Source of the DNA: Thiomicrorhabdus marina
GTDB lineage: Bacteria > Pseudomonadota > Gammaproteobacteria > Thiomicrospirales > Thiomicrospiraceae
Reading direction: 5' to 3'
DNA: 64,000 nucleotides
NCBI RefSeq assembly: GCF_017571465.1
Contig: NZ_JAGETV010000012.1
Location: 1 to 64,000 of the forward strand
This document shows positions 1-64,000 of this stretch, piece by piece. How positions within the stretch are numbered: the first letter of the stretch is position 1; each line of letters opens with the position of its first letter. The translations under genes were made by a program, and so were the position numbers. The notes under the pieces were generated by a model. That model had not been told where the DNA came from and did no database searches. It saw nothing but the letters and a program-made list of their open reading frames with translations.

Positions 1-137
1 CGTAGGGGCTTTGCAAAATTTGGCTAAGCGGTGTTGTCTCTTTTTGTCAGGTCTAGACATAACTGCAAACAGACGCCTTGCTTAGCCTAAATTTTACTTT
101 GCCTGAAGCCATTTGGATTTGTTCTGCGTTTCCTTAG
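1..137. repeat. Dispersed palindromic repeat, copy R1
   Basis: Bases 82–137 match, in inverted orientation and with a few mismatches, the repeat at 13117–13172, sharing the core TTTGGA(C/T)TTGTTCTGCGTTTCC. An arm at 10–29 (TTTGCAAAATTTGGCTAAGC) is nearly complementary to 80–104, so the whole stretch could fold into a long hairpin. No coding frame is supported before position 203. It resembles a small non-coding interspersed element such as a MITE or REP-like unit; the family was not identified. Confidence 0.55.
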
Positions 138-202
138 AAGGAGCATTCACCTAAACCCTTGACTAATTCGCTACAATAGATCGAAATTTAAAGGAGTACA
201 TT

Positions 203-904
203 ATGAAATTAATCAACAATATGGCTTCCTCAACCATGAACACATTTCTTGGCGCTATTGCTCTAAGCCTAGCAACCATCACCCCTACCTTTGCCGAAAA
301 CGCTCCAAGCAGCTCCGACAAAGCCGAGCTCCAACAAAAAGCGCAAAACTATGCCATTTGCGCGGCATTGAGCAAAGGAAGTGAACAACAAACCTATACT
401 GATAAGCTAACGGCGCTTTTAAAGCAACAGAATACTAAACAGCAAAAAAGCTATAGCGACCAGCAAATTAGCGAACTTAGCACCAATAAAATATCTGAAT
501 TAAAACGTAACTTCAGAGAGTACAGCGAGCAAAGTCAAAACAAGCTCTATGGAAAACTTTGTAGAGATTCATTAAAAATGGACGAGAACTTTGTCGGGCT
601 TGAATTCAAAGAACTTCCCCTCAGCCTTCAACAAAAGATGCGTTCCATTGCTACTTGCGCGTTAATTTCCGATTCTCTACAACTGAAACAACAAGCCAAA
701 CAGTTAACCGCTGCCAACACATTAATTATGGTCGCTGCGGGGTTAAATGGACGTAATCAAGCGCTAAGCCAATTGACGGAACTCCATAACTCGATTATCG
801 AAGAACTGAAACCGCTTTCCGAAGAACAAATTAAAGCGCAATTTAACAAATCATGTAGTGCTGTTCAGCAAATTCAACAACAACGTCACAATGCCAAACC
901 TTAA
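203..904 (+). CDS. Exported protein of unknown function
   Basis: A 233-residue protein with a Sec-type signal peptide: a basic N-terminus, a hydrophobic stretch around residues 15–28 and a likely cleavage after TFA, giving a mature start near ENAPSS. The mature part is rich in Gln, Lys and Ser, mostly predicted helical, and has four cysteines (around residues 52, 119, 151 and 222) that could form two disulfides in the periplasm. A good ribosome-binding site (AAAGGAG) precedes the ATG. The next gene, a small membrane protein, starts 28 bases downstream on the same strand, so the two may be co-transcribed. I do not recognise the family. Confidence 0.7.
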   Translation: MKLINNMASSTMNTFLGAIALSLATITPTFAENAPSSSDKAELQQKAQNYAICAALSKGSEQQTYTDKLTALLKQQNTKQQKSYSDQQISELSTNKISELKRNFREYSEQSQNKLYGKLCRDSLKMDENFVGLEFKELPLSLQQKMRSIATCALISDSLQLKQQAKQLTAANTLIMVAAGLNGRNQALSQLTELHNSIIEELKPLSEEQIKAQFNKSCSAVQQIQQQRHNAKP

Positions 905-932
905 AACAAGGTCAACCTAAGGAATAGATAAG

Positions 933-1172
933 ATGGATATCTTCAGCAAAATTTTCTGGCAAGCTGGGCTTGGTCTAAGCCTTGTCATGCTATTTGTCGC
1001 TATCAGCGCCTTGCTTAATGCCGAGAACGGTCAACTAACTGTTGAAAATCTGGAGCATCTAAGCGGAACTTACAGTGCCTTATTTGAGACGTTAAAATTT
1101 GTTGTTTACCCTTGGCTAGCTCTCGGTCTATTCTTATTAATCCGATTCTTTATCAGGCTCAGCAAGTCTTAA
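933..1172 (+). CDS. Small two-helix membrane protein
   Basis: A 79-residue protein with two clear hydrophobic segments (about residues 12–30 and 53–72) joined by a short acidic loop, ending in a basic tail (RLSKS). This is typical of small inner-membrane proteins of unknown role. It lies 28 bases after the exported protein and is preceded by AAGGAATAG. A degenerate copy of the dispersed repeat begins at its stop codon. No function can be assigned. Confidence 0.65.
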   Translation: MDIFSKIFWQAGLGLSLVMLFVAISALLNAENGQLTVENLEHLSGTYSALFETLKFVVYPWLALGLFLLIRFFIRLSKS

Positions 1173-1200
1173 GGAAGCACAGAACAAGATTCCCACTTTA
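1169..1200 (+). repeat. Degenerate dispersed repeat, copy R4
   Basis: The sequence TTAAGGAAGCACAGAACAAG, immediately after a stop codon, resembles the left arm of the palindrome at 15054 (CTAAGGAAACGCAGAACAAG). Like that copy it starts right behind a gene. The rest of the 1173–1388 gap is AT-rich. It includes a short hairpin (TGAAGACTTCA) near 1228 but no recognised terminator. Confidence 0.35.
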
Positions 1201-1388
1201 GAGGAATGAATGATTTGTTTTCATTGAAGACTTCAATCTTCTTCTCGGCACTTCAACCAATTTCAAGTTAGGTATTTTTGTAGATAATTCAAAAAAACCA
1301 ACGCTTTTCTTTACTGATTCAATACGCAAAAAGATGTATTATTACTAAACGTTTGTTATTCCTAGTTTAAAAAAAGGATTACTTTTAC

Positions 1389-3430
1389 ATGTCGTCAGGT
1401 AAAAACAGCTTGCAACTGCCAATTATCTTCAGTAGCGCACTACTTATTATGGTCAACATCATTCTGTTTGACCGTAATCAACAGCAGCAACAAATCTGGC
1501 AACAGATGAACGGTGACAACCGCGCCGCCGAGCAGTTGATTCGCAACCAACTTGCTGCGTTATATGGCGATATCAGTATTATCAGAGATCAGAGTATGCA
1601 GAGACTCACAACGAACGAGTGCGTCAAACAACCGAGCAGAGTTTTCTGACAATCATGCATAACCAACCGGAATTTATGCAGCTTCGCTATTTAGACAAGC
1701 AAGGCCAAGAACAAATACGCATTGATAGAACAGCAAAGGGAATTGTCTATGCAATCAAGCAACAAGACCTGCAAAACAAAGCCGATCGCTACTATTTCCA
1801 AGAAGCGCTTAAGCTACCGCGCAACGGAATTTTTCAATCGCCACTTGACTTAAATGTTGAACAAGGCAAAATCGAAACACCTTTCAAACCGACTATTCGC
1901 TATGCAACAGCCGTCGGCAAAACCGACATACAAGGGTATCTGATTATCAATATCCATGCCCAGCCATTGCTACAGAAAATAAAAAAATTGCACTTAGCGA
2001 CTGAGGGACAGCTTTTTCTCGTAAACCATGATGGCTACTTCTTTAATAACTCTGATTCCGAACTTAACTGGGGCTTTATGCTCGACAAAAAAGAACACAG
2101 CCTTGCACAACAACACCCGCAATTCTGGAAAGAGCTTGTTGAAAATGGCGGATTCCAGAAATTACTCAAAGATCAAAACCTTTTTTTAGGTAGCGCAATT
2201 TGCTTGGCGCAAAGCTGCAATAACACCAATCAGAAATACTCCGTAGATACTTTGATTGATAAAAGTCATTGGTATTTGATCAATCAACATCCAACACCTG
2301 CATGGTGGCAACTTAATGCCAACACCTGGGCTAGCCTACTATTAATAATATTACTCCTGCTTGCTGTAATCGCCCGACGCTCTTTCAATGACAAACAAGC
2401 CATAAGCCAAGACTTAAAAGATGACCCAGCCAACTTTTTACCTTTATTGAAAGCGCTGCCAACGGGGGCTTGTACCATTGATAAGCTAGGACAAGTACAA
2501 ATCTACAACCAAGGATTTGCCAATGTATTCAACCTACAGGATAGAAGCTCTCGAAAAAATAATTTTTACGATTTATTCCCAAGCTCAATCCGTGAGAACC
2601 TGACATTAAAGGTTTACAACGCCATTACAGATAACCACACCCAAACCTTATACGACAAACAGCAACCTCTACAGTTGCTACTAGCGCACAAAGCGCCGCT
2701 GTACTTCAGTTTACATATCGCCCCCTTAAAAGTCGGCAATCGCGAACCGCAATCCTATCTACTACTAATGGAAAACCTCACCATTGAGCTGCACAAACTC
2801 AAGCAAAATCAATTGAGCATCAGTTTGCAGACAATCAGTGAACTCAGTAACGAACTTCTCAATCAAACTACGATTCCACCGGAAGCAATCGTGCAGCACT
2901 TGCAAATGTGCGCTAGCCAAGTCGACCTAAGCAAACATCAACAGAAGTTGAGACCGCTACTCCAGCAATGGCAGGAGCAGTTACAACAGTCAGAAAAACC
3001 GCCACTGGAAATCGAAATGATCTTGACCGATGACTGCCAACTCAACCTAGATCAAGCCAACTTCAACCGTTTTATGGAGTTACTGCTGTCGACAATGCCG
3101 GAAAGCTGCGACAAACTTACTTTACAAAGCAAACGCATCAGCATTAAAAACAGCGGCGAAATGTTAAATTTATACCACTTAGAGAAAGGCGACTATGTGC
3201 AAATTGCACTCAAAGGTTGCCGCTACAAAAAGACTCAAAAACTTGATTCAAACAACAGCGAGCAGGGCACATTAGAACCATTTAACGGCTGCGAAATGCA
3301 CAGCGGAGATTACCTTCCACTAGGAAGTGCATTTGGTTTAGTAAAACAGTGCAACGGGGCAATGCGGATTAAATGCAGTGAAAACAACAGAACCATCTTC
3401 ATTTATCTACCTGTTTTTACCGATGATTAA
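1389..3430 (+). pseudogene. Cache/PAS sensor histidine-kinase-like protein, frameshifted
   Basis: One gene read in two frames. Frame A (1389–1649, 86 aa) has a good RBS (AAAAAGGATT), an N-terminal membrane helix (LPIIFSSALLIMVNIILF) and the start of a helical periplasmic region. Frame B (open through 3430; nominal GTG at 1619) continues with a Cache-type sensor core (LRYLDKQGQEQIRIDR), a second membrane helix (WASLLLIILLLLAVIA, about 2330–2380), a PAS-like domain, a helical dimerisation-like region and a C-terminus resembling a degenerate HATPase fold (SAFGLVKQCNGAMRI, then TIFIYLPV). No phosphoacceptor His box or clear N box is seen, so kinase activity is doubtful even if the frame were restored. 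The shift must fall roughly within 1580–1625, because frame B is readable upstream through ETHNERVRQTTE. It may be a real inactivation or a sequencing error. No response regulator is adjacent. Confidence 0.65.
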
Positions 3431-3630
3431 AATCCTGTAGATAACAATATGAATTTTAATTATTGCATTTTTTGCAACAATCTAATGTTATTAGAAATTT
3501 TATTTTACAAGTCATTAACTCAATCAATGAAGATATTATCAATTGACTCGGTTAGCATGTACTTTATGCGAAAGAACAGTTTCTTTACAGGGTTATCAAT
3601 ATAATGAATTACTAATTCAAATGAAACTTA

Positions 3631-3658
3631 TTGCAAATATTGCAACAAAAGATATAAT
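3631..3658 (+). promoter_or_regulatory. Sigma-70 promoter for the HTH gene
   Basis: TTGCAA at 3631–3636 and a perfect TATAAT at 3653–3658, separated by 16 bases. Transcription would start near 3666, giving a leader of about 165 nt before the ATG at 3832. The leader contains the inverted repeat at 3731–3752. Confidence 0.5.
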
Positions 3659-3730
3659 CCACAACTAATGAATTAATGCAAAAAGTATACAAATATAAAA
3701 CAAAATTCGTTCTAAACGGTACCGCCAACT

Positions 3731-3752
3731 GTTAGTAACAGCAATGACTAAC
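3731..3752. promoter_or_regulatory. Operator-like inverted repeat upstream of the HTH gene
   Basis: A perfect 6-base inverted repeat, GTTAGT–N10–ACTAAC, 80 bases before the start codon. Its size and spacing suit a dimeric HTH repressor, so autoregulation by the downstream product is plausible. This is inference from position only. Confidence 0.3.
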
Positions 3753-3831
3753 AACCGTAAAGATCCGCGAGCTGCATTAATTCCTATACAACATCAACTA
3801 GAGTTACAGATTTGTTTTAGGGAGATAAACG

Positions 3832-4080
3832 ATGAAATTCAATGAACGTCTCAAATACTATATTGAATACAAAGGTATTATCAAACACCGTGTTGCAGAA
3901 GTAGCCGGTATTACACCAAGCGCATTTTTCCGTTTTTTGAACGGTACCAGCACAATGAAATCTTCAAATATTGAAAAAATTAATGAAGTATGGCCGGAAA
4001 TGATCGCTTTCGCCTTCTCGGTTGACCCAGATATAGCCAAGCGAGCTAAAAAGCTAAAACTATCAGACGAAGATGAGTAA
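3832..4080 (+). CDS. Small helix-turn-helix DNA-binding protein
   Basis: An 82-residue protein with a lambda-repressor/Cro-like layout. Helices around residues 3–13, 17–25 (RVAEVAGITPSAFFRFLNG, a classic HTH turn) and 40–50 are followed by a charged tail ending DEDE. RBS GGGAGATAAACG precedes the ATG. The gene stands alone, with its own promoter, a 165-nt leader and a strong terminator behind it. It is probably a transcriptional regulator; its target is unknown, and the inverted repeat in its own leader is the obvious candidate. Confidence 0.6.
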   Translation: MKFNERLKYYIEYKGIIKHRVAEVAGITPSAFFRFLNGTSTMKSSNIEKINEVWPEMIAFAFSVDPDIAKRAKKLKLSDEDE

Positions 4081-4136
4081 ACGCCATCTTTCTCTCGGAT
4101 AAACTTTGACGACAAGTGTCTTAGCAATCCAAGCTA

Positions 4137-4160
4137 AACCCGGCTAGCCCGGGTTTTTTT
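4137..4160 (+). terminator. Rho-independent terminator
   Basis: AACCCGG–CTAG–CCCGGGTT followed by seven T residues. It ends the HTH transcript before hemH. Confidence 0.85.
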
Positions 4161-4295
4161 ATGCCTATCGTGTTGTATCCGTACACAATCTCGTTAAAAT
4201 CACCTAAACAAAAATAATTGCTATTCAATAAAACGGTTGTCGTTTTATACAAAAGCTATACAATCATTAGCAGTCTCAAATTTTTGGAGAGAGTT

Positions 4296-5414
4296 ATGCA
4301 TTATCACGGGCGTGCCCAATTTCATCACGGTGAAAGCAGTGCGACCGGCGTTTTAATTACCAACCTTGGTACGCCGGATGCACCAACCAAACAAGCACTT
4401 CGACCTTACCTTAAAGAATTCTTGGAAGATCCTCGCGTGGTTGAACCACCGCCAGCTCGTTGGTTATGGAAACTGATTTTGAATGGCATTATCCTCAACA
4501 CTCGCCCTGCCAAATCGGCAGAAGCTTATGCCAGTGTTTGGGACTCAGAAGGTCCGGGCGCACCGTTGTTGCGCATTACTGAACGCCAGCTAGAAGGCAT
4601 TAAAAAAGAACTGGAACCGCATTTTGACGGCCGAGTCGAATTTGCACTCGCAATGCGTTACGGCAATCCTTCAATTTCCAGCGCTCTACAAGAACTGCAC
4701 GAAAAAGGCTGCCAACGCATTGTCGTGCTACCACTTTACCCTCAATATGCAGCAGCAACCACCGCTTCGACCTTCGATGCCGTCACCGAAGAGTTACGAA
4801 CATGGCGCTGGGTTCCTGAACTGCGCTTCATCAACCACTATCACCGCCACCCAGGTTATATTAAAGCCTTAGCGAATAGTATCCGCGAACACCAAGAAGT
4901 ACACGGTAAGCCACAATTGTTGGTTATGTCCTATCACGGAGTACCGCAACGTTATTTGGATAATGGCGACCCTTATCATTGCGAATGTCACGTCACTTCA
5001 CGCTTGGTCGCAGATGAACTTGGCCTAAGCAAAGACGAATACAAAGTGACCTTTCAATCACTATTCGGTAAAGAAGAATGGATTAAACCTTATACCGACG
5101 AAACGCTGAAAGGCTTACCGGAAAAAGGCATTAAAGACATTCAAGTGATTTGTCCAGGATTCTCGGCAGACTGCCTAGAAACCATCGAAGAAATTGATGA
5201 AGAGAACCGTGAATACTTTGAAGAAGCCGGTGGCGAGAAGTTTAGCTACATTAAATGCCTAAACGACCGTGAAGATCACACGCAAATGCTGGCAGATTTG
5301 ATCCTGCAACATACGCAAGGCTGGTACGAACGTGACGGTTTTAATGCGCAAGCCGACGAGCAAGAACGCAATACCGTTAAAGAAAACGCTAAAGCGATGA
5401 ACTGCCCTTACTAA
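4296..5414 (+). CDS. hemH: Ferrochelatase
   Basis: Protoporphyrin ferrochelatase inserts Fe2+ into protoporphyrin IX, the last step of protoheme synthesis, at the inner face of the membrane. The family signature is clear: TGVLITNLGTPDAPT near the N-terminus, SYHGVPQRYLDNGDPYHCEC with the active-site His, FQSLFGKEEWIKPYT, and CPGFSADCLETIEEI. Length of 372 aa is normal. The start is set at 4296 (MHYHGRAQ), which follows the RBS TTTGGAGAGAG. An upstream in-frame TTG at 4218 would add 26 residues with no RBS. A bidirectional terminator separates it from gltA, which converges on it. Confidence 0.95.
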   Translation: MHYHGRAQFHHGESSATGVLITNLGTPDAPTKQALRPYLKEFLEDPRVVEPPPARWLWKLILNGIILNTRPAKSAEAYASVWDSEGPGAPLLRITERQLEGIKKELEPHFDGRVEFALAMRYGNPSISSALQELHEKGCQRIVVLPLYPQYAAATTASTFDAVTEELRTWRWVPELRFINHYHRHPGYIKALANSIREHQEVHGKPQLLVMSYHGVPQRYLDNGDPYHCECHVTSRLVADELGLSKDEYKVTFQSLFGKEEWIKPYTDETLKGLPEKGIKDIQVICPGFSADCLETIEEIDEENREYFEEAGGEKFSYIKCLNDREDHTQMLADLILQHTQGWYERDGFNAQADEQERNTVKENAKAMNCPY

Positions 5415-5464
5415 TAAGTTTGACCCACTTGTATACCTGCTGCTTGCTTACATAGCAAGCACAA

Positions 5465-5497
5465 CAAAAAAGCCGCTGAAAATTCAGCGGCTTTTTC
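5465..5497. terminator. Bidirectional terminator between hemH and gltA
   Basis: AAAAAAGCCGCTGAA–AA–TTCAGCGGCTTTTT. The A-run on one side and T-run on the other let it serve both converging genes. Confidence 0.85.
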
Positions 5498-5521
5498 GTT
5501 ATAAGGTTAAGCGAAATTAAA

Positions 5522-6670
5522 TTAGCGCTCTTCCAGCGGTAGGTAACAAGCCGTGCCCTTCCCGGTATAAATTTGCGTCGGACGGAAGATACGGTTGTTC
5601 TGCAACTGCTCGCGCCAGTGCGCCATCCAACCGGCAGAACGTGCTACTGCAAAAATTGGCGTAAACAAACCAGGGTCAAAGCCCATTTCTTTATACAGAA
5701 TCCCTGAGTAGAAATCGACGTTTGGATAAACCCCTTTGTGACCGAGAAGTTCTTCACAAACCTTCTCAACTTCAAGTGCCGTCGCAAATGATTCACTTAG
5801 TTTATCTGACTTACCGGCAAGCAATTCATTGGAAAGTTTCTGCAGAATCGAAGCACGCGGATCTTTGGTTTTGTATTCGCGGTGTCCCATCCCCCAAACA
5901 ACTTTTTTATCTGCTAAACGCTGTTCGATGTAAGGACGAGCATTTTCCGGCGAACCAATTTCATCCAACATCTCAATCACTTTCTGGTTTGCACCACCAT
6001 GAAGAGGACCGGAAAGCGAAGCAATTGCCGATGAGATAACCGAACAAGGATTTGCCAAAGTGGAACCGGTCACCATAGTAGTGAAAGTTGAGGCGTTAAT
6101 AGTATGCTCAGCGTGCAGAATCAGAATCGCATCCAGCAATCGCGCCCAATCCTTATCTGGCTCCTGACCGTTTAACATATACAAAAAGTTTTCTGCATAG
6201 GTCAAATCTTTACGCGGCTCAATCGGATCGTAGCCATTGCGCATATGCTCCCAACTCGCTACCAAAGTTCCCATATGAGCAATAATCTTAACCGTTACAT
6301 CATTGATGTATTCTTGGTTCTCTGTACCGCCTTTCATGTATTCGGTACTTGGATAGAAGCTCGCTAGAGAGGCCACCACCACTTGCAGCATATGCATCGG
6401 ATGCGTGGTGCTTGGCAGATTTTTCATAATCTCGCGAATATTGTATTTAACACGGCGATTTTCACGTAATTGCTTATCAAAGTGCTCCAATTTTTCAGCC
6501 GTTGGCAGCTCGCCAAAAAGAAGCAAAAGAGTGGTTTCCTCAAATGAGGAATATTCAGCCAGTTCTTGAATGTCATAACCACGATAGGTTAAGACGCCTT
6601 TTTGACCATCAATAAATGAGATTTGCGATTCCGTTGCCGGAACCCCTGCTAAACCTGGAATATATTGCAT
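5522..6670 (-). CDS. gltA: Citrate synthase
   Basis: Condenses oxaloacetate and acetyl-CoA to citrate, entering the TCA cycle (cytoplasm). At 382 aa it is of the short dimeric type found also in Gram-positive CitZ and in 2-methylcitrate synthase PrpC, without the N-terminal extension of the NADH-regulated E. coli enzyme. Active-site elements are visible: HAEHTINAS, GPLHGGANQ, WGMGHREYKTKDPR and YPNVDFYSG with the catalytic Asp. No prpB, prpD or acnD is nearby, which favours citrate synthase over methylcitrate synthase. The start at 6670 follows a GGGCAG RBS; a start at 6751 would run into erpA. Confidence 0.85.
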   Translation of the reverse strand: MQYIPGLAGVPATESQISFIDGQKGVLTYRGYDIQELAEYSSFEETTLLLLFGELPTAEKLEHFDKQLRENRRVKYNIREIMKNLPSTTHPMHMLQVVVASLASFYPSTEYMKGGTENQEYINDVTVKIIAHMGTLVASWEHMRNGYDPIEPRKDLTYAENFLYMLNGQEPDKDWARLLDAILILHAEHTINASTFTTMVTGSTLANPCSVISSAIASLSGPLHGGANQKVIEMLDEIGSPENARPYIEQRLADKKVVWGMGHREYKTKDPRASILQKLSNELLAGKSDKLSESFATALEVEKVCEELLGHKGVYPNVDFYSGILYKEMGFDPGLFTPIFAVARSAGWMAHWREQLQNNRIFRPTQIYTGKGTACYLPLEER

Positions 6671-6707
6671 AAGCTGCCCTGAAAATTTGTCAGAAAATTC
6701 GTGTGAA

Positions 6708-7049
6708 TTACACGCTAAATGAAGAACCACAACCGCAAGTTGTGGTTGCATTTGGATTTTCGATTACAAAGCGAGCGCCTTGTAAATCTTCTAAATAATC
6801 AATTTTAGCGCCCACTAGATACTGGAAGCTCATTGAATCAACCAATAGCGTCACACCATCTTTGGTGACCACAGTATCATCATCCGCTTGGTTTTCATCA
6901 AAGGTAAATCCGTATGAAAAACCAGAGCAACCACCGCCGGTAATGTACACGCGAAGTTTTAGATTTGGATTTTGCTCATCTTCAATCAGACCGCTAACCT
7001 TAGAAGCCGCAGACTCGGTAAAAATTAAAGGCGTTGGAATATCAGACAT
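6708..7049 (-). CDS. erpA: Iron-sulfur cluster insertion protein ErpA (A-type carrier)
   Basis: A 113-residue A-type Fe-S carrier that passes clusters to apo-proteins. The three conserved cysteines are present: one in [11 protein letters not shown] and two in the C-terminal CGCGSSF. The N-terminus ([12 protein letters not shown]) and overall length match ErpA better than the longer-spaced IscA paralogues, though IscA cannot be fully excluded. It lies 37 bases upstream of gltA on the same strand, so the two are probably co-transcribed. Confidence 0.88.
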
Positions 7050-7164
7050 ATAAGAATCCTTTTCATGTCGGGATAAGCGACCAACCTTTTACAGGACAAA
7101 TGTCGCTTATAGAGCAAATTAGAATTTTATTATAACAAAACGACTCTAGAAGTCGTCTCATTCA

Positions 7165-8208
7165 TCATGGCAACAAAGCAACTTGTTGCAAACCAAGAGT
7201 CTCATCAAGCCCGAACATGATATTCATATTCTGCACAGCTTGACCGGCCGCGCCTTTCACTAGGTTATCGATAACCGAAGTCACTACCACTTGCGAACTG
7301 CCTGCCGGACGATAAACCGCAATACGGCACATATTCGAGCCTTTCACCGAACGGGTTTCCGGCAAAGTACCTGCCGGCATCACATCGACAAACGGTTCCT
7401 CTTTATAGGTCTCTTCAAACAGCTTTTGTAGTTCTTCTTGGCTCATGTCTTCAGTCATGGTCGCGTAAATGGTATTTTCCATTCCACGAATCATCGGTAC
7501 CAAATGCGGCACAAACGTTAGGCTGACTGGCTTATCCGCGATTTGCGCCAATTTTTCACTCATTTCCGGCAAATGACGGTGGCCGGCAACGCCATAGGCC
7601 TTAAAGCTTTCCGACATTTCCGCCCCTAACATCGCAACATTCGCGCCACGACCGGCACCGCTAACACCCGATTTACCGTCAGCGATAATGTTCGTCACAT
7701 CAATTAGATTGTTTTTCAAAAGCGGCGCAATACCCAGCGTTACGCTAGTCGGGTAGCAACCTGGGTTAGCAATAATCTGCGCATTTCTAATCTGTTCACG
7801 GAAATGCTCCGGCAGGCCGTAAGCAACCTTATCAAACAACTTACCTTCGGTATGTTTCATGCCGTACCATTTCGACCAAACGTCTAAATCTTCAATACGG
7901 AAATCCGCCGCTAAATCGATTACTTTCACACCAGCACTGGTCAGTTCATCCGCCATACTCATCGCCACACCGTGCGGCGTTGCAAAGAAAACGATGTCAC
8001 AGGTTTTCAGTTTACTGGCATCCGGCACCGAGAATCTCAAGTCATATACGCCACGCAAGTTTGGGAACATATCCGCCAACGCCACACCTTCTTCCGAGCG
8101 CGAAGTAATCATCGTAACTTCCGCCTGTGGGTGACTTGCCAAAATACGTAATAACTCAACGCCTGTATAGCCTGTTCCGCCAACGATGCCAACTTTTACT
8201 TTTTGCAT
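7165..8208 (-). CDS. argC: N-acetyl-gamma-glutamyl-phosphate reductase
   Basis: Third step of arginine biosynthesis: NADPH-dependent reduction of N-acetylglutamyl phosphate to the semialdehyde. The 347-residue protein has the Rossmann motif [15 protein letters not shown] at the N-terminus and the catalytic cysteine motif ANPGCYPTS near residue 155, with GVSGAGRGA after it. RBS AGGAAGCAGAGA precedes the ATG. It is divergent from msrP across about 210 bases and is not next to other arg genes here. Confidence 0.95.
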
Positions 8209-8418
8209 TCTCTGCTTCCTGAAAACTTATCTTGAATAACCCGCTATTGTACCGATTCACTACTGAAGGTGCTAACTTTAGCTATTGCTTATACTGAAGC
8301 GACAATACAACTTACTTCACTGTATTTCAAGCAATCAGAACTTTGCATCACAGAACAATCGGGGTAAGGTAATAATTAATCATATCCATTATTGTTTAGG
8401 CAATTTCCGAGGTGAATT

Positions 8419-9345
8419 ATGAAATCATTCAAACCTTATCGCAGCCAGTTTAAAGAATCACAAGTTACGCCTGAAGAACTTTTTCTCAACCGTCGTCAGT
8501 TTATTCAAGGCGCCGTCGCTGCCGGATTAATCACTTCGCCGATTGCCGCTCTAGCGGACTTTAATTTCGCCCCCAACTCGAATTTTCGTCCGGATTTAAA
8601 ACTGACTGATCCTGAGCACGCTCTCAACTACAACAACTTCTACGAACTCGGCACAGATAAATCCGACCCACCGCGCTATGCCGACAGCCTAAAAACCGAT
8701 AACTGGCAAGTCAGAGTCGAAGGTCTATGCGCCAAACCACAAACCTTCGATATGGACGACCTACTCGCTTTCGACCAAGAAGAGCGCATCTACCGCTTCC
8801 GCTGTGTTGAAGGCTGGTCGATGGTGGTACCGTGGATTGGCTTTCCGTTAAGTAAGTTGCTCGACAAAGTCGAACCGACCAGTCAAGCCAAGTATGTCGA
8901 ATTTATCAGTATTCTCGACCGTGAAAACTTACCGGGGCAACGCTTTAATATTCTCGACTGGCCGTATCGCGAAGGTTTACGTATAGATGAAGCCATGCAC
9001 CCGCTCACTCTGATGACTACCGGTCTATACGGTAAAGAGTTACAAAACCAGAACGGTGCACCGATTCGCTTAATCGTGCCATGGAAATACGGTTTTAAAA
9101 GCGCTAAATCCATCGTCACCATTCGCCTAACCGACAAACAACCGGTTTCCAGTTGGGAACAAGCTGCGCCGGACGAATACGGCTTCTACTCCAATGTTAA
9201 CCCGAATGTTTCGCATCCACGCTGGTCGCAAGCTAAAGAACGTCCGCTAGGCTCTTTCTTTAAAAAGAAAACCTTAATGTTCAACGGCTATGCAGAGGAC
9301 GTTGCCGACCTTTACAAAGGCATGGATTTGAAGAAATATTATTAA
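8419..9345 (+). CDS. msrP: Periplasmic methionine sulfoxide reductase, molybdopterin subunit
   Basis: MsrP (YedY) repairs oxidised methionines in periplasmic proteins, drawing electrons from the quinone pool through MsrQ. The 308-residue protein has a twin-arginine signal (NRRQFIQG at 24–31, followed by a hydrophobic stretch). The sulfite-oxidase-type core carries the molybdenum-ligand Cys at about residue 129 in [14 protein letters not shown]. The C-terminal region ([12 protein letters not shown]) also fits the family. It is followed after 10 bases by msrQ, the standard operon. Confidence 0.95.
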
Positions 9346-9355
9346 GGAAACAACC

Positions 9356-9943
9356 ATGCCGTTGGCGATTAAACTCATTTTATTCAGCCTAATCTGTGCG
9401 ATTCCTGCGGGGCTGCTTAGCTTCAATTTACTAACCGATAACCTCGGTGCGAATCCTGTCGAAGCCTTAGAGCATACCACCGGCGACTGGGCAATTTACT
9501 TCCTGTTGCTAACGCTCTCAATCACCCCAATTCAGCAAATGTTCGCTCCAAAATGGTTTATGCCGATGCACCTAGTTCGTCGCGTTCTCGGTTTAAGCGC
9601 CTTGGCTTATGCACTAATTCATCTGGCGGTGTATTTTGTGTTTGATATGAGCGCAGACATTAATGAAACCCTGACCGATATTGCCGAACGACCGTTTATT
9701 CTGATTGGCATGACTGCTTTGCTTTTGCTTATCCCGCTTGGCATCACTTCTACGCAGGGCTGGCAACGTCGATTAAAACGTAACTGGCAACGTCTGCACA
9801 AACTGGTATACACAATCACCTTTTTGGGGATTTTACACTATGCGCTATTGGTCAAAGCCGACCTATTCCTGCCACTGCTATATATGACTCTTTTTGGCAT
9901 TTTGATGCTTATGCGCCAATTCAAACTGCCAAGACTAAGGTAA
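9356..9943 (+). CDS. msrQ: Heme b membrane subunit of MsrPQ
   Basis: A 195-residue polytopic protein of the ferric-reductase-like family (YedZ) that delivers quinol electrons to MsrP. It has about six membrane helices with conserved heme-binding His candidates, such as MPMHLVRRVLG, LAYALIHLAVY and QRLHKLVY. It starts 10 bases after msrP with an AAGGAAACAACC RBS. Its stop codon directly abuts the stop codon of the converging GST gene, with no terminator between them. Confidence 0.93.
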   Translation: MPLAIKLILFSLICAIPAGLLSFNLLTDNLGANPVEALEHTTGDWAIYFLLLTLSITPIQQMFAPKWFMPMHLVRRVLGLSALAYALIHLAVYFVFDMSADINETLTDIAERPFILIGMTALLLLIPLGITSTQGWQRRLKRNWQRLHKLVYTITFLGILHYALLVKADLFLPLLYMTLFGILMLMRQFKLPRLR

Positions 9944-10660
9944 CTATCTGGGAATAGGTTTGCCTTCCGCCTTAGCACGAAATTGATCTTTGCGTTGTAA
10001 CTGCGGTTCGTTAACCAATAACGGCTGATGGCTTGATTCCCAAACCGGACGGTTTTTCATTACCGCAGCAAAATAGTCACTGTCCATATGTTTTTCCAGC
10101 CAAGCCTGTACCGCCGGATAATCGGTCGACTGCCACCATGCTTGATCAACATGTGCAAACTGGCGCACAAACGGGAAAGTCGCCAAATCCGCAATCGACA
10201 ATTCAGGACCTAATAAAAATGCGGTTTTTGATAACTGAGATTCCAATTTCCGGATAAACACTTCACCGCCTTGGCGTGCTTTTTCATGCCCGGCTTCCGG
10301 CGCTAAATCTGGATAAGATTCTTGGCAAAGCTCCGGATACTTATAATCATCCAAATGCTTTTTAAACCGATTATCACAAGCATCCACCCAATTATCGACA
10401 CACTCGTCCTGCGAGTACAATCTATGCTCGGCCAACGCCCACTGCATAATCTCCCAACTCTCCTCAATCACCGAACCATCTTGTAACACCAAAACCGGTA
10501 CAGTCCCTTTTGGCGATGCAGTCAACATCGACTCCGGCTTATCCCAAAACACAATCTCGCGTTGCTCAACCTCACGACCGGAAAAATAAATGGACAACCG
10601 CGCTCGCATGGCATACGGACAACGACGATACGAATACAAAACGGGAAAATCAGAACTCAT
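9944..10660 (-). CDS. Glutathione S-transferase family protein
   Basis: A 238-residue protein with an N-terminal thioredoxin-like GST domain (LYSYRRCPYAMRARL, with a CPYA redox-type motif, and the cis-Pro segment KGTVPVLVL around residue 55) and an all-helical C-terminal domain (ELSIADLATFPFVRQF). The CPxA motif resembles glutaredoxin-like GSTs (omega or beta classes). The substrate is unknown. A single gene on the minus strand, downstream of the groEL terminator. Confidence 0.82.
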   Translation of the reverse strand: MSSDFPVLYSYRRCPYAMRARLSIYFSGREVEQREIVFWDKPESMLTASPKGTVPVLVLQDGSVIEESWEIMQWALAEHRLYSQDECVDNWVDACDNRFKKHLDDYKYPELCQESYPDLAPEAGHEKARQGGEVFIRKLESQLSKTAFLLGPELSIADLATFPFVRQFAHVDQAWWQSTDYPAVQAWLEKHMDSDYFAAVMKNRPVWESSHQPLLVNEPQLQRKDQFRAKAEGKPIPR

Positions 10661-10727
10661 AAAAACACCTTAAAAACAGATTGAAATGGCTTCTACAAAA
10701 GACAACATTACAATAAATTCTAAATAC

Positions 10728-10755
10728 AAAAAAGCCAGCAAATTGCTGGCTTTTA
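10728..10755 (-). terminator. Terminator of the groESL operon
   Basis: AAAAGCCAGCAA–A–TTGCTGGCTTTT, preceded by A residues on the plus strand, which give the U-run on the minus-strand transcript. It lies between groEL and the GST gene, beyond the palindromic element at 10785–10912. Confidence 0.8.
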
Positions 10756-10784
10756 GAGAATGAACACATAGGCTCTTTTTTCGA

Positions 10785-10912
10785 GCTAGGCGGTATAAAT
10801 TTAAAATGAGAACTAGGCGAATTTGAAACCAGCGCGCAGCGTACATATTGGTACGTGAGCACTGGAAGTTCAAATTCAACGACGTTATCGCTTAAATTTA
10901 AATGCCCTAGCC
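10785..10912. repeat. 128-bp nested palindromic element downstream of groEL
   Basis: A long imperfect palindrome with nested arms: GCTAGG/CCCTAGC at the ends, then AAATTTAAA/TTTAAATTT, TTTGAA/TTCAAA, CCAG/CTGG, and a centre GCGTAC–ATATTG–GTACGT. The whole would fold into one cruciform or hairpin in the 3' untranslated region of groEL, ahead of the terminator. The central part (GCGCAGCGTAC…GTACGTGAGCAC) resembles widespread intergenic repeats that I recall from proteobacterial genomes. No ORF is inside it. Confidence 0.6.
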
Positions 10913-10919
10913 GAAAAAA

Positions 10920-12569
<1,650 letters not shown>

Positions 12570-12621
12570 TTAAATATATACTTAAATCTTATTCAGAAAA
12601 TTCTATGAATTGATTCGTCAA

Positions 12622-12915
12622 TTACCCAACGATTGCGATGATGTCATCTTCGCGCATAATTAGCAGCGGCTCACCGTTATCGTCTTTAACTTCACTTGCT
12701 CCGTTGTATTGGCCGAACATGACTTTGTCGCCAACTTTTACCGTCATCGCGATGATTGTTCCAGAGTCAGAAGCCTTACCAGGACCTACTGCAACCACTT
12801 CACCGGTGTTTTCTTTCTCTTGAGCCGAACCAGGCAGAAGAATTCCGCTCGCCGTCTCTTTTTTCTCTTCAACACGGCGAACCACAACGCGGTCTTGCAA
12901 AGGTTTGATGTTCAT
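12622..12915 (-). CDS. groS: Co-chaperonin GroES
   Basis: A 97-residue lid protein of the GroEL cage. Typical N-terminus ([14 protein letters not shown]), mobile loop ([16 protein letters not shown]) and C-terminal [11 protein letters not shown] are present. RBS AGGGAGATACCC precedes the ATG. First gene of the operon, about 145 bases downstream of the heat-shock promoter. Confidence 0.98.
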
Positions 12916-13059
12916 GGGTATCTCCCTAAAAAGTTAAATTTTGAAAATGTTAAAAATTGGTTTTGCGCACTGCTTAAAAAATTCCACTAAAACAGTCGCT
13001 TAGCTAGTCGCTAAGTAAAGAAGCACACATTCTAAACATCACGCGATAGCTGTCAACAG

Positions 13060-13087
13060 ATATGGGGATGATGAAAATTTTTTCAAG
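13060..13087 (-). promoter_or_regulatory. Sigma-32 heat-shock promoter of groESL
   Basis: Read on the minus strand: CTTGAAA (13081–13087), 13 bases, then CCCCATAT (13060–13067). This matches the RpoH consensus (CTTGAAA, N11–16, CCCCATNT) with no mismatch in the specified bases. A transcript would begin near 13053 and run into groES. No CIRCE element is seen. Confidence 0.88.
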
Positions 13088-13116
13088 GGAAATAGGTAAC
13101 AAAAAATAAAAAGAAG

Positions 13117-13172
13117 CCTAGGGAAACGCAGAACAAGTCCAAATGACGCCAGGCAAAGTAAAATTTTATTAA
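13117..13172 (+). repeat. Dispersed palindromic repeat, copy R2
   Basis: The stretch CCTAGGGAAACGCAGAACAA and what follows match copy R1 (82–137, inverted) over about 55 bases, including the AGGCAAAGTAAAATTTTA tail. It shares its first 30 or so bases with copy R3 (15054). It lies in the intergenic space upstream of the lipoprotein gene, about 30 bases beyond the groESL promoter. Confidence 0.6.
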
Positions 13173-13265
13173 TTTATTGAAACTGCAATTTTTGTTTCAA
13201 ATTCCTGTAATCCGCAACGAATAGCATAGCGATTTTAATTGTCAAACATTTAGACAGGGATATTT

Positions 13266-15047
13266 ATGCAGTTCCAGAAAAAGACGCTTTTGGGCGCAAT
13301 TTTATTAGCAGGCACGACTATATTAAGTGGTTGTGTTGATGACGGCGTCAATGGCGAAGACGCTTCGCAACAGACCATCAATCTATCGCAGATTGCTACC
13401 TATGAATCCGGTGTATTTGACGAATCTGCCGCTGAAATTGTGACTTACGATCCGGTCAACAACCGTACTTATGTAGTTAACGCCAATAATAAAAAAGTCG
13501 ACGTACTGGACAATAGCAATATCAGCGTACCTGTTCTACAAACTTCTTTAGACCTTGCAGCAGACTTCGCAACAGCCGGAATTACTGGTACGGTTGGCGA
13601 TGCAAACTCGGTTGATCTCTATAACGGTCTGCTAGCCGTTGCGGTTGCCGCAGACAGCAAAACTGACAATGGCTGGGTCGCTTTTTATAAAGCGAGCGAT
13701 TTAACTTTTATCTCAGCGGTACAAGTTGGCGCTCTACCGGATATGGTGAAATTCTCGCATGACGGTTCTGTGGTAATGGCAGCGATTGAAGGGGAACCAA
13801 GCGATGACTACTTGATTGATCCAGAAGGTCAAGTGGCAATGATTGATATCTCTTGGGATGGCGCAAATTTAAACACCAGCCTAACCACCATCGGCTTTAC
13901 TGATTTTAACATTGACGGCACTCGCCATGCGGAGCTGCCGACGAGCAAAATGGTGCTTGACGGTTACAGCGCAACAACAACGGACAATAAAGCAACTGTG
14001 GCGCAAAGCTTTGAGCCGGAATATATTGCATTTAACTCCGATGATTCTAAAGCCTATGTTTCTCTGCAAGAAAACAACGCCGTCGCGGTAATCGATACAG
14101 CGACCAAATCAATCGATAAGATTATCGGCCTTGGCTTTAAGAACCACTCGATCCAAGGCAATGAAATGGATGCCAGTCAAAAAGACGGTGTTAATATCCA
14201 AAACTGGCCGGTCATGGGCATGTATATGCCGGACACCATCGCGAGTATGGAATACCAAGGCAAGAGCTATATCCTGACAGCCAATGAAGGCGATGATCGT
14301 CAAGATTGGTTAGATAACGTAGTCGATCAAACAGACTGTGAAAACGCCGGTTATTTCTTTGGAGATGACGGTGATGGTGCACGTTGTATTGATGCTTTCT
14401 CAGCAAAAGATTTCTATGATGCCGATAATGTCACTCTAGTGGACTCTGAAGGCAATCCTTTTGCTGAAACCAATGGCGGCTTTGGTGAAGACAATGAACT
14501 ACGTCGTTTGAAATTCTCATACCACACCACGCTAGCGATGAACGGTGGCACCGAGTTTACTTCACTGTATGCCTATGGCGGACGCTCTTTCTCGATCTAC
14601 GATGCGGAAACTGGACAACAGGTTTTCGATTCCGCTAATGATTTTGAAGTCATGACTGCCAATATTTACGGCGACGACTTTAACAACGACAATGCCGAGA
14701 ACACCGGCGATGACCGTTCTGATAACAAAGGACCTGAGCCGGAAGCACTGACAGTTGGCGTAATCAATGGTCAAACTTATGCGTTTGTTGGCTTAGAACG
14801 TATGGGCGGCATTATGGTTTACAACGTTTCTAACCCATACTCGCCGGACTTTGTTCAATACATCAATAACCGTGACGTGACGGTTGATAACGACACTTTA
14901 GAAGCTGGCGGAGCTGGAGATCTTGGACCGGAAGGATTCCATTTTGTTAATGCGGAAAACAGCCCGAATGGTAAGCCAATGTTAGTTGTCGGTAACGAAG
15001 TTAGCGGCACCACAACTTACTATGAAATTCAGGTTTCAGAATTTTAA
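13266..15047 (+). CDS. Choice-of-anchor I family lipoprotein (beta-propeller-like)
   Basis: A 593-residue protein with a lipoprotein signal peptide (LLAGTTILSGC, lipobox LSGC, lipidated Cys near residue 23). The body carries repeated YVVNANNKKVDVLD- and AYVSLQENNAVAVID-like blades and the region NEGDDRQDW, GGRSFSIYDAETG, PEALTVGVINGQTYAFVGLER, characteristic of the choice-of-anchor I domain family of bacterial surface proteins. Its sequence is strongly acidic (many Asp/Asn), suggesting Ca2+ binding. The biochemical function of the family is not established. It appears monocistronic, with palindromic repeat R3 and a terminator behind it. Confidence 0.8.
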   Translation: MQFQKKTLLGAILLAGTTILSGCVDDGVNGEDASQQTINLSQIATYESGVFDESAAEIVTYDPVNNRTYVVNANNKKVDVLDNSNISVPVLQTSLDLAADFATAGITGTVGDANSVDLYNGLLAVAVAADSKTDNGWVAFYKASDLTFISAVQVGALPDMVKFSHDGSVVMAAIEGEPSDDYLIDPEGQVAMIDISWDGANLNTSLTTIGFTDFNIDGTRHAELPTSKMVLDGYSATTTDNKATVAQSFEPEYIAFNSDDSKAYVSLQENNAVAVIDTATKSIDKIIGLGFKNHSIQGNEMDASQKDGVNIQNWPVMGMYMPDTIASMEYQGKSYILTANEGDDRQDWLDNVVDQTDCENAGYFFGDDGDGARCIDAFSAKDFYDADNVTLVDSEGNPFAETNGGFGEDNELRRLKFSYHTTLAMNGGTEFTSLYAYGGRSFSIYDAETGQQVFDSANDFEVMTANIYGDDFNNDNAENTGDDRSDNKGPEPEALTVGVINGQTYAFVGLERMGGIMVYNVSNPYSPDFVQYINNRDVTVDNDTLEAGGAGDLGPEGFHFVNAENSPNGKPMLVVGNEVSGTTTYYEIQVSEF

Positions 15048-15053
15048 TCAGGG

Positions 15054-15132
15054 CTAAGGAAACGCAGAACAAGTCCAAATGACTTCAAACTCCTCGCTGA
15101 AGTCAATGGGGACTTATTCTGTGTTTCCCTAA
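15054..15132. repeat. Complete palindromic repeat element, copy R3
   Basis: A 79-bp inverted repeat starting seven bases after a stop codon. The outer arms are CTAAGGAAACGCAGAACAAG (15054–15073, continuing TCC) and its near complement GGACTTATTCTGTGTTTCCC (15110–15129). The inner arms GACTTCA (15081–15087) and TGAAGTC pair as well. This is the most complete copy of the family that includes R1, R2 and R4. Its symmetry suggests a hairpin in RNA or a non-autonomous mobile unit. Confidence 0.7.
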
Positions 15133-15142
15133 TCTAGCGCAC

Positions 15143-15170
15143 AAAAAAGCCAGCGTAATGCTGGCTTTTT
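15143..15170. terminator. Bidirectional terminator
   Basis: AAAAAAGCCAGC–GTAAT–GCTGGCTTTTT between the lipoprotein gene and the converging proB. Confidence 0.85.
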
Positions 15171-15193
15171 CCGTTGTAAGGCAATTAAAGTAA

Positions 15194-16318
15194 TTATTCA
15201 CTCAACACTAAATTATCTCGGTGCACAAGTGATTCATCATCCATATAGCCAAGTACACTCGTAATTTGATGGCTTGGCTTGCCAAGAATTTTAATCGACT
15301 CATTGGCTGGGTAATTAATCAAACCTCGTGCCACCTCTTTACCTGCTTCATCGACACAGATAACCATTTCACCGCGTTGAAAGCTGCCTTCTTGGCTTTT
15401 GACACCAATCGGCAATAGACTTTTACCAGAGCTTTGCAGCACCTTGACCGCGCCGGCATCCAATACCAATTTACCTTTAGCTTGCAGATGCCCTGCCAAC
15501 CACTGTTCACGCGCAGTCATCGGCTCTAAATCTGGAATCAATAAAGTGCCATGCTGTTCACCATTCGCAAGCTTAACAAGGATATTCGGCTCACGACCGG
15601 AAGCGATAAACGTTGCCGTACCGGAACGTGCCGCACGTTTTGCCGCCATTACTTTGGTATACATTCCACCTTTGCCAAGCGCGCCACCTTCCGGCGAAGC
15701 CATCGCTTCAATATCTTTACGCGACACTTGCGCTTCGGAAATCAACTCCGCATCTGGATTAGTACGCGGGTTATCGTTGTACAAACCTTTCTGGTCAGTC
15801 AAAATCACCAATACATCGGCAGAAATCAAGTTTGCGGTTAAAGCACCAAGCGTGTCATTATCGCCAAAACGGATTTCGTCGGTTACGACTGTATCGTTTT
15901 CATTGATAATCGGCACGACACCATATTCCAACAACGCTTTGATGGTATTGCGCACGTTCAGATAACGTTTACGGTTCGACAAATCATCGTGTGTCATCAA
16001 AATTTGTGCGGTATGAATGTCGTACTTGGCAAACTTTGACTCGTAAGCCTGAATCAACCCCATCTGTCCGACTGCTGCAGCGGCCTGCAAATCGTGCAAC
16101 GCTTCCGGACGCGAACTCCAGCCTAAACGCTTCATGCCTTCAGCAACCGAACCGGAAGAGACCAAAACCACATCCTTGCCGCTTTTTTTCAGTGCAACAA
16201 TCTGTTCGACCCAATGCGCCAGAGCTTCTTTGTTCAGCCCTTGACCGTCATCGGTCAGGAGCGCACTGCCAATTTTTACCACCCAACGCTGGGTACTGTT
16301 TACATCTGCACGCTGCAT
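15194..16318 (-). CDS. proB: Glutamate 5-kinase
   Basis: Phosphorylates glutamate for proline biosynthesis. The 374-residue protein has the amino-acid-kinase domain ([15 protein letters not shown], then [25 protein letters not shown] and [17 protein letters not shown]) and a C-terminal PUA domain (from about residue 280, [14 protein letters not shown]). It lies 18 bases behind obgE on the same strand, part of the common rplU-rpmA-obgE-proB arrangement of gammaproteobacteria. Confidence 0.96.
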
Positions 16319-16336
16319 GCTACAGATCCTTCTACT

Positions 16337-17512
<1,176 letters not shown>

Positions 17513-17535
17513 TCATTATTTCTATATAAAAACAA

Positions 17536-17561
17536 AAACGCCCCGACAAAGCGGGGCGTTT
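17536..17561 (-). terminator. Terminator after rpmA
   Basis: AAACGCCCCG–ACAAAG–CGGGGCGTTT (17536–17561), GC-rich stem with A-run on the plus strand. It ends rplU-rpmA and partly insulates obgE. Confidence 0.8.
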
Positions 17562-17585
17562 CGCAATCAGAACTAAATAATTAAA

Positions 17586-17843
17586 TTATTCAGCAACGAT
17601 TGTTACGAAAGTACGTACTGGCTTACCTTTAGATACGAAAGCAACTTTACCGTCTGCTTTTGCAAATAAAGTGTCATCCTTACCGCGACCAACGTTGTCA
17701 CCAGCGTGGAACTTAGTACCACGTTGACGAACAATGATGCTACCAGCTGATACAGCTTCACCGCCGTATGCTTTTACACCAAGTCGCTTGGCATTGGAGT
17801 CGCGACCGTTTTTAGTACTACCTGCTGCCTTTTTATGAGCCAT
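17586..17843 (-). CDS. rpmA: 50S ribosomal protein L27
   Basis: An 85-residue L27 with the canonical N-terminus ([17 protein letters not shown]) that reaches the peptidyl-transferase centre. It lies about 100 bases after rplU. Confidence 0.98.
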
Positions 17844-17944
17844 GGGTGCTATCCTTTAGTTAACAGAGCTGGACCCTCTTCAGATACAGCTGCCGTTTTG
17901 AATTATAAAACTAGTCTTGCTAAGCAAGCTTAATGGTATACCAA

Positions 17945-18259
17945 TTAAGCTGAGATTTTACCGATTTTAACTTCAGTGTAGTTTTGACGGTGGCCTTGCT
18001 TAGTTTTCGAGCGGTTCTTACGACGACGGAATTTGATGATGGTTACTTTTTTACCACGACCGTTTGATTCAACAGTTGCTGCAACTTTAGCACCTTCAAC
18101 AAAAGGCGCACCAACTTTAACGTCTGCACCTTCACCAACCATCAATACTTCGTCAAACTCAACTGCATCACCTGCTTCTGCATTCAAAGACTCGATGCGT
18201 AGTACTTGACCTTCACGAACTCGATACTGCTTACCACCGGTTTTAATAACTGCGTACAT
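17945..18259 (-). CDS. rplU: 50S ribosomal protein L21
   Basis: A 104-residue L21 ([19 protein letters not shown]-terminal [17 protein letters not shown]). First gene of the rplU-rpmA unit, read from the promoter at 18331–18359. Confidence 0.98.
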
Positions 18260-18330
18260 ACATATCTCCCGGATATCTAAAATTCTTTTTAATAAGCTTC
18301 AAGCTAATAGCAAATATTAGCGAAGGCCGG

Positions 18331-18359
18331 ATTATATAAGCTTTTGATATTAAGGTCAA
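18331..18359 (-). promoter_or_regulatory. Sigma-70 promoter of rplU-rpmA
   Basis: On the minus strand TTGACC (18354–18359), 17-base spacer, TATAAT (18331–18336). A near-consensus strong promoter, as expected for ribosomal protein genes. Confidence 0.8.
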
Positions 18360-18497
18360 AATTTAATTTCGCGAAATGCAGTAAATTGATGTAACAGCCA
18401 GTTAAAATTAATATGAGTTACCCGCAAATGTGGCTAATCTACAATATTCATACTAAAATAGCGGCTTTTAAATAATATCGTGGCTGAGAGCCTTTTC

Positions 18498-19463
18498 ATG
18501 ACCCTTCAACAAATCCGTGAACTAATTGCCGATGACATCCAAGCTGTAGATCAACTAATTCTAAACCGTTTGTCTTCCGATGTTGTCCTGATAAATCAGA
18601 TTGGTCACTATATTATTAATAGCGGCGGTAAACGCCTCCGCCCTCTACTAACACTGCTTAGTGCCCGTGCTTGCGGTTACCAAGGAAGCGACCATCTGCT
18701 GATGGCGGCGGTGATTGAATTCATCCATACCTCCACCCTTCTGCATGATGACGTGGTCGATGAATCGGATACGCGTCGCGGCAATAAAACCGCCAACGAA
18801 GTTTGGGGCAATGCCGCTAGTGTTCTAGTCGGTGATTTCTTATATTCGCGCTCTTTTGAGATGATGGTTGAACCGGGCATCTTAAAAATTATGCAAGTCA
18901 TGTCAGTAGCGACCAACGTCATTGCCGAAGGCGAAGTTCTACAACTATTGAACGTCCATGATGCCGACACCACTGAAGCACGCTATATGGAGGTCATCCA
19001 TCGCAAAACAGCCAAACTGTTTGAAGCGGCCACACAGATGGGACCAATTCTGGCACAAAAACCGGAGTTAGAAGACGCTTTTGCGGCCTATGGCCGCCAC
19101 TTGGGCGCGGCTTTTCAATTAGTCGATGACGCTCTCGATTACACCGCCGACGCCGAAGAACTTGGTAAAAACATAGGGGATGATTTGGCCGAAGGCAAGC
19201 CGACCCTGCCGCTGATCTATATTATGCAGAACGGTTCTGACGACGAACAAGCTCTGATTCGCCGCGCAATTGAAAATGACGGCATTAAACTGATTGAAGA
19301 AGTTAGTCAGATTATCAAAAACTCCGGTGCCATCGATTACACCTATGATGTAGCAAAACGTGAAGCAAAACTCGCGCAACAAGCTTTAGCGCCACTTGCC
19401 GACAGCGACCTAAAACAAGCGTTAGCCTCACTGGCCGATTTGGCGGTTAATCGTAGCCACTAG
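18498..19463 (+). CDS. ispB: Octaprenyl diphosphate synthase
   Basis: Builds the isoprenoid side chain of ubiquinone by adding IPP units to farnesyl diphosphate. Both Asp-rich motifs are present (LLHDDVVDESDTRRG and LVDDALDYTAD), along with GGKRLRPLL. The start is set at the ATG at 18498 (MTLQQIRELI), which aligns with E. coli IspB (321 aa). A GTG at 18480 would add six residues. It is divergent from rplU, the conserved gammaproteobacterial arrangement. Confidence 0.94.
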   Translation: MTLQQIRELIADDIQAVDQLILNRLSSDVVLINQIGHYIINSGGKRLRPLLTLLSARACGYQGSDHLLMAAVIEFIHTSTLLHDDVVDESDTRRGNKTANEVWGNAASVLVGDFLYSRSFEMMVEPGILKIMQVMSVATNVIAEGEVLQLLNVHDADTTEARYMEVIHRKTAKLFEAATQMGPILAQKPELEDAFAAYGRHLGAAFQLVDDALDYTADAEELGKNIGDDLAEGKPTLPLIYIMQNGSDDEQALIRRAIENDGIKLIEEVSQIIKNSGAIDYTYDVAKREAKLAQQALAPLADSDLKQALASLADLAVNRSH

Positions 19464-19499
19464 AACAGCTTCAATAAAGAGGTGACATTCTTTCGCCTC

Positions 19500-20045
19500 T
19501 TAGCCAATCTCCATTTCCTCAAGCAAAACCTGTTTTCTTTTACGCTCTCGCTCGTCATTAAAGAGTCGATATAAATCCAAGTTAACCAATTTGGTTTTAC
19601 TCCAATCGAAACGCGGTAACATCCACTTAATCATCCAACGAATAATATGGCATTCATCAGGACTCTGATACAGTAATTCCGGTTTAGGGCGATATCCATG
19701 CATACGTTCAACCTTAATGACTTGCTGTTCGCGATCAGGCAAAATACGGACATAGCCAGATTTACTTTCGTCAAAACTGGTGCTGTAGTACACCTTAACC
19801 ACACGATTCATACTAAAGATAGCTTTAGACAGAATGGTTGATTCTTGTTTACCATTCAGCCCAACGGTAAAGATAAAAATATTTTGAGTTTTTATCTGAC
19901 GAAAAAACTTCTCAACTTCGGAAAAGTTTAAATCTTGTGTAGCACGTACTATTTCTTGCCGAGCAATTTCATTTTGCTGCTCGATTTTTTCCATGTGTTG
20001 GAATAAATATCTCGTGCCTTGTGACAATTCTAGTTTATTACTCAT
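19500..20045 (-). CDS. Conserved-looking cytoplasmic protein of unknown function
   Basis: A 181-residue soluble protein without a signal peptide or membrane segment. It has a helical N-terminus (residues 1–45), a mixed central region (FIFTVGLNGKQESTILSKAIF), and a basic, Trp-rich C-terminal half (HIIRWMIKWMLPRFDW, then NDERERKRKQVLLEEMEIG). RBS AGGGAGAATTTAG precedes the ATG. It converges on ispB. I do not recognise the family and see no catalytic motif. Confidence 0.6.
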   Translation of the reverse strand: MSNKLELSQGTRYLFQHMEKIEQQNEIARQEIVRATQDLNFSEVEKFFRQIKTQNIFIFTVGLNGKQESTILSKAIFSMNRVVKVYYSTSFDESKSGYVRILPDREQQVIKVERMHGYRPKPELLYQSPDECHIIRWMIKWMLPRFDWSKTKLVNLDLYRLFNDERERKRKQVLLEEMEIG

Positions 20046-20121
20046 AGCCTAAATTCTCCCTTGCATCAGAGATAACGGCGACAAATCATGAAACTTAAGG
20101 GAATCATTGAAAAACGGACAT

Positions 20122-20193
20122 AAAAAAAGGAGTAAGTCCGATGGACTACTCCCAATAAAGGTCTTTACAAAAAAACATGCTTTGGATCGCACA
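20122..20193 (-). ncRNA. Candidate small RNA, about 70 nt
   Basis: On the minus strand a promoter-like sequence (ATGACA at 20222–20227, 16 bases, TATGAT at 20200–20205 with an extended TGT) is followed after about 50–60 bases by a strong hairpin with a U-run. The stem is GGAGTAGTCC–ATC–GGACTTACTCC (20129–20153, one bulged base), then seven T residues (20122–20128). There is no start codon with RBS and no ORF between them. The unit is separate from the ssb terminator 300 bases upstream. This is the arrangement expected of an autonomous sRNA; expression is unproven. Confidence 0.45.
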
Positions 20194-20199
20194 AGAAGA

Positions 20200-20227
20200 A
20201 TCATAACAAAAACTTATCCCTTGTCAT
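20200..20227 (-). promoter_or_regulatory. Promoter of the candidate sRNA
   Basis: ATGACA (five of six to TTGACA), 16-base spacer, TATGAT (five of six) with an extended -10 TG on the minus strand. The predicted start is near 20193. Confidence 0.45.
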
Positions 20228-20451
20228 AAACAAAATTTTTATTTAAGCAGAAATTAAACTTATATCATGACGAAAAGAACACTGCTTAAGTGCGAAAGCT
20301 TATTTTTTTAGCTGAATTCGGGAAAATTTATTTTTTATCTTAAATTACAAATACTTAATAATCTTTAAAGTAAGTTTTCTTTACAAAAAGCCAACAACCT
20401 TACCCTAGTAGTTTTGCCTTAATTTTTACCGTGAATGAACTTTCTAGCAAT

Positions 20452-20480
20452 AAAAAACCCGCCATAAAGAAAGCGGGTTC
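20452..20480 (-). terminator. Terminator of ssb
   Basis: AACCCGC–N10–GCGGGTT with six A residues on the plus strand (U-run on the minus-strand RNA), 27 bases after the ssb stop codon. Confidence 0.8.
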
Positions 20481-20506
20481 TGAATACTCAATGCAACTCT
20501 TACAAT

Positions 20507-21184
20507 CTAAAACGGCACGTCGTCGTCGTCAAAGTCATTTGGCGCGTAAGCCGGAGCAGGTTTTGGCTGCATTGGTTGATTACCACCCATAGGCTGATGT
20601 TGCTGTCCAGCCATGCCTCGGTTCTGCTGTGGTGCTTGCTGCATACCACCCATGTTATTGCCGCCGAAGCCGCCCTGATTTTGACCCATCGCTGGTTGCT
20701 GACCCATACCTTGGTTACGCTGTTGAGGCGCTTGGTTTTGCATGCCTTGGTTATTATTCATACCGCCGCCAAAACCGCTGTTTTGTTGGAAACCACCACC
20801 AGCGTTGTTATCAAAGCTCGCATCGCCGCCACGCCCCGAACCGCCGCCAAGCATCTGCATATTACCGTCAAAACCACTTAGAACCACTTCTGTAGTGTAA
20901 CGGTCTTGACCGTTTTGATCTTGCCACTTACGCGTCTGCAATTTACCTTCTAGATAAACTTGCGAACCTTTTTTCAGATACTGCCCGGCGATTTCTGCCA
21001 ACTTGCCGAAAATCGACACACGGTGCCATTCGGTTTTCTGCTGCTTCTGACCTGTATTTTTGTCATTCCACTCTTCACTGGTCGCAACGCTTAAGTTTGC
21101 AATGGCGTTACCATTAGCGGCATATTTTACGTCCGGATCTGCGCCTAGGGTGCCGACCAAAATTACTTTGTTCACGCCCCTCAC
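20507..21184 (-). CDS. ssb: Single-stranded DNA-binding protein
   Basis: Essential ssDNA-binding protein for replication and repair. The OB fold spans residues 1–110 ([39 protein letters not shown]), followed by a Gly/Gln/Asn/Met-rich linker. The conserved acidic tip DDDVPF recruits partner proteins. The 225-aa length is long because of the linker. The start is GTG (GTG AGG GGC GTG AAC), unlike the ATG CGA GGC GTA AAC relic preserved at 41934, because the integrative element joins at this point. The 11-codon leader ORF's TGA overlaps this GTG. Natural neighbours are the MFS gene and uvrA, now 20 kb away. Confidence 0.96.
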
Positions 21185-21191
21185 ACTATAC
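21155..21191. other. Attachment site and left terminus of the integrative element (ssb side)
   Basis: Core AATTACTTTGTT (21161–21172), extended to the left as GACCAA, is repeated at 41904–41922 with one extra base. It is followed by the terminal motif CACGC–N9–TATAC (21173–21191), the inverted counterpart of which sits at 41886–41904 with the same 9-base spacing. The core lies inside ssb codons 5–9. Confidence 0.75.
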
Positions 21192-21216
21192 CTACCTTTA
21201 AATTATTGTTTTTCAT
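21181..21216 (-). CDS. 11-codon leader ORF overlapping the ssb start
   Basis: ATG at 21216 opens an 11-residue reading frame ([11 protein letters not shown]) that stops at TGA (21183–21181), overlapping the ssb GTG start as GTGTGA. An AAGGA ribosome-binding site lies about 10 bases upstream. The layout suits translational coupling of ssb and would stand in for the lost overlap with the upstream MFS gene. It is too short for any homology argument, so the function is inferred from geometry. Confidence 0.35.
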
Positions 21217-21239
21217 AACATTTTCCTTATTTTTTAGAA

Positions 21240-21245
21240 ATTATA
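21240..21245 (-). promoter_or_regulatory. -10 element supplying ssb from inside the element
   Basis: A perfect TATAAT on the minus strand between srap and ssb, with only weak -35 matches (TTTAAT/TTAATT at 17–18 bases). It would start transcription near 21233, just ahead of the leader ORF. Read-through from intB-srap is an alternative source of ssb mRNA. Confidence 0.35.
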
Positions 21246-21277
21246 CTATACCAGCTGACTTAAATTAAATATTTTCA

Positions 21278-21904
21278 CTAAAATTTACCTTGAAAGTGAT
21301 AAAGAGATGAGTGGCTAATATTTTGTAATAAAGAGTTTAACTCTTTCTCAACTGACTTAATTTCAGCAGTGCCTCGATATTTGACCTCAAGCCTTTCCAC
21401 AATTTTTTTTGCTTGAGAATAAGCTCGAGAACTTTGATGAACTGTTCTGAGCAAAATCGCATTTGCTAAATAAACCTGCAATTCTAATTTTTTTACTAAA
21501 TTATTATCAATACTTTCAACAGACTTTAACCTTTTTAACTGACTTTCTTGCTCTACTACAGCATCAGTAAGCCTAGAATTTTCGTCCTTTAGACTGTTAT
21601 TCTCTAATCTCAATTGCTCAGGGCTCATCGCTTTACCTGATGCATTTTTTTTCTTTGTAGGAGAGCTTTTTGCATCATCAACGGCATTCTTAATATCCCT
21701 TAGAAGGGAAGCATAAACATACTCACTAGTTTGCTGATCTTTTTTATAAAGAGTAGTCTTTCCAACTCTAGATCCATCTCTAAACTTTGCTCCATTTATT
21801 ACATCTTTTTGAGAAAAAGGCTTATTAGCATCAATTAACACGTCCAAAGATCTTTTAATCGCCTCTTCAAATGAGCCTTTGACGGAAGAAACAGTAGCAT
21901 CCAT
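21278..21904 (-). CDS. Coiled-coil accessory protein of the integrative element (SRAP/TnpC-like)
   Basis: A 208-residue soluble protein. The N-terminal 85 residues look like a small DNA-binding helical domain (SFEEAIKRSLDVLID, VGKTTLYKK). They are followed by a basic linker (SPTKKKNASGKAM) and a coiled coil (about 95–135, LRLENNSLKDENSRLTDAVV). Position, size and coiled coil resemble Tn554 TnpC and the srap gene of strand-biased circularizing elements, small factors that assist recombination or set its direction. It begins exactly where the upstream recombinase gene ends (zero spacing), so the two are translationally linked. Confidence 0.6.
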   Translation of the reverse strand: MDATVSSVKGSFEEAIKRSLDVLIDANKPFSQKDVINGAKFRDGSRVGKTTLYKKDQQTSEYVYASLLRDIKNAVDDAKSSPTKKKNASGKAMSPEQLRLENNSLKDENSRLTDAVVEQESQLKRLKSVESIDNNLVKKLELQVYLANAILLRTVHQSSRAYSQAKKIVERLEVKYRGTAEIKSVEKELNSLLQNISHSSLYHFQGKF

Positions 21905-23695
21905 TCACACATCCTCTTTCATTGAATTCAAAAGCCTTTGCGCCCGCCGCATACCATTCTTAGCCGCAGTTCTTAGTTCAGAATTCTTTGTTGTCTCGAA
22001 GGTATGTTTGTGAGCATCATATCTTCTTTGCCAATGCTCTTTTCTGTCAAGCGGAACACCAAAGTTGGGACAGTTGGAGCACAATTCTTCTGAACGATTA
22101 GAATATTCAGGCATGCCATTCGTTCCACATCTAGCTCTTGAAGCTCGCGATAAATTCATAAAACAATAACCATCAGCAGCAGGCATAACAATATAGCCCA
22201 ACTGCTCAACAAGACGCTCAGCAATAACTTCAGCCTTAGAAACGCCTACCACTTGCACAGATTTTTTTATTAAATTCTGGTACTTTTTAATTGCACGAGA
22301 AAAACCAAAGTAAAGATTTTTCTCACCTAGCAAAGCTTTTTCTAGTACATCTTTAGTCAATATTTTTAATTCCTCAGGAATGAATTCCCATACAGCTTCA
22401 TCAGAGGTATACGCTTTTGTAAATTGTTGACCATTGTGAAATAGAAGATCAGCCAGATATTCCATATCTCCAGTCTCAAACCTCCAAGCCCACATTAACG
22501 AAAAAAATCTTCTAAACATATGTGGCCTTAAAGTACCTTCAGCATAACCAGCATCCTCAGCAAAAACATCTAGCATTCGATATAAAACATCTTCGGCTAA
22601 TTCAACTCTAGTACTCTTAGATTCTATAGAATGACCATCTCCGTGCAAAAGCCTTATAAACAGATATTTTGATCTATGTTTCTCTCTCATAGGAGCTGTT
22701 AGCGAAACAACAATAGACAAAGCCTCTTTTAATTCTTTTACAACGGTTCTATCAGTCTTCTTACCGGTTGAAGTTCTTGCAGTTTTAAAAACTCTTCCTG
22801 TTAGTAAATCTTGTCGACCGTCTAGAAGCATTTCTGTTTCACCAAGTTCAATAAGGCTCATTTCATGTTTACGCATTGCTGAAAGGGTCAATAAAACCAA
22901 AATAGAAGATGCATATAAAACATCAACTTTGCGCTTTATTTCTCTAAAGGTTTCTGAATACTTATCTCGATATATTGTGTATGAATTACTCTTGCCACTA
23001 TGTTTTAAATGTAAATAGTACTCATAGCGCTGCAAAACACCTTTACTGTCGGATATTTTTCTCAAAGCATGGTTTAACAAACCTAATCCAACCTTAGGAT
23101 ATAAGGTATCCGTATGTCCATCTGGTTTTGAGATTCTTTTTGCTACTTTACTCAAAGGGTTAATAGCTTCGGAATAAGGATCAAATTGTATTCCATTACT
23201 TAAGAGTGGCGAATTTAAATAAAACAGTCTGCATATTCTGAGCAACTCAGACACATATGAATAACTAGCATTTTTCTGCTCAATATAAACCTCCAAAGCA
23301 TCGACATCTTGTCTGGTTATATCCCTAGGAGTAACTACCTCCCTCTCAATAGCAAAGAATGAAATTACAACTCTAACATTCTGAACAAAGGCTTTTTTGG
23401 ACGAAGAAAATAGATCGTGATTTTCAAAATAATTAACAGAAAAATCTTTTCCAAATCCTTTCCAAATACCCCAAATAACTTGTGCAGAGGAATCTTCAAT
23501 ATCGAATACTGGCTTCCAATTAAACTTTAATTTACTATCTGATTCTGCATCGTTATATGGCTTGAACTGCCACTCATCGTCAACTATCGAGGAGTTAACC
23601 AGCCAGTTGACTGTCGGAACTATTTTTTTCTCAAGCTTCTCGTCAACCAAAGAGGGAATTATTGGTTCAACAGTATCCAAAATAGATTTCTTCAA
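21905..23695 (-). CDS. Tyrosine recombinase, IntB-like, with Cys-rich C-terminus
   Basis: A 596-residue site-specific recombinase. The catalytic domain shows the family residues in order: Arg in LLTLSAMRKHEMSL, a Lys region KTARTSTGKKTDR, His-x-x-Arg in RPHMFRRFF, His in LLFHNGQQF, and the nucleophilic Tyr in FTKAYTSDE. A long C-terminal extension (after about residue 450) contains a possible zinc-binding cluster (RARCGTNG, then EELCSNCPNFG) followed by a basic helix (MRRAQRLL). It is larger than ordinary phage integrases and forms a unit with the downstream srap-like gene. Its partners intA and tfp are nearly 15 kb away at the opposite end, with IS debris immediately upstream. Confidence 0.8.
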   Translation of the reverse strand: MKKSILDTVEPIIPSLVDEKLEKKIVPTVNWLVNSSIVDDEWQFKPYNDAESDSKLKFNWKPVFDIEDSSAQVIWGIWKGFGKDFSVNYFENHDLFSSSKKAFVQNVRVVISFFAIEREVVTPRDITRQDVDALEVYIEQKNASYSYVSELLRICRLFYLNSPLLSNGIQFDPYSEAINPLSKVAKRISKPDGHTDTLYPKVGLGLLNHALRKISDSKGVLQRYEYYLHLKHSGKSNSYTIYRDKYSETFREIKRKVDVLYASSILVLLTLSAMRKHEMSLIELGETEMLLDGRQDLLTGRVFKTARTSTGKKTDRTVVKELKEALSIVVSLTAPMREKHRSKYLFIRLLHGDGHSIESKSTRVELAEDVLYRMLDVFAEDAGYAEGTLRPHMFRRFFSLMWAWRFETGDMEYLADLLFHNGQQFTKAYTSDEAVWEFIPEELKILTKDVLEKALLGEKNLYFGFSRAIKKYQNLIKKSVQVVGVSKAEVIAERLVEQLGYIVMPAADGYCFMNLSRASRARCGTNGMPEYSNRSEELCSNCPNFGVPLDRKEHWQRRYDAHKHTFETTKNSELRTAAKNGMRRAQRLLNSMKEDV

Positions 23696-23741
23696 ATTAG
23701 TAATCCTGTGTTTTTAGCCATTAATCTGATCATTAAAGCGA

Positions 23742-23978
23742 TTACTCTTCAGCAGGTGAGAGTTGCTGATTATTCGAGTGGAGATGTTTGGAATTGTAAA
23801 ACATTTCGATGTAATTAAAGATGTCTTGTTTCGCTTCAGCGCGAGTTTTATAGACTCTTCGCTTAATGCGCTCGCGTTTCAGCAGTTGGAAAAAACTCTC
23901 TGCAACCGAATTGTCGAGGCAGTTCCCTCGACGGCTCATGCTGCCTTCTAGTCCATTCACTTTGGGAAGTGGCTCCAA
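23742..23978 (-). pseudogene. IS3-family transposase fragment (OrfB C-terminus)
   Basis: A 78-codon remnant containing the end of the DDE domain: MSRRGNCLDNSVAESFFQLL, with the catalytic Glu, then KRRVYKTRAEAKQDIFNYIE and YNSKHLHSNNQQLSPAE. The domain's two Asp motifs and all of OrfA are missing, so it is inactive. It lies back to back with the second IS remnant (23998–24833), which seems to have cut it. Confidence 0.8.
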
Positions 23979-23997
23979 TCGAGACTAGTGTTGACCT

Positions 23998-24833
<836 letters not shown>

Positions 24834-25289
24834 GAAGTTAAGTTTGAGAAAGAGCAATTCAATTGTGTGAATCACACACTTAATAGCTCAACCTTTCAGC
24901 AACTCACGTATATGACTCTCAGAAATTCGACCTTGAATTGAATTAGTTCAGCCCCTACCTGACACATTCCGAAAACCATCTTTGGCATAGTCAGTCAGTT
25001 CCAACACTTCCATTTTTCACATAATTTCTTTTATATTTGTTCTAGTAGTAATAACGAAAATATTCTTTGAACCGATCTCTTAGCTGTTACCTAGTCAAAC
25101 TTGATTTTTATGATCTAAAGGGAAATAATGAATCTTGGTTCAAAGGTGCGGACCTATTTTTCACCCATTTTATAATGGTAAAGCTATCGCTTGCGATGCG
25201 CATCTGGCTTATCAAGGCAAACACAATTTACAACATAGTTGATTTTCATGCTTCATGTGAAAAAGGGGCATAGTAAAAGGAAGTTAATT
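24834..25289. other. 450-base region without a supported gene
   Basis: AT-rich sequence between the IS remnant and the 264-aa gene. A 68-codon frame at 25067–25273 has no RBS or recognisable content. On the minus strand, 24952–25017 could encode a 21-residue peptide (MEVLELTDYAKDGF…) that looks like a decayed gene fragment. Nothing else is supported. Confidence 0.4.
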
Positions 25290-26084
25290 ATGAACATCCC
25301 TCGCTACACATCCAATGGATTTTCTCATAAGTCTTTGTTAGACAGAGCTAGACAATTCCGGAATGACAATGAATCCCACCTATCTTTACACCAAGCTAAA
25401 AATCAAATTGCTCAAGATGTCGGCTTTAAAAACTGGAAAATATTGGAAAAAGAGCCTACAAATAGAAATAGAGACTCTTTTTATTATGACGCTTTTTCTG
25501 ACAGGGAAAAGTATCAAGCCAGATATGAGGTTTTTCTTGAAGAGTCTGGAGTTGAGCAGTCTATGGACGCCTATAGAGACTTTGTTGTACAAGAATTTCA
25601 ACGTGAGTCATCCAATAAAGAAAATAAAGTAGAAGTTCAACTTCTTCAAGAAATAATTGACCGATTGCAAGCATTTGGTCCTGAATCCTTATTGCCACAA
25701 AACTTTCCTGAATATTTACTTATTAAAGTCGGTGATGCTTTTGAATCTTTCTTTTCGGAGGATGAAGAAGCTTCTACATCTACTGTACCTCCAGAAATTA
25801 TTATCTTGTTAAATGCTGCAATAACATCTGAAAAGAATAGAAACTGGAATGGTGAGATGACAATATCTGAGCAAAAGTTTATGGACGATTTAGATGCATA
25901 TCGACTCTATCTTAGCTTTGAACGTTTTAAGCGCTCATTAGGGCTAGAGTATTCACCTCCAACAATATCAAATATTTTCGATCCAAACCATAAGGTAGAA
26001 ATAAAGACAAATAAGGAATTTTTTGAAAAAGGAAAGGAAGTCTTTGGCGATAATCTTTCGCCTGAATTTGAATATCAGATTTAA
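25290..26084 (+). CDS. Hypothetical cytoplasmic protein in the element
   Basis: A 264-residue soluble acidic protein. The start is set at 25290 (RBS AAAGGAAG, eight bases before the ATG); an upstream in-frame ATG at 25239 lacks one. The N-terminus (SLLDRARQFR, then SLHQAKNQIAQDVGFKNWK) resembles a short helical motif seen at the start of many plasmid- and island-encoded hypothetical proteins. The middle and C-terminal parts (SEQKFMDDLDAYRLYLSFER) are helical with no recognised catalytic residues. It is transcribed alone on the plus strand; function unknown. Confidence 0.55.
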   Translation: MNIPRYTSNGFSHKSLLDRARQFRNDNESHLSLHQAKNQIAQDVGFKNWKILEKEPTNRNRDSFYYDAFSDREKYQARYEVFLEESGVEQSMDAYRDFVVQEFQRESSNKENKVEVQLLQEIIDRLQAFGPESLLPQNFPEYLLIKVGDAFESFFSEDEEASTSTVPPEIIILLNAAITSEKNRNWNGEMTISEQKFMDDLDAYRLYLSFERFKRSLGLEYSPPTISNIFDPNHKVEIKTNKEFFEKGKEVFGDNLSPEFEYQI

Positions 26085-26205
26085 ATTTCAGCTGCCTGAC
26101 AAAGTCTCCCAGAACTTTTCATACAATTTAATTCGTTTAATTGTCAGCAACCCTTCCCACCCTATCCTGAACCTTAGTGACAATTCAGGATTTGGGTGAG
26201 AGCCA

Positions 26206-26240
26206 TAAAAAAATCCAGTACCGAAAACGAGACTGGATTT
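26206..26240 (-). terminator. Terminator of the minus-strand envelope gene cluster
   Basis: AAATCCAGT–N12–ACTGGATTT preceded by an A-run on the plus strand, about 70 bases beyond the stop codon at 26313. Confidence 0.7.
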
Positions 26241-26312
26241 TAACTTTCTCAACTAAACAATGCTTAAGTGAACGGCACTATGCCAACAGTAGCCTTTTCT
26301 GAAAAGTAGTGC

Positions 26313-27155
26313 TTAGGATGGCTGCCACATATAGGCAACGCCAGATTTGGCATACAGTCGCACCTGTATCCATCGCCCTTCACTGTTTTCAAGAACGGTA
26401 TCCTTCCCATCCCATCCAGAGCGAGGATTTAATTCGTGCAACTTAAATGAAGATTTTGACATGGAAGAATACACTCCAACTTTCTTGCCAGAATAATTTC
26501 TCATTTTAGCTTCACCTACTACCTTAGATGTACGCCCATAAAGAATGTCATCTGAAAGGTTTTTTGGCGAGGCATTAATCACCAAGCTCTTTAGATCCGC
26601 TATCTTTCCGCCACGCAAAAATTTGCCACGGTTATAATCATAGTCATACCAAAGCTTCAGGCCTTTGTCTGTTTTAAAAAACAGATAAGGAATTCTCTTT
26701 GGACGACCAAATCCGGCTGCTTTAAGGAGTTCTCCTCCTACAGCGTTAGCTATGTTCGCATTTACAGCAGAAGCCCTGGCGATTCCGGTGTTTGCATACG
26801 GAACCGATTTTTTTCTAAACTGAAAAGCTGCCTTAACTGATTCGATGTCGCGTCTTTCTAGAATTTCCGCAGTATCACCAGTAAACACCCATCGGAATTG
26901 CACGCCTGGGTTTTTTAGCTCTAATGAGCTATAGAAAAGCGCTTTTGATAATGGGCAATGCGTGTAGACACGAGCGTAAACAATTTTATTGGAATTAAGG
27001 TCACCGGTTTTTACAAAGACTGTTGAGTCCAGTGCCTTCAAAATATCTTCTTTGGCCTGATCTCTACTTGATTTTGCCAAAGCAATGCTTGGCATAACCA
27101 AAGGTGCGCCAGCGGCAACCCCAGCTAATTTTAAAAAATCTCTTCGATTCATCAT
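26313..27155 (-). CDS. Tat-exported protein with thioredoxin-fold-like and SH3-like regions
   Basis: A 280-residue protein with a twin-arginine signal (MMNRRDFLKLAG, then a hydrophobic stretch ending ALA). The mature N-terminal part (VYARVYTHCPLSKALFYSSL, then VQFRWVFTGDTAEILERRDI) resembles DsbC/DsbG-type thioredoxin folds but keeps only one Cys of the CxxC pair. The C-terminal 60 residues (GKKVGVYSSMSKSSFKLHEL, then WIQVRLYAKSGVAYMW) look like a bacterial SH3 domain. It follows the 86-aa and lipoprotein genes on the same strand. Tat export suggests folding or a cofactor before export; the role is unknown. Confidence 0.6.
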   Translation of the reverse strand: MMNRRDFLKLAGVAAGAPLVMPSIALAKSSRDQAKEDILKALDSTVFVKTGDLNSNKIVYARVYTHCPLSKALFYSSLELKNPGVQFRWVFTGDTAEILERRDIESVKAAFQFRKKSVPYANTGIARASAVNANIANAVGGELLKAAGFGRPKRIPYLFFKTDKGLKLWYDYDYNRGKFLRGGKIADLKSLVINASPKNLSDDILYGRTSKVVGEAKMRNYSGKKVGVYSSMSKSSFKLHELNPRSGWDGKDTVLENSEGRWIQVRLYAKSGVAYMWQPS

Positions 27156-27185
27156 TGAATACTTCTCCGTTATTTTAATGAAGTT

Positions 27186-27446
27186 TTAATGCAAAACCCT
27201 GTCATCGGGTTGCTTGTTTTTTCGCTTTGAAAATTCGCTCGAAAAAGCCTTGATTGCTCTGGTCAGTTCTTTCTTAATTTCAAGAAGACCGTTGCCGTTA
27301 ATTGGCTTATCGTCCAGCACTACACCAATCTGAGAATGCAAATTCCCGCTACCATCCTTGGACTCTTCATAGTGATAAACCATGAAGGCATTTAACACTG
27401 AAAGGCCCTGCTTCTTAACTAAATCCGCAAAGAAGACAACGGCCAA
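27186..27446 (-). CDS. Small hypothetical protein
   Basis: An 86-residue protein between the Tat-exported protein and the lipoprotein, 30 and 22 bases from its neighbours. It starts with a mildly hydrophobic segment and ends in a basic helix (SSEFSKRKNKQPDDRVLH). The start is uncertain: an internal Met (MVYHYEES) would give a shorter protein. I do not recognise it; its place in the cluster is the main support. Confidence 0.45.
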   Translation of the reverse strand: MAVVFFADLVKKQGLSVLNAFMVYHYEESKDGSGNLHSQIGVVLDDKPINGNGLLEIKKELTRAIKAFSSEFSKRKNKQPDDRVLH

Positions 27447-27468
27447 GTAAAATCTGAGCTAGTAAGCA

Positions 27469-27879
27469 TCACTCACTTATACGCCAGCCATTTTCGGTTT
27501 TTATAAGTTTAATCTTTTCTTCTTTAGTTACCGTGTGACCCTCTTTGAAATTGCCATATTCCATGCTTAAAGCCATTACCCCGAAACCAGCACCGGCAGC
27601 TCCAAATGGAGACCCTGAGTTTTTGGCTTCTTTTTCCATTTCTTTAGCAATTTCTTTTAAGCTTTTTTTGAAAACGACATCATATTTAACATCTGCGATG
27701 TAAGTTCTGTCATCTTTGTCGAAACCGTTCGTCTTTTCAAAATTATCGATTTCAAAGTATTCATCTCCGCCATCACCAAGAAGTTTTTCTGTGACTTGAT
27801 CCTCAATATCACCTTCAGAAGGAGATCCTGAGCAAGCTGTAAGCAAAAGCATTATTGAAACAAGAAATATTTTTTTCAT
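27469..27879 (-). CDS. Putative lipoprotein
   Basis: A 136-residue protein with a clear lipobox (SIMLLLTACSG, lipidated Cys at about residue 16). The mature part is acidic at first (EGDIEDQVTEKLLGDGGDEY) and then carries a Gly/Ala-rich stretch (GSPFGAAGAGFGVM) near residue 95. This is probably an outer- or inner-membrane lipoprotein. First gene of the minus-strand trio 27879–26313. Confidence 0.65.
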   Translation of the reverse strand: MKKIFLVSIMLLLTACSGSPSEGDIEDQVTEKLLGDGGDEYFEIDNFEKTNGFDKDDRTYIADVKYDVVFKKSLKEIAKEMEKEAKNSGSPFGAAGAGFGVMALSMEYGNFKEGHTVTKEEKIKLIKTENGWRISE

Positions 27880-28068
27880 ATCGGGTTATTCCATTAGTTA
27901 GTTTATTTTTTAGCAAACAAAAATACTTGTTTAACTTCAGTAAATCAAGTCATATGTATCGAATTGTATACAACAATGCTACTTTTTAATTAGATAATTG
28001 TGCATCATTTAGCTACAATGATTTTTCCAACCTTTTATGAATTCAATTATTGTTATTTTGGTGTAAAA

Positions 28069-29526
28069 ATGTATTTGAAAAAAAACGTATCAAAAATGGC
28101 TTTTTTATCGGTCATTTTTGTTGCTCTTGGTGGTTGCGGTTCAGATTATTCTGAAAAAATGTCAATAGAGAAAACTGGTGATGTTGACTTTTCAGTGACT
28201 AAAGCTTTTTTCTATAAAAATAGTGAAGATTTGCTTAAAGCAGCCAATCAAATTGACCAAGACCTTAAAAAGCTTAATGCTCTATCCATTTCTGTAAAAG
28301 GCGAATCACTCGCTTTAGTTGAACCTTTATCTATTCTGCCGGAATCTCCAGAAAAAACGACTTTGGTAGAACTAGCAAAAAGCGCTGAAGATGCATACAA
28401 AGAAGCCTTTGTAAAATGGGACAAAGAGTATTTGCCGGCGAAAATTAAGGAGCAGCAAGAAAAGATTGATTCTCTCAAAACAAAATTAAAGTCTGCTGAA
28501 GAGTATGTTGCAAAATACGATCAAGAAATTGAAGTTCAGAAGAGTTCTGTTGATAGCACACAAGCAAAAATCGATGAATCCAACAGTGCTTTAAATACAA
28601 TTCGAGAGGATGTAAAAAACTTTTTTAATGAGACTATCATTAGTGAGCGCTTGCCTTATAAAAAAATAGATCGTCCATTTAGTTCTCGCTTCAATATGTA
28701 TAGTAGTTTTTCAGAGAACAAGTGCAATGAAAAAACCCGTAAAGGCTGGGGTGGGTACCAATTATCAGTGATGAACAATGGTACTTGCTATGTATTCAGT
28801 AGTTTACCAAAAGAAGAAGTAATACAAGCAATTAACCTCAATGCATTGAAAGCAAAGTTTGTGAAATATGCGGAGACTTATGAGGTATATAGTTCGAATG
28901 CTGATTCTTTAAAACAAGCACAGAAAGCACTTAAAGATCAAAAAATTATTGCGGGAAATCTATACCCTGATTATAAATCCAAGAAATATGAATTGGATCG
29001 TGGTAACTCTGATTTGAGTCATTTAAATAAATACCTTAAGGATTTGAATGGCCAGCAAGGCAAGCCAAGTTCAGGTTATTTATTGAACGTAGATGCTATT
29101 AAAAAATTCCAGACCGAGTATCGAAAAATGAAGCGCGATGGAACAATCATGGCCACCTTAGTTAAAGGCTTTAATGATGAATATTTAGTTGGCACGGTGA
29201 CTTTTGATTCTAATACTTATCAAGCAAATACTATTGAAGATGCTGGAGCAATGGTTTTAGTAAAAGTTAGCGATAAAACCAATCAGAAAGCAAGAAATTT
29301 GTTTTTTATGGATAATGTCACTGTAAAAGAAATTAATGCTTATTATTTGGATCTTCTTGCTGAAAACCCTCTGCTTAGTGAAAATGATGTTTTTAATGTA
29401 GAAGATAACAGTAAGTTAATTGAGTCGGAATCTTTTAAGGAAAGAGCTTGGGATAACATAGATTCTAAGAATAAAGAGGCCTTAATTGACATGATGAGTA
29501 TTCATGCACTTCAAAAGTCTACATAA
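28069..29526 (+). CDS. Coiled-coil lipoprotein of unknown function
   Basis: A 485-residue protein beginning MYLKKNVSKMAFLSVIFVALGGC, a lipoprotein signal with lipobox ALGGC. An in-frame ATG at 28000 would prefix an implausible stretch. Residues of about 55–170 form a long coiled coil (IKEQQEKIDSLKTKLKSAEE), and a second coiled segment lies near 270–345. The C-terminal part is mixed alpha/beta without recognised motifs. It is divergent from the 136-aa lipoprotein, so the two may share a regulatory region at 27880–28068. It could be a periplasm-spanning structural or scaffold protein; this is inference. Confidence 0.6.
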   Translation: MYLKKNVSKMAFLSVIFVALGGCGSDYSEKMSIEKTGDVDFSVTKAFFYKNSEDLLKAANQIDQDLKKLNALSISVKGESLALVEPLSILPESPEKTTLVELAKSAEDAYKEAFVKWDKEYLPAKIKEQQEKIDSLKTKLKSAEEYVAKYDQEIEVQKSSVDSTQAKIDESNSALNTIREDVKNFFNETIISERLPYKKIDRPFSSRFNMYSSFSENKCNEKTRKGWGGYQLSVMNNGTCYVFSSLPKEEVIQAINLNALKAKFVKYAETYEVYSSNADSLKQAQKALKDQKIIAGNLYPDYKSKKYELDRGNSDLSHLNKYLKDLNGQQGKPSSGYLLNVDAIKKFQTEYRKMKRDGTIMATLVKGFNDEYLVGTVTFDSNTYQANTIEDAGAMVLVKVSDKTNQKARNLFFMDNVTVKEINAYYLDLLAENPLLSENDVFNVEDNSKLIESESFKERAWDNIDSKNKEALIDMMSIHALQKST

Positions 29527-29544
29527 CAGTTTGAATTCACCTCC

Positions 29545-29579
29545 CTTCTCGAGACACTAGTTTGAAGTGTCTCAAGAAG
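29545..29579 (+). terminator. Hairpin after the coiled-coil lipoprotein gene
   Basis: CTTCTCGAGACACT–N7–AGTGTCTCAAGAAG, a 14-bp stem with one mismatch, 19 bases past the stop codon. There is no immediate T-run, so it may be a transcript-stabilising hairpin and not an efficient terminator. Confidence 0.5.
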
Positions 29580-29779
29580 ATGCTCTATTCTCTCTCAATT
29601 TTTTATGACTTGAGGTTTTGAGTTGTAAAACCAGTCTCTAAACAAGGCTATCCTGCCAACCTTTCCTTAAGTCGCTAAATTTTGAGAACTTCAACCCTCA
29701 CTCGTACCGTTTCATTTTGAAAACTAAATAGCGCCTGATTGGACTGAATGATCGGCCTTTCCTAGTGAAACTCACAAAT

Positions 29780-30080
29780 GTAATAATTCAGGAAGGGATA
29801 GAGATTTTATTTGTAATAGTTTAAACAAATATAAGCCCTTGAATTCACTGCCAATATTTATTATGGACACAAAGTGTAATAGTTCATGACGGGGCGCGCT
29901 ACACAAAACGTAAGAGTTCAGAATGGGACAGTAATTTTATTTGTAATAGTTTAAACGAATATAACCCGTTGAATTCATTGCCAATATTTTTTATACACAC
30001 AAAATGTAATAGCTGGTGTTGGGCGTGCTACACAAAACGTAAGAGTTCAGGATGGGATAGTAATTTTATTTGTAATAGTT
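29780..30080. repeat. Tandem 129/130-bp iteron-like repeat, 2.3 copies
   Basis: Copies start at 29780, 29910 and 30039 (the third is partial, about 42 bases). Each holds several GTAATAGTT-type words (TTTGTAATAGTTTAAAC, TGTAATAGTTCATGAC, GTAAGAGTTCAG) and a GC-richer block (GGGGCGCGCTACACAAAAC). Repeated short binding-site-like words within a longer tandem unit recall plasmid iterons or the multiple transposase-binding sites at transposon ends. A related word (CTATCCTGAACCTTAGTGAC) occurs near 26162. The function is not known. Confidence 0.65.
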
Positions 30081-30220
30081 AGAGCGAGAATCAATCTAGA
30101 GAGTTGCCATCTCATGGCATTCACTGTAGTTATCAATTATTTAACAAGATGGGAATGGTCAGATGTAATCTGAGCGACTTACAAATTAAGTAAGACCCGT
30201 TTTTACTAGAGTTTTTTATT

Positions 30221-30859
30221 ATGCATTTGTTTGTTTTAGCAGGGCTAGCTTTTTTGATAGTGGCGGTCATTATTTCTTTGCTTGTTACTTCAGGGCTGAC
30301 TTCTTATTTGGTGTCTCAATACAAGAAAAGGACTTTATTACCTTTATTAGCTAGAATTTTTCTTGCTTTTACACTTTCTTGGACTCTTTATGTCGCTTAT
30401 AAGTTCGGAGATAAAAATGGGTACTTCTTCTACGTCCTTTTAGCTATTCAACTCATCGGAGTTTCAATATTTATTTCGCCTAGAGTATTCACAACTAAAG
30501 AGAAGTTTGAACGATTGATTGAAGGAAATTCACAACTGAAAAGGGAGCTTGGAACGATAGTTTTCTTGTTTGCGAGTATATCCGCCTTGTTTTGGGTGGG
30601 TAGAAACTGGTATATTTCATTTTTCTTCAATCCAAATAAAGTCTTTGAATTTCAAAGTAATTTAGAAAACTACCTAATTACAATGTTTTCTTTTATTGCT
30701 ATCGCGTCCTTGGCTAGATTCTTGATTTCTATAATTCTTTTTAAGCTACCACATGCAACCAAAGATTTTGCGCTGGCTACTCTACCCTATATAGTGACGG
30801 GAGGAGTTTTCGTTTATCTGGTTGACCTCCGAACTTATTATGAATATCTTCATCAATAA
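30221..30859 (+). CDS. Polytopic membrane protein of unknown function
   Basis: A 212-residue protein with about six hydrophobic helices (residues 3–25, 41–60, 69–87, 109–128, 152–174 and 185–202). The longest loop, about 88–108, is charged (TTKEKFERLIEGNSQLKREL). No transporter or enzyme signature is recognised. It lies between the tandem repeats and the convergent jetD gene. It could be an auxiliary of the defence cargo, but nothing in the sequence shows this. Confidence 0.55.
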   Translation: MHLFVLAGLAFLIVAVIISLLVTSGLTSYLVSQYKKRTLLPLLARIFLAFTLSWTLYVAYKFGDKNGYFFYVLLAIQLIGVSIFISPRVFTTKEKFERLIEGNSQLKRELGTIVFLFASISALFWVGRNWYISFFFNPNKVFEFQSNLENYLITMFSFIAIASLARFLISIILFKLPHATKDFALATLPYIVTGGVFVYLVDLRTYYEYLHQ

Positions 30860-30922
30860 ATTTTGATAAACATAGAGCAAATCGGAGCAGAAAAATTTTG
30901 GCTAAGTGGTAGCGATTTACAC

Positions 30923-32086
30923 TCAAAAAAATGCCTCTTGTTCAAATTTCTTACTTCCCTCTTCAAGCCCCGATATCAAATCTTTATTGGCTTCAGATAA
31001 ACCAAGGTTGTTTAGCCGGTTTATCTCAGCGCTCGTAAAAAGGGATTTGCTATCCTTATTTAAATAATCGATAAAAGACATTCTATAACCTATGACAGAG
31101 CTTAAAATGGCACTATCCAGAATGTTTAAAATCACAAACCCACCTAAGTCTATATCCCCCCAATGGCGAAAATCCAAATTGGTTTTGCTTTGGGCGATTA
31201 GCTTAAATAGCTTTAAAAAAGATGGACTAGGTACACCGGAAGTAAACATAACGATCTCATCCTCTTGCCGCTCTTCTTTGACATACCTATTGAAAGTCGC
31301 TTGATTTTCTATGGTAGTTACCACTTTTACTTTGTCATCAAGCAAAGCCTTATCAACACTTTCTGACCACACTCCTACAGACGGGGGGAATTCTGCTCCT
31401 AAGGAAATGTCTTTTGAAAACAGCGTTAATGCTCCGGAGATGAAAACAGGATGTGACAGCGGTGAAAGGCCATAAAACTGAAGCATACTCTCGGTATCAA
31501 GCGGTTCAAGCTCTGGATTTAACTCTTTCAAGAGATTGGCTACACCTGACTTAATCGATGAGAATGCTTTTGAATCTCCTAGCACTCTTGCCGAGAAATG
31601 TCGGTAGTCGCTCTCTATCCCGTTGCGGTAGTTAATTAACACCTGTTCTGCAGATTTAAAGTAAGCCAGGAGCGAATGATATTCATCTACTTTAATACGA
31701 TGAAAAGGTCTGTCCTTTTCCCATTTTTCAAGTAACTTGGGGCGTAGGCTTTTATAGACAAAGTTCCCTTTTAAGTCATTATCCAGGCTTGTCATGGCCT
31801 CAGAAACCCGTTCTGAGAGAAAACGGTAAGAAATATGTTCCGCCACCCTATCTGGACTCAATAACTCTATAGAATTCAATGCAACATTCGGAACTTTCCA
31901 TTCAATTACGATTTCATCAGAATAACTACCAATTAACTCATTGAAAGCGTATGCAATGCCTTGAGGCTTGTTCTTACGATAAGCATCAAAGACTTTTTCA
32001 CCAACATTTATTCGAGCACGTTTACCAGCGTCAAACTTTTCCAGTAACCGCTGCAAGACTTTGCCAACTAACCCCTCTGCATCCAT
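30923..32086 (-). CDS. jetD: Wadjet nuclease subunit JetD
   Basis: The TOPRIM-type nuclease of the Wadjet complex, which cuts closed circular plasmid DNA after loop extrusion by the SMC core. The 387-residue protein has an N-terminal DNA-interaction region and a C-terminal TOPRIM fold. The conserved Glu is in VVTTIENQATF (about residue 260), and the Asp-x-Asp motif is in FRHWGDIDLGGFVIL (about residue 309). It starts three bases after the jetC stop codon, as last gene of jetABCD. All catalytic residues appear intact. Confidence 0.88.
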   Translation of the reverse strand: MDAEGLVGKVLQRLLEKFDAGKRARINVGEKVFDAYRKNKPQGIAYAFNELIGSYSDEIVIEWKVPNVALNSIELLSPDRVAEHISYRFLSERVSEAMTSLDNDLKGNFVYKSLRPKLLEKWEKDRPFHRIKVDEYHSLLAYFKSAEQVLINYRNGIESDYRHFSARVLGDSKAFSSIKSGVANLLKELNPELEPLDTESMLQFYGLSPLSHPVFISGALTLFSKDISLGAEFPPSVGVWSESVDKALLDDKVKVVTTIENQATFNRYVKEERQEDEIVMFTSGVPSPSFLKLFKLIAQSKTNLDFRHWGDIDLGGFVILNILDSAILSSVIGYRMSFIDYLNKDSKSLFTSAEINRLNNLGLSEANKDLISGLEEGSKKFEQEAFF

Positions 32087-32089
32087 ATT

Positions 32090-35000
32090 CTACTCCGTGA
32101 ATGCAGGGTTTGATTTTGCCAATAAAGCCTTCGCTTTATCGGTAAGAATCTCAATGTCGACATCCACTTCTTCAGTGCCGCCTAACGCGTATTTTGATAT
32201 GTATATAGTGCTGTCTACAGCTTCCTTGAATACCTGTTCTTTTGATGCGGGTGTCGCAACAATAACCTGTAACCCCGTGTCATTCATAAACTCAATAGCA
32301 CTATGCAGATTAGCCTCATCCAATCGATTAAATGCTTCATCCAACAAGGCAAGACCAGCACTTCCGCCATTGCTATTTAAAGTACGCCAAGCGTTCGCAA
32401 GCGAAGCAGCAATAGCAACGTAAAATGGGGATTGCTTTTCGCCCCCAGAACCAGTTTTTAACAGGTTGCTCAACTTGGTTTTATTGCCAGTTTTATGATT
32501 TGTGACTAATACATCATAGGTGAAGTATTTACGGTAATCCTGAATGTCGGATGCATTCTCTTGTCCCGCTTCAACCAATAAATCAATTTGCTCTTTAACC
32601 TCCTCCGGCATCTGATCAAACAGGTCATTTGAAGACGTTGAAAGGGCTTCAGGGCTAGAACTGTTGATATAATCGATAAGTAATTTAAATTCTTTCTTTG
32701 CGCTTTTGGTGAAACGATAGATTTCTGAATGAAACTCTTTGTTCTCCAAAGCTCGATTAATGGAATTGAATTGCTGTGCTTGAAAACCAAACGCTTCTTT
32801 CAACCTGTTAAGGACGTCTTTACGGAAAGTCTCGCTAATGTCAGCACGAGCTTTTTCTGAGGCTTCACGGTATGGCACTAAGTTCATCTCATGAATGGAA
32901 TCTATGTGGATTTGAACCAACTCCATAGCTCGATGTAAGAACGTTTTATTTAGTGGTGTAATATCGCCGGTATCAAATTCGGTGTTTCTGGAAGCATAGG
33001 CGTCAATTAAATGTGTGGTGTCAGCTTGTTTGCTCGATGCAGATTTTTCAGCAGACGTTCGACTCGATTCAAGCATTTCAACCGTATCCTCTTCATGAGC
33101 TTGCTGAAACTCATCATTAAGTTGAACATCAAAAAACTCGTCATCTTCAATATCACGCTGGGCTTTCAACAAGGAGTCCACCTGTTTTTCTAAATCATCA
33201 ATCTTTTCTGAAAGATATCTCGCGGTTCTAAGCCCTTCGGATTTTACTTTTTTGTGTACACCCTTTGCTTCGATGGACTCAGTAATATGAATTTTTAACA
33301 CCTCTAATTCTGACTTTAAATCTTCCAAATGACTTAAATCGAGCCTATCAAGGTTATTTGACTTGATACTGATATTTGATTCTATAGACTGAATTTTCTG
33401 GGCTATTTTTTGAGTCAGTAATGTTCCGGATTCTTTCTCATAAGATTGAATCGAGGCAAGACTGGTGTCGATGGTTTCTAACCCTTCTCCATCTTTTGTC
33501 AGGCGCAGTACCTTTTCTGCATTTTGGTCACGCTCATACTTCCAGATTCTTAGATTTTCACTCTGGTCCTTAACCAGTTTTAAATCAGGGAATAGCTTCT
33601 TACTTGAAATACCGGTTGCAGTAGCGGTCATGCCATCCTGAGTAATAGCAAAATTCGAATGCTTTAACTCTTCTTCACTGTCGACCAGCTCAAGGTTACC
33701 AAGACGCTTGTGCAAATAGGCTAAAGCCAAATCGTTATCAGAGTGAACTAGTGTGGCGGCTGTATTTTCTTTGAATTTATGTAACCAATCTTGCGCTCTG
33801 GAAACTTTTACAACTGTACTACCAAAAAGCTTATGCTCTTTTTTGTATTGGCGGTATAACTGAATCGCCTTACGCTCAAGGTCAACTGGAACAATAAGCG
33901 CTTCAACTTCCTTACCCAAAAAAGCTTCGATAGCTGGTTGCCAATTCTCATCCAAGCATTCAGTAATATGGCAAATTGGTTCAGCCTTAATGCCATGTTC
34001 GGCAAGATGCATAATAAGGTTTTGCGTCGGTCGAGATAGTGGTGTTTTCCCACTACTGGAAACGGATTGAATATATCCTTGATACTTTTCAACTTCCTTC
34101 TCGGCATTAGCTAAGTCGCTATAAGTGGTTTTCTTTTGTCTTTTGAGTAGAAATTGAATCTCTGGTAGTTTATCCACTATCTTAGAAATTAACTCGTCGA
34201 CCTTTGTTCTGGATTCAGCTTTATCTATTAATGGAGATAACTCTTGCACCCATCCTTTAAAAGTCTGGTCTCTTATGATTTCTACATTGGCATCGCAAAG
34301 TGTTTTGAATAAATTACGAATCTTTAACAGCTTCTGACCTTGAACCCCTAAATCTTCTTGAAGCTTTTCAATGTCATCTTCAAGTCTCTTTTGTTGCCTC
34401 GCTAAGTCATCGTCTTGAATCTGTGCTTGTAAATTATCACGGTATTTCTCTTTGGCTGGTATCTCAGAATTCAGTTTTCTGAATGAGCGACAAGCATTGA
34501 CATAATCTTTGACCTTGTCTTTGATTTGCTCTCGTAAGTCATCAACTTCTGAATACAGTGATTCCACTTTCTTTTCTTGGATTAACCAGCCAAGGTAGTT
34601 AGATTTTTTTAAAAGCCTCTCATAGCTGCGTGCATTTTTAGCAATATCTTCCAAATCATTGATTTGCTGCTCACAGGTTTTGATTTGCGCCTCTATTTCC
34701 TCATATTTATTTTTTGCATTAACCAATGAATTGATGTCGATGGGTTTTGCCTCTAGTATGAAGCTTTCGACAAAACGAGAGATATCTTTGACCTCTTTGA
34801 GACTAATCGACTTAGACAAAGAATCACGCAAAACCTCTGGGTCTATCCATTGGTTTAACTCTTTTCTTGGGCCAATCAAGCGAACCATTTCATTTAAAAA
34901 TTTAGCGGAATTGTTCTCGTAATGAGCTTCAACACCTGAGATAGACAGTCGTTGCTTCACTATATCAAAGGGATGTACTCTATAGCTTTTGTCGGACTCT

Positions 35001-35446
35001 ACATAAATAAAGTCTTCGACGTTCAAGGGACGATTGCACTCAACCATTCCCCGCATTTTAAAATCGACTTTCTGTTCATCTGCACGCGCTTCAATACCCA
35101 CAAACAAATTTACATAGGTATCGATTACTTCATTGTGGAACACAAGGCCAATATATGAAATGCATTCATCGCGCTTACGGAAGTTTCTTGAATTTCCAGA
35201 GCCATCATCCGGTCGAAAGTAACCCAGGCAGTATGATTTGATATCACGTTCACTTCGGCTCTCTGACGAACTAGCATTAAGCTTAATGTAACGCTGGTTA
35301 CCGCCAAACAGAACCGTTTGAATAGCATCGATAATGGTACTTTTTCCGGCCCCGTTTTCACCAATGATCGCAACATTTCCATAAAACTGTATTTCCTGTG
35401 GTTTGTACAAGAACCAGTTAACCAAAATAACTTTAGTGAGTTTCAT
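32090..35446 (-). CDS. jetC: Wadjet SMC-like ATPase JetC
   Basis: The MukB-like motor of Wadjet that extrudes DNA loops. At 1118 residues it has Walker A GENGAGKST at 29–37, a long coiled coil (about 240–900) interrupted by a hinge region around 450–560, the ABC signature SGGEK near residue 1000, and Walker B ALLDEAFNRLDE near 1035. The start is placed at 35446 (MKLTKVILVNWF), which follows the RBS CAGGGGAACAG and overlaps the jetB end by 14 bases; an ATG at 35470 would only add eight residues. The protein looks complete. Confidence 0.92.
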   Translation of the reverse strand: MKLTKVILVNWFLYKPQEIQFYGNVAIIGENGAGKSTIIDAIQTVLFGGNQRYIKLNASSSESRSERDIKSYCLGYFRPDDGSGNSRNFRKRDECISYIGLVFHNEVIDTYVNLFVGIEARADEQKVDFKMRGMVECNRPLNVEDFIYVESDKSYRVHPFDIVKQRLSISGVEAHYENNSAKFLNEMVRLIGPRKELNQWIDPEVLRDSLSKSISLKEVKDISRFVESFILEAKPIDINSLVNAKNKYEEIEAQIKTCEQQINDLEDIAKNARSYERLLKKSNYLGWLIQEKKVESLYSEVDDLREQIKDKVKDYVNACRSFRKLNSEIPAKEKYRDNLQAQIQDDDLARQQKRLEDDIEKLQEDLGVQGQKLLKIRNLFKTLCDANVEIIRDQTFKGWVQELSPLIDKAESRTKVDELISKIVDKLPEIQFLLKRQKKTTYSDLANAEKEVEKYQGYIQSVSSSGKTPLSRPTQNLIMHLAEHGIKAEPICHITECLDENWQPAIEAFLGKEVEALIVPVDLERKAIQLYRQYKKEHKLFGSTVVKVSRAQDWLHKFKENTAATLVHSDNDLALAYLHKRLGNLELVDSEEELKHSNFAITQDGMTATATGISSKKLFPDLKLVKDQSENLRIWKYERDQNAEKVLRLTKDGEGLETIDTSLASIQSYEKESGTLLTQKIAQKIQSIESNISIKSNNLDRLDLSHLEDLKSELEVLKIHITESIEAKGVHKKVKSEGLRTARYLSEKIDDLEKQVDSLLKAQRDIEDDEFFDVQLNDEFQQAHEEDTVEMLESSRTSAEKSASSKQADTTHLIDAYASRNTEFDTGDITPLNKTFLHRAMELVQIHIDSIHEMNLVPYREASEKARADISETFRKDVLNRLKEAFGFQAQQFNSINRALENKEFHSEIYRFTKSAKKEFKLLIDYINSSSPEALSTSSNDLFDQMPEEVKEQIDLLVEAGQENASDIQDYRKYFTYDVLVTNHKTGNKTKLSNLLKTGSGGEKQSPFYVAIAASLANAWRTLNSNGGSAGLALLDEAFNRLDEANLHSAIEFMNDTGLQVIVATPASKEQVFKEAVDSTIYISKYALGGTEEVDVDIEILTDKAKALLAKSNPAFTE

Positions 35447-36107
35447 GCTGTTCCCCTGTAGGTGCGTCATCGAGATTGTCAGCTACTATGTCTGCTTCAA
35501 TAGCCTCTGAGTCGGCCTCAACACTGTCCCTTTCTCTCAAATTTTTAACAAACGAGGCTGCAAAATCTGGCGTTACCAATACTTCGATAGTTGGCAAAAT
35601 GGTAATGTCAGGCAGACCGGTTTCTTCATTCTTTTCGGATTCCACTCGAATTATCGATTTTCGCTGAAAGAGTTTAATTAAGTCATAAAAACGTGTGCTG
35701 GTTTCGTCAAGGTCAGAACGTTCGGAAAGCTCTTTGTACTGAGCAATTAAATGACTTCCGGTAATGGATATGGAGCCATCTTCATTTGAACGGTACTCTT
35801 TCTCCAAGTGATAGATGAGCCGAAGTGTAAACATAAGCACGCTTTCACTAATGCTCATTTTTGCCACAAAATGGCTTGGCGTGTAGCCGATATAACCATG
35901 CTCGTGGCTGTGGTGAAACTTATAACCGAATAACTGCAGACCACTTTCAAAGATTCCTGGGTAACGGTCGATTAAGTTATAGAATCGTTTATCTCGGGAG
36001 TGCGACCGGAACAAGAACTGCCTTTCCTGAAGAACCACAAACGCTTCTTGCAGCTCTGCCTCGTCGATTCGTTGATTGGCAAGTAGGTTTCTGACTTCAT
36101 TAAACAT
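35433..36107 (-). CDS. jetB: Wadjet MukE-like subunit JetB
   Basis: A 224-residue winged-helix protein (DUF4194/MukE type) that binds the kleisin-like JetA and the SMC heads. The N-terminus is MFNEVRNLLANQRIDEAELQ. The body has the pattern YTPSHFVAKMSISESVLMFT with tandem winged helices, and the tail is acidic (DSEAIEADIVADNLDD). The start at 36107 overlaps the jetA stop (ATGTTTAA); an earlier in-frame start at 36161 would lie within jetA. Placed between jetA and jetC as in other Wadjet operons. Confidence 0.82.
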   Translation of the reverse strand: MFNEVRNLLANQRIDEAELQEAFVVLQERQFLFRSHSRDKRFYNLIDRYPGIFESGLQLFGYKFHHSHEHGYIGYTPSHFVAKMSISESVLMFTLRLIYHLEKEYRSNEDGSISITGSHLIAQYKELSERSDLDETSTRFYDLIKLFQRKSIIRVESEKNEETGLPDITILPTIEVLVTPDFAASFVKNLRERDSVEADSEAIEADIVADNLDDAPTGEQHETH

Positions 36108-37548
36108 GAGCACTGTTCTCTTTTTTGGTAATTGTGAAAGCATTACAAAGCATGTATTCATGCTGTATTAGCCCAACACTCTTACGAGTGAATTCATATT
36201 GAGAGAGGGATTTCCGATAACGCGAATGGAGTTTTCCAGGCTCCATAGCTAGTCTTCGAGCATTTGAAAAACCGATTAAGTCCTCCACTTCTGTTATGAG
36301 AACTTCCTGTGACGTAATTTGGACTTTTGGGTAATTCTCTGAAAACAGAGCGTTAAGCCAAGCTAAGAATTTCTGGTCACTTAGTGAGACACGTTCGGCG
36401 TAATCTCTTCTGGCCTGTATACGTGCTTTTTGCTCCTCAGGTATGGCAGAGCTAAGACTGACTGCTTCTTGCTTTATTGGTGGTCTTTTACGCGGAATGC
36501 GACCAACACTATCGGATGACACTGCCTTAAACACCGGTAATGGGCTGTCGATTACTTGTCCATCATCCACTTCCTTAAGAAGGCTAATTGCTTCTTCAAA
36601 CAACTGGCCAGCATTGGTTGGCGTTCTACGCTGATATTTAATAGATTCATTCACTTGCCTTAATAGGCGATCGTGACTAATATCGATTTTCGTAATAAGG
36701 TGTTCTGTGTTTTGAAAGACGCTTCTTATCAAATGAATGTTCTTGATAAGCTTTTCCTCAGCATCTTGCTTAAGAAGATTTTCATGCTCACTGATTGCCT
36801 CAATCAATCGATTTCTTATCTCAGGGGTATGTTCGATTTCAAAGAGCTTCTCAATGATTTCCGTTCTATATCTGAATGGGTGATTATGGCCCTTAATGGC
36901 GTTGTAATCAGAGAAACTTGAGCCTTGTATAAACCCCTCAAAAAACAACTTAACCTTGTCTTTGAGTTTTACATAGGATTTAAAATCTTGGGAAATATCA
37001 GTCAGATGCAATGCAAGGTTTTTCATCTGTTTGCCTAGGTTCCGGGAATCTTTAGTCGTCTTGGTAAGGGTTTGAGCTAAATCGATGACCGTCGCCCCCT
37101 TGCTGGTCATCAAGAAGTTTATGGCGTTGTATATTGCCAGTACATCACCGCCTACCTCTCCGGTTCCATAGCTTTGGGCATTTTGTAGAAAGTCGACAAG
37201 AATTGAAATCCTTGGTGACATGTAAGCTTCTTTCTTGACACCATCCTTACGTACACTTATCCAGCCGGACTTTCTTAAAACAAAGTAAATATAATTTGTG
37301 CTGGCCTTAAGTTGTTCCACTGTTCTCAGTTCAAAATCATGATCTTCTTCGACCGACCAGCTTTGGTCTTGGATGTACCCCTCAATGAAGTCCTTTATTT
37401 TAGATATCGATATTGAGGTTTCCAAAAAGTCTGCGTACTCACTGAAAAATGTATCATGCAATTCGATTATCAAATCTAGGTAACGCCGTCTATTCTGACT
37501 GCCTAAAGGCACAAATATTTTGTCGGGATAATGATCAAAGAAATGCAT
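36100..37548 (-). CDS. jetA: Wadjet MukF/kleisin-like subunit JetA
   Basis: A 482-residue protein at the head of the operon. It has N-terminal winged-helix features (YDYFDHYP-like MHFFDHYPDKIFVPLGSQNR, LDLIIELHD), a helical middle (DISQDFKSYVKLKDKVKLFF, matching the JetA pattern) and a basic C-terminal part. It bridges the SMC dimer in the complex. I place it as JetA by gene order, length and these features; the Wadjet subtype is not assigned. It is read from the promoter at 37560–37589. Confidence 0.8.
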   Translation of the reverse strand: MHFFDHYPDKIFVPLGSQNRRRYLDLIIELHDTFFSEYADFLETSISISKIKDFIEGYIQDQSWSVEEDHDFELRTVEQLKASTNYIYFVLRKSGWISVRKDGVKKEAYMSPRISILVDFLQNAQSYGTGEVGGDVLAIYNAINFLMTSKGATVIDLAQTLTKTTKDSRNLGKQMKNLALHLTDISQDFKSYVKLKDKVKLFFEGFIQGSSFSDYNAIKGHNHPFRYRTEIIEKLFEIEHTPEIRNRLIEAISEHENLLKQDAEEKLIKNIHLIRSVFQNTEHLITKIDISHDRLLRQVNESIKYQRRTPTNAGQLFEEAISLLKEVDDGQVIDSPLPVFKAVSSDSVGRIPRKRPPIKQEAVSLSSAIPEEQKARIQARRDYAERVSLSDQKFLAWLNALFSENYPKVQITSQEVLITEVEDLIGFSNARRLAMEPGKLHSRYRKSLSQYEFTRKSVGLIQHEYMLCNAFTITKKENSAHV

Positions 37549-37559
37549 AAGCTCAGTTC

Positions 37560-37589
37560 TTTATAGCAAATAAGTATTAAATGTATCAA
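37560..37589 (-). promoter_or_regulatory. Promoter of the jetABCD operon
   Basis: On the minus strand TTGATA (37584–37589), 18-base spacer, TATAAA (37560–37565), with the jetA ATG 12 bases further on. The spacer contains AATACTT (37572–37578), one of three AGTATT/AATACT words in this divergent region. Confidence 0.6.
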
Positions 37590-37631
37590 ATAAAAACTCA
37601 TAATACTATCTATCACCTAATAAAAAGTATT
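37572..37631. promoter_or_regulatory. Repeated AGTATT/AATACT words, candidate WYL-regulator operator
   Basis: Three copies: AGTATT at 37573–37578, AATACT near 37602–37607 (inverse) and AGTATT near 37625–37631. They form two inverted pairs with spacers of about 18–24 bases. The first lies within the jet promoter spacer and the last within the -35 region for the divergent regulator (TATAAT at 37648–37653). This is the geometry expected for a repressor controlling both directions. Inferred, not demonstrated. Confidence 0.4.
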
Positions 37632-37679
37632 ACCAACATTATTTTGCTATAATTACAAAAAACCTAAAAAGAAAAATAT

Positions 37680-38456
37680 ATGTCAGCGACAGATAGATAC
37701 GACTACATACTACTTAAAGCTTTATGGGAAGGCGGCGTTAAGCGCCAAGAGTTGATGGATCGATTTGAAATTGGACCTGCGCAAGCAACAAAAGACTTCA
37801 GCAAAGTTAAATCCCTATTTCCAGAAGCCATGCGCTACAGTCCTGCCGACAAACAAAATATAGATGTAAATTGTCGTAAGTACCTTGGCTCCAAAACCTT
37901 TGATGATTATTTAAAAATCACTGGTAAGTATGATTTTATCCAGCAACTTAACAACGTCCATTCAGACCTGCCTGTTGAGCTTTATCGCAAAATTCATACA
38001 GCGATAACGAATAAATTCGGCATTCAATTCCAGTATCACTCAATCAATAATCCAGAAAAAAATTCTGTACGGACAGTCTACCCTCACAATTTGATTAACT
38101 CAGGTTATCGGTGGCATATACGAGGATGGGAACAAGAAAGCGGCGAGTTCAAAGACTTCAATGTCATGCGCATGTACGGGGACATCCAACTTGAAAAAAA
38201 CAAACAACCAAATGCCTCTATTAATAATGACGTCAAATGGAATACTTATAAAACAGTGTTTTTAATACCCAATCCAAAATTGAATCCAGACCAGAAAGAT
38301 ATAATTTCTATGGACTATGGAATGAAAAATGGAGTGCTAACTGTAAACTGCCGTGAAGCATTATTTCTTTACACAATGCACACATTTTTAATTACAGACT
38401 TTTCTGAATCTCCAAATGAACACCAATACCTCAGCATTGCAAAGAAGATAAGTTAA
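37680..38456 (+). CDS. WYL-domain transcriptional regulator (CapW/BrxR-like)
   Basis: A 258-residue protein. The N-terminal winged HTH (residues 5–75, YDYILLKALWEGGVKRQELM, then FEIGPAQATKDF) is followed by a WYL-type domain (about 110–175, IQFQYHSINNPEKNSVRTVY, then NSGYRWHIRGWEQESGEFKD) and a C-terminal WCX-like region. This order fits the CapW/BrxR family of defence-system repressors, which bind nucleic-acid ligands through WYL and release DNA on infection. It is divergent from jetA across 130 bases with shared operator-like words, so it is the likely regulator of Wadjet. Confidence 0.75.
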   Translation: MSATDRYDYILLKALWEGGVKRQELMDRFEIGPAQATKDFSKVKSLFPEAMRYSPADKQNIDVNCRKYLGSKTFDDYLKITGKYDFIQQLNNVHSDLPVELYRKIHTAITNKFGIQFQYHSINNPEKNSVRTVYPHNLINSGYRWHIRGWEQESGEFKDFNVMRMYGDIQLEKNKQPNASINNDVKWNTYKTVFLIPNPKLNPDQKDIISMDYGMKNGVLTVNCREALFLYTMHTFLITDFSESPNEHQYLSIAKKIS

Positions 38457-38594
38457 TGATTTTGGATGCCTAAATTTTAAGAATTAAAGCTAACCACATA
38501 ATACGAATTGTAAAGTCGCCATACTTTACAATTTGAACTTCCCCTGCATAATTTTTCCGTTCATGTTTTGATTCAAGATCGACTCATTAATATA

Positions 38595-40682
38595 TTAATC
38601 CAAATACGGTAACTTTATATTCGCAGCTATTTTTTGAGCCTCATGAAAAATTCGCGTAGAAGTCATGCTCAGCAAAGCCTCATACTCAGCCAAAATAATC
38701 AACCAATGATTTGACCACCGTGCAGGGTTAGAAATTATCAATCTATCCTTGTCAGTAAGAATTTTTTCTCGATAAGCAATCCACTCCGCGACAATATTAG
38801 GCTCAGCGAGCAATGTACGAACTGCACTTTTATCTTTCAATTTTTCTATGTGTCGTTTCGCTCTTTCTCCAATAAACTCTTCAAAATTCTCCTCTTCCTG
38901 CTCAAGTGCTTGCAAATCAACATTATTTAACGCCTGAGAAACTAAGAAATTCTGAAAATCAAACGCTTTCTTGGACAATAATGCAGCCGTTTCGGTTCTT
39001 GCTACATAATCTTTGGTTGTTGAGAAATTTGCATGGTTTAGTTTTCGCTTTACTTGACCAACAGACGCACCTTTCAGAACATCAATTACAACATGAGTAG
39101 GCCTAAAATTTTGTCCCGTAGCAGTCCCTTTCCCCCCTATCAAAAGCTTTATTAAATTTAATTTTTCAGAGTACTGTTTTAATTTTATTCGAACCCAATC
39201 TGAAGGAGTCCCATCATCATAAGTCGAGAATTCGTAAACACCATTCTTAGTTTTCTCACGATTGATGTGCCCAAATATCGACACGTTCTCAGCATCAAAA
39301 AAATTTTTCGCGAAACTTAATTTGGCCTTAGTTTGATTAAAACGATAAATATAGTCTTTCAACAAAACCACCAAGGGGTCTGAGTCTTTCACATCAACAT
39401 CCACTCCCGCTCCTCTTTCTTTACCCATGAAAACATTAGTTAATCCATGTTCTATCGATTTAGTCAATGAGGTAGTTAATGTGTAAAAAAAAGCAGTGTC
39501 AACGTTTGGAGCAAGAGCACGATGAGACAACAAAGCCATTAATAATGGCCTTTGAATATAACGACCTGGAATAAACGCAGATTGAACTCTTGATACCGTC
39601 CACCCTCGGCATTTTAAATAATCCACAACACCTTTCGGCCATTTTTCGGAGTTAGGGATGCAAAAACCGAATTGGGAGTAAAGAATTTTCAAGGCTAATT
39701 CTATAGACTTAGGATTAAGATCTTTCCAAGCGTAACTTTGGATACTTTTAAAGGCATTTTTCTTTGCGTCAGGCAATGATTTACTATATTCAACAAACAA
39801 AGAAGCTGAGTTTTGCAACTCTTCTCTTATATCAATAGACTTCCAGCCCCGAGTCTTTAAAAAATCATAAGTCCCCTTAACCCAATTGTCGACGGACTTA
39901 TTAGAAGCATCATTGAAATACAAAATTGCAAAGCAATCTTTCTCGTTCCTGAAATCACCATATGCTTTTGAAAAATCATCTACCCCCTTGAGAAACTCCT
40001 TTTCGCTATCAGAGGTACCCTTAATAATGGACTCAATCCACTCTATATCATCTAAAGCAGCACTAACTTCTTTTAAAGATTTTTCGTAGATAAAGTCCAT
40101 TACCGTTTCATTAAAAAACAATGTTATGGCTTCTGCTTGGTCTAATTGATATTCAGATTCAATAAACCGAATCGATTTTGAATATTCATTCAACAAAACT
40201 TCAAATGACGATGTTTGCCTCTGTGCGATTTCCGAGAAGCTAGGAATCGGCTTTTTATCTGTGTTTTTGAAGTTTTTAGGTAAAGTCTCATTTTGTACAA
40301 CAGAGACAGAAATTAAATGTTTAACAAACCCCTTGCAAGCCGAAAACAACTGACTTTTGGTATTCACCTCTGATTGTGGGCTCTTGTCTAAAAAATCCTT
40401 AAAACCTTTTAACGATTGAGCGCTAACTGCTCCATGTAAATTTGCGACATATCGCAAATAACGAAGAACTCTATTTGCAACTTCTCTTTTTGATTTCTGC
40501 GGTCTTAGGAAGATATTCAATTCTTTTAATATCAATTCACCATCTTGAATATTCATCAAATATGGTGCCACAATAGGGTTACCCTCAGTTCTTATCTCCC
40601 AGCCATTAGGAACTTCTAACGAAAGTAACTCAGCACGCTTTTTCTTTTTAATAGGCGAACGTACAACTCTACGGGTTTTCAC
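38595..40682 (-). CDS. Degenerate tyrosine-recombinase-fold protein (TFP/TnpB-like)
   Basis: A 695-residue protein. The C-terminal part has a recognisable recombinase pattern (FRPTHVVIDVLKGASVGQVK, then KLNHANFSTTKDYVARTE) with a late His and a Tyr. The first catalytic Arg is not visible, and the His of the HxxR box is replaced (QNFRPTH), so it is unlikely to be an independent catalyst. In Tn554-like and strand-biased circularizing elements the second gene is of this size and type and works with the first recombinase. Its ATG overlaps the intA stop by four bases (40679–40682). Confidence 0.7.
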   Translation of the reverse strand: MKTRRVVRSPIKKKKRAELLSLEVPNGWEIRTEGNPIVAPYLMNIQDGELILKELNIFLRPQKSKREVANRVLRYLRYVANLHGAVSAQSLKGFKDFLDKSPQSEVNTKSQLFSACKGFVKHLISVSVVQNETLPKNFKNTDKKPIPSFSEIAQRQTSSFEVLLNEYSKSIRFIESEYQLDQAEAITLFFNETVMDFIYEKSLKEVSAALDDIEWIESIIKGTSDSEKEFLKGVDDFSKAYGDFRNEKDCFAILYFNDASNKSVDNWVKGTYDFLKTRGWKSIDIREELQNSASLFVEYSKSLPDAKKNAFKSIQSYAWKDLNPKSIELALKILYSQFGFCIPNSEKWPKGVVDYLKCRGWTVSRVQSAFIPGRYIQRPLLMALLSHRALAPNVDTAFFYTLTTSLTKSIEHGLTNVFMGKERGAGVDVDVKDSDPLVVLLKDYIYRFNQTKAKLSFAKNFFDAENVSIFGHINREKTKNGVYEFSTYDDGTPSDWVRIKLKQYSEKLNLIKLLIGGKGTATGQNFRPTHVVIDVLKGASVGQVKRKLNHANFSTTKDYVARTETAALLSKKAFDFQNFLVSQALNNVDLQALEQEEENFEEFIGERAKRHIEKLKDKSAVRTLLAEPNIVAEWIAYREKILTDKDRLIISNPARWSNHWLIILAEYEALLSMTSTRIFHEAQKIAANIKLPYLD

Positions 40683-41830
40683 TTAAAGCTCTCGTCATAT
40701 CTAGCAGAGGTATATGGTTCTAAAGTATCGTCGCTTGCATGCCTACTGACAGTTCTTGCTACTGCTTCAGCTCTTCTAACTCCAGCAGCATCCAACGCCC
40801 TTAATAACTTAGTAATAGCATGATGCCTTAATCCGTGAGTCCAAACTCTTTCATCTTCGGTTAAATCACCAAATTCAACGGCTTTCAGAAACGCTCTTCT
40901 GACAGAATTGGAGAACCCTTTACTTGAGAACATATCTCCATTTACATTTAAAAAAACATAAAGAGGTTCTTTGTAAGCTTTGTATTGCTTCCTGGCTTTT
41001 TTCTGGCCAACATTTACTCTATAGGGTCGAAACAGTTCTATATAATCCCAAGTCTTAAGCAAAAGGGAATGAGATACTGGGATATCAGCCTCTTTTCCTC
41101 CTTTCGTTGTCCCTAAATGCAAATAAACATTTTCTTCTTCAGCCAGTTTCTTTTCGACGGTTTCTCGACCTGGCAAATCACTAATCTTTAAGTGGCAGAT
41201 TTCTTTGGCTCTTAACCCCCCCACTTTGCCATACCCAACCATCAGTTCAAAAATTGAGTTAGCTAATTCATCTTTGGGTCCAAATTTAATAATCCTCTCA
41301 ATCCAGTCTGATCTCGGTACGATTATCGTTTTATGCTTGACTTTATTCTTTTTCGTAAGGGGATGTTTAATTTTAGACTTTCTATCAAAAGATATTCGAA
41401 CCTTGTACTCAGGAGTTTCCCCTATCAAATTATAAAAATACCCATTGGTTTCTAACCAAAATAAATAATTTAGAACCGACCTGAGGACTGATACTGCGTA
41501 GGATTCTTTATTTGTGTATTCAACTCTATCAATTATTGACTGCTTATATTCTGCTAAATAGTCATCATCAACCAATAGCATACTTTCAAGGTCACCATCA
41601 ATCTCAAGCTGACTCAAAAAATCCACTAGATGCTGGGCATAGGTTTTCAAAGAGCTAAGTTCTACACTTTTGCCCTTATCTAAGAAATAATGCAAGGATA
41701 AGAAATGAACATTTTTATTTTCGGTAAGAATTAAGGGGAACCCCTCTACCGAATCAGAACCGTAAACTTTAGCTGATGTTGTGTACTTTAGATATGCCAC
41801 ATAAAACCTGCATTCAGTGCCTTCTAACAT
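40679..41830 (-). CDS. Tyrosine recombinase, IntA-like
   Basis: A 383-residue integrase. The SAM-like N-terminal core-binding domain spans about 50–150. The catalytic domain (about 180–383) contains Arg in GYGKVGGLRAKEICHLKIS, Lys in TTKGGKEADIPVS, HxxR in WTHGLRHHAITKLL, His in VARTVSRHASDD, and the nucleophile Tyr in LEPYTSARYDES. All six catalytic positions are present. First gene at the right end of the element. A TATAAT at 41838–41843 ends eight bases before the ATG, so a leaderless transcript is possible. It overlaps the downstream tfp-like gene. Confidence 0.85.
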   Translation of the reverse strand: MLEGTECRFYVAYLKYTTSAKVYGSDSVEGFPLILTENKNVHFLSLHYFLDKGKSVELSSLKTYAQHLVDFLSQLEIDGDLESMLLVDDDYLAEYKQSIIDRVEYTNKESYAVSVLRSVLNYLFWLETNGYFYNLIGETPEYKVRISFDRKSKIKHPLTKKNKVKHKTIIVPRSDWIERIIKFGPKDELANSIFELMVGYGKVGGLRAKEICHLKISDLPGRETVEKKLAEEENVYLHLGTTKGGKEADIPVSHSLLLKTWDYIELFRPYRVNVGQKKARKQYKAYKEPLYVFLNVNGDMFSSKGFSNSVRRAFLKAVEFGDLTEDERVWTHGLRHHAITKLLRALDAAGVRRAEAVARTVSRHASDDTLEPYTSARYDESFK

Positions 41831-41885
41831 GAATCTGATTATAGTGGCATATAAGCTTTCAATAAAGTAGAAGTATAGCTAAGCA

Positions 41886-41934
41886 GTATAATTTATTATG
41901 CGTGACCAATAATTACTTTGTTTACGCCTCGCAT
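41886..41934. other. Right terminus of the element with relic of the ssb start
   Basis: The right terminus is GTATA–N9–GCGTG (41886–41904), the inverse of the left end. Beyond it lies the duplicated core GACCAATAATTACTTTGTT (41904–41922). Read on the minus strand from 41934, ATG CGA GGC GTA AAC AAA GTA ATT followed by four codons and TAA is the original ssb start (MRGVNKVI then IGHA), overlapping the end of the MFS gene. This shows where and how ssb was interrupted. Confidence 0.8.
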
Positions 41935-43349
41935 AACTCTGTACTCTCTCTCTTTCTCAAGGATTCTGAACTCTGTTCAATGTATTCAATCAGGGTGACT
42001 TCGTTGAGCTGCTTACGGTCAATTTTAAAGTAAGCACGTTGCTCGTCCAGACGGACTATCACTTCATAAATTCCGTCGTAATCCAGCAATTTCTGCTCTA
42101 AACTAGCGATTTCCTCTTCGGCAATCTTGCCTAGCGGTACAGAGGCAATACTCAACGGCATCGGTTTTTCCATACTCACTGCAGCCAGTAGCCAAATTGC
42201 GCCCATGATAGCAGTCATCGCAAAGACACCATTATAACCATAATGTTGGTAAAAATAGCCACCCAAAGCACCGCCAATTGCTGCCCCGATAAACTGGCTA
42301 GTCGAGTAGACGCCACTAGCAGTTCCTTTCTTATCAGCCGGCGACAATTTTACGACTAGCGATGGTAATGATGCTTCCAATAAATTAAAAGCGGTAAAGA
42401 AAATCAACAACAGTGCGAACAACATCCAAAAACTTTGTTCAAAGCCGAGGAAAGCGAGCTGCATTAACATAATCGAAGCAATGGCACCGACAAACACCTG
42501 TTTCATTCGCCCCTTGCTTTCCGCCTGAATAATAAACGGCACCATCAACACAAACGACAGCAACATCACCGGCAGATAGATATGCCAATGCTCAACCGCA
42601 GGTAAACCGGCAGAGTCGCGTAAAATTAGCGGCATAACTACAAACATCGCCGTCAAGATGGCGTGTAGAACAAAAACGCCCAAGTCCAAACGCAGTAGTT
42701 GCGGATGGCGTAGGATTTCGCCAAACTGGCTGAAATCCGTCTGCGCTTCACGTTGAAATTCTTGTTTCTCGATCGTCGGCAAAGCAAACAATACCAATAA
42801 AATACCAATCATTGATAGGCCTGCAATTACCCAGAAAATGCCGCGCACACCAATCCAAGAATCCAGCAACGGCCCTGCAACCAACGACAAGGTAAACGAC
42901 AAGCCGATAGTCATGCCGACAATCGACATGGCGCGCAAACGATACTGCTCGCGTACCAGATCAGCGACCGATGCCATCAGTACCGCGGCAACCGCCCCCA
43001 TGCCCTGCAAAGCACGACCGAGAATCATCATTTCGATGGAATCCGCCATGGCACAAACCAGCGAGCCAAGCATGAAAATCAACATACCGACAATAATCAG
43101 CGGCTTGCGACCGAATTTATCGGAATAGTAGCCGAATGGAATTTGCAGCAGCGCTTGCGTCAGACCATAAATACCAATGGCGATACCAATTTGGGTACCG
43201 GTAATGTCGGCAAATTCCTGTTCGGCAAACAACGCGAATACCGGAAAAATCATAAATAAGCCGAGCATGCGCGTAGAGAAAATTCCAGCAATCGAGAATG
43301 CCGCGCGTTTTTCAACCGGACTCATCGAATTGGGGTGAGGAATTGACAT
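41922..43349 (-). CDS. MFS transporter with C-terminal YAM-like domain (YajR type)
   Basis: A 475-residue major-facilitator protein with 12 predicted membrane helices in residues of about 15–400. It includes the MFS motif A loop GYYSDKFGRKPLII and LGRALQGMGAVAAVL. The last 70 residues (LEQKLLDYDGIYEVIVRLDE, then AYFKIDRKQLNEVTLIEYI) form a ferredoxin-like cytoplasmic domain as in E. coli YajR. The substrate is unknown. Its end overlaps the relic ssb start, so in the ancestor MFS and ssb were coupled. uvrA lies on the opposite strand beyond the SIMPL gene. Confidence 0.88.
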   Translation of the reverse strand: MSIPHPNSMSPVEKRAAFSIAGIFSTRMLGLFMIFPVFALFAEQEFADITGTQIGIAIGIYGLTQALLQIPFGYYSDKFGRKPLIIVGMLIFMLGSLVCAMADSIEMMILGRALQGMGAVAAVLMASVADLVREQYRLRAMSIVGMTIGLSFTLSLVAGPLLDSWIGVRGIFWVIAGLSMIGILLVLFALPTIEKQEFQREAQTDFSQFGEILRHPQLLRLDLGVFVLHAILTAMFVVMPLILRDSAGLPAVEHWHIYLPVMLLSFVLMVPFIIQAESKGRMKQVFVGAIASIMLMQLAFLGFEQSFWMLFALLLIFFTAFNLLEASLPSLVVKLSPADKKGTASGVYSTSQFIGAAIGGALGGYFYQHYGYNGVFAMTAIMGAIWLLAAVSMEKPMPLSIASVPLGKIAEEEIASLEQKLLDYDGIYEVIVRLDEQRAYFKIDRKQLNEVTLIEYIEQSSESLRKRESTELCEA

Positions 43350-43596
43350 AAATTAAAAGCCCTTTTGCGTTTTTGCTTGATAGGCAATTTTGCCTTATAT
43401 CGACAGCCGACTTACTGACAACTGTCTGAATCTATTCACAAGGTTCTGGCTGGCCGGAACGACAACATATCTTTACCGAACCGACGCCCAAAATTTTGAA
43501 GCGAAAAATTATAACATTCATAACCTCTCTTAAGAATGACTTTGCACCGAGAGAGCTATAATGAACGCTCAATTATCGCCAATCTTTGGAGGCAAT

Positions 43597-44304
43597 ATGC
43601 TTACTCGATTCTTATCATTGTCCGTTGTACTGCTGTTATCGGTTTCACCGCTCAGCGTCGTTCATGCCAGCGACAATGCCAAAGGCCATTCGGTCAATTT
43701 TCAAATCAACGAGCAGATGAATGCCGAAAACGACATGTTGCAGCTGAGCCTGCAAAGCATTCAAGAAGCGCCGAATTCAAAAGACGCCATCAACCAAATC
43801 AACCGCCAGATGGCACAAGCGCTACAAGCGTTGGAAGCCCTAGGCTTAGACAAAAGCCAGTTGCAACTAAATAGCGGTAACTATCAGATTAATCCGGTCT
43901 ACAACAAACAGCGCCAAATCAGCCATTGGCGCGGCCAACAAACTTTGGCAATTGAAGTCTACGATTTAGCTTTGGTGAGCAAGGTGCTATCAGCTGCGCA
44001 AAAACACCTGACTTATCAATCCATGCAATTCGGGCTTTCCACCGAGCGCCGTCAGCAACTCAGCCAACAACTATTAGTCAAGGCATTGAAAAATTACCAG
44101 CAACAAGCAGAACTGATTGCCGAACAACTCGGCGCGCAACGCTATCAATTATTGCAAACCAATATCAATAGCAGCCGTGCAATTCCATTGGCGCGTATGG
44201 CTTACGCCGCGCCAGCAGCAATGGAAATGGCCGATGCTGCGGTGGCTTCCGGCAGCTCTGAGGTGAAAATCACAGTCAGCGGCACGCTGTTCATTCCTTG
44301 GTAA
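43597..44304 (+). CDS. SIMPL-domain (DUF541) periplasmic protein
   Basis: A 235-residue protein with a signal peptide (MLTRFLSLSVVLLLSVSPLS, cleavage near VHASD). The start is set at 43597, which has the RBS TTGGAGGCAAT; an ATG at 43561 lacks one. The body fits the SIMPL/DUF541 family (INRQMAQALQALEALGLDKS, then YQINPVYNKQRQISHWRGQQ, C-terminal VKITVSGTLFIPW). Members are exported proteins of poorly defined function, some linked to oxidative stress. Confidence 0.78.
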   Translation: MLTRFLSLSVVLLLSVSPLSVVHASDNAKGHSVNFQINEQMNAENDMLQLSLQSIQEAPNSKDAINQINRQMAQALQALEALGLDKSQLQLNSGNYQINPVYNKQRQISHWRGQQTLAIEVYDLALVSKVLSAAQKHLTYQSMQFGLSTERRQQLSQQLLVKALKNYQQQAELIAEQLGAQRYQLLQTNINSSRAIPLARMAYAAPAAMEMADAAVASGSSEVKITVSGTLFIPW

Positions 44305-44364
44305 ACAATTGAAATAACACTATTTCGGGCACGCAAGCCATGCTCATTGATGCGCACTTATTGG

Positions 44365-44370
44365 TATAAT
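44365..44370 (+). promoter_or_regulatory. Extended -10 promoter element of uvrA
   Basis: TGGTATAAT, a consensus extended -10, 36 bases before the uvrA ATG, giving a leader of about 30 nt. The RBS GGAGAGAGC follows. I see no LexA box (CTGT-N8-ACAG) next to it. Confidence 0.5.
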
Positions 44371-44405
44371 TCCGCTTTTCGCCTTAATACTTTGCCGGAG
44401 AGAGC

Positions 44406-47213
44406 ATGTTAGAAGAGATTGTGATTCGCGGGGCCAGAACCCATAACCTGAAAAACATCGACGTTACCCTGCCACGTGACAAGCTGATTGTCATTACCGG
44501 CCTCTCCGGCTCCGGTAAATCTTCGCTGGCGTTTGACACAATCTATGCCGAAGGGCAGCGTCGCTATGTCGAATCGCTTTCCGCCTACGCCCGTCAATTT
44601 CTGTCGGTCATGGAAAAACCGGATTTGGATCATATCGAAGGGCTTTCTCCGGCGATTTCGATTGAACAGAAGTCTACATCGCACAACCCGCGCTCGACGG
44701 TCGGTACCGTTACCGAAATCTACGACTACCTGCGTCTACTGTTTGCGCGAGTCGGCACGCCTCGTTGCCCTACGCACAGTTGCGATTTGCAAGCGCAGAC
44801 TGTTAGCCAGATGGTTGACCACACGCTTGAATTGCCGGAAGGCACAAAATGTTTACTGCTGTCTCCGGTGATTCGCAGTAAAAAAGGCGAACATGTCACA
44901 TTACTCAGCGAGCTGCAGGCGCAAGGCTATATCCGTGCACGGATCGACGGCGACGTTCGCGAATTAGATGGTTCGATTGAACTCGAAAAAAACAAAAAAC
45001 ACACCATTGAAGTAATCATTGACCGCTTTAAGGTACGTAGCGATTTAAAACAGCGCTTAGCAGAATCTTTTGAGACGGCATTACGCCTTTCCGACGGTTT
45101 AGCGCAAGTCGTGCCGATGAGCGAAGACGATGATTTCGAGCTGCTGTTTTCGGAGCGTTTTGCCTGTCCGCATTGCGGCTATTCGGTACCGGAATTGGAA
45201 CCGCGTATTTTCTCATTTAACAACCCGCACGGCGCTTGTCCGACTTGTGACGGTATCGGCGTGAAAGAAAGCTTTGAAATCGACAAGGTCATTCACCATC
45301 CTGAACTTAGTCTGGCCGGCGGTGCAATTCGTGGTTGGGACCGTCGCCACAAATACTATTTCGATTTGCTAAAGGCGGTCGCCGCGCACTATGAATTCGA
45401 TATCGAAACCCCTTGGGAAGAGCTCAGCGAAGAACAGCAAAACGTGATTTTGCACGGTTCCGGCCGCAAGAAAATTCCATTGCCACACGGCAAATACAGC
45501 GATACTCGCCGTTTTGAGGGCGTTATCCCGAATATGGAACGCCGCTATGCGGAAACCGATAGCCGTGCAGTCCGCGAAGAACTGGAAAAATATCTCGTCT
45601 CCAAGCCCTGTTCCAGCTGTCACGGCACACGCCTCAATGAAGTGGCTCGCAATGTTTTTGTCAAAGAATACACTTTGCCTCAGTTAACCGATATGCCGGT
45701 CGGTGAAATTCATCAGATTTTCAGCGGCTTGAGCTTGGAAGGCGCGAAGGGCGAAATCGCCTCGAAGATTATTAAAGAAGTGCATGATCGCTTGAGCTTC
45801 TTGGTCAATGTCGGCTTGAACTACTTGACCTTAAGCCGAAGCGCTGACACCCTTTCCGGCGGTGAAGCGCAACGTATTCGTTTGGCATCGCAAATTGGTG
45901 CCGGTCTGGTCGGTGTGATGTATGTGTTGGATGAACCGTCCATCGGCTTGCACCAGCGCGACAACGATCGCCTACTGGCAACCTTGAATCACCTGCGTGA
46001 TTTAGGTAATACCGTTATTGTGGTCGAGCATGATGAAGACGCGATTCGTGCTGCCGATTTTGTTTTGGATATCGGCCCGGGAGCCGGTGTGCATGGCGGG
46101 CGTGTGATAGCAGAAGGAACACCGGCAGAGATTATGGCGAATCCGCAATCATTGACCGGCCAGTTCTTGAGCGGTAAACGTGAAATTTCGATTCCGGAAC
46201 AACGTCTGCCAGCCGGTGAAAAGTGGCTGGAAATCATCGGTGCGCACGGCAATAACTTACAGAATGTGCATTTGAAACTGCCGGTCGGCCTACTGACTTG
46301 TGTCACTGGGGTTTCCGGTTCCGGTAAATCGACTTTAATTAACGGCACCCTATCGAAGCTTTCAGCGAATATTCTCAATAAAGCCGGACATACGCCATCG
46401 CCGTACAAATCGCATGCCGGTTTTGAACATTTCGACAAGGCGGTCAATATCGACCAAAGCGCTATCGGTCGTACGCCGCGTTCCAATCCGGCAACCTACA
46501 CCGGTTTATTCACGCCAATTCGTGAACTGCTGTCGGCAACACCGGAAGCGCGTACGCGCGGTTATACGCCGGGGCGTTTTAGCTTCAATGTTAAGGGCGG
46601 ACGTTGTGAAGCGTGTCAGGGGGATGGTGTCTTGAAAGTCGAGATGCATTTCCTGCCGGATGTGTATGTGCCGTGTGATGTTTGTCACGGCCAGCGCTAT
46701 AACCGCGAAACCCTGCAAGTTGAATACAAAGGCAAAAACATCCATGAGATTCTGGATATGACGGTCGAAGATGCTCGCGCCTTCTTTGATGCGATTCCAG
46801 TGTTGGCGCGTAAGCTACAGACGTTAATGGAGGTCGGTCTGGGTTATATCAAGCTTGGGCAAAGCGCAACCACTCTGTCCGGCGGTGAAGCACAACGGGT
46901 TAAACTGGCAAAAGAACTATCAAAACGCGATACCGGTAATACGCTGTATATTCTGGATGAGCCAACCACAGGTCTGCACTTCCACGACATTGAACTACTA
47001 TTGAAAGTGATTAATCAGCTTCGCGACCACGGCAATACCATTGTCATTATCGAACACAATCTAGACGTAGTTAAAACCGCAGACTGGATTGTCGATTTGG
47101 GCCCTGAAGGTGGTTCCGGCGGCGGGCAGATTATCGCCCAAGGTACGCCTGAAGACATCGCTAAAAACAAAAACTCACATACCGGACACTACCTGAAAAA
47201 GCTTTTAGCGTAA
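44406..47213 (+). CDS. uvrA: Excinuclease ABC subunit A
   Basis: Damage-recognition ATPase of nucleotide excision repair. The 935-residue protein has two ABC ATPase halves: Walker [13 protein letters not shown] near residue 31 and [16 protein letters not shown] near 640. Signature motifs are [16 protein letters not shown] and [15 protein letters not shown]. The zinc-binding cysteines are in [14 protein letters not shown]…CPTC and CEACQGDG…CDVCHG. Length is normal. Clustering with an MFS gene and ssb is common in gammaproteobacteria. Confidence 0.97.
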
Positions 47214-47465
47214 AAGCTTTCCTGCCTTAACTGCCCTGTTTTGGTGCTCGCCTTTTCCTGCTTGCGAGCATCATCAGATCCTTTAAGCCTTACAAATACG
47301 CTCTAAGCAGCTTATGTATGACCATGGTTAAACACCGATGATAGTGTATTCACCGAATACTTGCTGAATCCGCCATAAAACCGTAAAAATAACCTTCTAA
47401 ACCTCGTTGTATGATTATTTGGTCTATTTATTGCAATAATGGCTCAAATTAGATGCTTCTAAACG
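47214..47465. other. Intergenic region between uvrA and the GH15-like gene
   Basis: About 250 bases. No gene, terminator with a clear T-run, or consensus promoter is visible; a weak AAAAGCTTTT/AAAAGCTTT repeat lies at the uvrA stop codon. Confidence 0.4.
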
Positions 47466-50400
47466 GTGCAAAAAAATATGAAAAAACATGCAGCACAAAT
47501 CCTAGACCGTTATTACCAACAAGTGTCGGACATTATTCTTGCCCGTCAAAATCCAATAACGGGGTTGCTACCGGCCAGTACCGCAATCACTGCACACGGT
47601 GACTATACCGATGCGTGGGTTCGCGATAATGTGTACAGTATTCTTGCCGCTTGGGGTTTAGGCTTGGCATATCGCCGCATTGACGATACGCAAGGTCGTG
47701 CAATTCTTCTAGAACAGAGCGTGGTCAAACTCATGCGCGGTTTATTGACCGCAATGATGAAGCAGTCCAATAAAGTCGAAGCCTTTAAATATTCGCAAAA
47801 CCCGCTGGATGCGCTGCATGCCAAATACGCGACCGACAGCGGTGATCCAGTGGTTGGTGACGATGAATGGGGGCACTTACAGCTAGATGCGACCAGCCTA
47901 TTTTTGCTAATGCTCGGGCAGATGACCGCTTCCGGTCTGCGTATTATCTTTTCCATGGATGAAGTGCATTTCATTCAAAACTTAGTGCACTACATCGGCC
48001 GCGCTTACCGCACGCCGGATTACGGGATCTGGGAAAGAGGTAATAAAATCAATCACGGCATCGCCGAAGTAAATAGCAGTTCAGTCGGCATGGCGAAAGC
48101 CGCATTGGAAGCGATGGACGGTTTTAACTGTTTCGGCTCAGAAGGCGGACAAGATAGCATTATTCATGTGGTGCCGGACGAAATCGCTCGTGCTCGTATT
48201 ACACTGGAAACCGCCTTACCATCTGAATCCCTTTCCAAAGAAGTCGATGCCGCAACCCTTAGCGTTATCGGCTATCCGGCTTTTGCCATTGAAAATACCG
48301 AGTTAGTGAACTTAACACTCGATGAGGTAATCAATAAACTTGCCGGCAACTATGGTTGCAAACGCTTCTTACGCGATGGTCACCAAGCCGCTAATGAAGA
48401 TCATCACCGCTTGCACTACGAACCGGAAGAGATGCAGCAATTCGAAAACATCGAATGCGAATGGCCGCTGTTTTTCACCTATCTGTTACTGCATTATCTA
48501 TTTACCGACCAAGCTGAACTGGCTAAAGAGTATCGCGAAAAACTGGAAGGCTTATTAGTTGAACAGAACGGCCAGAAGCTCTTGCCGGAACTGTATATCG
48601 TGCCGCTCGATAAAATCGACGCCGAACGCGAAAATCCGGGTTCACAAAAGCGTGTCCCAAATGAGAACGTGCCGCTGGTGTGGGCGCAAAGTTTATATAT
48701 TCTAGGTTCTTTGATTCAAGACGGTCTATTGGATGTTGCCGATATCGACCCACTTGGCCGCCATAATCGCATTGGTAGCAGTTTGGGTAAACAGCTTCAA
48801 CTGTCGCTGATTGCCGAGGACGAAACCGTACAAGCCAAACTAGATGAATACGGTTTAGTGACGCAGACGGTACAACAGCTAGAACCTGTTCAGGTACGTC
48901 AAGCCAGTGCGCTTGCCAGTGCTTTTGAATGGCTTGGCAGAAGCGAACGGTTACAGTTAAGCGGCCGCCCGCGACGTAATCCGCGCGGCATGGCAACGTC
49001 CTGCGTCTATGAATTTGAAGACAAACGATTCGTGTTCCAACCGCAGTTCTTAAGTCGTCACGATTTCTATCTGACCCAAGACAACGAAATGCTAGTCAAA
49101 CGATTGAAAATGGAGATGGGTTATATCTATCGCCAATGGCATTTGCCGGGCCGCCCTTTGGTCGTCATGGTGGTCAGCCAGTCGATGCTGAGAAAAGGTG
49201 GCAAAGAAGCTTTATTGGAATTTATCGAGCAGTGCCGCCAAGGCCAGTTCGATGATATTCCGGTTAAACTTGGCATGTTGAAAAGCTTTCTACCAACCTC
49301 GGCAAAACGTAGCTTGCACTATCTGGAAAAAGAAATTGGCGACGAAGAAGCTTTTCTGCAAGAACGCGTCTGCCAAATGCTCTTGCCACAAGACATTCAT
49401 AGCCCTTGCGTCTGCTGTTTAGAAGACTGCCACGCAAACCAAGACGAACAATTAATTGAACAGCTATCACTGACTGCGAACCTCAATGACCAGTTCCTGA
49501 TTTTACAAACGCTGTTCGAGCGTCACGGCGCTGATTTTGTCACCAGTTTGCAAGATCAAGACGGCAATCGCTTCACCACCAGACAATTACTCGAAGAAGT
49601 CTATATTCGCGCCGGTGAAAGCAGCGACTGGAATATCACTCGCCGTGCTGCTGCCCTACTGGATAAATTCGACATTAACTTGGAAGGTGCAGTCACCGAA
49701 ATTCTGGTGCGAAAAATTGCCTTGAGTGTATCGCGCCAATACAGCAAAAAATCGACTTTTAAACAACCTCGCGGTGCCGATGAAATCCTCCGGATTATCA
49801 AGGAATTCAATGCCGATGACCAGCGCGCGCAGATTTTGACTCAAGAACTGATAATTAACCTCGGTCTGATTATTCGTTCGCGCCCTGAACTACTGCTGAA
49901 TATGACATTGGTAAGAACTGGACAGCTACTACAACTTTTAGCTGGGCATATTCGTCACGGCGAACATTGCAGTGCTGACGATGCCTTAGATGTCCTGATG
50001 ACTAAAACACCGTATGAAATCTCGCAGGCCTTGGAATATGTTCTTGAACACTACACTGACGTTCAAGAAGAACTGTATCAAGAAGAGGTAATGAAGTTCG
50101 ACAACAGTGAACAAGATTTGAAACTACCGCACTTTACATCAGATTTAAACCCCGAACTGGGTGGCGCCAATGATTGGCATCACTGGCGCCAAATCAATGG
50201 CTCAATTGGTCGTTATCCAGATAGTTTCTACGAAGGTGTCTGGGACGTAGTCAATCAAACCGCCGGCTTGATTATCGGCGACCAATGGAATCCGAAACGC
50301 CGCTTAGATAATAGTCTATGCGCGGATATGACCCGCGGCGAAAAGCTTTTCCAAGCTAAAGTCGAACACTTAATGAATAAACCGCCTCTACCAGAAGTTC

Positions 50401-50660
50401 GCCGACTCTACTACGAGGCATTGATGGTTCTCGGCATGATTATGAAAGTCAATCCGGAAATGCGAACCGATGACGACATGTATATCGACGTATTACTCGG
50501 ACATGCGGTACGTTTGCGTTGGCTTTCTAAACCGGGCAATCATATGATTGCTTACGAAGGCGAGCGCAAAGATGCCTGGCAAGCGTTTTACTACGCTTCT
50601 CCAGATGAAGTCGCCAACGCGATTGTTCAAGCATTCCGTTTCTTGCATAAAGAAAGTTAG
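47466..50660 (+). CDS. GH15/phosphorylase-kinase alpha-subunit-like protein
   Basis: A 1064-residue cytoplasmic protein (no signal). The N-terminal 400 residues form an (alpha/alpha)6-barrel of the glycoside hydrolase 15 / phosphorylase kinase alpha-beta type (LLPASTAITAHGDYTDAWVRDNVYSILAAW). The C-terminal two thirds are helical and unlike glucoamylases (RAAALLDKFDINLEGAVTEI). Glucokinase follows after nine bases, which points to alpha-glucan or malto-oligosaccharide use. The translation start is uncertain: the GTG at 47466 has no good RBS, and an ATG lies four codons on (47478). Whether it hydrolyses glucans or is regulatory cannot be told here. Confidence 0.75.
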   Translation: MQKNMKKHAAQILDRYYQQVSDIILARQNPITGLLPASTAITAHGDYTDAWVRDNVYSILAAWGLGLAYRRIDDTQGRAILLEQSVVKLMRGLLTAMMKQSNKVEAFKYSQNPLDALHAKYATDSGDPVVGDDEWGHLQLDATSLFLLMLGQMTASGLRIIFSMDEVHFIQNLVHYIGRAYRTPDYGIWERGNKINHGIAEVNSSSVGMAKAALEAMDGFNCFGSEGGQDSIIHVVPDEIARARITLETALPSESLSKEVDAATLSVIGYPAFAIENTELVNLTLDEVINKLAGNYGCKRFLRDGHQAANEDHHRLHYEPEEMQQFENIECEWPLFFTYLLLHYLFTDQAELAKEYREKLEGLLVEQNGQKLLPELYIVPLDKIDAERENPGSQKRVPNENVPLVWAQSLYILGSLIQDGLLDVADIDPLGRHNRIGSSLGKQLQLSLIAEDETVQAKLDEYGLVTQTVQQLEPVQVRQASALASAFEWLGRSERLQLSGRPRRNPRGMATSCVYEFEDKRFVFQPQFLSRHDFYLTQDNEMLVKRLKMEMGYIYRQWHLPGRPLVVMVVSQSMLRKGGKEALLEFIEQCRQGQFDDIPVKLGMLKSFLPTSAKRSLHYLEKEIGDEEAFLQERVCQMLLPQDIHSPCVCCLEDCHANQDEQLIEQLSLTANLNDQFLILQTLFERHGADFVTSLQDQDGNRFTTRQLLEEVYIRAGESSDWNITRRAAALLDKFDINLEGAVTEILVRKIALSVSRQYSKKSTFKQPRGADEILRIIKEFNADDQRAQILTQELIINLGLIIRSRPELLLNMTLVRTGQLLQLLAGHIRHGEHCSADDALDVLMTKTPYEISQALEYVLEHYTDVQEELYQEEVMKFDNSEQDLKLPHFTSDLNPELGGANDWHHWRQINGSIGRYPDSFYEGVWDVVNQTAGLIIGDQWNPKRRLDNSLCADMTRGEKLFQAKVEHLMNKPPLPEVRRLYYEALMVLGMIMKVNPEMRTDDDMYIDVLLGHAVRLRWLSKPGNHMIAYEGERKDAWQAFYYASPDEVANAIVQAFRFLHKES

Positions 50661-50669
50661 GAGAAATTT

Positions 50670-51656
50670 ATGGCACAAATTCTGGCCGGAGATGTTGGTG
50701 GCACCAAAACTGTACTCGCTATTTATGAAACAGAGGGTGCTGAATTCTCGGAAATTCGTAAACAGACTTTCCCGAGTGGAAAACATGAAAGGTTTGAAGA
50801 CCTTTTACTGGAGTTTCTCGGCGCAGGTTTTTCTATCGATGCGGCAACCTTTGGAATCGCCGGGCCGATAAAAGAGCAGAAATGCATTACTACCAATTTA
50901 CCTTGGACGATTGATGCAGCTAAGTTGGCTAAACTGCTCAACACTTCCAAAATCCGCTTGCTAAATGATCTAGAAGCCGCTGCCTATGGCGTACTGCAAC
51001 TTGAACACTTCCATGAGCTTAATCATCAAGCAATTCAACAAAACGGTCATATCGCAGTGATTGCTGCCGGAACCGGTTTAGGTGAAGCAATTCTGTTTTT
51101 CGATGGTAAAGATTTTCACGCCATGCCGTCCGAAGGTGGGCATTGTGAGTTTGCACCACAAAATGAACTGGAAGATCAATTGTTGGTATTTTTGCGCGAA
51201 CGATTTTATGGCCATGTCAGTATCGAACGGATTCTCTCCGGTGACGGTTTCGGTAATCTATACGACTTTCTGAAAAGCATCGACTTTGCACCAGTCAATC
51301 CAGATATAGAAGCGCAAATGGCTAATACAGACCGTAATGCAATTATCAGCAAATCAGCACTGACAACTGATGATGCACTTTGTAATCAAGCCATGAAACT
51401 ATTCTGCCGAATCTATGGTGCAGAGGCCGGCAATCTAGCATTGAAATGCCTACCTAATGGCGGAGTCTATATCGCCGGCGGCATTGCACCGAAAATTCTT
51501 CCAGCTTTGCAAAGCGAATTATTTATGGAAGGATTCTTAGATAAAGGCCGTATGACCCATGCCATTGAAAAAATGCCGGTACGTATTGTCGACAACCCGG
51601 AAGCCCCGCTTTTAGGCGCGGCGCATTTTGCCTCTAAATTATCAGGTCGTAATTAG
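50670..51656 (+). CDS. glk: Glucokinase
   Basis: Phosphorylates glucose with ATP. The 328-residue protein has the ATP-phosphate loop LAGDVGGTKTVLAIY, TNLPWTIDA, LLNDLEAAAYGVLQL with the catalytic Asp, AAGTGLGEAIL and PSEGGHCEFAP. It belongs to the proteobacterial Glk family and not to ROK (no zinc CxCGxxGC motif). It starts nine bases after the GH15-like gene (RBS AGGAGAAATT), a likely two-gene operon feeding glucose 6-phosphate. Its stop overlaps the converging tcdA by four bases. Confidence 0.93.
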   Translation: MAQILAGDVGGTKTVLAIYETEGAEFSEIRKQTFPSGKHERFEDLLLEFLGAGFSIDAATFGIAGPIKEQKCITTNLPWTIDAAKLAKLLNTSKIRLLNDLEAAAYGVLQLEHFHELNHQAIQQNGHIAVIAAGTGLGEAILFFDGKDFHAMPSEGGHCEFAPQNELEDQLLVFLRERFYGHVSIERILSGDGFGNLYDFLKSIDFAPVNPDIEAQMANTDRNAIISKSALTTDDALCNQAMKLFCRIYGAEAGNLALKCLPNGGVYIAGGIAPKILPALQSELFMEGFLDKGRMTHAIEKMPVRIVDNPEAPLLGAAHFASKLSGRN

Positions 51657-52381
51657 CCGTTACTTTCAAAACAGGCTAATTGTTGGACAACATATCCAGC
51701 CAGCATTAATCCAAAAATCCCCGGCATATAGCTGGCTGTACCATTAACGACACGACCACGCGCGCCTTCAATTTCTTCCATCGGGCCTGGCGCTTTTGGT
51801 ACTTCTGAAGAGAAAACCGTCATCACCCCTTTGGCGATACGCTGTTTTTTAAGACGCTGACGCATATTTCGCGCCAGAGCACAGCCATGGGTTTTCGAGA
51901 TGTCGGCTAAGGCTATTTTAGACGGGTCGATACGACGCCCTGCTCCCATACTGGAAACCACATTTAGACCGAGTTGTTTCGCCGTAGCAACCAGCGAAAC
52001 TTTACAGTTAAGGCTATCGATTGCATCGACCACATAATCGAAACCAGGGCTTAATAGCGCTTCCATATCTTCTGGGCGAATAAACTGCTTGCTGATATTG
52101 ACCTTACAGGCAGGATTAATGTCTGAAATACGTTCAGCCATCACCTCGGCTTTATTTTTCCCTGTCGTACTATTTAAGGCGATAATTTGGCGGTTTTTAT
52201 TAGATGCATTAACCATGTCGTGGTCAATCAAGGTTAATTCACCAACTCCTGCACGTGCTAGCGCTTCGGCGACAAAGCCGCCAACCCCTCCAACACCAGC
52301 AACTAATACATGCGCAGCCTGTAACTGCTGAATACCTTGTTCTTCAAAAACCAATAAACTGCGTTCAAACAGAGCATCCAT
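51653..52381 (-). CDS. tcdA: tRNA threonylcarbamoyladenosine dehydratase
   Basis: An E1-like ATP-dependent enzyme that cyclises t6A to ct6A at tRNA position 37. The 242-residue protein has the ThiF/MoeB Rossmann motif GVGGVGGFVAEALARAGVGE followed by LTLIDHDMVNASNKNRQIIAL. Length and the conserved YVVDAIDSLNCKVSLVATAK fit TcdA (CsdL/YgdL). It lies nine bases behind the TatD-family gene. Confidence 0.88.
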   Translation of the reverse strand: MDALFERSLLVFEEQGIQQLQAAHVLVAGVGGVGGFVAEALARAGVGELTLIDHDMVNASNKNRQIIALNSTTGKNKAEVMAERISDINPACKVNISKQFIRPEDMEALLSPGFDYVVDAIDSLNCKVSLVATAKQLGLNVVSSMGAGRRIDPSKIALADISKTHGCALARNMRQRLKKQRIAKGVMTVFSSEVPKAPGPMEEIEGARGRVVNGTASYMPGIFGLMLAGYVVQQLACFESNG

Positions 52382-52389
52382 ATAACCGC

Positions 52390-53121
52390 CTAATCTTTAA
52401 AACCAAAAACAGAACGCGCATTATAACTGGTTTGTTGAATGACCTCTGCAGCGGTAATGTTTTTTATTTGTGCAACCATCTCGGCAATATGCCGAATATC
52501 ACTTAAAGAAGATTGCGCTCTATTAGGTAAATAAATATTGGGATAATCGGTTTCTAAGACGAAATGTGCTAATGAGAAATTGTTAAGCATAGCGTGATAG
52601 CGATTCGCATTACTACGGCACGCAACCCCATTAACACCAATCTTAAAACCTAAACCGAGATATTGCTCAACCAAAGGCAAAGAGGCTCCAAGCCCATGAA
52701 TAACACCACCAACTGAATACTGTTTTAACAAAGTGAGCAGCTCACTATGAGCTTTTATGACATGGATGGAAACGGGTAATTGATGGCGTTCAGCCAGTTG
52801 TAACTGACACTCAAAAATGTCTAACTGCAGCAGTTTATTTTTAACAAACTGTTTTTGGAAATCGAGACCGATTTCACCAACCGCGAAAATACTTTCACGT
52901 TCGATAAAATTTTCCAGTACATCAATATCCGCATAGGATTCTTGAGAAACAAACCAAGGGTGAATACCTAATGCAGGTAAAAGAAAGGGATTCTGTTTTT
53001 GAATCGTAATCGCCCTGTACCACTGACTGGAGTCGGCGGTGACATTAAGAATCGGATAATCTATTGAATCTAGCTCTTGTTGAGAAGCTTCAATGAGATG
53101 GGCATGAGTATCGAATAACAT
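52390..53121 (-). CDS. TatD-family metal-dependent hydrolase
   Basis: A 243-residue TIM-barrel hydrolase. Metal ligands are visible: DTHAHL at residues 4–9, GEIGLDFQK (Glu near 91), HVIKAHSELLTLL and a Asp in LETDYPNIYLP near residue 200. Family members are exonucleases or quality-control DNases; the exact substrate is not known, and YjjV is one candidate. Upstream of tcdA with nine bases between. Confidence 0.85.
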   Translation of the reverse strand: MLFDTHAHLIEASQQELDSIDYPILNVTADSSQWYRAITIQKQNPFLLPALGIHPWFVSQESYADIDVLENFIERESIFAVGEIGLDFQKQFVKNKLLQLDIFECQLQLAERHQLPVSIHVIKAHSELLTLLKQYSVGGVIHGLGASLPLVEQYLGLGFKIGVNGVACRSNANRYHAMLNNFSLAHFVLETDYPNIYLPNRAQSSLSDIRHIAEMVAQIKNITAAEVIQQTSYNARSVFGFKD

Positions 53122-53151
53122 AAAGCTAGTTTACGTTTTCGATAGACATAA

Positions 53152-53174
53152 AAAAAGCCGGATTAACCGGCTTT
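53152..53174 (-). terminator. Terminator of the ribosomal alpha operon
   Basis: AAAAAGCCGG–ATTA–ACCGGCTTT, with an A-run on the plus strand giving U residues on the minus-strand RNA, 20 bases after the rplQ stop. Confidence 0.8.
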
Positions 53175-53194
53175 CTTTATAACTGAATAATAAA

Positions 53195-53584
53195 TTATTC
53201 AGCGTCGCTGTTGTCAGCTGCCGCAACTGGACGGTCAACCAATTCAACAATCGCCATAGGCGCTTTATCACCTGGACGGTAACCACATTTAAGAATGCGG
53301 ATGTAACCACCTGGACGGCTCTCGTAACGAGGACCGATTTCGCTGAAAAGCTTACCTACTGCTGCTTTATCACCTAAACGAGCAAAGGCTGTACGACGGT
53401 TGTGAACGCTGTCTTTTTTAGCTAGCGTGATCAAAGGCTCTGCAACTGTACGTAGTTCTTTTGCCTTAGCAACCGTAGTACGGATTACTTCGTGTTCGAT
53501 AAGTGAAGCAGACATGTTTTTAAACATTGCCTTACGGTGCGAGCTGTTACGATTTAACTTACGACCTGATTTACCATGACGCAT
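53195..53584 (-). CDS. rplQ: 50S ribosomal protein L17
   Basis: A 129-residue L17 ([20 protein letters not shown]). Last gene of the alpha operon, 15 bases after rpoA. It has a C-terminal extension ([12 protein letters not shown]). Confidence 0.98.
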
Positions 53585-53599
53585 GATAGCTTCCTTATA

Positions 53600-54577
53600 T
53601 TAAGATTCTTTGCTCACCAGGCTTGCTGGTGGCCAGTTTTCTAATTTAGTACCAAGGCTTAGACCACGTTGTGCAAGAACATCTTTGATCTCTTGCAGTG
53701 ACTTCTTACCTAGGTTTGGTGTCTTAAGCAGTTGTGGCTCAGCACGCTGCACAAGATCACCAATGTAGTAAATTTGTTCTGCTTTCAGACAGTTTGCCGA
53801 ACGAACCGTTAGTTCTAGATCGTCAACCGGTTGCAGGAAGATCGGATCGAATTCATTCTCTTCTTCTTGCGGAGCAGCTACTTCTTTATGCTTAAGATCA
53901 ACGAAAGCATTTAGTTGTAGGTGCAACACGGTAGCCGCTTGTTTGATCGCATCTTCTGGATCAAGGGTACCGTCGGTAACAACGTTTAGAATTAACTTAT
54001 CAAGGTCGGTACGCTGTTCTACACGAGCATTCTGAACTTCATAACTAACAGTGTGAACTGGCGAGAAACTAGCGTCTAGACGTAGCATACCAATTGAACT
54101 GTCATTATCTGTTTGAGCAGCACGGTAACCCATACCACTTTCAACACGAAGACTCATGTTAAGTTCTGCGCCTTCAGATAGGTGCGCGATGATGTGATCA
54201 GGATTTGCAATCTCAACATCATGGTTTAGTGCGATATCTGAAGCACGAACAACCGCAGGACCTTTCTTATTTAGCGTTAATTCAGCGCTGTCTGTTGCGT
54301 TTAATTTGACCGCCACCTCTTTAAGGTTAAGAAGGATTTCTAAAACATCCTCTCTTACACCTTCAATCGATGAGTATTCGTGTAAAACACCATCAATTTG
54401 GGCTTCTACGATAGCCGCACCAGGCATAGACGATAACAAAATACGACGTAACGCATTCCCTAGAGTATGACCAAAGCCGCGTTCAAGCGGCTCTAAAGTC
54501 ACACGACTGTGGAAAGGCGTTAGACGTTGGATATCGACCATACGTGGTGTTAACAACTGTTCTAACATCTCTTGCAT
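53600..54577 (-). CDS. rpoA: RNA polymerase alpha subunit
   Basis: A 325-residue alpha subunit. The N-terminal assembly domain has [20 protein letters not shown], and the C-terminal domain has the DNA/activator contact region ([33 protein letters not shown]). Placed between rpsD and rplQ as in E. coli. Confidence 0.98.
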
Positions 54578-54598
54578 CAGAGGTGATCTCCGTTTCTA

Positions 54599-55219
54599 TT
54601 ACTTAGAGTAAAGCTCAACAATCAAGTTTTCTTGAATATCCGCAGATAGGTCTGAACGATCTGGAACATTCTTGAAAGTACCTTCGAACGCTTTAGCGTT
54701 AACTTCTACCCAGCTAACACCACCCATTTGCGCTTTTAGTTCAAGCGCAGTAGCGATACGAGTTTGGTTGCGAGATTTCTCACGAATAGAAATCACATCA
54801 CCAGCAGATACTTCGAAAGACGGAATATTTACTGATTGACCGTTAACTTGAATCGCTTTATGCGAAACAAGCTGACGAGCTTCTGCACGAGTAGCAGCGA
54901 AGCCCATACGGTATACAACGTTATCTAAACGGCTTTCTAGGATTTGTAGAAGGTTTACACCAGTAGACCCTTTACGACGATCCGCTTCTTTGTAATACAT
55001 GCGGAACTTTTTCTCTAGAACACCGTACATACGACGTACTTTTTGTTTTTCACGTAGCTGAGTACCGTACTCAGTTACTTTCTTACGTGCTGCACCGTGT
55101 ACACCAGGTAATTGATCGATCTTACATTTTGATTCGATGCTACGAACACCGCTTTTCAAAAATAGATCAGTACCTTCACGGCGGGCAAGTTTACACTTTG
55201 GACCAATATATCTAGCCAT
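54599..55219 (-). CDS. rpsD: 30S ribosomal protein S4
   Basis: A 206-residue S4 ([20 protein letters not shown]) with the S4 RNA-binding domain ([20 protein letters not shown]). In E. coli S4 autoregulates the alpha operon; whether it does so here was not tested. Confidence 0.98.
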
Positions 55220-55233
55220 GATTACCTCAAATA

Positions 55234-55623
55234 TTAAACGCGACGTTTCTTAGGTGGACGACAGCCGTTGTGAGGAATCGGAGTAACATCAGTGATTGAT
55301 GAAATTTTGAAACCTACACTGTTTAGACCACGAACGGCAGAGTCACGACCAGGACCTGGGCCCTTAACCATAACATCTAAGTTTTTAACGCCGTATTCAA
55401 CAGCCATTTGTCCAACACGCTCAGCAGCAACCTGTGCAGCGAATGGAGTACTCTTACGAGAACCACGGAATCCGCTTCCACCTGAAGTTGCCCAGCAAAG
55501 TGCGTTACCTTGACGGTCAGTAATAGTTACGATCGTGTTGTTGAAGCTAGCGTGAACGTGCGCAACGGCATCCGTTACGACCTGTTTAGCCTTCTTTTTA
55601 ACACGTGAATTTGCTTTTGCCAT
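55234..55623 (-). CDS. rpsK: 30S ribosomal protein S11
   Basis: A 129-residue S11 with the conserved [20 protein letters not shown] and C-terminal [13 protein letters not shown]. Confidence 0.98.
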
Positions 55624-55645
55624 ATTCTTTCTCGCTATCTAAGCA

Positions 55646-56002
55646 TTAACGCTTAATTGGTTTGATTGGACCTTTACGAGTACGTGCATTCGTCTTAGTA
55701 CGCTGACCACGAAGTGGTAGGCTACGACGATGACGAATACCACGGTAACAACCCATGTCCATCAAACGCTTGATATTCATAGACACTTCACGACGAAGAT
55801 CACCTTCGATTGTAAAGTTTGTCACTTCATTACGAAGTGCTTCTAACTGTTCTTCAGTTAGCTCTCGAACTTTCGCAGATGGTTCAATACCAGTTGCTGC
55901 ACAGATTTTTTTTGCAGAAGTTGAACCAATCCCGTAGATCGAAGTCAATCCAATAACAATATGCTTGTTAACTGGAATGTTTACGCCGGCAATACGAGCC
56001 AT
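55646..56002 (-). CDS. rpsM: 30S ribosomal protein S13
   Basis: A 118-residue S13 ([20 protein letters not shown]; tail [18 protein letters not shown]). First gene of the alpha operon. The 87 bases between it and secY do not contain rpmJ. Confidence 0.98.
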
Positions 56003-56041
56003 TTTGCGCTCCCTTTAATTCCATCTACCGAAAAACGTGGC

Positions 56042-56047
56042 ATTATA
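56042..56047 (-). promoter_or_regulatory. -10 element upstream of rpsM (alpha operon)
   Basis: A perfect TATAAT on the minus strand 40 bases before the rpsM start, within the secY–rpsM gap; the -35 is weak. It would give the alpha operon its own promoter, as in E. coli. Confidence 0.4.
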
Positions 56048-56089
56048 CACGTCTTTCACTATAAATACTAGAATAAATAACCTTGAAGA

Positions 56090-57400
56090 TTATCTACCTT
56101 TTAATTTCGATTTTTTCATCATGCCTTCATATTGGCTTGATTGCATTTGTGCTTGTACCGAAGTCATGAAATCCATAACAACAATTACGATAATCAATAG
56201 AGATGTTCCACCGAAATAGAAAGGAACATTCCAATACAGAATTAAAAATTCTGGTAGTAAGCACACTGCTGTGATGTAAATCGCACCAGCTAGTGTCAAG
56301 CGACCCATAATGCCGTCGATATGACGAGCAGTTTGAGCACCTGGACGGATACCTGGGAGATATGCACCAGATTTTCTTAAGTTTTCAGCTGTCTCATTAG
56401 GATTGAAAACAATCGCAGTGTAGAAGAAACAGAAGAAAATAATTGCAGTCGCGTAGAACAGGATATAAAGCGGTTGACCCGGCGACAAAGTTGTCGCGAT
56501 GTCTTTCATCCAACCCATACCTTCAGCTGCACCAAACCATCCACCAAGTGTTGCAGGGAATAGAATGATACTTGAAGCAAAGATTGGTGGAATAACACCC
56601 GCCATGTTCAGCTTCAGTGGCAGATGTGACTCTTGACCACCATAAAGTTTACGACCACGCATTTTTTGTGCGTAATGAACAGGGATACGACGTTGCCCAC
56701 GTTCAACAAACACGACAAATGCAATAACCGCTGCAATAAGAGCCAGTAGAACGAATACTGTGATTGCATGAAGCGCCCCAGTATTTACCTGCTCAAATGT
56801 CCCACCTAGCGCGCTAGGAAGACCTGCAACAATACCTGCAAAGATGATTAGCGAAATACCATTACCGATACCACGTTCGGTAATTTGTTCACCTAACCAC
56901 ATCAGGAAAATAGTTCCGGATACCAAAGTCACAACCGCTGTCAGCTTAAAGAAAAAGCCTGGATCAATAACTACCGGCATGCCGTTAATGTTTTGAGATT
57001 CAAGTGCAATCGCGACACCTAAAGCTTGGAAAGTCGCAAGCACAACAGTCCCTTGACGGGTATATTGCGTAATCTTACGACGACCTGACTCCCCTTCCTT
57101 TTTCAGCTGTTCCAGTTTAGGAGAGACAACTGTCAAAAGCTGCATAATAATTGCAGCGGAGATATAAGGCATGATTCCCAATGCAAAGATCGACAAACGC
57201 TCAAGGGCACCACCCGAGAACATGTTAAACATGTCTAAGATGGTACCCTTTTGCTGTTCGAACATTGCTGCTAAGGCAATCGGATCAATTGACGGAACTG
57301 GAATGTGAGTACCTAGTCGATAAACGATAATGGCACCCAGTACAAAAAGAATCTTATTCTTTAGGCTACTCATTCCGGTTGATGCAATTGAACTATTCAT
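56090..57400 (-). CDS. secY: Protein translocase subunit SecY
   Basis: A 436-residue, ten-helix core of the Sec channel. Typical segments are [15 protein letters not shown], the plug region [20 protein letters not shown] and the cytoplasmic loop [20 protein letters not shown]. It follows rplO after five bases. Last gene of the spc operon here because rpmJ is absent. Confidence 0.98.
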
Positions 57401-57405
57401 AATAA

Positions 57406-57840
57406 TTATGCTTCTACCGAGCCGCCAGCAGCTTCGATTGCAGCTTTCGCTGCAGCAGTTGCGCGAAGACCAGAAGTTTTAACCGCTTTGGTGATTTCAC
57501 CAGAGTTGATAATTTTAACTTCTTTGATCTTATGACCAATAATCTTAGCTGCAACAAGTGCTGCTACGTCAATAACGTCCGCTTCGATTTTCGCTAGAGT
57601 ATCTAGACGAACTTCTGCCACGTAAGCCGCTTTACGAGAAGTAAAGCCGATCTTAGGTAGACGGCGTTGTAGTGGCATTTGACCACCTTCAAAACCGATC
57701 TTAGGCATACCACCTGAACGAGACTTTTGACCTTTGTGACCACGGCCACCCATTTTACCCCAGCCAGAACCCTGACCACGGCCAACGCGTTTAGCAGTCT
57801 TTTTAGCGCCTTCTGCTGGTTTTAAAGTATTTAGTTGCAT
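57406..57840 (-). CDS. rplO: 50S ribosomal protein L15
   Basis: A 144-residue L15 with the Gly-rich [20 protein letters not shown] segment and a Lys/Ala-rich C-terminal domain. Confidence 0.98.
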
Positions 57841-57841
57841 C

Positions 57842-58027
57842 TTATGCTTCCTCTACTTTAAGCAAATAGCTCACCTTATTGATCATTCCACGATTTTCAG
57901 GAGTATCAATAACGCTTACTGTTTGGTGCATTTTTCTTAGACCAAGACCAGATACACACGCTTTGTGTGCTGGTAAGCGGCCGATTGTGCTTTTTACCAG
58001 AGTAATAGTAATTTTCTTATCTGACAT
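57842..58027 (-). CDS. rpmD: 50S ribosomal protein L30
   Basis: A 61-residue L30 ([20 protein letters not shown]). The start at 58027 has the RBS AGGTGAG; a GTG at 58036 would overlap rpsE further and is less likely. The stop codon is one base from the rplO start. Confidence 0.95.
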
Positions 58028-58028
58028 C

Positions 58029-58538
58029 TTACTCACCTAGAACTTCTGCTACTGACTTACCACGTTTTGCAGCGATCATTTCTGGGCTGCTCATAGAAGT
58101 CAAAGCGTTAACAGTAGAACGTACAACGTTTACCGGGCGAGTGGTACCAACACACTTACAAAGTACGTTATGTACACCTGCAGCTTCAAGAACTGCACGC
58201 ATTGCACCACCGGCGATAACACCAGTACCCTCAGAAGCAGGTAGCATTACAATGTTCGCAGCACCTTGCTTATAGTTGATTGGGTATTGGATCGTTCCAT
58301 CTTTAAGAGAGACAGATTTCATGTTACGACGAGCTTTTTCCATAGCTTTTTTAATTGCTACTGGAACTTCGTTTGCTTTACCACTACCGTAACCAACTTT
58401 ACCTTCGCCATCGCCAACAACTGCAAGAGCTGAGAACGCAAAAATACGTCCACCCTTAACAACTTTAGCAACACGACGAATGCCAACTAGTTTTTCGATC
58501 AAAGCATCCTGGCCGTCTTGTAATTCATGTGAAGACAT
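58029..58538 (-). CDS. rpsE: 30S ribosomal protein S5
   Basis: A 169-residue S5 with the double-stranded RNA-binding and the C-terminal S5 domain ([29 protein letters not shown]). Confidence 0.98.
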
Positions 58539-58552
58539 ACTTAATCCTTCCT

Positions 58553-58906
58553 TTAAAATTCAAGACCGTTTTCACGGGCTGATTCAGCTAATTGTTGAAC
58601 ACGACCGTGGTATTTGAAACCTGAACGATCAAATGCAACTTTGGTTACACCAGCAGCTTTCGCTTTTTCAGCGACTTTCTGGCCAACAACTGCCGCAGCA
58701 GATTTGTTAGAACCGTTGCTAATTTCTGATTTAACGTCCGCTTGTACAGTAGAGCTTGTTGCAACAACCGTGTGGCCATCTGCAGCAATTACTTGCGCAT
58801 AGATGTGCTGAGTAGAACGGTGAACGCATAGGCGAGCAACTTTCTGTTCTGCAATTCTTGCACGAGTCTTCTTAGCTCTACGAAGACGGGCTGATTTCTT
58901 ATCCAT
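58553..58906 (-). CDS. rplR: 50S ribosomal protein L18
   Basis: A 117-residue L18 ([20 protein letters not shown]; tail [19 protein letters not shown]), a 5S rRNA binder. Confidence 0.98.
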
Positions 58907-58920
58907 ACTAATTCCCAGCC

Positions 58921-59454
58921 TTATTTCTTCTTAGCTTCTTTACGTAAAATGCGCTCATCAGCATACTTAACACCTTTACCTTTATATGGCTCAGGTGGAC
59001 GGTACGCACGAATCTCAGCAGCAACTTGACCAACAACTTGCTTATCTGCGCCTTTTACAACGATTTCCGTTTGAGTCGGAGTTTCAACCGTGATCCCTTC
59101 AGGAATCGCGTGTTCAACCGGATGTGAGAAACCTAGTGTTAAGTTCAGTACTTTACCTTGTGCCGCTGCACGGTAACCGACACCAACTAGTTCTAGTTTT
59201 TTCTCAAAACCATCTGTAACACCAGCAACCATGTTATTAATAATTGAACGTGCAGTACCAGCCTGCGCCCAACCTTTAACAACACCTTCAACCGGTGTAC
59301 AGATTACCTGACCATCTTCAACAGAAACCATAACAGCTTCGTTAAAATTTTTAGTTAAAGACGCTTTAGCACCTTTAACAGTTACATCGTTACCATTTAC
59401 GCTAACTTCAACGCCTGCAGGAATGGTAACTGGAGCCTTTGCAATTCTAGACAT
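58921..59454 (-). CDS. rplF: 50S ribosomal protein L6
   Basis: A 177-residue L6 ([20 protein letters not shown]) with the C-terminal [18 protein letters not shown] signature. Confidence 0.98.
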
Positions 59455-59465
59455 AATTTAAATCC

Positions 59466-59861
59466 TTATGCTACGTAGCAAATAACCTCACCACCAACGC
59501 CAGCAGTGCGAGCTTGATGATCAGTCATAATACCTTTAGAAGTTGAAATTACAGCGATACCTAGACCGCCAATAACTTTTGGTAACTCATCTTTGTTTTT
59601 ATAAACACGTAGACCTGGACGGCTTACACGCTTAAGTGTTTCGATAACAGGCTTACCGTCGAAATATTTCAAATCAACTGATAGCTCAGATTTACCATTA
59701 TTATCATTAATGCTGAATGCAGAGATATAACCTTCATCGTTAAGCACTTTAGCAACAGCTGCTTTAACTTTAGAAGAAGGCATAACAACATTTGCGTGAC
59801 CAGCCATTTGACCGTTACGGATGCGTGTTAGCATATCAGCGATTGGATCAGACATACTCAT
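59466..59861 (-). CDS. rpsH: 30S ribosomal protein S8
   Basis: A 131-residue S8 ([20 protein letters not shown], tail GGEVICYVA). In E. coli S8 represses the spc operon by binding near rplE; the matching site here was not examined in detail. Confidence 0.98.
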
Positions 59862-59873
59862 AGATATTTATCC

Positions 59874-60179
59874 TTACCAACTAGCTTTTCTTAGACCAGG
59901 AACATCACCGTTCATCGTCATACGACGAAGTACGTTACGTGACAGACCAAATTTTCTGTAAACACCGTGTGGACGGCCAGTAATACGACAACGATTTTGT
60001 TGACGAACTGAAGCACCATCACGCGGTAGTTTGTTCAATGCATCAACAGCATCCATACGATCTGCAAATTCAGTCTCTGGGTTGCTGATGATTTTCTTAA
60101 GTGCTTCGCGTTTAGCAGCATAACGAGCAACTAGTTTTGCACGTTTGTTTTCGCGAGCGATCATAGATTTCTTCGCCAT
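59874..60179 (-). CDS. rpsN: 30S ribosomal protein S14 (long, zinc-free form)
   Basis: A 101-residue S14 of the long type ([20 protein letters not shown]). It lacks the CxxC zinc motif of short S14, having the single Cys in [20 protein letters not shown]. Confidence 0.98.
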
Positions 60180-60191
60180 TAGAAAAACCTC

Positions 60192-60731
60192 TTATTTCTT
60201 AAACGGGAAATTAAAGGCTTCTAAAAGAGCTTTCGCTTCATCGTTAGTTTGTGCTGAAGTAGCGAAGTTGATATCCATACCACGGATTTTGTCAACTTTT
60301 TCAAACTCGATTTCAGGGAAAATAATTTGCTCTTTAAGGCCTAGGTTATAGTTTCCACGACCGTCGAAAGCTTTCGGGTTTACACCACGGAAGTCACGAA
60401 CACGAGGAAGCGAGATGTTTACTAGACGATCTAGGAATTCATACATACGCTCGCCACGTAGGGTAACTTTACAACCTAGTGGATAACCGTCACGAACTTT
60501 AAAACTTGCAACTGATTTGCGAGCCAAAGTTTTAACAGCTTTCTGACCTGTAATTGCTTCCATATCAGCAATTGCATTATCTAGAACTTTTTTGTCACCA
60601 ATTGCTTCACCAACACCCATGTTGATGGTGATTTTTTGCAGCTTAGGAACCTGCATTGGAGACTTATAACCAAACTGTTCCATCAACTTAGGAACAACTT
60701 GCTCTTTATACTGTTTTTGTAGTCTTGCCAT
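60192..60731 (-). CDS. rplE: 50S ribosomal protein L5
   Basis: A 179-residue L5 ([40 protein letters not shown]), a 5S rRNA-binding protein. Confidence 0.98.
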
Positions 60732-60747
60732 TTCTCTCTACCCTTTA

Positions 60748-61062
60748 TTAAGCGTCAACCGCTTTTCCAGTAGACTTAAAGAAGCGGATTTTAGCGTCGC
60801 CTTCAACTTTAAAACCAACTTTGTCAGCTTTGTTTGTTTCAGGGTTAACTAGCGCCACATTTGAAGCATCAATTGGCATTTCTTTAGAAACGATACCACC
60901 TTGCGCGCCAGTCATAGGATTACCCTTAGCGTGCTTTTTAACTAGGTTGATACCATCAACTAATACTTTACCGTTAGCCATAACAGAAGAAACCGAACCA
61001 CGCTTTCCTTTGTCTTTACCGGCTAGGACGATTACCTCGTCACCTTTTCTTAAACGATTCAT
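60748..61062 (-). CDS. rplX: 50S ribosomal protein L24
   Basis: A 104-residue L24 with the KOW motif ([20 protein letters not shown]) at the N-terminus. Confidence 0.98.
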
Positions 61063-61072
61063 TACTTCTTCC

Positions 61073-61441
61073 TTATAGAACTTCAGGAGCTAATGAAACG
61101 ATTTTCATAAACTTATCGTTACGTAGCTCACGAGTTACCGGTCCGAAGATACGAGTACCGATCGGTTCATGCTTAGCATTCAAGATAACAGCAGCATTGC
61201 CGTCAAACTTGATTTTAGAACCGTCTGGACGACGAACGCCGCTTGCAGTACGAACTACAACTGCGTTGTAAACATCACCCTTCTTCACTTTACCGCGTGG
61301 TGCAGCTTCTTTTACACTCACTTTGATCACGTCACCAACGTTAGCGTAACGACGGTGCGAACCGCCTAACACTTTAATACATTGGACGCGGCGTGCTCCG
61401 CTGTTATCAGCTACGTCAAGCACTGTTTGCATCTGAATCAT
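61073..61441 (-). CDS. rplN: 50S ribosomal protein L14
   Basis: A 122-residue L14 starting [20 protein letters not shown]. The start at 61441 has the RBS TGGAGT and gives the universal length; an upstream in-frame ATG at 61507 would add a hydrophobic stretch absent from the family. First gene of the spc operon after a 151-base gap. Confidence 0.97.
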
Positions 61442-61592
61442 GGTGGGACTCCATCCATAAATAAAAATTACAAGTAGCACAAAAACCACCGAAAAGTGCA
61501 GTTCCAATTATCAAAATCGGCTTACAACTCTAAGGTGGCTTTTTGAAATTGCGCGAATTATAACAACTAATTCACGCAAATGCTAGGAAAAA
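61442..61592 (-). promoter_or_regulatory. S10/spc operon boundary with possible spc promoter
   Basis: The only sizeable gap in the ribosomal block, at the same place as the E. coli spc promoter. On the minus strand a TATAAT lies at 61557–61562 (weak -35), followed by a leader with complementary segments AAAAGCCACC and GGTGGTTTTT about 45 bases apart. Those could form a long-range stem. Confidence 0.4.
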
Positions 61593-61853
61593 TTAAATTT
61601 TCGCTTTTTCGTCAATTTGAACTAGTGTCCATGACTTGTTTTTTGAGATTGGAGTCGTCTCAGCAATAGTTACTGTGTCACCCATCCCAGCAGTATTACC
61701 TGCATCATGTGCCATTAGTTTCGTTGAACGTTTAACGAATTTTTTGTACTTAGGGTGTTTGATGAAACGAGCAACTTGAACAACGATAGAGTCGTTCATT
61801 TTGTTACTGATTACAACACCTTGTACGGTACGTGCTTTGTTTTGATCAGCCAT
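61593..61853 (-). CDS. rpsQ: 30S ribosomal protein S17
   Basis: An 86-residue S17 ([20 protein letters not shown]). Last gene of the S10 operon; two bases separate it from rpmC. Confidence 0.98.
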
Positions 61854-61855
61854 CT

Positions 61856-62047
61856 TTACTTACTCACTTTTTGACGAATGATGGTTTTAACTCGTGCGAT
61901 TGTACGACGAACTTTTTTAAGTCCCGCAGAGTTTGACAACTGACCAGTTGAATGTTGCATTCTTAGGTTGAATTGCTCTTTACGAAGTTCTAGCAACTCG
62001 TTACGAAGCTCTTCAACAGACTTTTCGTTTAATTCTTTAGCAGTCAT
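61856..62047 (-). CDS. rpmC: 50S ribosomal protein L29
   Basis: A 63-residue, all-helical L29 ([20 protein letters not shown]), starting one base after the rplP stop. Confidence 0.98.
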
Positions 62048-62048
62048 C

Positions 62049-62462
62049 TTACATCACCGTTCTTGTTACAACAGTTGTTTTGAAAGGTAGCTTAGCGGCT
62101 GCTAGAGCAAACGCTTCACGAGCTAGCTTTTCATCAACACCTTGCATTTCAAATAGGACACGTCCTGGTTGAATCTGAGCAACCCAGTATTCAACAGAAC
62201 CTTTACCTTTACCCATACGAACTTCAAGTGGTTTGTTAGTAATTGGTTTGTCAGGGAAAACACGAATCCAAATCTTAGCGCCACGTTTAACGTGACGAGT
62301 CATCACACGACGACCAGCTTCGATTTGACGTGAAGTCATACGACCGCGCTCTAGAGCCTTAAGACCGAAATCACCAAAGCTAACTTTGTTACCAGCTTGC
62401 GCTAGACCACGGTTACGACCTTTTTGTACTTTTCTAAATTTTGTACGCTTAGGCATTAACAT
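62049..62462 (-). CDS. rplP: 50S ribosomal protein L16
   Basis: A 137-residue L16 ([40 protein letters not shown]). Confidence 0.98.
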
Positions 62463-62477
62463 AGTGAGTTATCCTTT

Positions 62478-63155
62478 TTATTTACGGCCTTTTTTGCCCT
62501 TAGAAGAGTTATTCTCTAGAGCAAGCTTACCTAGCTTCTCGCCTTTGAAAATCCAAACTTTAACACCGATCTTACCGTAGGTAGTATCCGCTTCATAAGT
62601 TGCATAATCGATATCAGCACGGAAAGTGTGAAGTGGTACACGACCTTCGCGGTACCATTCTGCACGTGCAATGTCCGCACCGTTAAGACGACCAGAAACC
62701 GTAACCTTAATACCTTCTGCACCAAGACGCATCGCGTTACCTACCGCACGTTTCATCGCACGACGGAACTGAATACGTTTCTCAAGCTGCTGAGCAATCG
62801 ATTGACCAACAAGCTTAGCGTCTAGTTCAGGCTTTTTAATTTCTTCAATATTGATATTTACCGGCATACCAGTCATTGCTGACAATGACGTTTTCAAACG
62901 CTCGATATCTTCACCTTTTTTACCGATAACCACGCCTGGACGAGCAGTGTGGATTGTGATGCGAACACCGTTCGCAACACGTTCGATATTGATGTTAGAT
63001 ACAGAAGCGTGTGCCAGCTTCTTATTTAATTCGTTACGAATCTCAACATCGCTCACTAAGAAGTCAGAATAGTTTTTGCTATTCGCATACCAACGAGCAT
63101 TCCAATCACGGGTGATACCTAAACGGATACCAACTGGATTTACCTTTTGACCCAT
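62478..63155 (-). CDS. rpsC: 30S ribosomal protein S3
   Basis: A 225-residue S3 with the KH domain ([20 protein letters not shown]) and the S3 C-terminal domain ([20 protein letters not shown]). Confidence 0.98.
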
Positions 63156-63166
63156 TCTGATTCTCC

Positions 63167-63499
63167 TTATTTCTCGCCAACAGTCACAGTGATGTGACTA
63201 GTGCGTTTCAAGATACGGTTACCACGACCTTTTGCACGAGCGCGCATACGCTTCATGATTGGGCCTTCATCAACGAATGCAGCCGTAACTGACAATTCGT
63301 CAATATCCATACCATTATTGTTTTCAGCGTTAGCAATTGCAGAGTTCAAAACTTTTTTGAACAGGTCTGCAGCTTTTTTATCGCTGAACGCTAGGATGTT
63401 AACCGCTTGTTCAACATTCTTTCCACGGATCAAGTCAGCGACTAGGCGCGCTTTTTGTGGAGAGATACGAGCAAATTTATGTGTTGCACTTACTTGCAT
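63167..63499 (-). CDS. rplV: 50S ribosomal protein L22
   Basis: A 110-residue L22 ([20 protein letters not shown]). The beta-hairpin region lining the exit tunnel ([20 protein letters not shown]) is intact. Confidence 0.98.
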
Positions 63500-63510
63500 G
63501 TCCTAACTCC

Positions 63511-63786
63511 TTAACGCTTCGCTTTCTTATCCGCAGCATGACCGCGGTAGTAACGTGTTTGCGAGAATTCACCTAGTTTGTGGCCAACCATGTTTTCTGA
63601 AACGTAAACAGGGATGTGCTCTTTACCATTGTGAACGGCGATAGTAAGACCAATCATCTCAGGCAGGATCATCGAACGACGAGACCATGTCTTGATTGGA
63701 CGCTTATTACCAGATTCTTGTGCCTCTTCCACCTTTTTCCAAAGGTGGTGATCAACAAAAGGTCCTTTTTTAACTGAACGTGGCAT
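63511..63786 (-). CDS. rpsS: 30S ribosomal protein S19
   Basis: A 91-residue S19 ([40 protein letters not shown]). Confidence 0.98.
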
Positions 63787-63801
63787 CAGTGTCCTTCCTT
63801 A

Positions 63802-64000
63802 TTATTTCTTGTGACGACGGCGTACGATCATTCCATCAGTACGCTTATTGCTACGAGTCTTCTTACCTTTAGTCGGAACACCCCATGGAGTTACAGGGTT
63901 ACGACCACCAGAAGTACGGCCTTCACCACCACCATGCGGGTGATCAACCGGGTTCATCGCCACACCACGAACGGTAGGACGAACACCACGCCAGCGCTTA
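63802..64000 (-). CDS. rplB: 50S ribosomal protein L2, C-terminal part (runs off the window)
   Basis: The last 65 codons of L2, with the conserved [20 protein letters not shown] and the basic end [13 protein letters not shown]. The N-terminal part lies beyond position 64000. It precedes rpsS by 15 bases, the standard S10 operon order. Confidence 0.97.

Follow-up and report, generated by a model that had tools for sequence, protein, structure and literature searches.

Recombination genes and cargo

The window (the whole stretch of DNA analysed, 64,000 nt) comes from a draft assembly of 82 contigs and 2.83 Mb, and contains a 20,744 bp integrative element at 21167-41910, inserted in the 5' end of ssb and bordered on its other side by an MFS transporter gene. 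The GC content of the element is 0.34-0.42 in 1-kb windows, compared with 0.48 directly to its right and 0.42-0.46 to its left. Its four recombination genes are listed below with sequence identities to their closest relative, locus L015 of Marinicella pacifica, and with scores against profiles of two sets of loci. The first set is GInt-like, a label given by locus structure, with the original gin operon (DSM 4166 ginABCD) outside the comparison; the second is a group for which we found no name (Methylophaga L020, Massilia L017, Comamonas L019 and others), referred to here as the rotated-order group.

40679-41830, minus strand: intA-like tyrosine recombinase, 383 aa (Pfam Phage_integrase 3.6e-7; held-out GInt-like gene-1 profile 5.8e-25)
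38595-40682, minus strand: tfp-like protein, 695 aa, retaining the Tyr box but not the HxxR box (38% to L015 tfp; held-out gene-2 profiles 4.3e-4 for GInt-like and 6.7e-5 for the rotated-order group)
21905-23695, minus strand: intB-like large tyrosine recombinase, 596 aa, C-terminal Cys cluster (39% to L015 IntB; held-out gene-3 profile 5.6e-23)
21278-21904, minus strand: srap/ginD-like small protein, 208 aa (30% to L015 srap; profile-profile to SE Srap 73%; single-sequence scores weak, 0.089 and 0.03)

As the earlier note had described, all four ORFs lie on the minus strand at these positions, with a 4 bp overlap between intA and tfp and no gap between intB and srap. All are intact and none is frameshifted, over 5,658 bp of recombination genes. 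Complete RHRHY sets are present in both IntA (R207, H332, R335, H364, Y373) and IntB (R275, H392, R395, H420, Y429). The earlier note took the catalytic Arg and His boxes of the tfp product as degraded, which holds for the HxxR box, where RPTH is found instead, but not for the LNHA...TT..Y box, which is kept (H550, Y559). An AlphaFold model of this protein, based on a two-row alignment, had a mean pLDDT of 36 and was not used. In searches of Pfam, NCBIfam and PHROGs (E 0.01) intA alone was recognised as a recombinase.

The two gene pairs are separated by cargo, for which the earlier estimate of ~15 kb agrees with the 14.9 kb that we measured from the tfp stop to the intB start (23696-38594). 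Besides the IS remnants described below it contains:

37680-38456, plus strand: WYL-domain regulator, divergent (Pfam WYL 9.1e-10)
36100-37548, minus strand: JetA, Wadjet type I (PADLOC JetA1 6.3e-57; Pfam JetA 8.1e-48)
35433-36161, minus strand: JetB, Wadjet type I (PADLOC JetB1 5.3e-25)
32090-35470, minus strand: JetC, Wadjet type I, SMC-like (PADLOC JetC1 4.3e-184)
30923-32086, minus strand: JetD, Wadjet type I (PADLOC JetD1 1.7e-41)
25239-30859: other cargo ORFs of 281, 280 (TAT signal), 86, 136, 508 and 212 aa, from the ORF list

Wadjet is an anti-plasmid defence system, and the type I set JetA-JetB-JetC-JetD is complete here by PADLOC and Pfam. The six other ORFs gave no function-assigning match in Pfam, in NCBIfam (two ORFs) or in PADLOC (four ORFs).

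Element ends and host site

The features at the two borders are as follows.

41917-41934, minus strand: residual host ssb codons 1-6 (ATG CGA GGC GTA AAC AAA), adjoining the MFS gene; the same codons start ssb in several same-genus empty sites, e.g. L082-L084
41911-41916, minus strand: attL 6-bp spacer, GTAATT on the minus strand, identical to the spacer of the other border
41884-41910, minus strand: terminal motif C, intA-proximal end, which pairs with C' as an imperfect inverted repeat (9/11 and 16/25 positions)
21167-21191, minus strand: terminal motif C', intA-distal end, whose outermost part re-encodes ssb codons 1-6
21161-21166, minus strand: attR 6-bp spacer, GTAATT on the minus strand
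20507-21184, minus strand: restored ssb, with GTG start and codons 1-6 from the element and body from the host

On the plus strand the spacer AATTAC flanks both borders (21161-21166 and 41911-41916). Read along the minus strand, the attL border passes from host GCGTAAACAAA through GTAATT into element ATTGGTCACGCATAATAAATTATAC, and the attR border from element GTATAGTGTGAGGGGCGTGAACAAA through GTAATT into host TTGGTCGGC. The ssb start forms a direct repeat of 23 nt, 87% identical, at 21161-21183 and 41911-41933. Motifs C and C' match at 9 of their first 11 positions and 16 of their first 25, a likeness that exceeds chance, with four other placements equally good among ~41,460 over both strands of the element, at each of the two lengths.

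In ssb, GTG AGG GGC GTG AAC AAA replaces ATG CGA GGC GTA AAC AAA, which leaves the residues unchanged apart from the GTG start codon, the other changes being synonymous. As read from the sequence, the SSB reading frame thus survives the insertion, since a new start and codons 1-6 are provided by the end of the element itself. In 26 of 29 loci other than the window's own, all 26 from the same genus, the MFS gene directly adjoins ssb on the same strand, with an MFS-ssb alignment gap of -13 to 142 bp; for the other three (L107, L109, L110) no ssb was found within the fetched locus. The shared 6-bp spacer, the imperfect inverted repeats, the 26 loci with adjacent MFS and ssb and the re-encoded ssb codons together make the proposed element ends well supported. 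The earlier note had recognised one element here but had drawn its borders at 21172-41905, a few bases inside these ends. Its reading of a single element whose four-gene module has two genes at each end is supported by what we find, one pair of att-like borders and a module of SE/GInt type.

IS3 remnants beside intB

The IS3 remnants reported near intB in the earlier note were recovered at 23748-24833, and comprise two elements:

23998-24833, plus strand: decayed IS3-family element with both terminal repeats, an internal deletion and two frameshifts (three family genomes have IS copies 76-79% identical to it)
23701-23991, minus strand: truncated second IS3-family element, with an ISSod17-like transposase C-terminus (92% to a same-genus IS over 23748-23991; 23701-23747 by eye)

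By eye, the ISSod17-like remnant lacks its terminal 11 bp and ends ~5 bp before the intB start codon, a TTG directly behind the IS debris. The N-terminus of IntB equals that of L015 IntB in length, the breakpoint lying immediately ahead of the intB start. The IS coding remnant of ~760 bp carries two frameshifts and a large deletion, against none in the 5,658 bp of recombination genes, a comparison that presumes that the IS broke in place and supports only maintenance of the genes. An IS-mediated inversion was considered and rejected, as intB-srap and intA-tfp share the same orientation. On the tfp side of the cargo no recognisable IS end was found.

Relatives of the recombination genes

We assessed homology using profiles built from 48 contiguous loci, with the window and L015 left out (37-38 distinct sequences per gene), and run on 164 proteins. 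All four window genes came in the top three of the GInt-like profiles: intA and intB were each first, tfp was third behind L015 and SE tfp, and srap was third behind SE and L015 srap with an E-value of only 0.089. Profile-profile comparison with the GInt-like genes gave intA 98.8%, intB 99.3%, tfp 44.3% and srap 1.2%; with the SE genes, which the earlier note had named for such a search, the values were 97.3% for intB, 86.5% for intA, 73.0% for srap and 0.3% for tfp. The SE and GInt-like genes match each other one to one at 97.3-99.6%. These scores suggest an in-order homology with the four-gene modules of GInts and SEs, clear for intA and intB and weak for tfp and srap, and that SEs, GInt-like operons and the unnamed rotated-order group, linked by these profiles, probably form one homologous superfamily.

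Close relatives were few. When tfp was searched against 62 genomes from the order and 369 from the class, as well as plasmids and genome contigs, the window itself was the only match, and L015 tfp had no match in plasmids. A single-sequence search with IntB in the 369 class genomes likewise found only itself, while an IntB profile search found two further loci, and a profile of window and L015 IntB run on 229 genomes found L015 only. An intA search of the Marinicella genome gave no match, to which no weight is given. No close relatives of tfp or intB were found in viral contigs, nor any intB relatives in phages, and for the proteins tested there was no NCBIfam family named gamma-mobile-trio. 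Using tblastn against plasmids, intB matched 8 records and intA 16, with all 8 among the 16; in the four records inspected these matches were the third and first genes of a single contiguous operon with four genes. The element appears to represent a divergent lineage, in which Marinicella pacifica is the sole other member found.

Origin of the split

Gene order in the relatives indicates that the split of the module is most likely secondary, the junction between tfp and intB having been opened by a later event. In L015 tfp, intB and srap are contiguous, with only 2 bp between tfp and intB. Our species-genome loci are a sample of 66, picked up by scanning for a single short peptide pattern built on an IntB alignment. 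Of the 67 assessable loci outside the window, 66 have tfp next to intB; several of the 67 are near-copies, so that fewer are independent, and five further loci were unassessable. Among SE plasmids, 41 records had an SE tfp match and seven of the eight inspected were contiguous, which gives adjacency in 73 of 75 assessable comparison loci. Both exceptions hold an IS at this same junction (ISL3 in L031, IS3 in L117), and in the window the IS3 remnants abut the intB start. We found no mention of a split recombination module in the titles or abstract openings of the open papers listed on such elements.

The earlier note had offered either a naturally split lineage or a later insertion near the IS3 remnants. 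Insertion is favoured by L015, by the 73 of 75 loci and by the IS, and a naturally split lineage, with one close relative known, is not supported. A lineage with variable cargo placement is still conceivable, given this one close relative, whose contig has an Abi_C gene in place of intA upstream of tfp and ends 16 bp past srap. It may also be that the cargo and the IS at the split were acquired in different events.

We suggest that the ancestral module had tfp and intB adjacent, as the comparison and the IS remnants imply, and that an IS3-associated rearrangement opened their junction, where ~15 kb of cargo, including the type I Wadjet system, now lies. By analogy with SE and GInt work, the likely mechanism is that all four proteins bring the element ends together, and that strand exchange within the 6-bp spacer would then yield a circle. 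In this circle srap and intA would become neighbours separated by ~197 bp (111 + 6 + 80), of which the ~111 bp from srap to the element edge are AT-rich, and intB-srap-attS-intA-tfp would form one continuous cluster, with the halves apart only when integrated. Integration would proceed by crossover in the 6-bp spacer inside the ssb start, after which the element's own end would supply the replacement ssb start and first six codons. Once integrated, the element has intA-tfp downstream of the MFS-ssb leader of the original site, while its intB-srap pair is read in the direction of ssb. Mobility of the element is plausible, since none of the four ORFs is broken, both borders are intact and a circle would bring the halves within ~200 bp. 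Overall, we think it likely that this is an element of the GInt/SE superfamily, from a divergent lineage, which inserted at the ssb start, whose module was opened by an IS3-associated rearrangement and whose halves would be rejoined in the circle.

It is possible, with clearly lower probability, that the element is dead. The split would then have uncoupled tfp from intB translation, circularisation would have been lost, and the intact ORFs would reflect only how recent the event was. In SE-6283, as described in PMC10214605, intA and intB knockouts lost attS and this was not restored in trans, from which its authors infer a need for an intact intA-tfp-intB operon. Consistent with such a loss, intB here begins with TTG directly behind IS debris, and the 92% identity of the outer IS remnant to a same-genus IS means that the event may not be very old. 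However, the four ORFs, their catalytic residues and both att borders are intact, and the breakpoint fell just ahead of intB, whose product has an N-terminus of the same length as in L015.

We consider it improbable that the split is native, with cargo normally loaded between tfp and intB, the halves terminal by design, and the IS remnants incidental later arrivals. The four recombination genes and both borders have stayed intact while the adjacent IS copies decayed, L015 too has a defence gene in place of intA immediately upstream of tfp, and the circle would make the module contiguous; L015 nevertheless keeps tfp and intB 2 bp apart, no more than ~5 bp separate the IS remnant from the intB start, two other loci hold an IS at the same junction, and no second locus with the pairs intA-tfp and intB-srap at opposite ends, an arrangement that the earlier note had raised for public genomes, was found among the 75 assessable loci.

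Also improbable is the broader idea that the split is a working state, in which the operon would exist only in the excised circle and be taken apart by integration, with one half dependent on host transcription from the ssb leader, the other half feeding ssb and the cargo kept within the module. On a larger scale, gene order in the family would then be conserved as a circle and not as a line. Numbering intA to srap as 1 to 4, the rotations seen are 1234 (GInt-like and SE), 2341 (L016-L020, L030, L031, L072) and 4123 (L026), and the window gives 3412 across the att junction; L062, with its inverted intA, does not fit this scheme.

Two further explanations are very improbable. That intA-tfp and intB-srap come from different mobile elements flanking the cargo is suggested by the distance between the pairs and nothing more, whereas the closest relatives of tfp and intB-srap adjoin in one operon in L015, which also contradicts the possibility, raised in the earlier note, that the 21278-23695 pair belongs to another element with att sites of its own, and the only att-like pair found brackets all four genes. 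Similarly slight is the prospect of an assembly error joining unrelated sequences at the IS remnants: the assembly is an 82-contig draft and IS are usual misjoin points, yet a misjoin at a repeat is unlikely because no second copy of the IS region, itself degenerate, was found in the genome's own assembly, and the element ends match one another and the host site.

Comparison with known systems

The rotated-order group is the best or near-best profile partner of the window intA (99.1%), tfp (85.0%) and intB (99.8%) by hhalign probability, but the window srap is nearer to SE Srap (73.0%) than to the small gene of this group (38.9%). In the IntB tree the window and L015 join the group at 99/95, and in a quick IntA tree the window falls with it at 91, below that tree's own mark for firm support; this placement is provisional because the branches are long. 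Genes in the group are contiguous, in the order tfp-intB-small-intA, with small-intA-tfp-intB in L026 (where the small gene was found at 1.9e-25 by a profile excluding L026) and intA on the opposite strand in L062. Apart from the ISL3 in L031, no member carries cargo between tfp and intB. In L017 and L020 thyA is cut at the same point (profile 178/266) and is followed by a full thyA beside the recombination genes, and these elements too therefore seem to restore their target.

GInt elements are described with circular forms and imperfect direct repeats, several sit in ssb, at the gene end, and their ginABCD operon is contiguous with cargo starting at ginD (PMC5385486). The window element is similar in its site-specific insertion flanked by imperfect direct repeats (the 23 nt, 87% repeat of the ssb start). 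It differs in using the 5' end of ssb and not the gene end, and in having cargo that splits the operon between genes 2 and 3, in place of a contiguous operon at the 5' end with cargo after ginD and a short AT-rich 3' end.

The account of Tn554 in PMC10214605 gives two tyrosine recombinases, a small protein and a 6-bp footprint. By description the window element likewise has two tyrosine recombinases, a small protein and a 6-bp spacer, but it adds a fourth, Tfp-like protein, for which Tn554 has no counterpart. L015 Srap gave a sub-threshold match to DUF6262.

With SEs the window element shares the intA-tfp-intB-srap order on one strand, with strong homology in intA and intB and weak homology in srap and tfp, a 4-bp intA/tfp overlap as in pAQU1, and imperfect terminal inverted repeats with a 6-bp spacer and attB split between attL and attR. 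Inverted repeats around a 6-bp spacer, in the same arrangement as the element ends here, are described for SEs (PMC10214605), and SE-6283 carries a bcp homologue where bcp is disrupted (PMC9345347). By sequence, however, the window Tfp and Srap do not fall in the SE clusters, using either BLASTP or SE profiles: BLASTP of the window proteins against the pAQU1 SE proteins gave no meaningful similarity, the window Tfp was outside the best six listed for the SE Tfp profile (6 sequences), and the window Srap scored 0.03 with the SE Srap profile (7 sequences). The BLASTP networks in PMC10214605 keep SE and GInt apart, and the one atypical orientation among the SEs described there is an inverted srap. 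In place of the contiguous intA-tfp-intB operon at the motif C end of SEs, the window element has 14.9 kb between tfp and intB. With intact genes and att borders and a 15-kb operon break, it offers a natural test of the intact-operon requirement proposed for SEs; the ssb start also joins the targets of such elements, here with an end that repairs the gene it enters, and a type I Wadjet anti-plasmid system is seen aboard an element of the GInt/SE kind.

Gene order and targets of related recombination modules

With intA, tfp, intB and the small srap gene numbered 1 to 4, the related groups present the linear rotations 1234 (GInt-like operons and SEs), 2341 (L016-L020, L030, L031 and L072) and 4123 (L026), behind which lies one circular order, with the exception of locus L062, where intA is on the opposite strand. 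In the Massilia (L017:3417-5011) and Methylophaga (L020:4544-6376) members of the rotated-order group, thyA is cut at the same point and is followed by a full thyA adjoining the recombination genes, as if the element replaced the target that it disrupts.

Insertion sequences between tfp and intB were detected in two loci:

L117:6820-7997, IS3 element (SE locus from a plasmid record)
L031:6949-8253, ISL3 element (rotated-order group)

These members are unrelated, and the tfp-intB junction may be a recurrent insertion sequence site.

Gene 1 of one GInt-like operon is interrupted by three adjacent, RIT-like tyrosine recombinase genes (L023:111-3303). Immediately upstream of tfp in the Marinicella pacifica relative is an Abi_C defence gene (L015:173-526). 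The window's cargo contains three diverged direct copies spaced by about 130 bp (29762-30087), between 508-aa and 212-aa ORFs, for which Tandem Repeats Finder reported no array.

A second recombinase operon in the same genome

The window's genome also encodes a second, contiguous multi-recombinase operon:

L135 (G000:C1:about 42170-51530), products of 413, 764, 930 and 169 aa, together with a protein of the VPA1267 family and a RecD2-like helicase

Its 930-aa protein matches the IntB profile of the rotated-order group at 2e-12.
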